Below are positions 1-64,000 of a stretch of DNA of 64,000 nt, in pieces; the stretch's first letter is position 1, and each line of letters opens with the position of its first letter. The notes beneath the pieces are model-generated. The model was not told the origin of the DNA, made no database searches, and saw only the letters and a list, made by a program, of their open reading frames with translations. Where the stretch lies: contig OX485807.1 of NCBI GenBank assembly GCA_950295325.1, positions 30,291,666-30,355,665 on the forward strand. The letters run 5' to 3'. A program made the translations under genes and the position numbers. Origin of the DNA: Polytrichum commune (lineage: Eukaryota > Streptophyta > Polytrichopsida > Polytrichales > Polytrichaceae).

Positions 1-1
1 T

Positions 2-211
2 GGACATGTTCAATCGAAGGCGCGGCTTGAAGAACATCCTTCTGCGAGTGCTGGCTCTGAAGAACATACTCGTGCAAATCATGGGGAGCAAGCTGATGCT
101 GGTGCGAATTTTGTGCAGTTACAACAGGCCTGTGGGAATCATGTGCACATGGAACATGCTCATGCGGAACCACAACATGAAGAACAAGGTCCTATGAAGG
201 TTGTTTGCTAG
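2..211 (+). CDS. possible 3' end of an ORF entering from the left edge
   Basis: Reading from base 2, the plus strand is open for 69 codons to a TAG at 209-211. The peptide is rich in Ala, Glu, His and Gln with repeated Glu-Glu-His blocks, so it may be a low-complexity protein tail or a degenerate repeat. It has no domain I recognise and no start in the window. It runs convergently into the minus-strand ORF that ends at 192. Codon-like periodicity is the only support, and it could be chance. Confidence 0.2.
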   Translation, partial: GHVQSKARLEEHPSASAGSEEHTRANHGEQADAGANFVQLQQACGNHVHMEHAHAEPQHEEQGPMKVVC

Positions 212-1019
212 GAACATGATCATGCTTCACAATCCTAAACTCACCATGACCACTCTTCTGGGAATCCGGCGTTGCCACTTTGGTCGCTGACTCTGACTCC
301 TCAGGCGAACTCTCCGAATTGAAATCATCATCGCTAGATGAGACAATGGTCTTCCGAGGTGGTTTCTTTGCCTTCGGTCGACGCCTAGGGGATGAGGGAG
401 ACCTGGGAATTTTTGGTGTTGCCTTCACTACAAGGTTGTAAGCCTCGCAGGGGGGTGATAAGCAGGGAATATCAATTGATAAGTTGCGTTGTCTACCCCC
501 CACGACATGAACAGGATCCTGAGAGGGCACCACCGTGTTTTGCAACTTGCGTTTCCTAGTTGAATGACAATGTTCTGCAGGGGCATTGCTAAATGGAGTA
601 TATAGAACAGGATGGGGATCTAAATACATAGGTGGTGGAACAACAGCAGGGGATGGAGAGTGCGAAGCAGTTGGCGAGGACACTTTCCCATGTTTCACAG
701 CAATCCTCGATTTCTCTCCATGATTGCTAGGCTCCCAAGTAGGATACATCTTCAGAGGTTGCTCTCCCATATAGCCCTTGCAAAGGTTGAACATCCTATG
801 GTACGAAAGCGTGTTCTTATCCTTATGTGACTCCTTATAATGAATACATGAAAATCTGAACCTATTGTTTCCCATCTTGGTTTTGGCCCTCGCCTGCCAG
901 TTTGCGTCTAACACTACTTTTTCATATTCATCTTCGGAATGCATAGCAGCGCAGTTCGGCCGATTTTGCTTCATAGTACATCGAAAAATCCTAGATCGTC
1001 CATCCTCGCCACCAAACAC
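192..1019 (-). CDS. unrecognised exon-like ORF, Ser/Pro-rich basic C-terminus (putative last exon)
   Basis: This open frame is about 275 codons long on the minus strand and ends in a stop at 192-194, by far the longest non-transposon ORF in the left 40 kb. The first ~100 residues are mixed and Cys/His/Trp-containing (FRC, PNC, SCIHY, NLC). The remainder is Ser/Pro-rich with two basic clusters that could be nuclear-localisation signals (STRKRK; RRRPKAKK) and a Ser/Asp/Glu stretch. Just upstream (in plus coordinates, from 1020) the minus strand reads TTTTTTGCAG, a good splice acceptor, so translation probably enters from an upstream exon and not at the ATG at 1025. I do not recognise the family. 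It could be a host gene exon or part of a transposon-borne accessory gene. Confidence 0.45.
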   Translation of the reverse strand: MFGGEDGRSRIFRCTMKQNRPNCAAMHSEDEYEKVVLDANWQARAKTKMGNNRFRFSCIHYKESHKDKNTLSYHRMFNLCKGYMGEQPLKMYPTWEPSNHGEKSRIAVKHGKVSSPTASHSPSPAVVPPPMYLDPHPVLYTPFSNAPAEHCHSTRKRKLQNTVVPSQDPVHVVGGRQRNLSIDIPCLSPPCEAYNLVVKATPKIPRSPSSPRRRPKAKKPPRKTIVSSSDDDFNSESSPEESESATKVATPDSQKSGHGEFRIVKHDHVPSKQPS

Positions 1020-1025
1020 CTGCAA

Positions 1026-2034
1026 AAAATTAAAAGAAATAAAAATAACATAAGACTTAATTTTTATTCAAAATGCAGAACACTTAATCAATACTCAAAA
1101 CAATTACTCAATATGCATAAGAGTTCATCATGCAGAACACATATGCATTGAACCATTTTTTTCACCCAACTGCACGTATGGATGGTGATTGCAGAACACA
1201 TTGTGTCACAAAATCCTATTTAATTTAAATTTAATATTGAGGCCATATAAAAATTGCACAAAATTAAGTGTCTAGTGCACAATGCATATACAAAGTTCTT
1301 GGCATGAAATATAACAAAAAAATCAGAAAAAAATCAATTTAGAACACTTGATAGCACAAATAACATCTTCATGAAAGTCTCAAAGAGTTGTTGGAGTTGC
1401 AAATACATTTATCTCTTGTGCAGTTATATACAAGTGACTGTAGCCTAAACCCTATTCATACAATAGATGATGTGAGTATCACATGGAAGGAAATTCAACA
1501 CCCTAAAACCACATACATGCAAACAATCTCAACACAAAAAAAACCACTAAAATAATAACAAATTTACCAACAACGCTGAGCAATTGCCAGTATGCCCCAA
1601 ACATAGATTTGCAAACGAGCTGTCCACACAAAAAACATATACATGCTACCAAAATCAATATGCCTGAATAGCATAAACGCAAAACAAATCAAGGAACCCC
1701 TATACACATTTGCAATCGACTTCAACACACCAAAAACACATAAATGCTATCAAATTCACCTTGCCTAGAAAGCAAAAACCCTAAACTCTTCGAGGAAACC
1801 CTAAACACAGAAATGCAAACCCATTGAACACACAAAATACATAGAAATGAAACCCAATTGAACATACACATTTCACCTAAATGCAAACAAATTTAACACA
1901 CAACCAACATAGATAGGCGTCCCAATTGAACGCTTACAAAACACATAAATGCTAACTAATTTACACAAAATAAATCAAAACACAGAAGGAGAGGGAATGC
2001 ATGAAAGAAATATTAATTCGAAATGCGCACTTAC
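1026..2034. other. A-rich, gene-free stretch, possibly an intron
   Basis: There are no coding-like ORFs here. On the plus strand it is rich in A and in short phrases such as AAACCCTAAAC and CAAACACACAAA. It lies between a minus-strand splice-donor-like site (GGG then GTAAGTG, at about 2030-2037) and the acceptor-like site at 1020-1027, so it would be a ~1-kb intron if the exon calls either side are right. Confidence 0.3.
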
Positions 2035-2121
2035 CCCGTGCTGCCAACCTTGCAAACCATGAATGCTCAACTCCACAAATTTATCCTTGCTATGAGCCCA
2101 AAATGGTTGCTCATATTTGTT
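2035..2121 (-). CDS. possible internal exon of the same unrecognised gene
   Basis: The minus strand is open for 29 codons (reading KYEQPFWAHSKDKF... to WQHG) and stops exactly at a strong donor, GGG|GTAAGTG, in phase 0. That phase matches the acceptor in front of the 192-1019 ORF. An in-frame TAA lies just upstream at 2122-2124, so the real 5' border must lie within this stretch, and no acceptor there is convincing. Support is splice-phase agreement and peptide texture only. Confidence 0.3.
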
Positions 2122-2459
2122 TTATGTTTAGGATCTACTTAGAATTGCATTTGGAGTGTTATTGAAACAATTAAAAGTATAAAAAGAGTGAGGCTTGGTG
2201 TGGATTTATGTTTAGGCCTTAAGCCATTTTGTGTGGTTAAGTAGAGGTTTAGTGGCATTAGGGAGTGTTTTGATTAGAGGAGTAGTGTTTGATAAGGCAA
2301 GGGGAAGGGCCTTTGATTTAAATGTTTGAATTAGAACATGTTCTTGTTGGTTTAGGGGGTGAGGAGTTAGTGGATAGGATAAGGTCCTACTAAGTAGGAA
2401 AAGGTTAGGGAGGTCGTGGTTGTGGGATGCCCTCTCTCATTCCTTCCTCCTCTCTCATT

Positions 2460-2506
2460 CTCTCTCTCTCTCTCGTGAGGGTGTGTGTGTGTGTGTGTGT
2501 GTGTGT
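2460..2506. repeat. (CT)n then (GT)n microsatellite
   Basis: A CT run (2460-2474) is followed after a few bases by a GT run (2480-2506). Confidence 0.95.
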
Positions 2507-2525
2507 TGTGGAGTGTGGTAGAGAA

Positions 2526-2677
2526 TAGAGTTGATTAGAGGGAACTTAGATAATAGAGTTGATTAGAGGGAACTTAGAGAATAGAGTTGATTAGAGGGAA
2601 CTTAGAGAATATAGTGATTAGAGGGAACTTAGAGAACATAGTGATTAGAGGGAGCTTAGAAAATTAGTGATTAGAAG
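2526..2677. repeat. 28-bp minisatellite
   Basis: About five and a half head-to-tail units of 27-28 bp, each containing GATTAGAGGGAACTTAGA. The first three units carry a GTT that the later ones lack (GTTGATTAG versus GTGATTAG). Confidence 0.9.
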
Positions 2678-3140
2678 GGCCGAGACAGAAGCTTACTAAG
2701 GCCGAGACCAGCAGCTTACTTAGACCGAGACCAGCAACTACTAAGGCCGAGGACAGATGCTTAATTAGGCCGAGACCAGCAGCTTACTTAGGCTGAGGAC
2801 AGAAGCCTACTAAGGCCGAGGACAAAAGCTTAATTAGGCCGAGACCAGCAGCTTACTTAGGTTGAGGACAGAAGCCTACTAAGGCCGAGGACAAAAGCTT
2901 AAGTAGGCCGAGACCAGCAGCTTACTTAGGCTGAGGACAGAAGCTTGCTAAGGCCGAGACCAACAGCTTACTTAGGCTGAGGATAGAAGCCTACTTAGAC
3001 CGAGACCAACAGCTTACTAAGGTTGAGGACAAAAGCTTACTAAGGCCAAGGACAACAGCTTCCTAAGGCTGAGACCAACAGCTTACTAAGGCCGAGACCA
3101 GCAGCTTACTAAGGGCTGAGACAAAAGCTTTACTAAGGAG
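2677..3140. repeat. 23-bp minisatellite, about 20 units
   Basis: Head-to-tail ~23-bp units of the form AGGCCGAGACCAGCAGCTTA plus a short CT/AA spacer. Two alternating variants are seen: GAGACCAGCAGCTTACTT and GAGGACARAAGCYTACTA. The alternation suggests a higher-order unit of two or three monomers. It directly abuts the 28-bp array. Confidence 0.9.
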
Positions 3141-3429
3141 CAGCTGGACTAAGGGGCAGTTAGAATGAGGGGTTAGTTAGGTTTAGTACCTTACGTTAAG
3201 ATGGATGGGTTAACTAGGTAGTTAGCTCTCCGTGTAATCGGGGGTGCAATTGTGTGGGAAGTTGATAGAGGATGTGAAGATAGTACCAATGGATAAAAAC
3301 GTTTATCAACGCTTGTACTCATAATATGGAATAAATTGATGTGACCCAAGGTATGTGTGATGTCATGGAGATGAATGGCGGAGGAAGGGTAAACTAGGAT
3401 GAATATGAATGTGATCACCATACCCTCAC

Positions 3430-3580
3430 CCGGACTAGGACGCTTAAGGGTGGGCGGTTTGGCCTCACACCTGCCCAAGGCCCTTATCATGTCCTCATCT
3501 TCCAGGACGTACAAATCCACCGCGAGCGCCTCTGAAAGGAGATTCGCCGTCGTCCATTTTTTGGGAGCTTTAGAAGCCAT
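3430..3580 (-). CDS. possible first exon of an unrecognised gene
   Basis: A minus-strand ATG at 3578-3580 opens 50 codons plus one base (MASKAPKKWTTANLLSEALA...) and runs to a donor-like GG|GTGAGGG at 3428-3430. The peptide has the mixed charged and hydrophobic texture of real protein, and the region upstream of the ATG carries plant promoter-like telo-box words (see 3581-3760). It could be the 5' end of the gene whose later exons are proposed at 2035-2121 and 192-1019. However, the exon-1 donor is phase 1 and does not simply match the proposed next exon, so this is tentative. Confidence 0.3.
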
Positions 3581-3760
3581 TAATTCATGCAGGTTAAATT
3601 ATGAAAGTGTACCCAAAAACTCACTCAGACTACACAATGAAAACCACTCAAATGCTCAACCCTAAACAGGAAACCCTATGTGCACATTTAAAGTAAGATG
3701 GACCGCCACACATTAACGCTCACGAGTTGGAAAGCAATGTTGGAGCGGGTGATTGGGTTT
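3581..3760 (-). promoter_or_regulatory. possible promoter with telo-box words
   Basis: Upstream of the ATG at 3580 the plus strand contains CCCTAAACAGGAAACCCTA (3660-3678), which holds two copies of the AAACCCTA/CCCTAAAC telo-box word common near plant start sites. No TATA box is obvious. Confidence 0.2.
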
Positions 3761-4150
3761 GCAATGAATTTGCGAACCCCAGAAGACGGCAAAATATAAC
3801 TGCCCAAGAACATCAACACACGTCGAAACACTCAAAACCATTGAAAACTACTCGAACCCCACTGTTTCACACTCAAACCCCATTGAAGCTCATTAACAAC
3901 TGCACTAATCACACTCAAGCCGCTTCGCCTGCACACTCGCACATGCACACATGTTCATTCTCACTCAAACCTCCACGAAACCACTCACCGCCCACAATGA
4001 CAAAACCCTCGCGCCCTCAACTAAACAGACTATATCATCCTTCCCAAATAGAATCTCTCCCATCAACGTCGACATGAACCCTAACCGTCACATCAAATCA
4101 TATCACGTTCCCATCATTGCAACCGCCATCATGAAAACGGTTTCTTTCCT
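3761..4150. other. gene-free, C/A-rich stretch
   Basis: Plus-strand short ORFs here overlap in several frames and are low-complexity (His/Thr/Pro/Ser-rich). CAAAACC- and ACACTCAAACC-type words recur irregularly. No gene is supported. Confidence 0.4.
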
Positions 4151-4159
4151 GTAATGTAA

Positions 4160-4330
4160 CCGTACAACAGGTCAGGGGCCGCGCAGAACAGGTAAGGGCA
4201 TGACACAAAATGCAGGGCACCCTCAATACAAAGGCCCCGCAGGACATCCTTAATACAAAGGCCGCGCAAGACACAAAATGCAAGACATCTTCAATACAAG
4301 GGCCGCGCAAGACACCTAATGCAGAACACA
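4160..4330. repeat. short tandem repeat, GGCCGCGCARGACA units
   Basis: Irregular direct repeats contain GGCCGCGCA(A/G)GACA and AATACAAAGG, with four GGCCGCGCA words between about 4177 and 4313. Confidence 0.7.
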
Positions 4331-4479
4331 CAATTCATTATAGCAGGTGATGGAAACATACCATTTGGGTGAAATGAGAGCATGTGAGTGTGAAGACACC
4401 AGGTGAAGGACATTACAGCCTTTCAGGTACATGACACACATTGAAATACATGACACCAAATGAGATACATGACAGTAGT

Positions 4480-4690
4480 TGATGAGGAACACCAAAAATA
4501 GGAGTCCTGTAGAGCATGATTTGCAGGAACACCTTAAATAGGATTCCTGCAAAACATAATCTGCAAACCTTAAATAGGAGTCCTGCAGAGCATGCTCTAC
4601 AGGAACACCAAAAATAGGAGTCCTGCAAAACATGGTCTGCAGGAACACCTAAATCAGTGTCCTACAGACCATGTTGTGCAGGACCACCAA
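4480..4690. repeat. ~40-bp tandem repeat
   Basis: About five units of roughly 40 bp, each holding GGAACACC, ATAGGAGTCCTGCA and a GCATG-containing segment ending in TGCA. ORFs on either strand here simply read through the repeat. Confidence 0.85.
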
Positions 4691-4810
4691 ACCATGTCCT
4701 ACACAACGTCGGTCTGTCACGCCAGTCCGTCGGTGACCGGCCAGACCGGTCACCTCCTCGCGAGCGGGCAACACCTGGAATTTCAGTCCAAGTGCCCCCT
4801 AGAAGTTCGT

Positions 4811-4820
4811 GGGGGGGGGG
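4811..4820. repeat. G homopolymer
   Basis: Ten consecutive G residues. Confidence 0.95.
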
Positions 4821-4860
4821 TGTTTAGCGTCCGCCCTCTGAAAGTGGACCTTTTTATTTA

Positions 4861-7313
4861 AGGAGTGGCTAGAAATGAAGAAGTTGGATTAGAGACTTGG
4901 ATTTGGAGAGGATTTAATATATGAGGAATAATGTTATAGGTGACCAATTTTTAAGTAGTCTTGTGAGGTTGCCTTGATTGAGTTATAATTGTATGGAAGT
5001 GGATTGATTTGAGTATGTGTTTGTGTGTGTGTGATGGATTCCATGTATGGATATAGTATAATAGTGTGTAGGAACCAAGTTTAGTAAAAGTTTGAAAGTC
5101 GGTGTTGTCAATAGAGTCTTTGAAGAGAATACATGAGAAGGTTCAAGCTAGATTAAGATGCAGTAGTACTAAAGGACTTGGATATAATTTTAGGGAAGTT
5201 CAAGATTAATAGTTATGGTAATAACAAGTTTTGCAAGTATAGGCAAGAAGAACTTTGGTTGAAATAGAGAAGAGCGTATATAGTTTGCTAGTGGAGAATG
5301 TACAAACACAATTAAGATTTGAAGGGATTCTACTACTAGATAGCAACCTAAATCCGCATTAAGGATGAGCAAGGGTAAAATATTGGTAGTGCATGACCCA
5401 ACCAAGAAGGTTTAGGGTAGAGTAGCCGTATTGGGATAAACCTAAGATCGTTTATGGTAGTTGCACTACCGGTAACGTGATCAATGGATAATGGGAGGCG
5501 GTATTTGTAATTACCGAGTACGGCAATATCATGATTAGGGAATTCTTGGATCCCCAATAGAGAATATAACTTGGTAAGGAAAACCCAGTAGTGATAGTAG
5601 TACCAAAATGTGACAAACTTGGTAGTTCAATAAGGTAATCAAGTAACCAAGAGGAAAAATGGGTCTATAAGAATGCCTTATTTTACTAGAATTAGAATAA
5701 AATATTCTTGAACAATGTAATCACTATTATAGATTCAATTGGAGGGTCTATCTAGTCACTTAGAGAGAAAAGTTTCCACCTTGCCTACCCAACCCATTAT
5801 GCCCTAATGCAAAATTGCAACACCTTTGTGGTGCCTTATCCATTGCAATTGTGTTTATTGAATGATAGATTCTAATATGTATTGAGTAAAGAAAAGAAAC
5901 CAATGTGTGCCTCTTGCAATCTATATGAAAGTGAAGATGTTAAAATCATTATGTTGCTCCTTAAAGAAATGACCCCCAAAATATGCACCCAAGACAATTG
6001 ACCACTTAGGACACACACTATCACATATGTTTGGGTCCAAATCACAAGGTTGGCGGGGTTGTTTGGGTCCAGTGAACATGGTTGGATTTTTCTTCTTCTT
6101 AAGGATTTCATAAGGTCTCAACTCTACTCTATTGATAAATATTTGCAACGGGTGGGTTTGTATCAACGGAACAATGGTATTATTTGAGTCATGTTATTAA
6201 CGGAAGAAGGGTACTACATAATGTATCATGTTGAATTAAAGCGACAACATGAATTGTTTGCTCTAATTGTAATTTCCAGAAGTGCAAATCGACATCCACA
6301 ATTTACACAAAAAAAATGCTCAAAATGTTGGCTTGTGTAAATTTGAGGCGCATAGCTTGCTTGAAACATAAAGAGTTATCATCATTTTATCGATTCTAAT
6401 AGTATATATTATTAAATGTGTTGAACCATGATTTGGGATACCATACCTAGTTAAATCCACTTACCGCTTTGGTAAGAAGACTTTATGAAAGTGCAAACTC
6501 AATTTCACGAAGGCTCCAAGCTACTTCATAAATCTTCCAACCCACACTATTGGAGTTTTCTATTGATTTCATGAATATTCTAAATTAATTCATGATTATT
6601 TTAAATCGACTTGACACATGGCAAACCTCAACTTCATGATAGTGGACCTTTACCTCTAGCAACTTTATGAATCTTCCAAACCAATTTCATAAATATTCCA
6701 ACCAAATGGTTCATTATTCTCAACTTCTCGTTTTCTCGTTTCGTAGCATTTGGTTGTTGGTGAGAACCTTCAAACATTGTCTTTGTACTAGGTCCAAGAG
6801 TAGAATTAAACTTGGAAGTGGCTATGTGTGCTCTCTAGTTCTTTAGTGTGTAGATCCAATTCTCGAGCATTCTCAAGTTCCTCTTACGAGGTTTTGCAAT
6901 GATTCCCTGCGTCAAGACCTCTTTTGCACAACTCAACAAAAGTGATAGTCTGTTTTGTTTTCTTATCACTACACCTTATATGGAATTGCATCAAGTGGTG
7001 ATATTGAACAAGTAATTGTCAAAATTATGTCAAAATATGAAAAACTTACATTAAATTGATGATTTTCTACATAAGCATTTCATGATGACCTCAAGTGTAT
7101 AATAAATTCAATGAATATCAAAGAAACGAATATTCAAAATAGTTAAGGTCATGAAATTTATGTCCAAAACCACATCTAGCCGTTTGTTTTTTAGCATTAC
7201 TTTTAATTTTAAAAAATTCAAGGTCTCATATTGGTATTCTATATTTGAGTACTAAACAAAAAATAAGAGGTCATCACCAAAAAATATTAAATTTAAACAA
7301 CATTTTGCTACTA
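4861..7313. other. no gene or named element seen
   Basis: AT-rich non-coding sequence with stop codons in all frames at short intervals. I saw no LTR pair, clear inverted repeat or tandem array. It probably consists of repeats too old to recognise by eye. Confidence 0.4.
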
Positions 7314-7318
7314 CTTTG

Positions 7319-7590
7319 TGTAGAAGGTAGAGCATTAGATTGCTCGTAGTCAATAAAAATGTAATGAAAGAGGCATGAGAAACAATAAGGTTAGAATAAG
7401 GCCACAACGCTAGTCCGAAGAGGAATAAAAGTTATCCCATATTGTTTGTATGAACCAAGGATAAGAAAAGAGCAATAAAAGGCAAAGCAAGGAAAGCATG
7501 AGACAATCTCACTCCAAGCATTATTCATGTGCCTTTGTATATGTGTTCTTGCTTGTGCAATCTCATCTCTAGTCTTATTAACTTCCAATA
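7319..7590 (+). repeat. 5' LTR of the copia element
   Basis: 272 bp, nearly colinear with 11773-12048. It begins TGTAGAAGGTAGAGCATTAG and ends near ACTTCCAATA. A primer-binding-site-like stretch, GGTTATGGGCCCA, follows directly; it only partly resembles the initiator tRNA-Met complement usual in plant copia elements. Confidence 0.92.
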
Positions 7591-7659
7591 GGTTATGGGC
7601 CCACGCATGCAAATGAAGTGCCTAGAGATTTGATAGTTTTGAGGTTATGGAGTGGATCT

Positions 7660-8450
7660 TGAGGGGTTGGCGCTTTGGAGCTTCGGAGTGTCGGAGTGTC
7701 GGAGGTGTCCGAGGGTGCATTTGATTGTTGTCAATATTTCTTTGTCTTTTGTTTTTGCTTGAATGTAGGTTTGATGTAAGAGCATGTGACTTGAGTGTCT
7801 TGAGTGTCTTGAGTGTTGGGAGGTTTGGAGGTGTTTAAATTTCAAAAGCATTTGAATTGAGTATTTTGAGTGTTTAAGGGCTTAGTTAAGAGTTTTGAAG
7901 GTATTTAGACTCTAAGAGCACATGACTTGAGAGGCTTGAATATTGAGAAGTTTATTTGAGAGGTTTGGAGGTATCAAAAGCATATGACTTGATTTTCTTG
8001 AGTGGTTTAAGGCTTATTTGTGAGGCTTATGCGTTGTAAGATTTGTTTGAAACCATTCAAGTTGTTTTGAGTTAAATGAAGTATTGTTTGAGTGTCTTGG
8101 GGTGTAGAAGACTTGACTTGAGGTATTTGATAGTATAAGGCATATTTGAGGTGAAGAAGATTTTGTTTGAGTGTTTTGAGTATTTTAAGACTTCTCTTAA
8201 GGTATAGAAGATTTGACTTGAGGTATTGGAGAGTGTAACACACATTTGAGGTGAAGAAGATTTTGCTTGAGTGATTTGAATATCTTAAGACTTCTCTTGA
8301 GATGTACAAGATCTAACTTGAGGTATTTGAGAGTGTAAGGCATATTTGAGGTAAATGAGATCTTGTTTGATTGAATTGAGTGTCTTGAGACATCTCTTAA
8401 TATGTAGAAGAAGTGACTTCAAGTATTTGAGGTAAAAGAAATCTTATTTG
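7660..8450 (+). repeat. ~100-bp tandem repeat inside the copia element
   Basis: Between the 5' LTR and the first pol remnant, words such as TTTGAGGTGAAGAAGAT recur at exact 100-bp spacing (8146, 8246, and a variant at 8346). Weaker, shorter TTGAGTGTCTTGAGTG-type repeats extend left to about 7660. This occupies most of the expected gag position. It may be amplified from a gag or leader segment, but no gag reading frame is left to prove that. Confidence 0.8.
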
Positions 8451-11400
8451 ATCACCGTCTTAGAAACAATGTTGATCAAAGAATTTAAAGTGGATTATAT
8501 GACGGCGCGTTTCATACACGAGATGTTAAAGTACAAAAGCAAACCAAAAAATAAAGAGCTTGGAAAAAAATTAAAAAATGCAAAGGACGATGACGACTAC
8601 ACATTTGTGACGCATAATGAAGCACATTCTAAAAGCATGTAGAACTGGATCAAAGATTCGGGAGCCACTTAGCACATGACTTCACATAGGACCATATTTG
8701 ACACGTATAAAGTAATCATTCTATGTAATGTGTATTTGGGTGATGATAGTGTTATTGGAACCATCAAGATGAAATCCATCATCATGGAAGCAATAGTAAG
8801 ATAAAATCAACAGAATTCATATCAAAGATGTGTTTCACGTACTCAAATTGCAAGCCAATGTGCTTTCAGTGAGCAAACTTGTCTCAAATGGTTTGAATAA
8901 GCAATTTAACGTAAATGAATATTTTGTAAAAGCTTGGGATGGCAGAGCCAATGCAATTGTGTCAAACGAAGGCAACTTGTACAAAATGAATTTTATGAAG
9001 GTATACGGAGTGGATGTGGCCAACTTGGTGCAGTCTCCAACAAGAGATGGTGCACTCAAGTTTTGGCACCGCCGCCTCGGCCATTTGAAAGTGAAGGGTG
9101 TTCATATGCTTCAAAACATATTGAGTGATATGAACTTTAGCAAATTTTCTTGCTCCATATCCTCGTTGTTTTATGAAGCATACATTGAAAACAAACAACA
9201 TAGGGTTGCATTCCCAAATGAGGGAGGAGAAGCAAACATCCAACCCTTTAGAGGTCTCGCATTCTAACATATGTGATCCCCTGAGGATCACATCTTTGGA
9301 CGGTGCAAGATATTTTGTGACGTTTCTTGATCATTTCTCGATGAAGGTATGGTTCTATGCATTGAAATCCGAAGAGAAATATTTTGAGATGTTCAAGGAG
9401 TTAAAGCCGTTTGTAAAGACACAATCGGACAAAATCAAGGCATTTTGGTCGGACAATGCGGGGAGTTCATTTCCAAGGCATTTGAATAAATTTTAATAGA
9501 CCATGGCATTAAAAAACAAACATTCATCCCGTATAGGCCTCAACAAAATAGAGGGGTAGAACAAATAAATTGTACCATTTTGAAGATAATAAGGAACATG
9601 CTTCATGCTCAAACCTCTATAAATCATTTTAAGTGGAAGCAATGGACTATGTAGTTTAAACACAAAACCGATTTCCAACGAGGCCATTGGACACCATTAT
9701 GTCCGAGAAAGCGTGGAGCAGGAGGAGACCTTGCATTCCATATATGGGTGTGTTCGGATGTGTTGCCTACGCAATGATGCTGGATGAAAACATGGTGAAA
9801 TTCGATACAAAGGATATCAAATGTTTGTTTTTGGGTTATTATGTGGGAACTAAAGTATGTAAGTTGATGTGTTTGTAAACGAAAAAAGTTATAAAAATAA
9901 ATAGAGGTATGGTATTCATGGAGGATAGCATGAGCATTGAAAACAATATGGAGATGTGTCCAAGTGGGAAAAATAAAGGCCCTATGGTGGTCATTATAGA
10001 AGAATCTTCCAAACCATTTCATGTGATAACGGTGAGAAACGCGAGGAGCAAATGAAATATCACTTGGTTGCAAATAAAGAAACAATAAAAAGACGTGTAG
10101 GGAATGATGTCCGCATGAAGAGAATTGGTGAAGATGGAAGATGGGAACGGCGCATGCCTAGAGAGTGGTGGAAGAAGCTCATTCTACCCCAATACAATGA
10201 AATACGGACTAATGTAGTATTTTTTAATGATTCTTTGAATTTGTACGAAGCGTTGAGATCCGAAGATGCAAGCAAATGAGGGGCCGCAATTCAAAGAAGA
10301 GTACGATTCGCTCATAGCCAATGATACTTGACCAACCTTTCAAAGTTTCGTAAGAATGTAAAATGCAAATGGTTGTTCCGTACCAAGGAGGATGCATCGG
10401 ATGAAATTATTAGGCATAAGACACAATTAATAGCAAAGGGATATTCTCAAGTGGCCAAAGTGAATTTCAATAAGACCTTTGTCCTTGTGGCCAAATTCAT
10501 TACCATTAGATATATTCTTGCAATAGAAGTGGTCATGCATGAATTGGAAGATCCATCAAATGAACGTAAAGGCAACGTTGTTTAATGAAATGTTGGAGGT
10601 GGAGATCTACATGGATCAACCGGAGGAGTTCGTACAAGAGAGAAATGAAAATCTTGTGTGCAAACTCAAAAAAGTTTTGTACGGACTCAAACAATCGTTG
10701 AGCTCGTAGTACCACCGTATCGACTCATTCTTCATCAACGAGGGTTTTTTTTTGGAGCCAAGCGGATCAATCATTATATATCAAACAAACAAATTAGTAT
10801 TTGTTGGTGACAATCTTCTATGTGGATGATTTGATCATATTGGCAAGCAATATGACTCAATTATTGTTGCTCAAATCGGAGCCTGAGAGGGAATTTGAGA
10901 TGAGCAATCTCGGAGAGTTGCATTATTGCGTAGAAATAAAATTTGAAATGAATAAAGAAGCCCGTAACATGACCATAAATTAAAAGAGCTACATCGAGAA
11001 TTTCCTCAAGCATTTTAAAATTATAAATTATAAACCGGTTGGAACTCCATTTGATACAAATTTGAAGTTGTTAAAACTTTTGGATGAGGAATTTGACAAT
11101 GTGCAAAGATATACAAGGTTGGGATAGGATCTCTCATGTATGTAATGATGGCCACGAGGGCCAATCTTGCATTTGCAGTGAGTACGGTGAGCCAATTCAT
11201 GTCGAAGGCCGGTCCACCGAATTGGATGGCCGTGAAATGCATCATGAGGTATTTGAAAGAACCTTTGGACTTCAAGTTATGTCTCATAGGTAAGGATACT
11301 GCCTTGAGAGGATTTTGCGATGTGGATTGGACGGGAGATGCAAATGACCGTCGATCCACCACATGGTATGTGTTATCTGTTGGTGTTGGAGTCATTTCGT

Positions 11401-11719
11401 GGAAATGCAAGAAACAACCAACCATTGGTTGCATTACATGGGCACCAGTCATTGCACAAAGAAAGCGATTTGGCTTAGGCAACTTTTGGGCGGATGTGGG
11501 ATATTTGCAAGAAGGACCGACATCCATCATTTTGATAATCAAGAATATACAGCACTTGCAAAGAATCCCACACACCATTCTCTCACCAAACATATCAACA
11601 GACAACATCATTTTATCAGAGCAAAACTAAAAAACCAAGATATATGTTTGAAGTATTGTCCAACAAAGGATGCGATAGCGGACGTGCTAACCAATCCACT
11701 TGCAAAGGATAGACATTAG
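8448..11719 (+). pseudogene. decayed copia gag-pol remnant
   Basis: Recognisable blocks, in three shifting frames, are: a Lys/Asp-rich gag tail (8448-8640); the protease active site WIKDSGAT followed by an in-frame stop (about 8645-8671); the GAG-pre-integrase zinc-binding start FWHRRLGHLK (about 9061-9090); integrase core pieces with DGARYFVTFLDHFS and SDNAG (9280-9470); reverse transcriptase pieces WLFRTKEDASDEIIRHK and LIAKGYSQ (10370-10450), and FYVDDLIILAS with the YVDD catalytic motif (10810-10840); RNase H with GFCDVDWTGD (11310-11340); and the 3' end ADVLTNPLAKDRH (11680-11718). Stops and frame changes separate nearly every block. Confidence 0.92.
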
Positions 11720-11772
11720 GCATTAACAAAGACAATGGGTTTAGAAGCCTTTGACTACTCGCAAAGTGAGAC

Positions 11773-12048
11773 TATAGAAGGTAGAGCATTAGATTGCTTG
11801 TAGTCAATAGAAATGTAATGAAAGAGGCATGAGGAATAATAAGTTTAGAATAAGGCCAAAATGCTAGTTTGAAGAAGGATAAAAGTTATTCCTTATTGTT
11901 TGTACATATGAACCAAGGAAAAGAAAAGAGCAATAAAAGGTAAAACAAAGAGAGCATGAAATTATCTCACTCCAAGCATTTTTCATATGCCTTTGTGTAT
12001 GTTTATATGCTTGTGTAATCTCATCTCTAAGTCTATTGACTTCCAACA
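11773..12048 (+). repeat. 3' LTR of the copia element
   Basis: 276 bp, matching 7319-7590 apart from scattered substitutions and small indels. It is preceded by the purine-rich GCAAAGTGAGAC, a plausible polypurine tract, and ends CTTCCAACA. Confidence 0.92.
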
Positions 12049-12053
12049 CTTTT

Positions 12054-12922
12054 AGGCCTTTGACCAAAACAATTATGATTTTGAGATATTAAAGCATTTT
12101 TTTGGGGTCCACTTTACCATGTTTGCATCCTTATGAAACAATTAGGAGCATTGCGAGAGCTTTTGAAAAAAATGGTCAATTAGTGCCCAAACATAGAGGC
12201 GGTCATGTTATTTAAATTCCGTTTCTCATTTCCCATGTCTTGTATACATCAATTGTGTATCACAAGCCATTTGTAGGCAAGTTGCATTTACCCTCAAGTT
12301 GATGCGCTATGAACCAAATAATTATAACAATGAAGAATGTCTTAGTGAGCATATAGAGTGGTGTCAAAAGTTCTTAGAGCTCGGTGGTAGTATGGTTGAT
12401 GATGTATACGTGGATGAGGTTTACATTTGACACGTCAATCTGGAAGGGTTTATCGAGGACAAAGATGCCAAGAAATTTATCCAACTCAAAGGGGTTAAAA
12501 TCTATCTTTGGTGGTTGCAATTGGTTGTGAAGGAGTCATTGCACATGATGTCACACTTGGTGCCCACAATACAAACAAACTCATTCAACCCACGGTCATT
12601 ACTAGCCTTGATAGACAAAGGTTCATCCTCATGGAGAATATCCCATTCATATAACTTGTGAAATACAACAAGATTTTCAAGATGATGGACAAATCTACTC
12701 CATTTTTGCCATCACATACCATAGTCCATTCCTCAATGTTGTAGAAGCAGTATTTCAACACATCAAAAGCCATGTCCAACAATATGATCTCCAAAATTGG
12801 TTCCCAATGTGAGCTTGGTTCCCAATTCCAATGAAATTGGTAGAACCTATTGCTAAATTGGTTTATAAGATCATGCAATTAAGTTACCACTTCTGTGAAT
12901 ATATCTTAATAAAGGAGTATCA

Positions 12923-12953
<31 letters not shown>

Positions 12954-13371
12954 TTCTTAAAGAGATGTTTTGTATCCTTCACATGGAAACAATTATTCAT
13001 GAATTTTGTTTTCCAACGCCTAGTATCAGAGTAACGGTAAAAATATGCCCCTATAGATTTATTGTTCATTATTATCTAAATTAATTTTAATATACTAATT
13101 TGAGATCTTTGACCTGATTCGAATATTATAGCGACTTCTTTATTAGGAAAATCCGTGGGCTACACATAATAAACAACATTTCCTAAGGCCTTAGGTTGTA
13201 GGCCTTATTCACATAAAGCCCCAGGTTTCAGGCCTTATCTTAAACCTAAACATAAGTTCTAAACACCATAAATGATCAAAACTACGCCCCTTACCTAACA
13301 TTACTCAACATATATTGAGTGAAGGTTGAAGTTGAGTGTTTCCTTTCTACGAGAGAGGTTGACATTGGATG
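12054..13371. other. no gene seen; (CTT)n and an isolated PBS-like string
   Basis: Short ORFs only. A (CTT)n run lies at 12926-12955. TAGTATCAGAG at about 13021-13031 looks like the primer-binding site that follows a copia LTR, but no partner LTR or internal domain is visible. Confidence 0.4.
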
Positions 13372-13981
13372 TGAGGCAGATGGGTCTTGAATGGTTACTT
13401 TTTTCAACCAGCCAACTTCTCGTAAACATGAAACACATGATTAGTACAAGATGGTTAGCACAAAATCTGGGGAGGATTTTGGGCATAATCGGTCAATATC
13501 CTAGTGTTTCCAAGTCTAAGTGGTGACATGTTGACATTTTTCCGTTTTTTTATTGAGTCGGGATATATTATATAAATTATTTTAAAATGATTGGTAAGTT
13601 TTTTAAAGCTTTGAATTTCAACCGATTATTTCTGAAACTGAGTTGATTTGTTTGTAACTAGTGGTCAGCTCTCCCCATTCATTGGGTTAGCAATTTCAAA
13701 ACAAACCCATAGCTACTTTCCTCATAGTTTTTGGAGTTCATGCAAATATCTTAGTCATTATCAAAGTGAAGTTATGATCTCATTAAATGGTCACATAGGT
13801 TCCCCCCAATTATGTTGACTATTACCCTAAAATGCTTATGATGTGTTGAGAATGTAATCCAATTTCTTCTAAACCACATGTATGTTTGGCATCCGTTCTT
13901 GGAGCCACATGAAACCACATGCCACTCAACTAAAGGTGTCCAATTAAGATAAGTAACCTAGTTAGGCACGTCTACCTTAGC
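13372..13981 (+). mobile_element. dispersed repeat family E, interrupted by a family-A MITE
   Basis: The sequence aligns by eye with 45752-46130 and 51241-52065. All three start near AGGTAGATGGGTCT, pass through AGTACAAGATGG and CCAATTATGTTGACTA, and end near AGGCACRTCTACCTTAG. The two ends are inverted copies of each other (AGGTAGATG and CATCTACCTT types), as in a TIR transposon. This copy is split by the family-A element at 13461-13684. No target duplication for family E was resolved. Confidence 0.75.
13461..13684 (-). mobile_element. family-A MITE (hAT-like), perfect 8-bp TSD
   Basis: A 224-bp copy in reverse orientation. The 8-bp direct repeat GGTTAGCA flanks it exactly (13453-13460 and 13685-13692). 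The host family-E sequence resumes on the other side, giving an empty-site reading from sister copies. It has no coding capacity. The 8-bp duplication and the short imperfect TIR point to hAT mobilisation (inference). Confidence 0.9.
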
Positions 13982-14472
13982 TCAACATGTTTAGTTCTAA
14001 CCCTTTTTCCGTCAACTCCCTGGAGGCTTACTAACCCCACCACATGTGCATGTGGACATGGCATTTTGACATCACATTAGCAAACAAGTTAATGTAAGAA
14101 TTTTCATTGGGTGGTGCAAGGAAGTAACATACCTATTTGGAAACAATTGTAAGTCATCCTCTAACGATATAACACTACTTAGATGATGAGCTATGTTCAT
14201 GGGCCCAATAATAGGTTCGAGAATAAAGGCTCCAAATGCCAAAATCACACTACTTCATATTGAATATGAAGTCATGTAGTTGAACACAACTCATCAACTA
14301 AGTAATGTTATGGTCACACCAAATTCAAGATGAATATAGTGGACTGTTTGGATATTTGTGGCCATGGGAACATCATTTTTTTTTGTTGAGTAATGTAAGT
14401 TTCATAGACAACCATGAATATATAAATACGTGGTGGCAGAGATACTATGACGAGAGAGAGAGATTCTTGAAG

Positions 14473-14694
14473 CAATGAGCAGGGAGCACCAACCGCTAGT
14501 TACATATGAACTGGTTGAGTTTGAGAAATAACCAGTTGACATTCTTAAGAAAACTTAACCGATCATTTTAGAGGAACCTATGGAATATACTCCTAATTAG
14601 TAAAGGAAAACCAAAGATCACAACATGTAACCGGTTTGACTTGGAAACACTAGGATTTTGACCGATTTATGCCGAAATATCTCCCACGACACTA
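14473..14694 (+). mobile_element. family-A MITE (hAT-like), 8-bp TSD
   Basis: A 222-bp copy that starts CAATGAGCAGGGAG, contains the family words GAACTGGTTGAGTTTGAG and TAACCGGTTTGACTTGG, and ends TCTCCCACGACACTA. It is flanked by TCTTGAAG (14465-14472) and TCTTGAGG (14695-14702), a 7/8 match. Confidence 0.9.
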
Positions 14695-14702
14695 TCTTGA
14701 GG

Positions 14703-15434
14703 AAATTAGAGCTTATAGTGGATGTGCTTTTAGGTAAGGTAGAAATACCATAACCCGTGAAAATAAGGTGATTTGCATTGAAGATATGGTCTTACAATCA
14801 GGAGATAATTTTCCAAGATAGAGGAGAAGGATTCATGAAGAATGCAAGTTGTTTCAACTTTTTTTGCCCTGTACAAAAAAACCTACAAATTTTCAAAGTG
14901 GAAAGTTGTCAAACCCCTACTCGTTCACTAGATTCTCCCTACACCGAACACGGTAATCTGCATTTCCATACGGAACATCATCTAAATCAGTTAACTCATG
15001 AGTACATTAAACTTGACTCCCATTGACTACACTACGTGTACACGCATTAACTTGGCGACCTCGCCATGTCGATTCCAGAAATGGCACTTCACAATTATGA
15101 CGGCGATCTAGTGCACGGGTAGAGGGTGGTTAACCAGTTTGGGTATTTCTACCTTATGCTATCACTAGGTCATGTCTTGAAGCATCACATCACAACACAA
15201 ATATTGAAGGCCTGTAAGGCTAACTTAGCATAATTTAACAGCGCTAGCTGTGGTCCACACTGCTCCATCAAACATGGATGTGAGCCAAATAAGTCTCTTC
15301 ATGTGAGTGGACCGTCTCTTCAATGTCACCTAGCTAGGCCACCACAACCCCCTCAAACTTATTTAAATGGAGGGGAGTTGTAAATTAATTCCTCCAACGT
15401 AACCGTTAGGTATAAAGTACTCTTTCTCTTAAGT
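14703..15434. other. no gene or clear repeat seen
   Basis: Mixed non-coding sequence with no ORF of note. Confidence 0.4.
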
Positions 15435-15755
15435 TATAAGGCAGCGGGGCACATTCCCGCTCGAATTTCAGATTGGCATGTTCATTGGGGAGTTATTAAG
15501 GGGGAATCAATCTTGGAAGATGTGCAAAATACATTGGAAATTGGACCAATTGGAATAATTAATTTTGGATTAATATTGAATTAGTTATGAATTTTGGAAG
15601 GAGAACTCATAGGGGTACCCAAAACCACTCACCCCAAAAATATACACCATGATTACATAGAAATTTGAGGTTGGAAGCTATAATGTACCTCTTGTTTGGA
15701 TAGGTCTAGTGAGCGGTTTAAGGACCCGAGCGGGAATGTGCCCCGCTACCTTATA
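15435..15755. mobile_element. family-C TIR element
   Basis: 321 bp bounded by near-perfect inverted repeats of about 28 bp, starting TATAAGGYAGCGGGGCACAT at both ends. The interior is non-coding. The direct repeats expected at the flanks are not clear. Confidence 0.85.
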
Positions 15756-15896
15756 TCTACCTACTCAAGCATTTCTGAAGAAAGATACAAGCTGACAAGC
15801 TTTTCTACTTTGAAGAAATCAACGGGACCTTCAAGATGGATGACATCTAACTTACCAACATCTAGTGTTAAAAAGCAACCTAAATGGTTGCGACGG

Positions 15897-16129
15897 TACA
15901 CTAAATATTGTATTTTGTGTCACTTACTATTTGGAGTTGAAAAACGATTTTTCTAAATCGTTAATGATTTTTTTTACCTAGTAAAGATGTTAATGTTTTA
16001 TGATGTCCAAACAACCGATTTGACCTTTGTTGGCAAAAAAATCATGAGGTATAGAGTGAATAGTTATTAGTTATAACATTGCGTATTTTTTAAATAGTAA
16101 GTGGCATTTATACAATGTTTAGTGTTGTA
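15897..16129. mobile_element. family-D MITE (TIR ACACTAAATA)
   Basis: About 233 bp with inverted ends of the form TACACTAAATATTGTAT...GTGTCACTT and its complement AAGTGGCATTTATACAAT. The interior (AAACAACCGATTTGACCTTT) matches a second copy at 26077-26302. Confidence 0.8.
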
Positions 16130-16450
16130 TTTAAGTGATTTAACTTAAGGATTACAAGAAGTGCATTTTGAAAGGTAATATGTATGAAGGGATGTTGTCA
16201 GCCTCAAACTCCCACCCTCATGCGTTGTAGTCCGGGTAGAGGCCCAAGGCTCACATGTGTATGAATTGCTTAACCCAATCCTCCAACCCATTTAACACAC
16301 CTTCCAGGCCAATGTGCACACACCTTTACTCATATAAATGGCATCCACATCTCAGCATTTAGGAATGCTTGTATTACATTTAAATATTAGCTCAAACACA
16401 CATTCTAATCAACCCACTATGGTATGAATGAGGGCCTAACTACCACCCAT
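16130..16450. other. no gene seen
   Basis: Non-coding; nothing beyond the preceding MITE border. Confidence 0.4.
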
Positions 16451-17520
16451 TCACCTTGATCCCATATCCTACTCCTAATCCCTAAGGTGGCCCCACACTA
16501 ATTATATTTAGTTTGTCCACATCTATTACCAGTCCGACCCAGCCTGAGTGCCGGGCCTAATGCTGGTTGTCAGTTGCCGAATGGGTAGAGGCTAAGAGTT
16601 GCTAGCCTTAAGTAGAAATCCCCTGGTTGGGTCTTGAGGCCGTCAAAACCCGTCAACACCTTCCCCAACCCATCACTCCCATTGGTAACCGTAGTGAGTG
16701 CCGAGAATGGCCTCAAGCCCATGAGCAGCTGAGTCGCCACCAGGGTGCATCGATCCTCCTTAGTGGCTCCTTCCCTGGATTGGGCTCTGCAGCCCTCCCC
16801 CTGCTGGGATCCTTTGAGGCCCAGCAATGCAGGTGTTCAACCGTCGAACTCACCTCGCCCACTAGCCTGGCACCTCAGAGGTGAGGCTCAACCGCTTCCA
16901 AGTATGACCTTGCTTGGTGGTTTTTTGCCCTCACTTGGTGTCTTAGGAGTTGTGTTCTCAGGCTAATTCTTCCTCTTGCATGATGAGAACAACTGGCCTT
17001 AGTTGCATTGCTCTTCAACCTCCAACAACGCCTTCAACATCTGATTCTCACTCCCCCTCATGTCTACAACATTTCAGCGTTGAACTACCATGTTCCAGAT
17101 TCGCCTACATTTTTGTGCTCCATCCTTCATCCCTTCTCCTCTGCAATTCCGAATCCAACCCTCTGGTAACCTGTGAGGCTCTTCCCTTTCATTCCCTCCA
17201 ACTCAAAGAACTTGTCTTCCCAGCCACCATCTGCCTCCTAGCGCCTCCTTCCTTAATCGATGTCCATGGCCCAAGCCTCACACAACTCCCTCCCAGTCAC
17301 CGTTGAGGTGTGGATTAACTCTTCCTGCAGCTTGGTCGCCCTCGCCTGCCATTACTTTCCCCTTCACCGAGACCTCCCTGGTGCGGCAGGGCTCCGCCCG
17401 CTGTCCTACGAGCTTCCCCCCTTAGTGTATGCTGCTCCTCTCCCGAAACAGAGCCGCTCCCTCTCAACCGAGGACCCCCCAGAGACCTAACTAGAATTCA
17501 ACTAACAATGCCCACCGGTT
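16451..17520. other. C-rich island without a supported gene
   Basis: The plus strand is markedly richer in C than the AT-rich surroundings. ORFs of 73-118 codons overlap in several frames. The peptides are Ser/Pro/Leu-rich, which is what C-rich DNA yields by default, and I see no domain or splice-bounded exon. It could be a decayed gene or part of an LTR element. Confidence 0.4.
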
Positions 17521-18120
17521 GGCTCCCGAAAAAGCCCTAAGCACATAAGCCCCTATCCTAAAACAAACAATAATCCTAAGCCTAACCCTAATGCCCTCGC
17601 CTCAAGTCACTTGAGTTCAAGAATTACCCAACCATGATTGAATTACTTACTCGTCCTTTGGTATTTTTCTCTTTTGCTAACTCAAGTCCAACCCTTAAAT
17701 TAACTGTAACCACACTTTAACACATCACTCTTTTTTTGTATGCGTTTGACTAATCAAACAACACGAATTCTAAGGTTTCCACACTTTTTAAGCTTAAGAA
17801 GACATGTGGGCACAATCTTGGGCTCACAAATGCTAACCATGTCATGCTTGCAGACATTGTTTCAAAACTAAAAACAAAAATTAACATGTTGAATGTGAGT
17901 ATGATATCAGTACCCGATATTGGTGAAATTGGGACTACATTTCTTGTTTATTTCAAGTCAATTTATGTATGGCTTGCAAATACACCACCCCATACCAATA
18001 TAACAATATTCAACCCTTATTGAGAGGTGTCATGGGGCCCATGAATATGTCTGGATACATGCCATGTGACAATGCCAAGTAGATTCCTCCAACATCACAT
18101 TTGACTTCGAATATGGTTGA
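17521..18120. other. no gene seen
   Basis: Non-coding, with no clear tandem or inverted structure. Confidence 0.4.
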
Positions 18121-18151
18121 CGGGGAGCTTGTGAATGGGGAGATCCCACCA

Positions 18152-18417
18152 CTACACTAAATGGGATATTTAGTGTCTGATTATATTTAGTGTTGCTACC
18201 ATCCTACCCTGCTCAACACTAATTTTTAATTTCTTGATAATTAGTGTTAGACATAAATGTGCTGCTACCTTCCCTACTGCCACCTCCCGTATTATATCTT
18301 TTTTATATCCTTACCACATATTACCATAGTTGATATTTAGTGTTTGGGTTTACATTTAATGTTACTTACTTTCATAGGGTTATTGATATTTAGTGTATGC
18401 GTTTGTATTTAGTGTAG
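18152..18417. mobile_element. MITE with CTACACTAAAT termini, inside family A
   Basis: 266 bp with inverted ends CTACACTAAATGGGATATTT and TTGTATTTAGTGTAG, and internal TTTAGTGT repeats on the plus strand. It splits the family-A copy just after its left terminus. It may be related to family D, which shares ACACTAAAT ends. Confidence 0.75.
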
Positions 18418-18537
18418 TTATAGATGAACTGGTTGAGTTTGAAAAATAATTGGTTCAAATTCAAGACTTGAGGCGAATTCCTAATCACTGTAGAGGAATG
18501 TGTGGAATATACCTTCAATTAATTAATACAAACTGAA

Positions 18538-18640
18538 GAAAAAAAGAAAAAAAAAGAAAAAAAATTACGCCCGCACATTGTACCGGCATGAATGTGAGCC
18601 CATTATCCAAATGCTTAACGTTGTGAACCGTGTTGTAGCA
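18538..18640. mobile_element. 103-bp retroposed segment with 14-bp TSD
   Basis: The direct repeat TAATACAAACTGAA occurs at 18524-18537 and 18641-18654. Between them the plus strand begins with a ~27-bp A/G run and continues into ~76 bp of unique sequence. A 14-bp perfect duplication plus a homopolymer-like end is what LINE-driven retroposition leaves. The A-run is at the left, so the inserted transcript read either minus with a T-rich 3' end, or plus with A-rich sequence at its 5' end. The former seems likelier. Confidence 0.75.
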
Positions 18641-18779
18641 TAATACAAACTGAACATAATCAACATGTCACCGGTCGGGCTTGGAGACACTTGGATCTTG
18701 ACTGATTTCGCCCAAATTCTTCCCATTCACTCTTGAGAGCTTTAAGTCCCATGGCACTTCTGTTTTACACCCGAGTCAA

Positions 18780-19010
18780 AGGAGGGTGAAAACTTTTTTT
18801 ACTTTTCTTTTTCTTTTCGTTTTTGAGATAGAAGGCCAATAGGCCAATGCCAAAGCACAGGAGGCAGTTGACCACCTGGCAAGTTTTTTGCCAAGTAGAG
18901 AGGAGATTCCACAACCGGGAATTAAACCGCCAACCTCTTCCAGGGTGAAAGCATTTCCCTAAGTTCATGTGTTGTTGCTTAAGGTTGCAGTCTATCTGGC
19001 TGCACACCTC
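18780..19010 (-). mobile_element. possible SINE-like segment with A-rich tail
   Basis: Read on the minus strand, GGTTTAATTCCCGG (about 18916-18929) resembles a pol III B box (GGTTCRANNCC). The segment ends in an A-rich tail (complement of 18791-18822). No A box or target duplication is convincing. Confidence 0.3.
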
Positions 19011-19049
19011 TTTAAAGGATGTTGGTATATTGGGTCTATTAGCATGCAC

Positions 19050-22000
19050 ATGAGGTGATTGTTTGTGCTACACCGTTTATGATATTTAATGTCACGTACA
19101 CTATTTGTAAAGCCTAAACTAGATGCCTAGAGGTCTCAAAGTGTCACGTCTACTGATTCCTAATGTAACTTGTTAGACTGAAAAATTATTCACATTATGA
19201 AATTTAGCGCAACACATTGAAATACTTGAGATAATATTCTTGCGTCATAATATGCAAAGGAAAGATGTTAGTGAACATAATAATGGCAAGTGTCGTGTGT
19301 TTACATTTGAGTAAGCAAGAGGAAGATGTTCTTGATCATACTAATGTCAAGTGTCGTTTGTGTACACTTTAATCAACTAGTAGACCATCGTGTAACATAA
19401 GCATGCACCTCACAACATTATTAAATATAATCATGCCAAGACATTAGTAAATGCACTTGAATGCCAAGTGTCATGAGATGATACTAATGATGTTGATCAT
19501 TAGTGTAACCTAGGATATGCCTCAAAATAGGGTAAATGACACTATTACACATGTGACACTAAATACCATAAACAATGTAGCAAATTGCATGACTGCCATT
19601 TATATGATCAATGAGACATTTTCATTGAAAGCAAGGATAACACTTATGTTTGCCAACACTACCATGATTTACAAAGTCTGTTGTCCCGCAAGCACCTGCC
19701 TCAATGAAGAGGTGAACTCTATTCAATGATCATAATCCAAGACAACTTTGATTGTCCATTGTTCTTCCCCTACTAGGCTCGTCAAGCCCATTAATATCGA
19801 CACCTTTTGAGATGACCAATCGACCATATAAACCCCCACCCACAATATTGATCGGATTGACCATAGTGGCCAATACTAGCATGGTTCAATAGAGAGTGAA
19901 TTTCATACCACTTGCAAGATGAAGATGAGTATAACCATGTAGCTCAATGTAATAGTAATCTATGTCATATATGTTATCCATTAAACAAACCTATGTAACA
20001 ATTTTTCGTGTTTATACTTAGCAAATTATAAAAAGTCATCGACAACATTGCCAAGATGTAGTTATCGTTGAAATATAATGTAGATGGTCATAGAAAGTAA
20101 GTTAAATATTGAAAGTTATGATGGTCACCAACGGTTTAAAGCTTTAAGTGTGTTCCCTTTTGAATTCCAACCACAGGGAGGTAACTCCCTCTTTAATTAA
20201 TGCATACACCTGCACTCATGATTTATTTATCGGGGGGTTATTTACCTTGCAAAAAGATTATAAGGTATGGTATTTCTCAAAACAAAGGTAAATGCTTGTA
20301 TTTTAATACACCCTATCATTCATTATAAATTTTTGGTGGAATTTGTTTTTCTCGGAGCCCAATTGTTGTCAATTTTTTTTTGAAACTGCATTTTATTTCG
20401 TACACCCCATTTTTTTTTGGTTCTATAAGCAACATTTTTTTTCATGAAGGACATTTCTATTCTTACAACCATGAATTGTGAAGTTCAACTACAATGCTAA
20501 ACTCACATGAACTAAATCAAAACAATAACCTAAGGCAAAGGCATGCAACTGAAGCATTGTCTTGGATTGTGAAATAAAGTCAAACAAAGCACCGAAATTT
20601 TCCCTCCCGGCACGTGGGTAGAGACCATTAACTCCACATTGGAACCATTGGTTCAGTTTCATTCAAGCAAGCCAGAGTGCGAAGTCATTCATCCAAGCAT
20701 TTTCAGTAGAAAATTGTTTTTTTTTCATCCACTAACACAAACCCTACCCTAGACCCACTACCCCTAGTAATTCTTTCCATGTTATTTTACATGTATTGAC
20801 TAGATAAAAAAGGCCATTATATGTGATAGTATTTTACATGTAAATATGTTTCACTATTATAGAAACCCCTATATGATATGTACGTTTTTTTCAAAATTTA
20901 CCTACAATGAATATATTAGACCCTATTTTTTATCGCACGTTGTTTCTACGATTTTCGCCAGTGACCTCCCCATGTTTCCCACGTAAGAGTCTCAAGCACA
21001 CATCATGTGTACCTAAAGAATTTCAAATTTACTACTGTGATAGAGATGCAAGAAGATAGTTGCACAAAGATGCGTGCTATATGTATGAGACATGTATGCT
21101 AGTGACGTAAGCAACCATATTTCAATTACTTATATAAAAAGGGCAATCATATTTGAGTGGTGGGTGTTTAGGTGTAGATCTAAGAACATCCACTAAAAGA
21201 AGTGTGTTCAAAAGACATTGGATGCGTTTGAACTTTGTTAGTCATTTTAGGTTAGGAGTCAACATAATTTGAAGACCTATATGATCATTCAAGAGAAATG
21301 AATCAAATCTTCACTTTGATTATAGATATAAGATATTCATAAGAGCTCCAAAACTTATGAGGATAATGGTTACAACCTTGATATGGGTTTGCTAATTGAT
21401 AGTGATTGTGTGTTTATTGTCATACCATGATCAGGCTAATCGAGGAAAAAACCCATTGAAGACACGTCTACTTTAATGTTTAGTACTTTTGTAGCACGTG
21501 ACACATAAAAGACTTAGAGCACGTTCGTAGAACTTTGGATAGCGTACATGGTGCTCAACCAACACCCCGCCCAAAATCAACACCCTATAAATCTTACGAA
21601 ATAAATACATATCGATTATGAGGATGCCAACCACCTTAAGTAAGCTCATGTGTTGATTTTGGGCCATCTCAAATAAAACTTTGAACCATTGTAACTTTTG
21701 GATATGAAATTCAAAAGATACACGCGTTGGTGCATTGGAATCCTTTATCTTACGTACTAACCACCCTTGTGTTGCTAGTTAGTCGCGATGAAAGTTGTCC
21801 TTCTTCAAAGCTAAAGGTGTGAAGCCCCTTGCATGTGGATGGCTTGGTCTCTAGATCCAATGTACATAATTTGCCAGTAGGTGCATCGCCTCTGGATATG
21901 ATTACCAAGTTGAAGGCCTTCATAATCTTGGGTCGTTGGATAGCCTTTCGTCAATAATTTGTCGTTGCCCATAGAGTTGTAGTTGACGCACCCTAACAAT

Positions 22001-22125
22001 TACCACGAATTTGGACAATAATCTGAATAAGTTTGCCGAAAATGTGCATGGTGAAAGCAATTGGTGGACCACATGCATGCATGGTGAAACTTGTGGGAAT
22101 CTCACACTATGTGAAAACTTTAGAG
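19050..22125. other. no gene; scattered old repeat pieces
   Basis: AT-rich with short ORFs only. Fragments resembling the reverse of family E occur around 21180-21390. TTAGTGT/ACACTAA words recur around 19400-19600. Nothing is intact. Confidence 0.4.
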
Positions 22126-22292
22126 CATAACATTATTCAAATCCATAACAATGTTCTGTGGGACTGACAATATTCTACAAAATATTTTTTGATATTTCCC
22201 ACATTTAGACTAAATGTGAGAAATATCAGGAAATATTATGTGGAATCATGTTAGTCCTATAGAATATTGTTATGGATTTGAATAATGTTATG
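22126..22292. mobile_element. foldback MITE, near-complete palindrome
   Basis: 167 bp in which the left ~80 bp (CATAACATTATTCAAATCC...) and right ~80 bp (...GGATTTGAATAATGTTATG) are reverse complements apart from scattered mismatches. The loop is only a few bases. The flanks are AGAG on each side, a possible 4-bp target duplication. A transcript would form one long hairpin. Confidence 0.88.
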
Positions 22293-22385
22293 AGAGGCAC
22301 TAGATGCGTTTGTAAGTAGATAAGGTGTTTCATGTGTACTCATGTAGCAGTTTGATTGGCTAGTCTCAACTTCATTGCCCCAAAT

Positions 22386-22600
22386 CAATGATCGGGGAAA
22401 ACCATCAGTTAGTTACAAATGAACCGGTTGAGTTTGAAAAATAATTCAAGACTGCACAAAAATACCGATCATTTTAGAGGAATTTATAGAATACACCCCA
22501 ATTTAATAAAGGAAAACCAGAGGATGTGAACATGTAACCGGTTGGACTTGCAAACACTAGGATCTCAACCGGTTATGCCCAAAAATCTCCCTGATCACTA
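22386..22600 (+). mobile_element. family-A MITE
   Basis: 215-bp copy starting CAATGATCGGGG and ending TCTCCCTGATCACTA. It contains GAACCGGTTGAGTTTG, GATCATTTTAGAGGAATTTA and TAACCGGTTGGACTTGC. The flanks CCCCAAAT (22378-22385) and CCCTAGAT (22601-22608) match at 6 of 8 bases. Confidence 0.9.
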
Positions 22601-22608
22601 CCCTAGAT

Positions 22609-24719
22609 ATCCATTGTCAACTGTACCTAACATGACAACTTTTGCATATTTCCAAACTTGTACTATCAAATTCTAGTTGGTTTTCACAAAACCAACAAAT
22701 GTAACTCATTAATCCACACACTCAAAGCCACCGGGTGGAATGTTAACCCACTCATCACCATCACAGCCAGAGTACGAGGTGGTACCCACAAGCAATCGAT
22801 AAAAGCATTAGAAAGCTTCAAGCACCCTCCCCCACAAAAGATAAAAACTTCATGAAACATATACACCAAACAATCATAAAATATTTCACATACTTTGTTT
22901 TAAATGAAAGGAAGTTAGACAACAAACAAATATTGGTGGACATACCATAGGAGGACCACCCCTCCAAAAATCAGATTATGAGTTATAACCTCCAAAGGAG
23001 CCCATCCTCTGAAAGGAAGTAACCCTATATTGAAGCTTGATAAAACATGCTTCGAGTAAGGAATAGAGAGCTCCCATTCACGTTAATGTCTATGAAAAAA
23101 ACCGATGTTACTTTTCTTTCTTGGTTTTCACATGAAAAACTAGCTAGGGGCTAGACACTCACCTCTTTGAGTTGGGCCTCACCAACATTACCCAAGTTGA
23201 AAACACACTCAATTATATTATAACTTGTGGTTTCTTTTTCTTAAAATTATTCGGCCCAAGAATCAATACTTGAGGCCTCAAATAGTTTAGAGGTACCTAC
23301 TTGAGATGAAGGAATCATAAATATATCGGGATCATATTTCTACTAGACCTTCTTTACCTTAGTAATAGTAATGGGGGCCCAACTCAAAGAGGTGGGTTTT
23401 TAACCTTGGCATGAAAAAACTGTATTTTGTTGTAGAAAAAAAATTACCTTTGCCAAACTATAATAAAGCATTTAGGATTTAGGTGCCTTAGTTGTAATAG
23501 TTACCCAATGGGGTATGCTATCATATGTATGGTGAGCAGTGAGTAGTGAGCGATGAGTAGTAACATATGAGAGGTGAGGGAGGAAAGCTATATAGAAATA
23601 CACCCACTTATATCCTATACATGTGGTAATTTGGCATATAAGAATACCAACCTCGTTTAAAATAATATGCAAAAAGCGATTAGCCTGATTATATTCCTCA
23701 CTCTACTTTGATAATTGACAAACATGAGGTTGACAAAAGGCTTTCTATACACACTAGAATATTATAGTTAAACTTGACATTCAAGAAAATGGAGTAAACA
23801 TGCTAGCACATGTAGGTTGGAGCAATAAAATGATCGATACAATGAACAAGAAACAAACTTGAGCTTTTTAGTATAGGTGAATGTACAAGTTATTCACACA
23901 AAATCATGTCCAATAATTGAGGTGATTTAAATTAACACCATTTTTTTTCTACATGTTTAAATAAAGAAAAAATAATAATGTACTCTATATAGAACCATGT
24001 GTAACTGCACCAATTGTCTTCCCTTCCCTCCTACTCCTACTCCAATTGTCACTATATGCTCCACTTCATCATCTACGATTGGGTGGCTATTGAGATTGAA
24101 TATTATCAATACAATCCTGCATATGACAAAAGAGATGCACATTAAAGAATTCACTTCTTCATCTATAACCATACACACACATGGATAGGAGGGGGCCATC
24201 ATTCCAAGCCCCCTCATGACAAAATCTAGTGTGAGTGCCCTAGAGAACAAGGTAATCCCCAAAACACCTAGAAATGATGCCATAAAAAATAAAATAAAAT
24301 AAAATTTTATTTATTTATTTTTAAATGAGGGGGAGTGCTTGAAGTGAAAACTGACTACATGGGGGAGTCGGTGGGTGAGTTTTGGGGAGGTCCTAAAAGA
24401 GAAAGCTTATGACTTAACCATCCATATGTGTCCTTGGCATATTGATTAAGCCAACCAAAATTTGTTGGCCAAATGGTAGTTTATGAAGGAGGTAAAAACC
24501 AAATTCCTTGGAATATGGTTGCTTGATGCATTGATGGATGGTAGGTGTGGAATAGTGAGGTTAACCATGCCTGCAAACATCATCTGGGATGATTTTTTGC
24601 AAATGAAGTAGAACTCCCTGCATATGTGAGAGACATGCATGGAGGGTTATATATAATAAGACAAAATGTTTTTTAATCTCTTCCCCACTTTTTGCTAGTT
24701 ATAGCTATAGAGTTGCTTA
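22609..24719. other. no gene; one small inverted-repeat pair
   Basis: Apart from the TIR pair listed at 23160-23394, this is AT-rich non-coding sequence with short ORFs in overlapping frames. Confidence 0.4.
23160..23394. mobile_element. small TIR element
   Basis: CACCTCTTTGAGTTGGGCC (from 23160) and its exact reverse complement GGCCCAACTCAAAGAGGTG (to 23394) bound 235 bp of non-coding sequence. No target duplication was seen. Confidence 0.7.
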
Positions 24720-25098
24720 TGAAGCGGTTGAGTTTGAGAAATAGTGGTTGAGGTTTAGCGGTTCCAAAAAATTATGAAACACAAATGAATTGGTTGAGTT
24801 TGAGAAACAACCGATTGAAGATCAAGACTATGGGAAAATTACCGGGGAGAATTTCGAACAATATCAATAATTCCTAATGTTTCCAAGTCCAACCGGTACA
24901 TGTTGTGATCTTTCAGTTTTTCTTCACTAAATTGAGGTATATTCCATGAATTTCTCCAAAAGTGATGGGTAATTTTCCTGAACCCCTAAACCTCAACTGG
25001 TTATTTCTCAAATGCAATTGGCTCATCTGTGATGGGTAATTTTCATTAAGTCTTTATCTTCAACATGTTATTTCTCAAACTCAATCAGTTATTTCTTA
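24720..25098. mobile_element. rearranged family-A MITE cluster
   Basis: Partial forward pieces (GGTTGAGTTTGAGAAA at about 24728 and 24793) are followed by a reverse-orientation piece (CCAAGTCCAACCGGTACATG and the complement of the middle block). The right part continues beyond the element inserted at 25099-25598. Confidence 0.75.
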
Positions 25099-25598
25099 GG
25101 GCCACTTCACACATGAGACTAAGTGCCCGTGACCATTACACTTCAAGTACTCTCATTGGTGGAAAGGGTGGAGCCGGTCCAAGTTTGCTTCACACTACGC
25201 TTGAGGGACAAACATAGTAAGTGAATGCAAGATGGATGTGAAGTCTACATGGATTCCTACATGGCACCAAATAAATCACTTGGAATATTTATAAAAATCA
25301 CCTCTTGGTGGAGGTATGATATCATAGACCTAACACCAAAACCGGGAGACCATGACACTCCAAATGCTCACAACCATTGATTTATTCTATTTTATCATGT
25401 GTGAGGATTCGCATGAATAGAAATTCATTAAAATATCATTTAATTAAGGGCCCGGTCACATATGTCTTCACATTGCACTTGAAGATCCATGACCATATTA
25501 CATGATTTTGGAGGTGTCTTGGGATAGCCTTTGGACAATTTCTTTGGGGCTCTCATAATTTCATGGTCACGGCTCTTGGTGCGTGTGTGAAGTGGCCC
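25099..25598. mobile_element. PIF/Harbinger-like (Tourist-type) MITE
   Basis: 500 bp with inverted ends GGGCCACTTCACACATGAG and GTGTGTGAAGTGGCCC, flanked by TTA (25096-25098) and TCA (25599-25601), a 3-bp duplication with one change. Removing the element and one triplet restores the family-A phrase TTATTTCTCAAACTCAA, which shows the insertion site. Related copies: 52095-52598 and part of 40103-40450. Confidence 0.85.
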
Positions 25599-26076
25599 TC
25601 AAACTCAATTACTTGGTTGCAATGCAGGATGAGTGGATCTACATCTTGGACAAAGGTCACTTTTCGTTCATGAATGCAGATGCAAATCCAAGAATGATTG
25701 GGCTTGCTCTTACACATGTTCATTTATCTCGGTACTAGATGACTACATTTATGGGGTCTTTGATTAGTGGGTCTAAAGCACCGCCGCCGCCAATCTTTCG
25801 AGTTACTCAATTTAAAATGAACCAAAACCACACAACATTGGTTGTCATTCGCAATATTATGTGTCACAAATAGTCACTATGTATTACATGATAGCGAATA
25901 CTATAACTTCCTCTCCATTTCAAAGTTGTAAGCTGACATACATAATATAATACTTGAAAATGCACATGAAGTGATGAGAGCCATGGATATCACTTCTCCT
26001 GGGATATATATATATAAAGAGTAACATATATGTCGGGAAGTCAACACCGATCCCCAAGGGAAGTCAATACAAGAAC

Positions 26077-26302
26077 TTCACTAAATATAATATGTAGTGT
26101 CACTTCCTGGTTGAAGTTACACCATGTCATATATTTTTACTATTGATATAATGTTTTATCAAGTAAAGTTGTTGATGTTTGTTATAATGTTCAAACAACC
26201 AATTTGATATTTATTGGTTAAATATGAGATACATAGTAAATAGATATAGCATTGCTCAATTCCAAATATTAAGTGACACTATATACCATATTTAGTGTTG
26301 TA
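26077..26302. mobile_element. family-D MITE, second copy
   Basis: The inverted ends TTCACTAAATATAATATG and CATATTTAGTGTTG each continue into TAGTGTCACTT or its complement. The interior AAACAACCAATTTGATATTT parallels the copy at 15897-16129. Confidence 0.8.
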
Positions 26303-28496
26303 ACTTAAGGGGATTGGTCAGCCCGAGGCTACAAGATGTATTGTAACACCAGAGGGTCCCCCCCCTTCTCTCAGGGTCATATACGGTTCACCAAATATAT
26401 GATAAGAGGTGGTAGTGGACATTTTAATTCCTTCCTCTTATTAGAGCCGTAAGTTGACTGGAATAAAATACTTTATACTGCCAAATTAAAAGTCAAAACC
26501 CTCTCACCACCATCCCGACGGAAAGTCAATGCAACAACTATTAAGTTAAGGTGATTGGTCGGATGTTCAGTCAATTACTATGATTTGCTTGATCACATGT
26601 GCCATGACACATGGTAATCGAAGTCAAGAGGAAGGCGATTGTTTATTGCCCCACATACCCAACATTCTAGCTCATCTATCATGTCCTTGTTTTAATGGAA
26701 AGGCAAACGTATGTTTCATTGCCATCAAAAGCTCAAAGACGCCGTTTCCAACTCGAAGGCTAAAGTTCTTTAATGGGAATGTACTTATATATTAGGAGCA
26801 TTCCGTGAGGAGGTTGAAGCCATCTTATTCAAATTGATGGCAATGTCCATATATTTTGGGGTCAATTTTCACAATATTTACTGAGGGCACATGGGAAGGC
26901 AAATTAGAGAAGGGGAGGGTGAAATAGTTTATTACTATTGTAGAGTCTGGATGTAATTTTGTCAAGATAAATTAACCCCTAAATTGGGGTCAAAGGTCCT
27001 TAATTAATCTAGTGAGCTTAAATTGGGATGAATAAGCAACACACCTATATGGGTCAATTTTTATTATTACCCTCTTGGGTATGTCTTAGGGAGCAAAACA
27101 TTACAAAGAAAAGGTACCTATTGGTTTCAAAATAAAATAATATAAATTACCAAAAAATAAAGAATATGAGTGTCGATAACATTTTTAATTAGAGTAGTTA
27201 CTAGAGTTTCAAATGGGTGTGAATCGTGTTATAAAAATCATGTGTTATTCAAGTAAACTAAATGAAATGAAATTGAGTGTAAAGTTCGGGAAGCCAAAGG
27301 TTGATGGGACTAAAAGTACATTACGATGGTGTCAAACCCGCTATCTCCCTAGAGTGGTAGAATGTTGTAGCCTCCGTGAGATCGAGGCTAATGTCAACTT
27401 GATGGTCTAATTGAAAGAAAGACTTGAGGCTCCCTAATACTAAACTCTCAAATAGTGATGGAAACTAATCTCTAATGGGGGTATATAGGGGGACACTCTA
27501 ACACAAAGCGCGCCTCATTTTTAATTGCATTATAAGAGCAAAAATATCATAATTTATTATCTCTAGAGAAAAGGATAGTCTGCCATCAACCAATTTCAAT
27601 GGCAAGTCTATAATTTGAGGTGCAGTAAGTGACAATGATCTTGCAAATGAACAAGTGAAGGCCATGAGGGGAGAGCCTTCCGAAAATGAAAGACCATGTC
27701 CAACACCTTGGAGAGCCCAACACAAAAGACATTTCTTTGTTTGATATATGAGAAAGATTTGCATGGCACAACACATTCCAAGCCACCTGTAATGTCCTCG
27801 TCCCCCACATAATGCTCGTCCATGTCAAAGGGAGGAATCCATGTAGGAGGCCCTCTCATTAACACAACCAAATTCCTTTGGAGCGTTTAAAGAGGAGATT
27901 GTGACTTACATAAATCATAAGTAAATTTTGCACTACAAACGTCAATTCAAGAAAATGCTCTTGCTTGTTCAGGTTCCCTAATCACACAAAGGAGGGTATG
28001 GTAAGGTAGAGGGTGCTAATTTCAACCCCTTTCTAAACGTGTCCCCTATACACGCTTCCTATCTAATCTCATAACCAAAGCACAAACCGTAAATCATATG
28101 AATATCTCCAATAACTGGGGAAGGGTTTGAGTAAATAGTGGAGAAGTTCCAAAAAATTGCAAGGTTGGTGAGGTTATGTTATGAACAACTCTACTGATTC
28201 TAGACTTTATTAATAGCTATGTTATCTTTGCTTAATGATTTTTATCCCTACAATACCAGTTCATAGTGTGCCCTCTCCAGGACCTCCACCCTGGGTGTGT
28301 GGTCATCAGAGTTTGTCAAACACTTAGAATAATAAAATTCTTGGCTTATTTAAAAGTCACATTATATTGAATCAAATGGACTCAATATATAAATTGTCAC
28401 GCTATATGAGTTTTGAGGTGCACTCCATATGAGTTTTGTTGACTAGGCGCCCTTCAAGAATGCAAGAAGAACTTTTTTCTTGAAGTTGGCAGGACT
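26303..28496. other. no gene seen
   Basis: Several ORFs of 65-92 codons, none with a recognisable domain and most overlapping on the same strand in different frames (for example 27498-27871 minus). Treated as non-coding. Confidence 0.4.
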
Positions 28497-28688
28497 CTAC
28501 GAACGGGGAGAACCAACAATTAGTTATAGATGAACTGGTTAAGTTTGAGAAATAACCGGTTGATGTTCAAGACTACAAGATAATTACCGATCATTTTAGA
28601 CGAATTTATAGATATCAACACGTAACTGGTTGGATTTGCAAACACTAGGATCTCAACCGATTATGCCCAAAAATCTCCTTGATCACTG
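28497..28688 (+). mobile_element. family-A MITE with internal deletion
   Basis: 192 bp from CTACGAACGGGGAGA to TCTCCTTGATCACTG. It lacks about 30 bp of the middle (no AATTTAATAAAGGAAAACC block). The flanks do not show a readable 8-bp repeat. Confidence 0.85.
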
Positions 28689-29029
28689 CGTGAGACTGGC
28701 AACGTTTTCTAGTCGGCTTCAGAAAAGTTTTTCTAGGTTGCCCAAGAGTTGTAACCTGGACCCTTATCCTATCATGGGACCCCTTCCTTAGAAAGCTCAT
28801 TGGGGGTGCTTTAGCACGTGACACTTGTCACAACCTCCCACTCCCTCGCCTCCTCTTCGGAATTTGCTGCATGTCCCCCACCTCGTCCACCTCAGACTCC
28901 GCAGCCTTAGTTATTCCTTAATTTTTCTTCAACTGCATGATGACTCATGTCCCCATCATCACTTGCCTTTGGAACTCAGCTTCTTTAGACCTTACGTTTA
29001 ATATAAGGCATGTGGGCCTACTGCCGACC

Positions 29030-29479
29030 AGTGCCCTGGAAGTTTTAGGGCATAGTCGGTCAAGATCCTAGTGATTCTAAATACAGCCGGTTCAATGCCG
29101 GTTCAATGATCGGGATGAACCGGGAGTTAGTTACAGATGAACCGGTTGACTTGGAGAAATAACCGGTTGACGTTGGAGACTTCATGAGAATTACCGATCA
29201 TTTTAGAGGAATTTATAGAATATATCCCAATTTGATAAAGGAAAACCGGAGGATGTCAACATGTAACTGGTTGGACTTGCAAACACTGGGATCTCAACTG
29301 ATCACTGAGTCAGTTACACGTTGACATCTTCCGGTTTTTGCTTTTATTCATTTGAGGTGTATTCTTCTATAGGTTCCTCTAAAATGATCGGTAATTCTCC
29401 TGAAGTCTCCAACTTCAACCGGTTATTACTCACACTTAACCGGTTCATCTGTAACTAACCGCCGGTTCTTCCTGGACAT
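29030..29479. mobile_element. family-A copy inserted into another family-A copy
   Basis: A reverse-orientation copy (29041-29092 and 29305-29479) is interrupted by a forward copy (about 29103-29304, start TTCAATGATCGGGATG, end GATCACTGAG). The host sequence resumes within the family's CCGGTTACATGTTGACATC block. Possible target repeats are TGCCGGTT and AGTCAGTT (5/8). Confidence 0.8.
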
Positions 29480-30505
29480 TGTTGTGGACATTTCCAACTT
29501 CACACACAAGATTCTGGCCATTGGATCACATAACAAATTATTTCATTTTACATTGTTATCCCATTTAGTGCATGTGGTACTATTTCCTAAAATACACATC
29601 AATTTTTGTCAACATCTCAAACTTAGTGAGGGCATGAATTATTACTAGGTGATACAAAATTTATGACCACATGCGCATTTATCATACATTTCAAGATAAT
29701 TAGTGTGTGTTTTAAGTTGTTTGTATAGTGCATACATTGTTTTAATGAGCTTGAAGAGGCTTTTTCTTCTTTGTAGTTGGCATCACTCATTCTTGAGGCA
29801 TCTCCTAACATTAAATGAAAAGAGTTTCTGGAAATTTGACACTTTGGGCTCCCAAAACCCTAGATCTTCTAGTGGCATGAATTTCATGGCGTAAAGAAAA
29901 TTTAGTATCACCTTCGCTAATTTTCCACATACACTATTAGCTCACTTTCAATACATGGGATAATCAATGTAGTTAGCAATCACGAATTATGTAAATTGGC
30001 ATTTTCAGTTTCATAGTTGGAGATGAAATGTGGTAGGTTAAAGGATCATGTCAAAATGAAGATTATCTTTTTCTTTAAGTGTTCCATAGGTCCTCCCAAT
30101 TATGTTACCATATCGAACCTAGAAGGGTGTCATTATTTTGAGCACATAGTTCAATGTCACCGTAGTGTATGTCTTTTGGGCATCCATTATTGGTTGCAAG
30201 CCTTATCACATATCACTCTAGTATAGGTTTTTGATTAATCCTTAATTGCCACATGTGCATCCAATGAACCCACTACTTTTGTACCACCCTTAATGGTAAG
30301 GGTAATTTGACCCACCATCACCAACACACTTTATGATTAGGCGTTTGTATGTGAAACCAACTCCATTATGAAGATGTGGAAAGAAAATTCTCTTTGTTTC
30401 AACGAAATTTGAGAATATCTAATGGCTGCAAAGTTTTGAATTCTCAAGTTGGAGTAACTAGTGATTTAAAAAAAAAATTGACACAAGATGGATGAGGCCT
30501 TCAAT
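29480..30505. other. no gene; family-E fragment
   Basis: Around 29995-30240 the sequence shares CCTCCCAATTATGTTACCAT and GGGCATCCATTATTGGTTGC with family E but lacks clear ends. Otherwise featureless. Confidence 0.4.
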
Positions 30506-30510
30506 ACTTT

Positions 30511-30582
<72 letters not shown>
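30511..30582. repeat. (GT)n(GA)n compound microsatellite
   Basis: A GT run of about 12 units passes directly into a GA run of more than 20 units. Confidence 0.97.
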
Positions 30583-30588
<6 letters not shown>

Positions 30589-31820
30589 TGAATTTGGAGG
30601 CATTTGCTAAGTCTAGAGGTGATCAAAGTTTATTGAGTGGATGATGAGTGCCTCTCTCAATGAGCTCGGATACCAGTTTTGAAGAACATTTGGTTCAAAG
30701 GGTTTCCCAAACTACAAAAGATAGTTGATCCTTACGATAAGCAACCACCCCATGCAGAAAAAGAGATTGCTTCCTCAATCAAGTCTTCCTCAAATTTTTT
30801 CCGTTTACAAGCTTCAAAACCACTTCAGAAAATTGTTCTCCTGCAAATCAAGTAATGTGTCGAGAATCAAAGCTCAACTTCTGATACGAAATGGAACTTG
30901 TACCAATCTTTTCTTGAAACGTTAAAAAAATAAATTTCCATGCCGAGCAGGGAGGCCTGGAGGAAGACATGATGTAGCTCCACGGTGACTTCTGTGTTTG
31001 AGAGAGCCCACGAAACTCTCATGAACAATAGCAGATTAAGAAGAGCAACCACATAAGGACCACGCAACTTAAGACTTACACAGTTATGTACATTAAATCC
31101 TGATGTAATTTTAGTCCCATGCATTAACCTTTTGACTTCACACACTTTCAAAATCAATTTCATTTCATTTCATTGTGCATATATATTAATTATATACGAT
31201 CCTGGAGTGCGTGGGAGGTCCAGAAATCCTGAAGAATGAGTTGGCTGGCCCACCCATTCCTCACGGCCAACATTGCCAATAACTCTGGACAAATGCAGGG
31301 GAGAGAGCGAATGGAGAAATGACACATGTAACGTGGGCAGGGGGTGTGCGTCACGAGGCCGAAGCTCCTCCTCATGCATCCCAGGTGGAATGCCATGAAG
31401 TTAAGTTAAGCGGGTTCCAGGGCCGTGTGCTTCACACCCGGAATAACAAACTCATTTTACATCCTTAAAATGTGGAGTTATAAAGGCACTGTTACCAGCA
31501 AAGCCGCCAAACCATCGGAACTTTTGGGGCGGCCCCTGAGGCGATGGCACTTGAAACAGACCTAACTTAGGGCAAGGCCACTCACCCTGCATCCGCATCT
31601 GCATCTCCACTTTTACATCCGCGATGCAGATGCGGATGCAGGAATGACGCCCAATGGTCCTTGTATATTCTAAATCGGGATGAAAAGTATTGCAGGCATA
31701 ACAACCCTCCCTGCATAACGTCAACTTATGCAGGGAGTCTGCTATTTCAGTAAGACACGGCCCATTAAGAGACACGTCAAATAAGACAAGCCACCTGCGT
31801 GAATTCTACATCTCACTTTC
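30583..31820. other. no gene; small inverted repeat of GCATCTGCATCC type
   Basis: At about 31586-31650, CTGCATCCGCATCTGCATC faces GATGCAGATGCGGATGCAGG. Related words recur at about 25625-25700 and 32415-32520 (GATGCAGGATGAGTGG ... GGGCTTGCTCTTA), so this is another old dispersed repeat. No gene is supported. Confidence 0.5.
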
Positions 31821-31825
31821 TTACT

Positions 31826-32345
31826 TACAGGTGAATTCGAGAAATAACCACATGAGAATTAGGGTAAATCTGGAGGAATTGTTGACCTGGGTTACTTACT
31901 TGAAAATTAGTTCGAGAAATAACCGCAAGAGAAATACCCACATGAGAGTTGGGGTAAATCTGGGGGAATTCTTGAGCTGGGTTACTTACTTAAAAATTAG
32001 TTTGAGAAATAACCACATGAGAGTTGGGGTAAATATGGGGGAATTCTTGAGCTCGGTTACTTACTTAAAAATTAGTTCGAGAAATAACCACATGAGAAAT
32101 AACCACATGAGAGTTGGGGTAAATCTCGGGGAATTCGTTGAGCTGGGTTACTTACTTGAGAATGAGTTCGAGAAATCACCACATGAAAAATAACCACATG
32201 AGAATTAGGGTAAATCTGGGGGAATTCTTGAGCTCGGTTACTTACTTGAAAATTAGTTCGAGAAATAACCACATGAGAATTAGGGTAAATCTGGGGGAAT
32301 TCATCAGCTCACTTACTTACTTGCAAATGAGTTCGAGAAATAACG
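31826..32345. repeat. 75-90-bp minisatellite grown from family-A sequence
   Basis: About six units carrying GAGTTCGAGAAATAACCACATGAG, GGGTAAATCTGGGGGAATTC and GGTTACTTACTTGAAAATTA. The right border runs straight into family-A sequence (GAAGTTCATGACTTCAGAA ... CCGATCATTTTAGAGGAA, 32350-32395), and GTTCGAGAAATAACC is the family-A GTTTGAGAAATAACC block. ORFs here are read-through of the repeat. Confidence 0.88.
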
Positions 32346-32529
32346 GGTCTGAAGTTCATGACTTCAGAAACCTACCGATCATTTTAGAGGAACTTCTGAA
32401 GTTAGTGAAAAATGCGATGCAGGATGAGTGGCACATATGCCTGGGTCTGCATCTGCATTCTGGATGGAGGCCACTTTTCATTGCCGGATGTAGATGCTGA
32501 TCCAGGAACGAGTGGGCTTGCTCTTAGCC

Positions 32530-34075
32530 TTCGGAAATGAATACTTTCCCCCAGTGTGTATGTTTCACAAAGTTTTTGGAAGTTTTTGACATTTGACATG
32601 CAAAAACGTGCACAAAAATGAAATGCACGGCAATTGACACACATAATTTAGATTTTGACATGTAATGTGACTTGTGAAGAAAAAAACCACACGTCAATTA
32701 ACACTTTAGAAATTGGATTGACACGTACTATTTGGCATATGACGACATTGAAGTGACATTTTAGAAGAAAATATAGATGTCAATTGACATTCATTTTTGT
32801 TTTTGAAAACGTCATGTGACACTTTGGATTTGAAGTTGAACGTCAAATAAAATTTGTCAAACATACACACTGCTTTCCCCCTTGTGTGGATTAGTTGACA
32901 AGCCTAACTAGGCCAATCACTTACTATGAATGTGGGGTTGAGAAGACACATTGCTCACTTGACACGGTTGGTCATGACTTATTTCATATACATGTGTTGA
33001 GTTCATTTTGTAATTTTCATAGATTGGACTTGACACATGTAAAACAGATCATGTTGGAATGATCATCCGTGTCAAATGGGGAGTGTGTTTTAAGACCACA
33101 TTTTCTAATAATGAATTGGAACCCTTACTTCATTGGTTTTAAAGAAGTTGGTCTCACAATGGTGTGTAACGTAAGGTATGTGAGCCTTGTAGTTAGTTTT
33201 TTGCTATTACTTAAAACAACAATCCAAGTTACTAAGTCTTCAGGAAGGCTGAGATAGTGTCCATAAGGGTTAATGTCACATTGGTTTAAGGATTACAATA
33301 ACAATCTAGAACGTTTCTTTTCTCATTCCTTCTTTATTATACTTATTCTTCACTCTTATGGTTCATTGTGCTTTCTCAGTCGTGAGTGATTTTGTCCTAT
33401 CATCAGGGAATTTTCTATCACTCCATGTCTTGACCTACTTTAGTCGTGAAGCTCAAAAGCTTGGCAAGTGGTCAATGGTGATTTGTCAGGACAAAGTCCG
33501 GGGTAATGTCTTTTTGTAACCGCATAGTCTTGGAAATGCCACGAGCAGAACTTGCAACGTTCTTTAATTAACTTCTTGTTAACAACTTACAATCATCATG
33601 CATGTCTTCGCATAACCGAAGTCACCACCTTCATCTTTAATCATATGGTGACTTGTCTCAAGCAATCATCCACTTGTCAATATAATATCAATACATCAAC
33701 AACTAGGCTATCTCATTTTCTTAAGGCTTTAGTATGCTTTAAACTAATAATGACATGTAGATGGTAAAGTCTTACTCCAATATGATAATTCCTCATTCTG
33801 CTGAAGAAAATGTCTCGCCAGCTTATAGCTTGCACGTAGTCCTTCCATGTCATGCATAGACGATTAACCTATCTCTCTCTCTACTTTCGGCTAATTACCA
33901 ATAGGATGTCGACACTTGCCTTGGCTATAGCCTCTCAATATCTCTTTGTCTTCCACTCTCTGTAAGGCTATCGCCCTCTTGAATGGCTACTAGTCATTGC
34001 TCATGGTTCTCTCGACCCTCTCTTTCGATTATGGCTTTCATCTCTCCTTACTTGCACTACAAGAGAAACAATGGT
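32530..34075. other. no gene seen
   Basis: Non-coding, with short ORFs only. Confidence 0.4.
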
Positions 34076-34309
34076 TTTTAGTACAGTGTTTTAGCAGGCA
34101 TGTGCTAATTGGACCAACACTTCATAAAAAAAAGAAAATCAACATGTTCCTAGTATAAGTGTTGGAAAATAGTCATTGTTGACACATTAACGCCCCGATA
34201 TTCTTTATAGGACGACTTACATCAACATCAGACAATTTGTCCAATAGATTGTGTGAATAATGGTCAGTAATTTTTAGGGAGTATGTGGAAAATCATGTAC
34301 ACAGTAAAT

Positions 34310-35060
34310 AGTAGATAATTTCCAGCATATAATAAATAAAAAACCGTTAATAATAAAATAATATGCTATAAATAGTAAATAAGATTATCACACCATTAAT
34401 AGAAATAGAAATAGAAATAGAAATAGTAAAAATAAAAATCATATCATAAATAGTAAAATGAAATACTATATATAGTATATAATAATAACATACTGAAAAT
34501 AATAAATAAAATACTATATATAGTATATAATAATAACATACTGAAAATAATAAATAAAATACTATATAAAGTATATAATAATAAAATACCATAAATAATA
34601 AATAGAAGGCCATTAATAGTACTAATATACTATGAATATTAAAAATTAAATATCAGACCATAAATAGTAAACAATATACTATATACAATAGATAATAATA
34701 ACATATTGAAAATAATACTATATAAAATAGACAATAATAAAATAATAAACATCAGACCATTAATAGTAATAATATACTATAAAAAATTAAAAAACATACC
34801 ATAAATAGTAAATAATAGACTATATATAATAGATAATAATAACATACTGAAAATAATAAACTATAAAAATGAATATTAGACAATACATAGTAAATATGAT
34901 AATATAAATAGTAAATACGAGATACTTAATAGTAAATAATAGGCAGTATACAACAAATATTGGATAATAAATTATAAGCAGTAAATAATAGACAGTAAAT
35001 AATATATGCCGTATATAGTTGATATTATATCATATACAATATATAAAAAATAAAGAGTAA
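34310..35060. repeat. very AT-rich degenerate satellite of AATAGTAAATAA words
   Basis: About 750 bp built from TAAATAGTAAATAATA-type words. It includes an AGAAAT hexamer run (about 34401-34425) and a ~59-bp unit (AATACTATATATAGTATATAATAATAACATACTG) repeated two to three times near 34460-34590. The Tyr/Ile-rich ORF at 34347-34613 is an artefact of this composition. Confidence 0.85.
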
Positions 35061-35107
35061 CTTGGGGCCTCTATATACAAATGTTTTAAATACTTCTAAT
35101 ATATCAT

Positions 35108-35300
35108 GCGCGGTGTTGTGGCTTAGTGCCTAAGGCTTTATGTGGGAGCCAAGAGGTTTAAGGATCAAACCCCTTGGCCCCCCGCCCTTGGCTTAGCCTA
35201 CTAGGTAAGTGGCTAGGCACTTAGAACTATGGGTACTTATAGATGGCAAGGCTCAGGAGGTGAGGATTGGACTTACTAATGATGGATTTCTCTTTTAATA
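35108..35300 (+). mobile_element. candidate tRNA-derived SINE
   Basis: GTGGCTTAGTGCC (35117-35129) fits a pol III A box, and GGATCAAACCCC (35162-35173) fits a B box, at the spacing of a tRNA-derived SINE head. The full cloverleaf is not formed, so it is not a tRNA gene. The 3' end and target duplication were not resolved. Confidence 0.5.
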
Positions 35301-35655
35301 AGACCACTCATTATTCAACATATCAACCAATGATAGCCCTACACATGCATGCACGCTTTAACGTTAAGTAATAATTTAGTGTGGAGCCCGTAAAACAATT
35401 AGTATATTCAGACATCATAAGCAATGGTCCTAAACATATTGGCTATGTCCAAATCAACGATCCATGGGGTGTAGGGCATAGTCCCCCAAGACATGTCGTA
35501 GACAATACGATTTCTAGTAATATATGATATTAAGTCATGTCTTTGTTTACTTCGATAAATGTCATGTTACATGTCTAGATTGTATACAATCTCTAGTACT
35601 GTAGTTTTGGCTAATTGCCCGCATGTAGTGCTCTCGGCTAATTGCATGAACCTAA

Positions 35656-36100
35656 GGGACGGTTTACACTATGGACCATGAAGTCGTCCCACATAAGAGG
35701 CCTATTTTGCGTGGGACGACTTCATGGGACGACTTCCATGGTCCGAGTTACTAAAATATTAGTTTTCATGGTTCATGGGCCCTTCACTAGGTGTAAACCG
35801 AATGTGGACCATGAAGAATGACCATGCACCAAAAAGGCTTAAAACAACATTTTTCTGACATGGGCCCTTGCTCTTTTTCCCGGACCACCTCTTTTGCTTG
35901 TCCCAACGGAAAACCCGTTGGACCATGGCAGTGGATAGAGTAGGCTTAAAAAATAATATTTTGTGGACCTCAACCTCCGTGGTCACTCTGCCATTTTTTC
36001 CTTGGTGTAAATCCAAGTCGTCCCGGGACGACTTCAACGTCCAATCACATCGCTTAGACAGCCGTGGGATGACTTCATGGTCCATAGTGTAAACCGCCCC
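35656..36100. mobile_element. PIF/Harbinger-like MITE with TAA TSD
   Basis: 445 bp bounded by TAA (35653-35655 and 36101-36103). The inverted repeats of about 37 bp differ at two positions and start GGGRCGGTTTACACTATGGA. Further subterminal copies of GACTTCATGG and ATGGACCATG lie inside. The 116-codon minus-strand ORF crossing it reads through the inverted repeat and is not regarded as a gene. Confidence 0.92.
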
Positions 36101-36103
36101 TAA

Positions 36104-36816
36104 GCTCATTGCCTAATTTACCTCTCATTGAGTTCGCTCATGACTTGCCTTTTTTTCTGACATGCCAATATCATCCGTCAGCTTCCTTCAATTCTTCTTG
36201 CCTCTCTTTGGCCTCACATAGATGATTGCTTCACACTTCCTTCAACACAACACAAGTCTTAGACACATGCCGGTCACTCAACTTTTTTAGCTTTCCTCAC
36301 CAATGAGCGTGACTTGGTTGATAGCTCTTTCATATTTCTCATTGTCCACTCCAGTTGAATCAATCTAGACTTATTCCAGTGTAGACTCATCACAAGCCTA
36401 CTTGCTCAAACTTAACTTGGCATCTATTGCATCATATTATTTGCTCAAATCGACATTTACAGACATTACTCACATGTGTCCAAGATAATACACTTCACCA
36501 TTCCACTATGTTCTCAAAAAGACAATGTCTCATCAATTCTTTGCCAATCATTTCTTATTAACAAGAAAACGGTAAAACCATGAGGCTCTATCCTTTACTA
36601 TGAAAGACTATAATTGTAGTTGTCCACTTTGCTCATGCCAATCCATAGTTATTCACTATACCAAACCTTTCTTGGATTTTGGGCACCTTCTTCTCAAATG
36701 CGGGTCAAGGATTGAAGCTACTCATTTATCACTCAAATTTTTTAAAATGAATAATCAAGAACTGCCGAAATAACTATAGTTAACTAGATTTCTTCCAATA
36801 CATTTTAGGGAGCAAT

Positions 36817-36849
<33 letters not shown>

Positions 36850-38535
36850 CACATTAAATAAGGTGGACCAAAAATAACAAGAACAAGTAACGTCCAAGTG
36901 TGAACGCAAAGTGGTTAGGAAATTTGCTCTTGAAACGAAGAAGTTGATGCATAGTCTCTGTCCTACAGACAGAGCCAACAAATCCTAACTTCCAAGTATA
37001 AGAGTCCAATTCCTACGGCTCTATTCCCTATCACTACGACCTCGAGCATCTCACTTGGGTCTTGCCTATGGCCAAACTCAATCACCGAGGTCCAGTCTTT
37101 CTATGTCTATGGCTAAAACTACTTGAGTATGTAAGATCTTTACAATACGAAAATAGTCTACTTCCCACCTCGGCAACCTCCTCCTTATTGAGTCGAGTGA
37201 GGGGACGAGTTGGTTAGCGTCTGTAACCACCTTGTAACGGGAATTGCCTTCGCCTTCCGCTTTGGATGACCTCCAACTGCCAATTGCCGGATGAAAGATG
37301 TTAAATTTCAAAATAGCCCAATTCGGCCAGGCTATGGCCAAAAAATGGTTCCACAAGCCTAAAAAAAACTCTTCCAACAATAATCAACCTCTTTGAGGGA
37401 TTATAGAACTCGAACTTTTTCTCTTCACAAATCTGCACATCATAATAATAATAATGATGATGATAATAATAATAATAATAATAATCCTTTAGAAAATTTT
37501 AAACTTAATTAATGTTTTATTTCCAAAGGAGGTCCCTAGGGCTTGCTCCTCATGGGAAAACCTTTGTGGCATCATCGAGTGTCACCATGGCAGCTGTCTT
37601 GGACTAAACTTTCAACTCAAGGCAAGTCCCAAGCTCAAAGATTAGTTTCCCAAACTGTGAGCGACATTCATTTCTTGAGTGGGTGCTGATGAGGTTTGGT
37701 GAGAAAGCGATCCATGATTAGCACCACTTCAATATTCATATCTTGGACCTGCAGTGGAGTGCACACTTGTTGGGTTTAAAACATTGCTCTCACCCAAGGG
37801 GATCATTTGAGACTTGTTGCGCACTATTTTGAGTGACCCAACATGTCACTTGCGGGAGTGGACCTTGGGGTGACACACAAGTCCTGCAAAGTGACAAGAC
37901 AATGGTCACCCATATGAAAATATGGTTAAGCCCATGTTTGGTGCTAAAGAGGTGCTAAGGATCCACACTAAACCTTACAAAGACTAAATGTGGAATTGTC
38001 ACGAAAGGAGCTGACACTGCCTCCTAAGAGCAACAACAACATTGTTACACATGCCTACAATCAAGGCCTTATCCTATTTATGTGATTAAACTAATGTAAG
38101 AAAGTTGTTCCCGAGGGGTTTCCAATATTGTAAATAATGTCTATATTAGACAAGGGTGGGGCCTACACATCTCATCGAAGTTTGCACAAACGTTAACTTC
38201 AAAATTGGTAGTTGGCCTCATGTTGGGATGAACATTCCATTCTTGATGGTGTGAGGTGGGGGTTGTGCATGGAGGACTAGAAGCTTGTGTGAATGGGGAT
38301 GGGTAGCGAAGTTAGGGGGTGGTGTCATGGGACTTCCCCTATTCTTGGGTTAGTGCAGCTAGTCCTTCGTGCATGACCATGTTTGAGTTCATTTGCTACT
38401 GGCAACCGGCAAGGGCATTTCCCAAACTCCCGATCAAGAGTCATGAGGCTAGTGAGTGGTAATGATACCTTGCGAGGAGTTGGGGGCATGTCCTCATGAC
38501 CATGAGTTGAGGCGTTTCTCAACTTTCAACACACA
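36104..38535. other. no gene; (GA)n and (ATA/ATG)n microsatellites
   Basis: A GA run lies at 36819-36846 and an ATA/ATG trinucleotide run at 37441-37485. A 100-codon minus-strand ORF (37078-37380) has protein-like texture but no domain or splice context that I recognise. Confidence 0.4.
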
Positions 38536-38868
38536 TACCGTAACACCATAGCAGGTTCATCACCTGGCGAACGAATATTTATTTTTTTTGAAAAAATAAG
38601 GTTCGTTTGCTAAAAATAGATTTTTTTGAAATTCGTTCTTCTATTTTGAGGAAAAACAATAATTCGTCTTGGAACAGAGTAGATGTACCGGGATGACAAC
38701 TTAAATTGATTTTTTCAACAGAGTCTGCTTCACCCAACTTTCTGGATTTTCGTTCTTTTCATGATATAATTTTCCATAATTTCGTTCTTCATGGCCTGGA
38801 ATTTATGATTTTTTTCGTTTTTGTTTTTTGGAATTATTTAAGAATGAACTTGCTATGGTGTTACGGTA
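38536..38868. mobile_element. TIR element (TACCGTAACACCATAGCA)
   Basis: 333 bp with 25-bp inverted ends TACCGTAACACCATAGCARG..., one mismatch. The interior is very T-rich with TTCGTTCTT repeats. The flanks TTCAACACACA and TTCCACACATA look like an imperfect 9-11-bp target duplication offset by one base, which would suit a Mutator-like origin. Confidence 0.8.
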
Positions 38869-41800
38869 CTTCCACACATACACATGCTATAATATATATG
38901 ATTGCACTTTTCCACGGATAAGAGTGGTGGTGGTGGTGGTGGTGGCTGAGGCGAACCAACTTATACACTGATTCCTTGGAGGCAAGGGTTTAGGCATCCA
39001 ACAAGAAACGAGTGTATGGGTTAGTTCACCCAAATCTAGTGGTGTTGGGGGATGGGGGAGGGGAGGGGACTCAAAGAGGTGGACATGGCCCAAAAATTCT
39101 CTCATTATATGATGCCCACCAATTAGCAATGCTTGAGTGATTTTATAATGTCAAAGCCAAATGATTAGGTTATTGTGATATCATTATGTATTGATACTAT
39201 GCATTCACCTATATATGGGTCCAACATTACTCCAAAAAACTAATTTATAGATTATCTAAGATTTTCGTGGTGTGGCCTGGTCCCCACAGCTTTAAGAGGT
39301 TTACCTATGAAGAGTATATAATTTTAGAACTCTAGTTGAAGGCGGTTCATACGTCGATGAAGTAACTTATTACTACAGTAGGTTCACGAGTCCTCACTTT
39401 AACTGCAATTATAGTCCTTTGGGGGACAATTTACATAGGTCCGGCTTGTAGGAGGATGGCCACCTTTAGAGCTTTGGAAGTTTCCATCACAGGCTATGGA
39501 TGCCAGAGCCACAAACCAACACAGTATGTAAGTAGCTGTACAAAACTACAAGCCTTTCAGTTGAAGATGGACTCTGTTAAAAAGTGTTTGTCATTAGTTA
39601 GTGGAATGCTATGATAGGCTGACCATATGGTAATTCTTAGTGCTAATATATAGCTAAGGCATGTGGGTGTTATGTGGTTCCTTTTTCTTGTTTTCCAATT
39701 TCTACCGATTAGATTTACACAACAAAACTTGCATTGCATTAGCAAATTTACATATGTAAAAATTGGATTTTTTTGATTTAGTTATGATTGTCGAAAGTGC
39801 ATGTTTGTTGATTTTTTAAGTGGATACATAGGTTCTCCCAATTGTGTTCACTATTGAGTGTAGGATAGTTATTAATATTTAAAGACATAGTCTAATCTAT
39901 TCTAAACATGTGTTTTAATTATGTTTACTCTTTGATCCTTACAAAACCACATATCAATCAAATCTAGAGAGTTTATTAAGAAAAGTAGCCACTTAAGACC
40001 CATATGCCTTATACAATAAGAAAGCAAAGGTATGACAAGCCTCCTTTGAAGCAAGGCATGCATGCTCGTGGTTTGTTTTTGTCCAAGTCCATTTTGCAAC
40101 ACTTGAGGGCCACTTCAAACATGAGCTTGAAGATTTGTGACCAGTGCATTCTCAAATCTTTCATTAGTCCAAAAGGCCGAGAATGTCCAAGTTCACTTCA
40201 CACTAGAAGGCGAAGGCTTAAGGGCTAGAGTAATTACCGTGGATGAAAAGTCTACATGGATCCCTACATGGCAGAGTATGGATAATGTTTCATGTTCTAC
40301 CAAAATTTGCATCAAGCCCACCTCCAAGAGGTAGGCTTGACACAAATTCCAACATACCATGTCAGAGTCAAGGACCTTAGACAGTTGGTATAGCCTTTGG
40401 ATGACTCACCACTTCCCAACTCGTTGTCCACCTCCTCTTGTTGGTTATCTAGTCCATAATGCACTCATGTGGGTCTTGCACTAGGTAATTGAAATAAAAT
40501 GTGTTTGGGGGGCTCACCTAGTAAAATGTTGCATATACATGCGATACCCAACATAATTTGGGGGGGGGGATTATTATTTTGGCATACATTTTGAGGATCC
40601 TATAATTATATATTATTGACATTCAAGCCTTTTGATGGAATAATATCTTAGTAGTAAAAATTTTAGAGTTTTTATATCCATAACTCTATAATTATCTTAA
40701 GCAATTAATTTCCTTGGAAGTAGGACTAGAAGTACTAAAGGCATTTATCAATGTGTAATAGATTTATTATTATTCACAAAAATTTCATCCGTCCACTTGT
40801 CCAAAATCAAAATATTATAACGTAAACGCTTATGCTAGTATATGTCAAGTAGCTATGGCTACCAGGGACAAAGCTTCCACCTCAACAATTTGGGGGTTTA
40901 GAATGTTATGTTGTTAGAGAATGTAGATAAATGTTTAAAGGCTCTTGAGAAATTCATGTTGAAAGTGTAGAGTTAGAATGATGATGATTTGGGAGAAGAA
41001 GGTTGAAAAGTAGGCCTACTCATCAATCTATTGCATGAGGCATGAGGTAGGAGGCACTTTGAGCATGGATTAGGCCCTTATTAGAGAGCACTTTCCAAGT
41101 TTACAAAAGGCAATATAGCTCGGGTACGGAAAGGTACGGCGAGGTGTACATATTTTCATTAAAGGACATGCGAGTAGGAGGCACCGTGTTTTTGAGCTTT
41201 TGGTGGTATTAGAGACGACGAGCATTGGGATGCAATATTGTTTGCACCCCAAGGAGTTTCAACTTTCTCACTTCACATGAAATCTTGCTAAAGTAAATCA
41301 ACCACCCAAGTAGGCCATCATCACCAATTCCTCAATTATAGCGTTGGTGTAATGGATTGCCACTGTTGGAATGACATGCCAAATCAACCCTAGTTTAATC
41401 CCTAAAGTCCTAAGCATTTACATAGGTTTTGAATATCCCATGCAATGAATGTAAGGTTGCCTCAGTGAGCGACACATGACATATGAGTAAACCTACCTGA
41501 TGACATATTGATCCACCTGCATGTTTTAATTCATTTACATATTTGTCCATCTACCAATTTATTCCAGGTGCATGAGGCAAGTGACGCCGTTTCATTAACA
41601 TGTAAACAATTTACTTGAACAAATATGTCTAGAAAATCACTTGTTCAAAGTTTTGTCTTGTTTGCATGATGATGCCACATGATGTCCCCAAAATTTTGGG
41701 AGTTGGGGAAAGGGTATCCCCAACCATGACTATCCAAGGTGGGTCCCAAATAGTTAAAGCCTTCCTCTAAAAGAATGCGGACATTTGCAAGGGCAGACAT

Positions 41801-43848
41801 TAAGTCCCCCCATACGAACTATGGGGGGTGTCAGATCCGGGCGGGGGCAGCCTCCTTGGAAATTTTTGAACCCGACCGAAAACTGCTGCCCGCCCCGCCC
41901 AACTTCGAAAAAATTATTGCTCTTGCATTCTTGAAGGCCGCTTGACTACAAATCCCATATTGAGTGCACTTCACCTTCAAGGTCTAAAATCCAATATATA
42001 TGTGCACTTCCCACTAGTAAATAACAATTCATTGGGATTTCATTCCGGAAGTGAAACCATCAATGAAGCATGTAATTAACTTGGAGGTCAAATAAAATTA
42101 CAAAATCCTCATTAACATTGAGGTTATAATTTTTATGACTCACCATTTGAAATTGTCTTTGTCATTCTAAAGTGAAACCTAAATTTAGTGTGATGATTTA
42201 GTATGTATATTTTACAATTAATTTAGTAATGCCATTTACTTTCACAAGTATTCATACACACTCAAATCAATTAATTCCATTAATCAATTTGACTACAAGT
42301 ATTCATACACATTCAAACCAATTAAATTGAGGTCAAATTTTGACCTCAATTTAACCTCAATTTTAATGACCATAGTTGAAGATCTAAAGTTTTTTTTGTT
42401 GACAAATCCTAGCTATATAGATGTTTGCAAGTTAGAGGTGACTACTCACAATTCAAATTTTAAATGTTGAAGTTTTGTTATGTAGGAGATTATAATAGGA
42501 ATGCAATGGTGGTCTTGAGGGGCAACAATTTAGAAATAAATTAGGGTTTTTTTTTTTTTAATCAAACCTCCACTTAAATCATCTCCAAATGGAAAATGTT
42601 ACCCTCATTCAAAAGAGGGGCAATATACCTACTCAAATCAACTCACATAACTTGAAACCATTATTTTCTCATTTTTGGGAAATTTTGCAATTTGAGGTAG
42701 TGGTGCCACAATTGCACACATCTTCCACTTGGATTTACACCCACCAACACATGTCCAACTAGAAATTCCAATGGTGGATGTTTAGGATATGTTGCATTTG
42801 AGTGTCATGCAAATTTTGAGATCAATTGGGAATCATTTGCACATAGGGATCAACAAAACGACATGTTAGGATGTGTTGTCCGCTTGAACATCTACTTGCC
42901 ACTAAACAATGAAGGTGACAAATCCCATGCAAGCATTCATGGAACTGTTCCAATGTAAACTAGTTGAGAGCACACTCCCATGTTTAAATTAATCCAAAAA
43001 TGGCTAACCCTATTGAATCAAAATTACCCATGTGGTAGGACATAGCATACCTGAACATGAACAAGAAGAGTAGTTCAAATAGTCTAGAAACCATCCGAAT
43101 GGGTGTCCAAGGGTTAGAGCAAATTGTTCACGACCAAGTTATGGTCGTATAGGACATTAGGGGTTGATAGTGGCTTACCTAGTGACACTGTCCCACTCAC
43201 TTGTCGATGGTTTAGAGATGAAATTTAGGTGTTCCAAAAGGCAAGTGTTACTTTTAGGCTCATCTACCTTACGTGTACCTCTTAACTCTGGGTCGACAAT
43301 CCACAAAGAAACATCTTGCTCACCAAAAACTTGGACAAAGTGATTAAATACATTATTGTCATTGGCAATGAAAAAACATTAGAGATAACTTGCACAACTT
43401 TTAGCTGCATGCTTAAAGGTAGAAGTGCCTAAATCCAAAATAGTAGTAATTTGGACACCTATATTTTAGTGGTATGTGATTAGGTGTAAATCCTAAGAAT
43501 GAACACCAAAAAGACATGTGCTCAAGAGTTTGGACTATGTACTCCTAAAACCATTCCAGGCTCAATAGTCAACATGATTGGGGGAACCTACATGACCATT
43601 TGATGAGCATGAGGATCTTCACTTTGATAGTGAATAAGATATGCATATGAGCTCAAAAACTATGAGACAAATGGCTATGAGCACAATGTGGATTTGCTTA
43701 TCATCGCACATAAATTGATTGTTTCAATGTCTCACATTATGAGAAGTGGGTGCAGAGAGAAACGTATCCAAACAACACACTTCTACCTTATATTCAATAG
43801 TGCAGAGCTTGCAGTTGCATTAATATGGGTTTTAAAATGCCGTGCCAG
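38869..43848. other. no gene; old repeat fragments
   Basis: A (GGT)n run lies at 38922-38944. Family-E fragments lie near 39820-40010 and (reverse) 43430-43690. A partial PIF/Harbinger-like fragment begins GAGGGCCACTTCAAACATGAG at about 40103. There is a G homopolymer near 40561-40570. No ORF is convincing. Confidence 0.45.
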
Positions 43849-44030
43849 TGCTAAAAGCCATGTATTTTGAGGAAATTAAGGTGCTCTTGCACAAGATCAA
43901 TAGCAAGTTCCTAATCGACCTTACCAAAAAAATCGTTGAACTCCTCCCACAGATAGTTTAACTTCCCAAAGTCTGAGCGCCTAGGATGGATACTCAAGCT
44001 TTAGCCAACCAAGCTGGTATAACCACCCAT
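43849..44030 (-). pseudogene. decayed copy 1 of the BTB gene 3' end
   Basis: Alignment by eye with the last exon at 45068-45250: GCTAAAAGCCATGTATTTTGA, CTCTTGCACAAGATC, GAACTCCTCCCACAGAT, CCAAGCTGGTATAACCA. Substitutions and small indels break the frame. It covers the stop codon and the C-terminal helical part only. Confidence 0.85.
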
Positions 44031-44157
44031 TGAGTGTCCCATTGGGTTTCCAGATAATACTTATTCCATTTGCACCAGTAGACTACATAGGCTGCTCATG
44101 AATGCTATAGTGATTGCGGTCGCTTTGAGGTAAATTTAGCAATGCCATCTATAATTG

Positions 44158-44290
44158 TAGTGCTAGAAGCCATGTATTTTGAGCAGACTCGGCTGCTCCT
44201 GAGCGAGCTCAACACAAGTTCTTTATGACCTCGCGACTAAAATTGTTGGATTCCTCCCGCAGGTTGTGAATTTTATCAATGTCATCAGAC
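44158..44290 (-). pseudogene. decayed copy 2 of the BTB gene 3' end
   Basis: Shares GTGCTAGAAGCCATGTATTT exactly with the functional 3' end (45067 onward), then GCTGCTCCTGAGCGAGCTC, GACCTCGCGA and CTCCCGCAGGTTGTG, with deletions that destroy the frame. Confidence 0.85.
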
Positions 44291-44306
44291 AACAAGTGCT
44301 AGAAGC

Positions 44307-44350
44307 CATCATGTATTTGGAGAATTTGGAGCACCTACTGAGGTGGTGAC
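44307..44350 (-). pseudogene. decayed copy 3 (short) of the BTB gene 3' end
   Basis: Only about 44 bp (GTGCTAGAAGCCATCATGTA and the following GGAG words) remain. Confidence 0.6.
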
Positions 44351-44744
44351 TGATCAAGATTAGGAAATGTCTTGGTGCCTTACAAGATTTGTGTACCAAA
44401 GCCCATATTGGTCATCTTTCTGCCTTCCTAGCACTTGATTTTATGTGGACCTTACCAATAGTGGGAGTATCCGGGTGAACTGGATATATTCATCCAACCA
44501 TGTGGGAGTTTAGGGGCTTGCCCTTGGAGAAAGGTCTGCATCCATTCAAGGTGTTCACCTTCGAAAGGATGTAATAGTCTTCAAGGCCTCTAATTCTTGT
44601 GATGCTTGTCTCATAAATATGTAGACTTAGACCAATTCGAAAATGAAGCAACACTGTACTTCACGCCGGTCGCAACATCAGAGTCGCTTTTCTTTCCTTT
44701 TCCCCTCTTTTCTTTCCACCCATTCTACACCACGAGATCAACCC

Positions 44745-44870
44745 AAGGCCGTTGGCTTGGAGATTCAGCTGCTCTTGTAGAAGCTCAACAACAAGGTCCT
44801 TATGCACTGCAAGAAGAAAATCGTTGAATTTCTCCTATGTGTCATGGGTTGGACCAATGCCATCAAATGA
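44745..44870 (-). pseudogene. decayed copy 4 of the BTB gene 3' end
   Basis: Matches by eye: TTCAGCTGCTCTTGTAGAAG, CTCAACAACAAGGTCCTTAT, GAAGAAAATCGTTGAA. These correspond to 45096-45170 of the intact gene, with frame-breaking changes. Confidence 0.8.
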
Positions 44871-45069
44871 CATAGCCATTTGGTGCCTGAGGTGGCGTTC
44901 CAGGATTGAGGAAGAGGAACACTTCCCTCGAACATAACATAACCATTGTCCCGCAATCTAAGCCTTAAGTTTCCATAATTGAAGGGTTTAGAGGAGATGG
45001 TCGCTCAAATGCTTATGTCCTGTAATCCCCATTGGGCATCCCAGGCCTCGGGGTTCACCTAGTCCAGTG

Positions 45070-48000
45070 CTAGAAGCCATGTATTTTGAGCAAATTCAGT
45101 TGCTCTTGCACAAGCTCGACAACGAGGTCCTTATCGACCTCGCGAAGAAATTCATTGAACTCCTCCCGCAAGTCGTGGATTTTGCCAAACTCAAGCAAGT
45201 AGCGCAAACACTCGCGTTTCAAGCGGCCAAGCTGGTACAACCAGCCGTCATGCAATCTTGCGAGCACATTGCGCACATCAATGTCCTCAAGTAAGCTCTC
45301 TTCACACGCATCCTTCAAGTCCGGGATGTCATATTTGTGAGACGCACGGACGAGGGCCTCCCGGTGCTTTTGAAACTCCTCATGCTCCAAGTTCCCGTAC
45401 AAGTAGCGTAACAACGCACGACATGACTCCAGGGTCATGTCGTTGATGTGCACTGTAGAAGATTGTTTCTCCGTCAAGTCATGGTGGAACATGGAGTTGA
45501 AAACAGGAGAGCGCGAAGCAAGAACAGCCCTGTGGGCTCCTACGCTTCCACTTGATGTGAAAATCGTCACGTCTGTGTGTAGTCCTTCGTCGAGCATTCG
45601 GCTAAGGCACCGTGCAATCCCATTTTGCGATTGCGTTTGAATGTGTTCCTCACTTGACCAGATCGAGTGCGGCTCACCACCCTACAACAACAACAACAAT
45701 GAAATTATTAAAACATAAGGACCACTGAAGGGCCATGCTGCAAAATTGGTAATGAGGTAGATGAGTCTTGTATGGGTACTTTTTCTAACCAGCCCACTTT
45801 TCTTAGGATATGAAACAGCAATTAGTACAAGATGGCTAGCAAATCCAAATGGACGCAGTAGCCACTTTCCTCAACATTTTTGGAGATCGTAGGGATATCT
45901 TATTCACTATCAAAGTGATGACTTTTTTTCTCATTAAATGGTCATATAGGTCTCCCCAATTATGTTGACTATGGAGCCTAAAATGGAGATCATATTTTGC
46001 GCACGCAGTCTGATCTCTTTCAAATAAATGTCTTTTTGGTATCAGTTTTTGGAGCCACACCAAATCGCATACCACTCAAATCTAGGTGTCCGACTAAGAT
46101 AAGTAACCCAATTAGGCACATCTACCTTAGTACAAGGGCCAAAGCAACGCGGTGCAATAAAAGATAAGGACCCATTTGATGTTTTAAGGCCATGCAAGCA
46201 TTTGACAGTAGCAAATAGGTCCTTATCTTTTAAACATCAAATGGGTCCTTAAAATATCATGCAAGCATTTGAAAATTAAGGGTATTATTAATGCATCTTG
46301 AAAACTTTTTCCCAGATGCTTTTCCACGCGCATTGCAGCAAATAGCTATGTCCCAAGAATATCCATCAAATTGCAAAATATCCCTTGAATATACTCTTCA
46401 TAGCCCCTTGGGAATACCCCATTATCTTAGGTGGTTCATATTTTCTACAAGGGGCTTACCTGTTGTGACAAGGGCCACTCTAACGGCCCTTTCGGAATTT
46501 GAGGGTTGAGCACGAGGGCACAAGGAGGAGCGCCCTGACCCGAAAGTTTCAGGAGGGCTGAGCAAACTGCCTCCTACAACGTGAAGAATCGTCCAACAAC
46601 AAATGATGCATTGGGGATGAATTTGAAAAAAAATGTCTTGCTAAAGACAAATATATATAGGAATAATGCCATTACAGGGAAGGCATCTCTAAGGATCTCA
46701 GAAGGAAGCATGGACTACGTCTCAAAATGCAAGTGACCAATGTTTTATGTTTAGTCAGTGTTGATACGTATCCTTCAGAGTTTAAGATCATTTCAGTGCT
46801 GATTGAACAATTAGCTGACGATTCATTAAACATTGATTGATTCAGCTCATGATTCAGCCTATTCGGTCTTCCAACAATAAGATATAGAAAGGAAAGATTA
46901 AACTTCAACTCGAGACTCTGTTTCATAGGCATTGATCAATGTTTTAGTTTGATGTCATTGCATCAATGTGAAGTTGGATGAAGAGTAAGTTGTGCTCGTA
47001 CTGAAAAGTCTTGTATATATGCAAGGAGAATGACAGATGTAATTGTTAGAATTCATGAAGTGGACAGTAAAAGGTCCATGGACTTACTCTTTCAGTTAAC
47101 CTAAGACAAGCAATAGTAGGTGGAGCACACTTACATTCAGTGATGCTACTTTCAAGTCGTGGAATTCAACTTCAAGGAGAAACTTTGCATACATTGTAAA
47201 TTCTACAGACCAAACAAAATCGTCACTGCCTCGGAGCAACTTGTCACTCACTGTCCCACAACCACCACCACCACCACCACCACAACAGCAAAATATATGA
47301 GTATCTCACAAAACCTCGAAACAAATCTGACGCACAAAAAGTTGAGATGCAAATCAGCTGGCAAAATAAGGTTAGATTTCTGGAGGCAAAATTATCATGA
47401 TAAAACAATCATGTATTGAAATAATATCATATACTACCATTTAATTTTGTCTCAAGTGCTTATTTATCATAATTTCATTTATTATGATTTATGTGTAACA
47501 TAATCACGTTTTACACTACTGGGTGTATTTTATATATAAATATAACATGATAATTTCACACTTGGAAGTTTGTGATGTACAAGAGACAGGGGAAAGGTCA
47601 TATACCAGTCACACCTGAGCATGTTAAAGGCTGGCGGTCGTTCCCCCGGACTAGCACGCGAACTGTAAAACTAGCAATGGGAACTTGCTCTTTAGAAGTG
47701 CGACAATTTTCAGGGTAAAGACGCACTGTCAGGGATCCCTTCCTCTCAATGAACAAATGCCTGCATGCACACACAGCCATGCCCGATTAACAACAGAAAC
47801 TCTTGTTAAATACATCCAAGTATCTGTTTCAATTGTCGTCAATAAGTTTGACAAACTTTTTTAACTTAGTGGACCCACAATCAGGTACAGTCTGATCTAT
47901 AGATCATGAACCTCTAAATTCATATATCATCAACACTGATTTCACACTGATTCCACCACATCAACATTGAATCAATTCCTATCAAAACATAGGGTTGCAA

Positions 48001-48528
48001 TTTTCATCTTTTGTTTCTATATTTTATAGTTGCAAGATCTAAAAAGGTTGAATTATGCGTTGACTCAATATTGCGTGTATCATTCACTACGTACTGAGGT
48101 AGCACTGAAAGATATTAAACCTGTCTTTTATAATTGTTAGAAATCTGAACAGTGATGAAGACAGCAACCGATTGCATACTACATGAAATGTTCCCAAAAA
48201 TTCCTGTTATAAGAACAACTCAAAATGCAAACACACAAGAACAATTCTAGTCTTTCTCTAGCACCAATGCTACCTTCGAGCTTCTGCGTTTATTTTGGGG
48301 ATTCTTATCATATCATCACCACTGTGATGATTAATTAAGAAGCTTATAATAAGCATAAATCTTACGACATTAAACTGTAGAGGAAACAACTCTGTAGCCA
48401 CTAGGTGAGAAGAAGCAATACCAATTCCAAAGGCCGATTTTAAAAGGATCCGATCGACGATAACTGCCAGACCCAAGGCTATCCACACGCAATTGAGCAA
48501 GCCTTGCGGTTGTCTCCACTTTAGACAT
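45070..48528 (-). CDS. MATH-like/BTB domain protein, At1g21780 type (4 exons)
   Basis: Exons on the minus strand: 48422-48528, 47606-47760, 47135-47250 and 45070-45681; all introns are GT-AG. They join in frame to 329 codons, close to the ~326-residue Arabidopsis At1g21780. Exon 1 holds SKVET.ARLAQ and SDPFKIGLWNW, the family N-terminus. Exons 2-3 continue the MATH-like beta domain (LFIERKGSLTVRLYPE; DKLLRGSDDFVW; EVEFHDLK). Exon 4 holds the linker QTQSQNGIARCLSRML, the BTB/POZ domain from about residue 160 (TDVTIFT; AHRAVLASRSPVF; MFHHDL; LLRYLYG) and a helical C-terminus ending LNLLKIHGF. BTB proteins of this type are known as substrate adaptors for CUL3 ubiquitin ligases, so a role in targeted protein turnover is inferred. 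The start at 48528 was chosen because the family begins just before SKVET; an in-frame ATG at 48540 is an alternative. No frameshift or missing exon is seen, so it is probably functional. Confidence 0.93.
45685..45699. repeat. (ACA)5 at the exon-4 splice acceptor
   Basis: Read on the minus strand this is (TTG)n ending directly at the TAG acceptor of exon 4 (exon starts at 45681), so the microsatellite forms the tract in front of the acceptor. Confidence 0.9.
45752..46130 (+). mobile_element. family-E repeat inside BTB intron 3
   Basis: Uninterrupted sister of 13372-13981: starts GAGGTAGATGAGTCTTG and ends GGCACATCTACCTTAG. It lies wholly within the intron 45682-47134. Confidence 0.8.
46160..46275. 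repeat. mixed direct/inverted short repeat in BTB intron 3
   Basis: ATAAGGACCCATTTGATGTT (about 46165) is followed by its inverted form AACATCAAATGGGTCCTTA (about 46234-46253) and by a direct repeat of ATGCAAGCATTTGA. Confidence 0.75.
47264..47284. repeat. (CCA)n upstream of the exon-3 splice acceptor
   Basis: A CCA microsatellite lies 14 bp from the exon-3 start (47250). On the minus strand the acceptor is preceded by (TGG)n and not by a pyrimidine tract. Confidence 0.9.
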
Positions 48529-48916
48529 ACACTCTGCCATGCTTGTATGAACAAACATGACAAGAATACCTTTTCCTGAAGTATAGTGGACAAAAACGAC
48601 AGTGTTTCTGACAAACTCAATCTTGTGTGTTTCCAGTCTGCATGTTTTTCAGTGTCTTTGTTGATGAAATCATGATAATTGCACTTAAATCCAATATGGT
48701 AGCCTTGACCCTCCAGGACCAGGCATGTCAATTATGACAATGGCGGCATAATGTACCGAGTAAATATATACTGACCTCTCTTCACTTCAAGTGATGGAAT
48801 GTATTACTCTGTAATCCTGAAATCGCAAAAATTACATACTTCAGTATATTATGGTCAGGAAGAAGGCAATAAGAGACACTGAAGGAACCCTTGAAGTTAA
48901 TGTCCAACATATGGCA

Positions 48917-49250
48917 ATAGGGTTATCCTTTATTTCAACTGGAGTTTTCATTGGGAGTTGGTTGTTTTGCATGCAATACTTTCCATGCTCAGTAAGTTTT
49001 TGGTGCATGCTTGGAGTCGGTGTGGAGGTTTGAACGAAGAACTTTCTATACTGGTGACAAACTCATTTTAGCACCTCTTGGCATGCCAAAATGAGTTTGG
49101 TCCTCCATGAACTGATATAGAAAATTCTTTGTTCAAACCTCCACACCGGCTCCAAGCGTGCACAAAAAACTTACCGAACATGGAAAGTATGGTAAGCAAA
49201 TCAACCAACTCCCAATCAAAACTCTAGTTGAATTAAAGAATAACTCTAAT
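48917..49250. mobile_element. foldback element upstream of the BTB gene
   Basis: Two arms of about 150 bp, roughly 48917-49078 and 49083-49250, are reverse complements with scattered changes (GGAGTTGGTTG...GTGTGGAGGTTTGAAC against GTTCAAACCTCCACAC...CAACCAACTCC). It lies about 390-720 bp upstream of the BTB start codon, in the likely promoter or 5' leader. Confidence 0.88.
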
Positions 49251-49708
49251 GTAGGAAGAAAATTGTAAGCATTTCTCATGGTTACAGTTGACAATGTTTC
49301 TTTGCCATCCTGTTGCACTAATATGTGCAATTAAAGATACTGCTGAGAATTAAAATAAAAATAAAAATCAGAGATTTTCTTTTAAAGAATGAACGTTCAA
49401 CGTATCGTGCAGTCTTTGTCCATAAGGTCCTGTCTGGAAGAACAACCACTAAGATCGGTAAAATTTGTGACCATGATACTGTAGAGAACCTCCACACCGA
49501 CATTTGGTGCAGGGTTTTCACTCTTCCTGCAGAGGTCATGTTCAGTTTGCAGTCAAATATATAGCTGTCTATCCAACTTCAAATATTCTTGAGCTATCAA
49601 GAAAATCCAATTCTTCTACCACACCTAAAAGGATGTGGGCCTTACGTGGGTACTCTTCTAAATTGGACACCTAAATATGATAACCTAATTTTGTAATATA
49701 TTATATGT

Positions 49709-50580
49709 TCAGTAGTACACACAATTGGAAGGGTCTATGCGACCCTTCCTATAACTTTTTGCATCTGAACTCCGTTCCTGAAACTCAACATGACAATCTA
49801 CATGGTTCATTGCAATTGCTAAATGGATGAGACAATTCCGGATCTGACCCAAAGGTGGACATGAACATGGACCTATATTTGTCAAAAATACAACTTCACC
49901 TTCAAGATGAAGCGTAATTTCCATACAAGCCTCAGCAGAATTTGATATGGCTTTTAGGTTAGGGTGAGAGGAAGTGGGGTTGCTCTCGAGCATTCACGTG
50001 ACCTGAATTACTCTATGGAGACTCTCAATAAAGTTAAGGTATGTGGGACTTAAGTGGACATTTTTCTTAATCTGATGCCTATCTTGGAGTAGTATATGGC
50101 AAGGCTTGCAGTCACAGATGGACACCAAAACCAAATAGATTTACATGTCTTATGATGAGCATGGAATACATGCTCCAAATATAGACACCATTCTAGGTTC
50201 CATAGTGAACATCATCACAATTGGGAGGGTCTATTCAGAAGGTGTATGTGATCATTGAAAGAGCAAGAGAATCTCTAGTTTGGACTCTTGTAACTTTTGC
50301 ATCTCTACTCCGATTGTGAAACTTGAAATCACAATCTTCGTGATTTTCAATTGCTAACTGGCTGAGACAGTCCCTCAGACGATCCTCCAGCCAAACATGT
50401 ACGTGGAGTAGGTCTAATAGTGAACATCTCCAATGGGAGAGCCTATGTGATCATTTAAAAGAGTAAGAGAATCTCCACTTTGGGCTCTTGTAACTTTTGC
50501 ATCTCTTCTCCAATTCTGAAAAGTGAAATGACGATTTTCGTGATTCATCTCAATTGCAAACTGGATATAACGATTTCCGA
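49709..50580. repeat. three diverged copies of a family-E-like segment
   Basis: Copies at about 49710-49830, 50195-50365 and 50405-50580 share AGTGAACATC, GGGAGRGYCTATGTGATCAT, CTCTTGTAACTTTTGCATCT and ATTGCWAACTGG. The order resembles the reverse complement of the family-E interior. ORFs on the minus strand here are shadows of the repeat. Confidence 0.7.
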
Positions 50581-51240
50581 ACTGAGTTGGAAGTGCCCAC
50601 GATAGGGCCACATACATACCTTACAACAGCAAAGGCTGAAGTTTGTATCGGAAATGACATAGAGGTCCCATTAAATGTGAAAAACAACACCTGCAGCCAA
50701 AATCCTTTTTCAGCTGGCTATGGCGTCTTCCTACAACATCCTCCTCATCAACACTCACCAAGAGATTTGCTGAAATTCAAGAGAGATAGTGGCAAGGCAA
50801 AAAATTGAAAACAAATAAAATAACACTTGATGCTACATGGCAGAAGATGAGGATTAGAAATTAACCTCGACATGTCCAAACTTCTCAATTTGCAAAGCCA
50901 AGCTGATTGAAAGCTCAAGGCAATTTGCAGCGAGAATTATCGTCAATCCTCATTGCTGTTGCAGCTTGAGACCGAAATCTGGGCTGAGCTTGTCTATATT
51001 CGTCAGCAATTCTTCCAAGTTTCTTGAACCCTTGGGGAGTTGGAATCCAGAACTGAAACTCCTCCATAGCTTAAGTTCTTGCATAAGTTAGCTAAAGGGA
51101 GCAAGATTGGCAGATCCCATTTAGCTTTCTTAGAGAAACTGACAGCATCGGAGAAGGAAGTGTCACCGAGTGCGGGGTTAAGCAAAACCCAAGTGCCCCC
51201 ACCTTTTAAAAATTTGGGTTTGAGGCTGTCAGTTCACCTA
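50581..51240. other. no gene seen
   Basis: Short overlapping ORFs only. Confidence 0.4.
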
Positions 51241-52065
51241 CTTAAGGTAGATGGGTCTCAAATGGTTGCTTTTTCCCAGCAAGCCACTTCTCCTTGGATA
51301 TGAAACATGAAATAAGTACGAGATGGTTTGCATATTTAAATCGAGGCCGTAGCTACCTTTCCTTGTAAATTTTGGAGCTCGTATGAATATTTTAATCATT
51401 ACCAAAGCGAAGATTCTCATGTTTCTTAAATGTTCATAGAGGTCCCCCAATAAAGATTGACTAGTACTTTGAGTTTAGAATAATTATCATATTTTGAATA
51501 TGTAGTCTAATCTCTTTTAAAAAAACATGTCTTTTGATATTGTATTTTATTGGGATTTTTATTAGATTAGTAGGAGCTTGTAGCAGATACTAGAAAAAGA
51601 ATGCCTTTTAAAAAACATGTTAGCGAGATATACAATAAGAAAGCTTTATTCAACAAGTCAACAGTCGTAGCTTAGCTCTGGCACCACAACCACTTTGCAA
51701 TCTAGAAGAGAAAATGTAATGGCAACCCCTCTATCCCACAAAGGAATTTATAGCTTTGGCTCCCATCACCTTCCAATTTGGTAGTAGTCACCTTCCCGAA
51801 ATGTTGCAAACCAACAGCAACCATTTGTCATGGCCCGCCCATAACAACATACAATTTATGCCCCCCCCCCCCCCACCCTCTCCAACGTCCAATCAAAAGA
51901 TTCATTTGCAAATCAAATTCACCGTGCATTTTTGGCCAATGCACAGGAAAATGTACTACTTATTTTAGTGTCCGTTCTTGGAACCACCACACATGACACA
52001 TACTACCACTCAAACATAGTGCATGAATAAGAAAAGTAACCGAATAAGGCATATCTAACTTAAGT
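51241..52065 (+). mobile_element. family-E repeat with internal ~420-bp insertion
   Basis: The left part (51241-51545) and right part (about 51970-52065, GTGTCCGTTCTTGGAACCAC to AACTTAAG) are family E. Between them lies unrelated sequence with a run of C at about 51858-51872. I did not resolve the type of the insert. Confidence 0.7.
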
Positions 52066-52094
52066 TGAGTTAATGGCAAGCTTTGTAGTACTTA

Positions 52095-52598
52095 GGGCCA
52101 CTTTACACATGAGCCAAGAGTCATGACTATGAAATTGTGAGAGCCCAAAAGAAGTGTCCAAAGACCGTCTCAAGACACTTCTAGAATCATGCAGTGTGGT
52201 CACGGGCCCCCAAGTGTAGTTTGAAGTCATATGTGACTAGACCCTCAACCATATGCTATTTCAATTAACTTATATTCATGTGGGGTTCCCACGCATGATA
52301 AAATACAATAAATCAACGGTTGTGAGAATTTAGAATGCCTTGGTCTCCTTATTTTGTGGCACGCCTTTCCCTCCAAAAGGTGCTTTTTGAAAATAGTCCA
52401 AGTGACCATGAAACGTGATCCATTTGATGCCATGTAAGAATTCATGGAGACTTTACATGCATTTTGCATTCACTTACTCCATTGATCCCTCAAGCATAGT
52501 GTGAAGCGAAGCTGGACTGGCTCTGCCGTTTCCACCAATGAGAGTGCTTGAAATGCCATGGTCACGGGCCCTCAGTCCCATGTGTGATGTGTCCAGGT
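52095..52598. mobile_element. diverged PIF/Harbinger-like MITE (relative of 25099-25598)
   Basis: Starts TTA|GGGCCACTTTACACATGAG and shares GTCCAAAGACCGTCTCAAGA-type interior with the 25-kb element. The right end (GTCACGGGCCCTCAGTCCCA) is degraded. Confidence 0.65.
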
Positions 52599-52873
52599 TT
52601 GTGGACCAGAGGCTTGGACCATGGAACATGGATCCCTTGGAATCCACTTTTGGAAGTTATCGTCCACTAAAAACAGGAAAAGCAGAAAGGGGAAAAAGTC
52701 GTTTGTCGGTCTTTTCATTGTAGTGTAAGTTACATAAACTGAAATGGGGTCATCGTGAAACAGGACCAAATGGCCGTCCCTTTTCCGAGAAGTGTGGGCC
52801 CTTACCAATAATGGAATGGAGTATACTAGGGGTGTGGCCCAGCTGATACCTAAAATGGCCTGACATATACTAA

Positions 52874-53406
52874 GGGCCGCTTTACACCTAGAGGCCGGGC
52901 CAATTTCCCTTGAGGCCGATTGCACAAAATTTTAGCCTTTTTTGGGTTGGAGGCCGGCCTCTACTACACAATATAATAAGATTATACCGGGGGCCAATTT
53001 TCCCATATGTAAAGGCCCTCGGGCCAAGAAGCCAAGCTGATTCAAAAAAATTAGCCTAATCCAACGGATGTAGCATAATCTAAGATAGAGCCTTTAGATT
53101 CCACATAATCCAATGGATCTAGTTCACTTTAAAAATTTATACTTTATTTAAGAAGATTTTTTTAGTGGAATATGACATTGGCCTCTAGGCCAAGAATTGG
53201 CCTTCCATTTTGGGTGCACCCAATTCAACGAGCTCGGGCCGTGTCATAACATACATTTTTTAATTTAAAAAATCATACCACCAAATCGGCCCGGCCTCTA
53301 GATGTAAAGGGGTTGGGGCCGATTTGAGCCTTTTGACCAATCACAAATGAGGATTTCAAGCCTCTTACACAACGAATTGGCCCGGCCTCTAAGTGTAAAG
53401 CGGCCC
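52874..53406. mobile_element. PIF/Harbinger-like MITE with TAA TSD
   Basis: 533 bp flanked by TAA (52871-52873 and 53407-53409). The inverted repeats of 32 bp have one mismatch and start GGGCCGCTTTACACYTAGAG. Internal GAGGCCGGGCC repeats make it GC-rich relative to its surroundings. Confidence 0.93.
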
Positions 53407-53457
53407 TAAGTAGATGTGCCTTATACCCCCTCCCCACCTGGGTTTACATAATCTCAC

Positions 53458-53683
53458 CTATGATCGGGGAGAACCAGCAGTTAGTTACAAATGAACTGGT
53501 TGAGTTTGAGAAATAACCAGTTGAAGTTGGAGACTGCAGGAAAATTACCAATCGTTTTAGAGGAATTTATAGAATATACCCCAATTTAATATAGGAAAAT
53601 CAAAGGGTGTCAACATGTAACCGGTTGGATTTAAAATCACTGGGATCTCAACCGATTATGCCCAAAAATCTCCCTGATCACTG
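53458..53683 (+). mobile_element. family-A MITE, perfect TSD
   Basis: 226 bp from CTATGATCGGGGAGA to TCTCCCTGATCACTG. The direct repeat AATCTCAC (53450-53457 and 53684-53691) is perfect; identity extends three more bases (AATCTCACCTA) by chance or as a longer duplication. Confidence 0.92.
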
Positions 53684-53734
53684 AATCTCACCTAAAATGA
53701 TAGGCAGAAGTGGGAGACCCCATACACAGCAGGG

Positions 53735-53915
53735 AGCTTCGAAGTCTGGTCCTACCTCTGCAATACGACACTAGATAATACAACAATCTCGATATAATGA
53801 CATAAATTTTGTAAACCAAATTTTCTAGTTCAAATCTACCTCTATAATACAACTGTGACATTTTTGAATATGACACTCCTAGATCCCCCAAAATGTCTTA
53901 TTATAGAGGCAATAT
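53735..53915. mobile_element. fragment of a pogo-like terminus
   Basis: The stretch CTACCTCTGCAATACGACAC ... AATATGACACTCCTAG ... TTATTATAGAGGC resembles the TACGACACT-rich ends of pogo/Tc1-mariner relatives and the better-preserved copy at 62196-62962. Confidence 0.5.
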
Positions 53916-56079
53916 ATGCATATAAAGCAGGTCCCACACATGTATAAGTACATAGTTAATATCACATTTATGTAACTTTCACATATGAAATGTGGATAAA
54001 AGAAAATTCATTGTAAAATCATGTTAAAACATGGGAGCTAAGGGAACTAGATTCTCTATCTCAAACCCTAATCAAGAGACTCATTAGCTTCTATCTTTTT
54101 TGCAACAACTTTTCACCTAAATCTTACACAAGGTGCACAATATGTTTCAGAGAATTTTGAACTCAATATTTATCATATTGAATTTATCTACATATTGTTG
54201 GAAAGCTCTCAAAATTTCACTTCTACGGGTGGTAGTTTTGTCCAATTCCAAGTGTATTGGCAAACATATGAGCAAGATAAGCTTATGCAATCGATTTCTA
54301 GACATTGATCTACTTTTTTGAATTATGAGGTCAGTACGTTGAAAACCTTCCTCATAACTTGATCCGATCTTCCTCACCTACACATTATTGAAAAGCGAAT
54401 GCAATTGCACTTCTTTTAGTTGTAGTTTTGCTCAAGTATGAGTTGTATGGCAAAGTTATTATCGTTTGAAGGTTGGTTGAGTTTAGAAGTTGGTTTCAAG
54501 ACATCGGTCAACTTTTGCACATTCTAAGGCTAGTTCTAATTTTCATCTTGGACAAGATGAGATGTATGGAAGGTGAAGACATCATTGAAGTTGAATATTG
54601 CATGTTAGAGTTGGTTAATTTGGCCTTGAGACAAAGAATAGAGTACCTACTTTTGACCATAATGCAAACCCCTTAGACTCTTTAGATGTTGATGAGACCT
54701 CTGCCTATTGTAAAATTGGTAGATGCTCAACATTATGCTCAATTGACCTCATTGTAGCTAAATATTGGTGCATGAATAAACTTGTCAATGGCATAGTCAA
54801 CCTTACACAAACACTTGAACACATTATACAAGTGTTTGTATGAAACCCACTAACCCCTTTTTCCCACTGGCGAAGCAACATTTTTGCAAAGTCAAGGCGG
54901 AATATATGCAATGGAGACAAGGTATGTCTTCTCCTCTTTGGAAACTATGGCTATGATGCATCTGTATCTAGGGTATGGAATGGGAGTCACACCAACCACA
55001 TAATACCCATCCATGTGTAATGCGCTCTCCCATTTATTCCTACGCTCTGATAATGGCATTGCCATATTTCATCAAACTACCTTGGAAAAACGTGACAGTG
55101 TTCGGGTGTGCATTTGGGTTTGGAGGAACACAAAATTGTGAGTGAGGGATGGGGACGTTCGTCATTGTTCTCAATCAATGACATGGTGACAATGCATCTT
55201 TCTATTGCAGCTGAAACCCAACATCTTCCAATGCAAACACCTCCTCCCATGTAATGTTTTGTCGTGCACATTTTCATGAGGAGTGCCTGAAACACCATGG
55301 GCACAAGGGGGACCCCGGAGTGACACCCAGAAGTTGTGGCGTTGTTGGTGAGAGGGCCCAAGTGATCCTAGTGTGAGTGAGGGCATGGGGCATTGGAAAC
55401 GCCTCCCACCCACGGAGACTAGGAGTCATGAGGGTAAGGCCATGAGCTATGCGTAGCTTATGCCTTGCGGATTCTAGAATGCTCAAGAACACCTCAATTA
55501 GAGGTGTGAGTTAGGGGATATGACAATTTGAGTGGAGCGATGTCCCCGGACATCCCTGGTACAACAGTGGCTCCCGAGACTGCCAATATTTGAACATGCA
55601 TAACTTCCTTAATATTTGCCCGAATGACATCGGCATCTACATAAAAAACATAAATGACGATGGAGTGGTCAGATGTTAGCATCAAAGATCATACAAGGAA
55701 ATTATATTGTTTTGAAGCTGCTGGGGGTTTTTAGCCCTAGCGGCTAAGGGAAAATGTCAACTTCGCCCCAAATCTTGGTAAAGAGACAAAAGGTTTCTTG
55801 ACGGTGGGGTAGGGGCCTTGCCAAAAGTCCTAGAGGCCTATATGGGTAAGGCGGGGTGGCCACCAAACCCATCCGAGGCCGAACGGCACGGCCTCCACGG
55901 CCATTGGCCCAACATGGGGGCATAGTTGCCTAGTATGGTGCGGGTTGTTGTAGTGTTGACTGGCAACGCGATCATCAACTTAAGATTGGACTTCCGTGGA
56001 TGAAAGTCCACATCTTATCATTGGTTAAGGGGTGAGTCTCGAATGCAAATGTAGGAGGGTTGGTCCCCCTTCTATGAAC
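53916..56079. other. no gene seen
   Basis: ORFs of 60-94 codons overlap in competing frames (for example three minus-strand frames at 55077-55492), and none has a recognisable domain. Confidence 0.4.
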
Positions 56080-56395
56080 TAAGAGGTCCGCGGTATGGGG
56101 AGCTAATCATTTGCATGGCAGAATGCGAAGGATTAGTCCTCGTGACCCTTGCTAGAGTTGAAAAGTGGTCAAGATGGTTAAGGGGCGCTAGTGAGGGTTG
56201 CGACAGGTTTGTACCAATCTTCACCAGCCACACCTTCAGGAGATTTGGCCAATCAAACATCCATTTTTTCTTGCTCCCCTTCACGCATCAATTGATGTTA
56301 TCTATGCAAAACCTAAAACTTGAAGAAACGTGGTTGTTGGAACGGTATTCCTTCTTCTTGCCTACATAAGTTGGCACAAATGTGCCATGTGTATT

Positions 56396-56820
56396 CACGG
56401 GGAGGTCACTTCATTGTCAAGTTGAACACCACGTGCAAACAAAGTTTGCTACCCCTATATTACATGCCATAGATAATTTTAAAATTTATGATATTTTTCT
56501 ACATGTACATAACCATTGATAGCATCTTTTGTATAAATTTTTGAAATTTTTAGTCATCTTCATTTTCTGTAGTAATTGTTTTAGTTCAATTTTGCGTCAT
56601 TCTAGTTAGAAATGGTATATTTTTTATATAAAAAATTAAGATCATCAAATTTAGTTACTATTTTCTACTATGTAATAGGTACCGTGTATATCTACTCATG
56701 AAAAATAATTGATAAAAGTTTGACTTATTTTGGTGATGCTTTATGTAAAAAGTAGGATTTTTTACATATAAAGTGTTCGCACGTGGTTGTTCAACTTTAC
56801 AATGGAGTGACCTCCCCGTG
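56396..56820. mobile_element. family-F TIR element, perfect 8-bp TSD
   Basis: 425 bp. The inverted repeats of ~44 bp start CACGGGGAGGTCACTYCATT at both ends, with few mismatches. TGTGTATT lies on both sides (56388-56395 and 56821-56828). Removing it restores an open minus-strand frame across the junction (KLGKNTH|GTFVPTYVG) in the transposase-like pseudogene. An 8-bp duplication fits a hAT-like element. Confidence 0.95.
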
Positions 56821-57808
56821 TGTGTATTCTTCCCGAGTTTAGCCCTACATGGATGTCGAGTATTTGCATGCAACGCCTGCTCTTTCTTGGACGGAAAAGG
56901 TAATCGTGAAATATACCACTAGGATTCAAGGTACTCTGACTACAACACAATAGTGGTGTGAGACACGACATTCTCATCATGCTTTAAGGATTCATTATGC
57001 GTGCCCTTGTTAACTTTGTATTAGGGTGAGGGATGGAGTAGATCACTTTGCCAGGATGATGAGAAACATACTTAGATCTTGGCAGTAGGTCTAGTTTCCT
57101 CTTGGTTGATCCAAACAACTCATAGCCTTCCAGTGCACAATTCCTTCTATTAAGATCCTCTACCCTAGGGCATGACCTCATTGCCTTTGCAAGGAGCTTG
57201 TGATCGCCAATGTGCGTTGCAACTTTGAGCTTTAATGATGCTTGATCTGGCCCTTTCCTTGAAGAACCCCCTTTAAGCCAAAAACGATAATTTACGATTT
57301 GCATGAATGCGCGGATCATGTCATCCACGGTTTCCTCATACAAGCATGTCATTATGTTCCCAGATTGTTGCAACCATTTGTTATGTATTGTTTCTACTAG
57401 GTTGCAAGCTGGCATTTCAACATGTTGATCCAAAGTCAGATCCTGTAGTATATATTGGAGATGTTTTTAATTAAAAAAATGAAATGATCCAATAATTTCA
57501 TCAATAGTAGATGAGGGGCATTTGTGTATGGGAAGAAACTTACAATGAGCATGTGACCTCCTCATTGTCTATATCGATAATGCCAAAACCCCAACCATTC
57601 CGACAAGTTGTACATGTTTTCCTTGGTGGTTGCCCCTAATGACAACCACCATGCCCTTATTACAAGGTATTTGATGTTAGCATCCTCCAAACTCTTGGCG
57701 TCTTTGTAGTCTATACAAAGTTGTTTGTGTTAATGCTGCAATGAAGGTCGGATGTGTTCTTGCGTTATTTTATCCAAATTGGCAAACCAATGAAAAATAC
57801 ATGTACGC

Positions 57809-59013
57809 TATCGGGTAGAGAGGGGTCCGCTTTGGGAAAGCATTGGGCTTTTGGCTGCAACTAGATTTGCTTGCCGGACCGTTGAATCTTCTTGTCTTCA
57901 AAAGTCTCGGTCTTTTGTTTCTTCAAAACTTCAAACTCTTTCCCGTTGGCCTATCCTGTTGAAGCTCTAAACGAGTTAAGGGTAAGGGTAGGGTGATAAG
58001 AAAACATAGGCCTCGGACGGGTAAAACGGGACGTCAGAACACGAGTTGACGTCCGACAATTGGCTCCTAAACTTTCAATCCCACGGTGACCAGCAATCGC
58101 GCCTCACCAATGGGAACAACAGAATACAACCTTGTGGGTCATCAATCCCACTTCGTTGTCACAAACACGAAATGAGGCTTTTATGGTTTCCCACAAAAAC
58201 CCGCATCAATTTTACGATGCAAAAAAATCAAGTACGACTAGCCTCCAAATCCGGCTGGGAATCACAAAAAAAAATGACAACGAACCACAAGCCACAACAC
58301 GCTTGAATCTTGGAAATTTGTCAAGTCTTCAAATCTTCATATACACACCAAATTGATCGAATCATATCTTTACAAAAAAAACTAACGATAAGTGCTACAC
58401 TTCCTCAAAGGTTTGTTGCAAACAAAAGACTTGTCCGTCTTCTATGGTCGGTCGAAGTCTCAGCCCTTCTTTGCAAGAGCCAACAGACCTCCCTCCACTC
58501 AAACTAGCACAACTTTTTTTTTTTTGCTAACTTCCATTCAAGCAAGTGATCACTCTCGAGAAAACAACACCATGAAACGCAACTCTTGCATTTTTTTTAT
58601 TTCAAGATTCTCGTAAAATCCATTCACACACCATGAGCTTCCAACAACAACAACAAAAAACTCTCCTCTCCCCAACCTCTTCTCTTCCTCTGAGTCTTCT
58701 CTCCAACCACACATGTGAGATAAGCCCAAAAATCGTCCTCTTATCCTCATCACATGGCTTCTAATTATCCATTGGTCTAAAAAGAAACTAAGGATAAAAC
58801 TAGAAGTAAGACTAAAAGAGATTAGCTAAGAGTAACTAAGAGTAAAAAAAGATATAAGATTAAAAAGGTAAACTAAAAGTCATTAAGAATAAACTATGAG
58901 TAAACAAAAAGGTAATCTATTTCTATTCCCTTTTACTTTCCTCCAAATCAAAGAATCACAATGTAACACAAAATAAGTACACATCTATATAGTGTACGCA
59001 TTTACATTACGAC
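57809..59013. mobile_element. 1.2-kb insertion of unknown type in the transposase-like gene
   Basis: The protein alignment jumps from GCKR at about 59014-59025 to CIFHW at about 57800. The four bases ACGC appear on both sides (57805-57808 and 59014-59017). The inside has no ORF with a domain, a purine-rich AGTAAACTAAGAGTAA region (58790-58920) and no clear inverted ends. Confidence 0.6.
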
Positions 59014-60294
59014 ACGCTTGCAACCCTCTAGAGGAACAAATGGGTCACCATCACCATAAATCTTCCTCACAACAATCCAATTTATTTGGACGCTATCCAC
59101 CATGAATCCTTTAAAGTTGACATTGGAGACACCATTCTCCAACATGACAACATCTAAATTTTCCCACAAAACAATTTGGGCCCGGGCATCCTCCGTTTGC
59201 ATATCATAACATGTTATTGTGACAACCTTACAATATTTGTTGTCGTAGACGTGACATGCCATTGTAGTCCAATCTCACAAGTGTTTCACATGGTCAAACA
59301 TGATTCACGAGTTTTCCATGTCTCCTCCACACTCCATGCGCTTTACCAAATCAACTCCGTCTCTACCAAGATCTACCGACATCTTGAACACAAAGACCTT
59401 ATCTTTGGATTGCCCTAGAAACCAACTATCATGCATATATTTAAACCCATAGTGGTTTTTCAACACCATGATGCTATCCAAGAAACCCATCCCACTACGA
59501 ATGTAACAATTTGTTCTCGCCACAAAATTCCTATAATTAGGAGAAACCAACATGGAGAATTACTCATTACCACCTCCAAGGATGCTCCATGAAAATGGTA
59601 TTTTTCTTCTAGGAGAGGGGATTTGAGGATGTAATCTGCCAAAAATTGTTTACTGGCAGCCATAACAATAGTTGGAAGTTGGGGTTTTAGACACCTTATT
59701 TGCCACACACTACTAGTTAACCATGTCTAGTGACTCACGACCCGCTCCAATAGACACATGATGGTTGTGAACACCCAAGTGGATACAAACACAAGACATG
59801 TATGACAATTGTGAATGGACGTATATAATTTTTGCATAGCAAGTATCAAGACACATAGGAGCAGCATGGCAAACCTTGCATTGAGCCTTAGATTTCTCTG
59901 GTGGGTCTATACCAACCATGAAATGATTGGGTGTGATACCGATCCATTCAGTAGAGTTGCTAACTCCACCATTTTGTGAAAGATACTCACACAAGTTGTT
60001 AGGGCAATGGGGATGACCAACACATGAAGACCTTTGAAATATTAAACCAAATTTGTTCTAAATGTTTGTTGTTTTGGTTCTACACTAGGCATGCCCGTCG
60101 TAAATTTTGTCCATGTCATCCATCGCCTTGCCATAAGTGTATGGAATTCTAGTATTAACCGGTGGCAAAATGAAAAAGACATCCCCATCCTATCACTTTG
60201 TACGAGCCTGCGCCCAATGACCAAAACGAGCCACTATCCACTTTTTAGTTTTGAATCAAAACTATCTTGCACAAGTTAGTCACCAATCTCTTGG

Positions 60295-61390
60295 AATAAT
60301 TCTTGTTCCACATACATATTACCAAGGAAAAAAATAAACTTCAGACTATGCAAATTCTTGTGGACCACTACAAAACTATTTGCACCCGATGGAAGATTGA
60401 AAGGAGTAGAGCAATCTCCTGCTCGAAGAGATGCTATTGGAAAAAAAAAACAAATTCAATGTAGACTCACAAGAATGAGGAATGGAAATGATGCATGACA
60501 TAGACATCAAATTATGTAGACGTAAACAACATTGACAATATATTTTGATAAATTTTGTATGTTGATAATATAATCTGGATAGTGGTAGTGATTTCATTAT
60601 AAGAAATCACGTGGCATACATTTAATAAAAAATATAATTATTACAATGACAGCTCGAGTAGGGCGTGAATTAATGCAAGGGTGTTATGTACCTTGAATAG
60701 GAACGCCACCACATACAATGTATCTACACACAAATATATGATTCGTGACAACCAATAATAAGCTATGACGTATGGAAATGTGAAACCCTAAGATTCTAAT
60801 GGTGAAGGCATGTTGTTGTTGTTGTTGTTACATGATGACATTAAATACACATAGATGTGGAGGACGGACAATTCATTCTTGAAGCAAAATAACAATCATA
60901 CATGAGACGTTCAAATTCTATTTGCTTTGCTAAAACTTCCAATTTGATTTTTGCAAATGCTCAATGAAGATGTGTTCACACATTCACAGTTGTCAATTCC
61001 CTTGAAGAAACACAAACAGAAGGGATCCTCCAAGTACTCGACATGAAAAACATTAGACCACCAATGTTGCCATGCCGTAGATCAATGCGGAGATCCGTTG
61101 GAGTGGCCAAGGAGCAACAAGTCGGGAACATCCATGAAGTGGCATTGGAGGCAATGGAGGCAGGCCAAATGGGAGAAGATGATGAGAAAGAAGATGAAGA
61201 CAAAGTTGACAATGAGGCTAGCCCACTAAGGGAAGAAGAAGAAGAAGAAGAAGAAGAATCATGCCAATGAGGACAACCAAGAAGACGGCAAAATAAAGGG
61301 CGATAATGCAAAAGCAGATAAAACCTCCATAATCCAAGTTTTCTTCCCCAAACCCTAATTTTTCTTTTATGTGACATTCCAAGCTTTATT
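60295..61390. other. no gene; (GTT)n and (GAA)n tracts
   Basis: A (GTT)n run lies at 60811-60830. The plus-strand ORF 61043-61270 ends in poly-Glu from a (GAA)n run (61221-61257), and the minus-strand poly-Ser ORF (60976-61377) is its shadow. Neither has other support. Confidence 0.45.
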
Positions 61391-61394
61391 TAAT

Positions 61395-61745
61395 TTTGAC
61401 ATAATTCTCCCAAGAGTTTGTTGTTTGGAGGGGGGGGGGGGGGGGAGGGGGTGATCAACTCCAATATCCGGGGAGACTTTTGGACATAATCGGTTGAGAT
61501 CCTAATGATTCCAAGTCCAACCCGCTTGTTGACATTGTTCAGTATTTTTGTATTAATGGATGCAGGGCTAAGTTTGTTGTTTTCCAGCTTGTTACCTACA
61601 CTAGTCGCCTTACAATATAGGTGAGAACCTTGGCATGGGGATTTGATCATCTCCTCCTTCCTCCGAACAACAAAAACTAGTTAGAATTTTTTTCCGAATA
61701 GTTTGTTGTTTGGAGAGGTGAAGAGGGGGGGGGGGGGGGTGATCC
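61395..61745. mobile_element. family-B/family-A hybrid with G-tract inverted ends
   Basis: TTCTCCCAAGAGTTTGTTGTT plus a run of G and GTGATCAACTCC (61406-61462) is followed by reverse family-A sequence (CATAATCGGTTGAGATCC). An inverted copy of the B end follows (TTTGATCATCTCCTCCTTCC to GTTAGAATT, 61645-61690), then a further B end with its own G run (61695-61743). Confidence 0.7.
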
Positions 61746-62195
61746 ATTCCAATGTCCGGGCAAATTTTAGGACATCATCAGTTAAGATTCTTGTATTCCT
61801 AAGGGCCGCTTTACAGTATGGTGGAGAAGTGCACTGGTCGGTCAAGAATTTTCGCCCAAGACATGGTTGGTTGAGGCGAGGGATGGTATGCCGGAGAAGA
61901 TGAAAAGATAATAAAATAATGCCTTAAGAAGTCTTGACCGGCCGTAGTGTAACCACCTAAAGGAGAAATGTATTGAGAAGTCCACTGGACTACTTCACAA
62001 AACGGCCTAAATGACCATTGTATTCGTTTTTTTTATAAATATTGATAAAAAAAATATGTATATGGCAATGTTTTAGAACTTCTTTCATGACAATAATTTA
62101 TGTAAAAATTTTCCACCTCTATAATACATCCAAATTAAGGTAAATATGTAGGTAACATTATGTTCTTATTGATTTTTAAAGAAATTACATGTTGG

Positions 62196-62962
62196 TATAG
62201 TCCAACCTTGTCAATACGACACTCGTTTATACGACACCCTCAATATTACAACACATTTTTACGAGACCAAACTTTTTAGTTCAAAACTCCCTCTTTTATA
62301 CGACTACAACACTTGATAATGCAACATATAAAATCTCCGCTTTGTCATATTAAAGAGGTAGTTAATGCTAGAATACCTTTCATCTATACAATATACATCT
62401 AAAATACCTCCATTTTCACTTGGAAACCACTTCGGAACTTCACTTATTGTTGGAAACTTAATGTTAATTAGGGTTACTAGTGTAGAATGGACATAGTTAG
62501 GGTGAGAGTGGCCTCTTGCCTAGTATGTTGCCTTGTACATGGGTGATATAGTATCACCAATATCTTGATGCTAAACGTCATGCATCATTGTTGTCTAGTT
62601 TCTTATTAGAGAACTCTTTATATTTTGGTGTTAATGAAATGATTAGTTTCCAAAAGTTAGATGGGAATTTAGATAAGATGATAGTTGCTAACTTGGGTAG
62701 GAACACCAAATATTTTTGGACTCTTATTTTAAGAGTTCTTGAGAATATTTGTAATTGTTTGGAGTTATAAGTTATTATTTCATACCATCTATATTGCTTA
62801 AACTAATTGTATATATTTTTAAGCTCATATTACTTATGTTTTCATATTCCCTCAATAATATGACAACTTTACGTCATTTTTCATATTAATGAGATTACGA
62901 CAACTCGATAATATGACTTTTTGTATTTCTCAAAAATGTCATACTAAAGAGGGAGAAAAATA
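62196..62962. mobile_element. pogo/Tc1-mariner-like element remnant
   Basis: The left end begins at a TA and reads TAGTCCAACCTTGTCAATAC, GACACTCGTTTATACGACAC; the right side mirrors it (AATGTCATACTAAAGAGGG). Such TATACGACA-rich ends belong to plant pogo/Tigger-type elements. The middle has a 60-codon plus-strand ORF (62588-62770) that I cannot assign. Confidence 0.6.
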
Positions 62963-62976
62963 ATGCAAAGATTTCT

Positions 62977-63360
62977 CTTGGGCCATCACACCCCCTTACA
63001 TTTCATAACCACGTGCGATAAAAGTTTGCTACCCTATATTATATGCCATACATAATTTTAAAATTTATGATATTTTTTTCTACATATGCATAAACATTGA
63101 TAATATCTTTTGTATTATTTTTTGAAATTTGTAGGCATCTTAATTTTTTTAATTAATTGTTTCAATTCAATTTTGCATCATTCTAGTTAGAAACGGTATG
63201 TTTTATTTTTATTTTTTTACTATGTAATAGATACCCGTGTATATCTACTCATGAAAAACAATTGATAAATTTTGACCCATTTTGGTGATGCTATATGTAA
63301 AAAGTAGATTTTTTTTATCGCACGTGGTGTTCAACTTGACAATGGAGTGCACCCCCCGAG
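62977..63360. mobile_element. family-F TIR element, second copy, perfect 8-bp TSD
   Basis: 384 bp colinear with 56396-56820 (AAGTTTGCTACCC, TTTTAAAATTTATGATATTT, TGTATATCTACTCATGAAAA, TTTTGGTGATGCT). AGATTTCT flanks it at 62969-62976 and 63361-63368. The left terminus is diverged, while the right (CACGTGGTGTTCAACTTGAC) is well kept. Confidence 0.92.
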
Positions 63361-63389
63361 AGATTTCTCTAAGGAAGAAATATTTTATT

Positions 63390-63475
63390 GAAGTTAGAGT
63401 TCTCCAGAGGCCAAGTTTCTTGTCCTAGGTTTTGAGGTTGCCCAAGAAACTTGACCTCCGGAGAACTCCCCTTGG
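63390..63475. repeat. short inverted repeat within the Harbinger-like element
   Basis: AGTTCTCCAGAGGCCAAGTT and its near complement AACTTGACCTCCGGAGAACT are separated by about 30 bp and could form a hairpin. Confidence 0.8.
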
Positions 63476-63786
63476 AAAAAGTGTTGCCACGTTGCCAACC
63501 ATGTCATTATTTCATCCATGTACAAAGTTCTCCACCAAAGGATTCCTGGCCATAGTGTAAATCACCACTGGACAAGAGTGTCACCCTCGGCCAATCAAAT
63601 TTCAGAATTCCCCTAGAATTCTTGACCGGAGGACTTCTCCACCGTAGTGTAAAGCGGCCCTAAGTCCAACTAGTTACATGTTGACACCGTTCAGTATTTT
63701 TTTTTGTATTAATGGCCCCAATATGCTCTAGATTCCTCTAAAACAATGGGTAATTTTTTGAGGTCTTGAACTTCAACCAAAGGTTT

Positions 63787-63945
63787 GATCACTCCCTTCC
63801 TCCCTTCAAACATATAAAAAAGTTAGAATCTTGCAAATGCAAAAATATATCAATTGTACTTTTGTTGCCAAAGGTAATTTGACAAATTTTTGCACTTGCA
63901 AGATTCTCCCAAGGGTTTGTTGTTTGAGGGAAGAGGGGGTGATCA
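63787..63945. mobile_element. family-B foldback ends
   Basis: TTGATCACTCCCTTCCTCCC ... GTTAGAATCTTGCAA faces TTGCAAGATTCTCCCAAGGG ... GGGGGTGATCAA. The pair either forms a short foldback element or is the junction of two adjacent family-B elements, the second running off the window. Confidence 0.75.
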
Positions 63946-64000
63946 ACTCTCCCTCTTCATTTAAGTTCATACATGGTTCATACACATTTTTGTGAGACAA

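Follow-up and report, generated by a model that had tools for sequence, protein, structure and literature searches.

What kind of repeat is the short element, here called family A, that recurs across the window (the whole 64,000-nt stretch of DNA analysed), and how would it have moved? Eight near-complete copies of an element of about 226 bp, seven of them outer and one nested, are present, together with fragments. The consensus is 226 bases long, and the copies measure 192–230 bp (n = 8) when nested inserts are set aside. The copies and fragments, in window coordinates, with target site duplications (TSDs) where they can be read, are:

13461–13684, minus strand, A copy within a family B element; TSD GGTTAGCA, 8/8, at 13453–13460 and 13685–13692
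14473–14694, plus strand, A copy; TSD TCTTGAAG/TCTTGAGG, 7/8
18129–18732, plus strand, A copy, 225 bp in all, interrupted by two later insertions; flanks agree at 5/8
22386–22600, plus strand, A copy; TSD CCCCAAAT/CCCTAGAT, 6/8
28497–28688, plus strand, A copy with an internal deletion; flanks 1/8, TSD not convincing
29029–29481, minus strand, outer A copy struck by a second A copy; flanks agree at 5/8
29104–29307, plus strand, nested A copy within 29029–29481; a deletion has shortened its 3′ terminus
53458–53683, plus strand, A copy of the length nearest the consensus; TSD AATCTCAC, 8/8
24781–25094, mixed strands, rearranged A fragments: 24781–24843 plus, then 24842–25094 minus with an internal partial duplication
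32328–32395, plus strand, A fragment found by self-BLAST
61462–61549, minus strand, A fragment retaining a 3′ terminus (CAATATCCGGGGAGA)
63661–63778, minus strand, A fragment found by self-comparison

The copies had been listed in a sequence-only reading of this DNA as a hAT-like MITE family, and they are real and homologous; all match others in self-BLAST, and the boundaries agree within 1–2 bases. The strongest match between separate copies is that of 22388–22599 with 53460–53682 (E = 4.8e-68). The pair placed at 29030–29479 is indeed two copies, although the outer one spans 29029–29481, and the supposed 604-bp copy at 18129–18732 is an A copy but is only 225 bp long after its two insertions are set aside. 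Pairwise identity among the eight aligned copies lies between 0.664 and 0.888 (28 pairs), and this range of 66 to 89 percent indicates that the family is old. Family A is short and non-coding, with TIRs, TSDs, and several copies of similar size, as is characteristic of MITEs. Some fragments (61405–61503 and 61690–61791) sit in duplicated mosaics.

The last k bases before each of the seven outer copies were compared with the first k bases after it, for k = 3 to 14. With boundaries taken from the earlier reading and from the element ends, which builds in a slight fitting that is insufficient to produce a peak at a single length, the 8-bp flanks matched at 40 of 56 bases (pooled identity 0.714), as against 0.143 to 0.327 at all other lengths and 0.270 at 9 bp. 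When the same seven lengths were placed at random, the mean was 14.9 matches, and none of 20 000 trials reached 40. The scores for the individual copies, in window order, are 8/8, 7/8, 5/8, 6/8, 1/8, 5/8, and 8/8; the four duplications proposed previously, at 13461 (8/8), 53458 (8/8), 14473 (7/8), and 22386 (6/8), are exact as scored. The copy at 28497, one of the seven, failed the test at 1/8; a shift of its right boundary by one base gives 5/8 by eye, which was excluded from the count. The flanks of the nested copy, AGCCGGTT and AGTCAGTT, agree at 6/8 with an adjoining 11-bp local duplication set aside, and otherwise at 5/8 by eye. The 8-bp TSD by which the hAT superfamily is recognised is therefore seen in family A over the seven outer copies, with that at 28497 failing.

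Related sites that lack the element give the same length. Copy 13461–13684 sits inside another repeat, family B, and the B pieces on its two sides match 51245–51332 and 51325–51521 in self-BLAST, overlapping by exactly 8 bp at 51325–51332. When the flanks are joined without the copy and one duplicate, they align without a gap at the junction to 45745–46130 and 51245–51535, B relatives that carry the 8-bp site once; these unoccupied sites are relatives at 70–81 percent identity, at loci different from 13461. Thus, the boundaries of A and the 8-bp length are fixed independently of the flank count.

The order of some insertions can also be read. The outer copy at 29029–29481 is a minus-strand element interrupted by the plus-strand copy 29104–29307, and the sequences before and after the insertion show that the later insertion hit a AACCGGTT-like word of the older copy itself. 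Together with the copy hosted by family B, this nesting indicates that A inserted on at least two occasions, and that at one site B predates A. Copy 18129–18732 was later struck by a 260-bp element with ends CACTAAAT/ATTTAGTG, lying between TA dinucleotides, and holds a second insertion between 13-bp repeats.

The ends of hAT elements are short TIRs beginning C/T-A-N-N-G, that is, with A at position 2 and G at position 5. Of the 15 A ends counted, the shortened 3′ end of the nested copy being left out, 12 have A at position 2 and 14 have G at position 5, so that the hAT signature is found in this family. Termini of the CARTGATCGGGGAGA type, to which all copies had been assigned, are present, but they are only one among several end types: GAATGGGGAGA ends occur once in copy 13461 and twice in copy 18129, and copy 29029–29481 ends in GTCCAGGAAGA/GCCCTGGAAGT. 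The TIR columns keep 178 of 225 cells, a conservation below that of the rest of the element. Excerpts of PMC3517528 give 8-bp TSDs and TIRs of 5–27 bp for hAT elements. The flank test, the B sites, and the A2/G5 ends support the earlier description of a non-autonomous family with 8-bp TSDs and hAT-like termini, and hAT is the best-supported class for family A, as an assignment from the 8-bp TSD, the short TIRs, and A2/G5 rather than a proof.

The window has 115 stop-to-stop ORFs with a length of 75 aa or above; these matched 21 families (E ≤ 0.05), none of them a hAT domain, at a length cut-off that a transposase broken into shorter pieces could escape. The clear domain families among these ORFs are BTB, RVT_2, and gag_pre-integrs, and the only transposase-type domains are retrotransposon pieces. 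With a plant-like BTB protein and Copia pieces, the window resembles land-plant DNA. A longer, possibly autonomous element with A ends was sought by an end-profile scan of both strands, which returned only A copies and fragment 61462. The scan gave 13 sites at 14.9 or above, compared with a best score of 13.2 in five Markov sequences, with a profile that was built from the 15 known ends and is circular for those ends; the true ends at 14694 and 29029 score 13.1 and 12.5, inside the null range, so decayed ends could be missed.

Assignment to an Ac or Buster subgroup from the TSD motif was dropped, as the sites are too few. The Buster consensus nnnTAnnn fits 2 of 8 sites by eye (GGTTAGCA and CCCTAGAT), in a set that is small and partly decayed; the flanks of 29029–29481 fit nTnnnnAn by eye, and the remaining sites match neither motif. 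Co-variation of the two ends of each copy, which would indicate homogenised ends, was weak and was not used (58 of 77 letters where permutation averaged 52.0, with 96 of 5040 permutations as high, for seven copies).

Could family A belong to another superfamily with 8-bp TSDs, such as P, Merlin, or MULE (the last with a TSD of 8 bp in place of 9 bp)? P and Merlin transposition likewise leaves TSDs of about 8 bp, and P element ends begin with CA; the 115 ORFs yielded no transposase. On the other hand, the sharpness of the 8-bp length, which falls away at 9 bp, and the frequency of A2 and G5 favor hAT, as would, if the host is a plant, the prevalence of hAT MITEs in nearly all plants studied, as excerpts of PMC12550479 have it. 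We consider another superfamily unlikely. It is far less credible still that the copies are segmental duplications that share their ends by chance and are not mobile DNA. The fragments in duplicated mosaics would suit such an origin, but the TSDs, the precise nested insertion, and the unoccupied related sites contradict it, and we give it almost no weight.

What, then, could be the function of AACCGGTT, the recurring word of the A interior? It starts at positions 37, 58, and 162 of the 226-base consensus. The enrichment noted in the sequence-only reading is real: exact AACCGGTT occurs 10 times in the 2602 bp of A DNA (13 intervals chosen by the analyst) and once in the other 61 398 bp, and with up to one mismatch 26 times in A DNA and 11 times elsewhere in the window. 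That reading called such words unusual for a MITE, which is apt as a description, but repeated subterminal transposase-binding words are normal for hAT elements, as parts of PMC3260210 and PMC3143072 describe. Readable words start 37 from the 5′ end in 7 of 8 copies and 58 from it likewise in 7 of 8. On the 3′ side, six of the eight copies carry a word within two mismatches at 57–59 from the end; shortening of the 3′ terminus has shifted the register of another copy, whose only match near there has two mismatches. Five of the eight also carry a weaker, degenerate word at 27–28 from the 3′ terminus, which in copy 22386 is a perfect AACCGGTT.

The differences from the consensus fall unevenly. 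At CpG positions there are 24 transitions and 1 transversion in 107 cells, at CHG positions 19 and 5 in 136 cells, at other C/G positions 51 and 24 in 427 cells, and at A/T positions 72 and 69 in 1062 cells. The CpG changes, nearly all transitions, are the mark expected of decay through cytosine methylation, and AACTGGTT and AACCAGTT are accordingly read as worn AACCGGTT. The six non-CG letters of the three consensus words hold in 130 of 140 cells, compared with 1302 of 1546 elsewhere in the element.

The observed copies, ends, TSD length, unoccupied related site, nesting, and CpG-type decay could have arisen as follows. A hAT transposase supplied in trans would excise A by its ends of about 15 bp and duplicate 8 bp of target on reinsertion. 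Its subterminal binding sites would most likely be the AACCGGTT words, which stand 37 and 58 bp in from the 5′ terminus and 58 bp and, in degenerate form, 27 bp in from the 3′ terminus, and each palindrome could seat two BED zinc fingers. According to excerpts of PMC3260210 and PMC3143072, Ac, Tag1, and Herves have transposases that bind to short repeats in the subterminal regions. In Hermes, binding of a quasi-palindromic pair by two BED domains is cooperative, spacing is crucial, and a single-base shift in the repeat pair harms cleavage, as described in part of PMC10368747. The AACCGGTT palindrome equidistant from both ends of A would fit Hermes-like BED binding, by analogy, with roughly equal chances either way. 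Taken together, we propose, with a probability of about 0.8, that family A is an old non-autonomous hAT-type MITE, mobilised in trans, with AACCGGTT as putative subterminal sites.

Several known systems resemble it in part. Maize Ds1/Ds-like elements (Ac/Ds, hAT) are likewise short and non-coding, with an 8-bp TSD, short TIRs, and a subterminal word in a few copies, and excerpts of PMC3260210 report that Ac transposase binds the Ds subterminal word AAACGG; the ends differ (CARTGATCGGGGAGA in A, C/TAGGGATGAAA in Ds), and the A word is the palindrome AACCGGTT. The Drosophila Mar MITE (hAT, Buster group) also has 8-bp TSDs, with TIRs of about 11 bp beginning CAG (PMC3517528, in the excerpts cited), but it is an insect element of 610 bp, and its TSD consensus nnnTAnnn fits only two A sites by eye. 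The Hermes left end has quasi-palindromic subterminal words, the pair bound by two BED domains (PMC10368747, in part), whereas its word is AAGT/AAGC and its ends are asymmetric, while A has palindromes 58 bp from both ends. Tag1 of Arabidopsis (hAT) has short A-C-rich subterminal words, AAACCC/TGACCC (PMC3143072, in part), which are non-palindromic and of different sequence.

Consensus ACCG cores lie at 38, 59, 90, 142, 163, and 194, with spacings of 21, 31, 52, 21, and 31, and fit a period of 10.4 bp with R = 0.998, a fit that none of 20 000 random six-position sets equalled, in a pattern recognised post hoc from eight copies. The interior is also a diverged direct repeat at an offset of 104 (42 of 70 identical, a score that none of 400 shuffles reached), and the recurrence of the 21 and 31 spacings is due to this repeat. 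If it is a true duplication, only three core positions are independent and the phasing is not extreme; 476 of 20 000 random position triples are as well phased. Furthermore, AAAT, one of eight tetramers found four or more times, is phased almost as well (R = 0.994). Both the phasing and the repeat persist in three alignment modes, and the offset of 104 is best in all three modes and in 8 of 8 leave-one-out consensuses. In those consensuses, the core at 38 is lost in 4 of 8 and that at 142 in 1 of 8, and 4 of 8 gain a core at 20 that is out of phase. Taken singly, only three of the eight copies have the direct repeat as their best register: the nested copy, the outer copy at 29029 (offset 109), and the copy at 28497, whose offset of 70 is ascribed to its internal deletion. 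It ranks second in copy 53458 and is outside the top two registers in the other four.

These data bear on whether the AACCGGTT words are, instead of transposase sites, a by-product of an internal duplication of about 70–104 bp in the founder, or else host transcription-factor sites that were carried along. The offset-104 repeat speaks for a duplication, and it extends outside the ACCG words (23 of 46 identical, binomial 8e-4), whereas the better conservation of the non-CG letters in the three full words and the nearly constant distances from the ends, where a word is readable, speak against a mere by-product. We regard this origin as possible, at somewhat longer odds than even. A duplication is compatible with binding sites, so it would count only against the idea that spacing was selected independently. 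A bolder proposal, that the six ACCG cores are a helically phased palindromic array for two BED fingers in a minimal hAT substrate, derived from a duplicated 104-bp module of ten turns and with every site turned to the same side of the helix, towards a ring-shaped transposase, is speculative and probably incorrect as a whole.

A fold-back MITE with long self-complementary arms was also considered and rejected, the best inverted match in the consensus being equalled by 173 of 400 shuffles. On its own, copy 53458–53683 gives a fold, made by its short TIRs and palindromic words, that outdoes most shuffles (z = −2.5, 2 of 200).

A literature search with the A end words gave, among the matches listed, none on transposons by title, and one with AACCGGTT and transposon gave no transposon family paper by title; one degenerate 26-base word of the family had no match in viral_contigs. 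As far as text searches tell, and literature text does not reach far, A is new as a family. It is ordinary in kind, one more among the common hAT MITEs, and the phased palindromic array is the one feature worth taking further. Family A could serve as a test case: the Hermes work gives the phasing of subterminal repeats as crucial, and in this 226-bp element the palindromic words seem to lie on one face of the helix and 58 bp from either end. If copies across the genome confirm this, a non-coding relic could serve to predict the binding word of the cognate transposase and the geometry of its ring.

The copy of A, the ~226-bp hAT-type MITE family, that lies at 18129-18732 is split by two later insertions. 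One, of 260 bp (18155-18414), has TA at either flank and the termini CACTAAAT/ATTTAGTG, and its interior is rich in ATTTAGTGT words. The other, of about 100 bp (18525-18654), carries 13-bp direct repeats, AATACAAACTGAA, on both sides, and its left end is marked by an A-rich stretch.

A further repeat family, B, is about 390 bp long, with imperfect 33-nt ends that are 73% complementary (45749-45781 vs 46101-46133).

Copies of B and inverted-repeat (fold-back) elements, the latter found by self-BLAST
13364-13980, B, surrounding an A copy
21149-21396, B
22126-22292, fold-back element, 167 bp
26079-26302, fold-back element, ~220 bp
30051-30228, B
43451-43805, B
45738-46130, B
48915-49251, fold-back element, 337 bp
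51245-52062, B, with a ~430-bp insertion inside

A BTB/POZ ORF (45073-45681, minus strand; Pfam E 7e-23), whose C-terminal end recurs in partial, decayed form at 43845-44028, 44159-44274 and 44759-44835, is bracketed along with these repeats by two inverted B copies (whole locus, 43451-46130).

Decayed pieces of a Copia-type retrotransposon, at 8800-11716, gave a gag_pre-integrase match (E 1e-8) and a weak integrase core; an RVT_2 match (E 4e-12) was seen in one of the 115 ORFs screened.

In a duplicated mosaic (61405-61503, 61690-61791 and 63785-63946), the 3' end of A is fused directly with a different repeat having TTGATCACCCCCTC-type ends. This junction occurs twice and is adjoined by a palindromic copy of the TTGATCACCCCCTC-ended repeat. 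Words resembling TTAGGGCCACTTYACAC, the edge sequence of an inverted, 75% identical repeat pair of about 500 bp (25100-25599 vs 52094-52594), also lie near 61799 and 63640.
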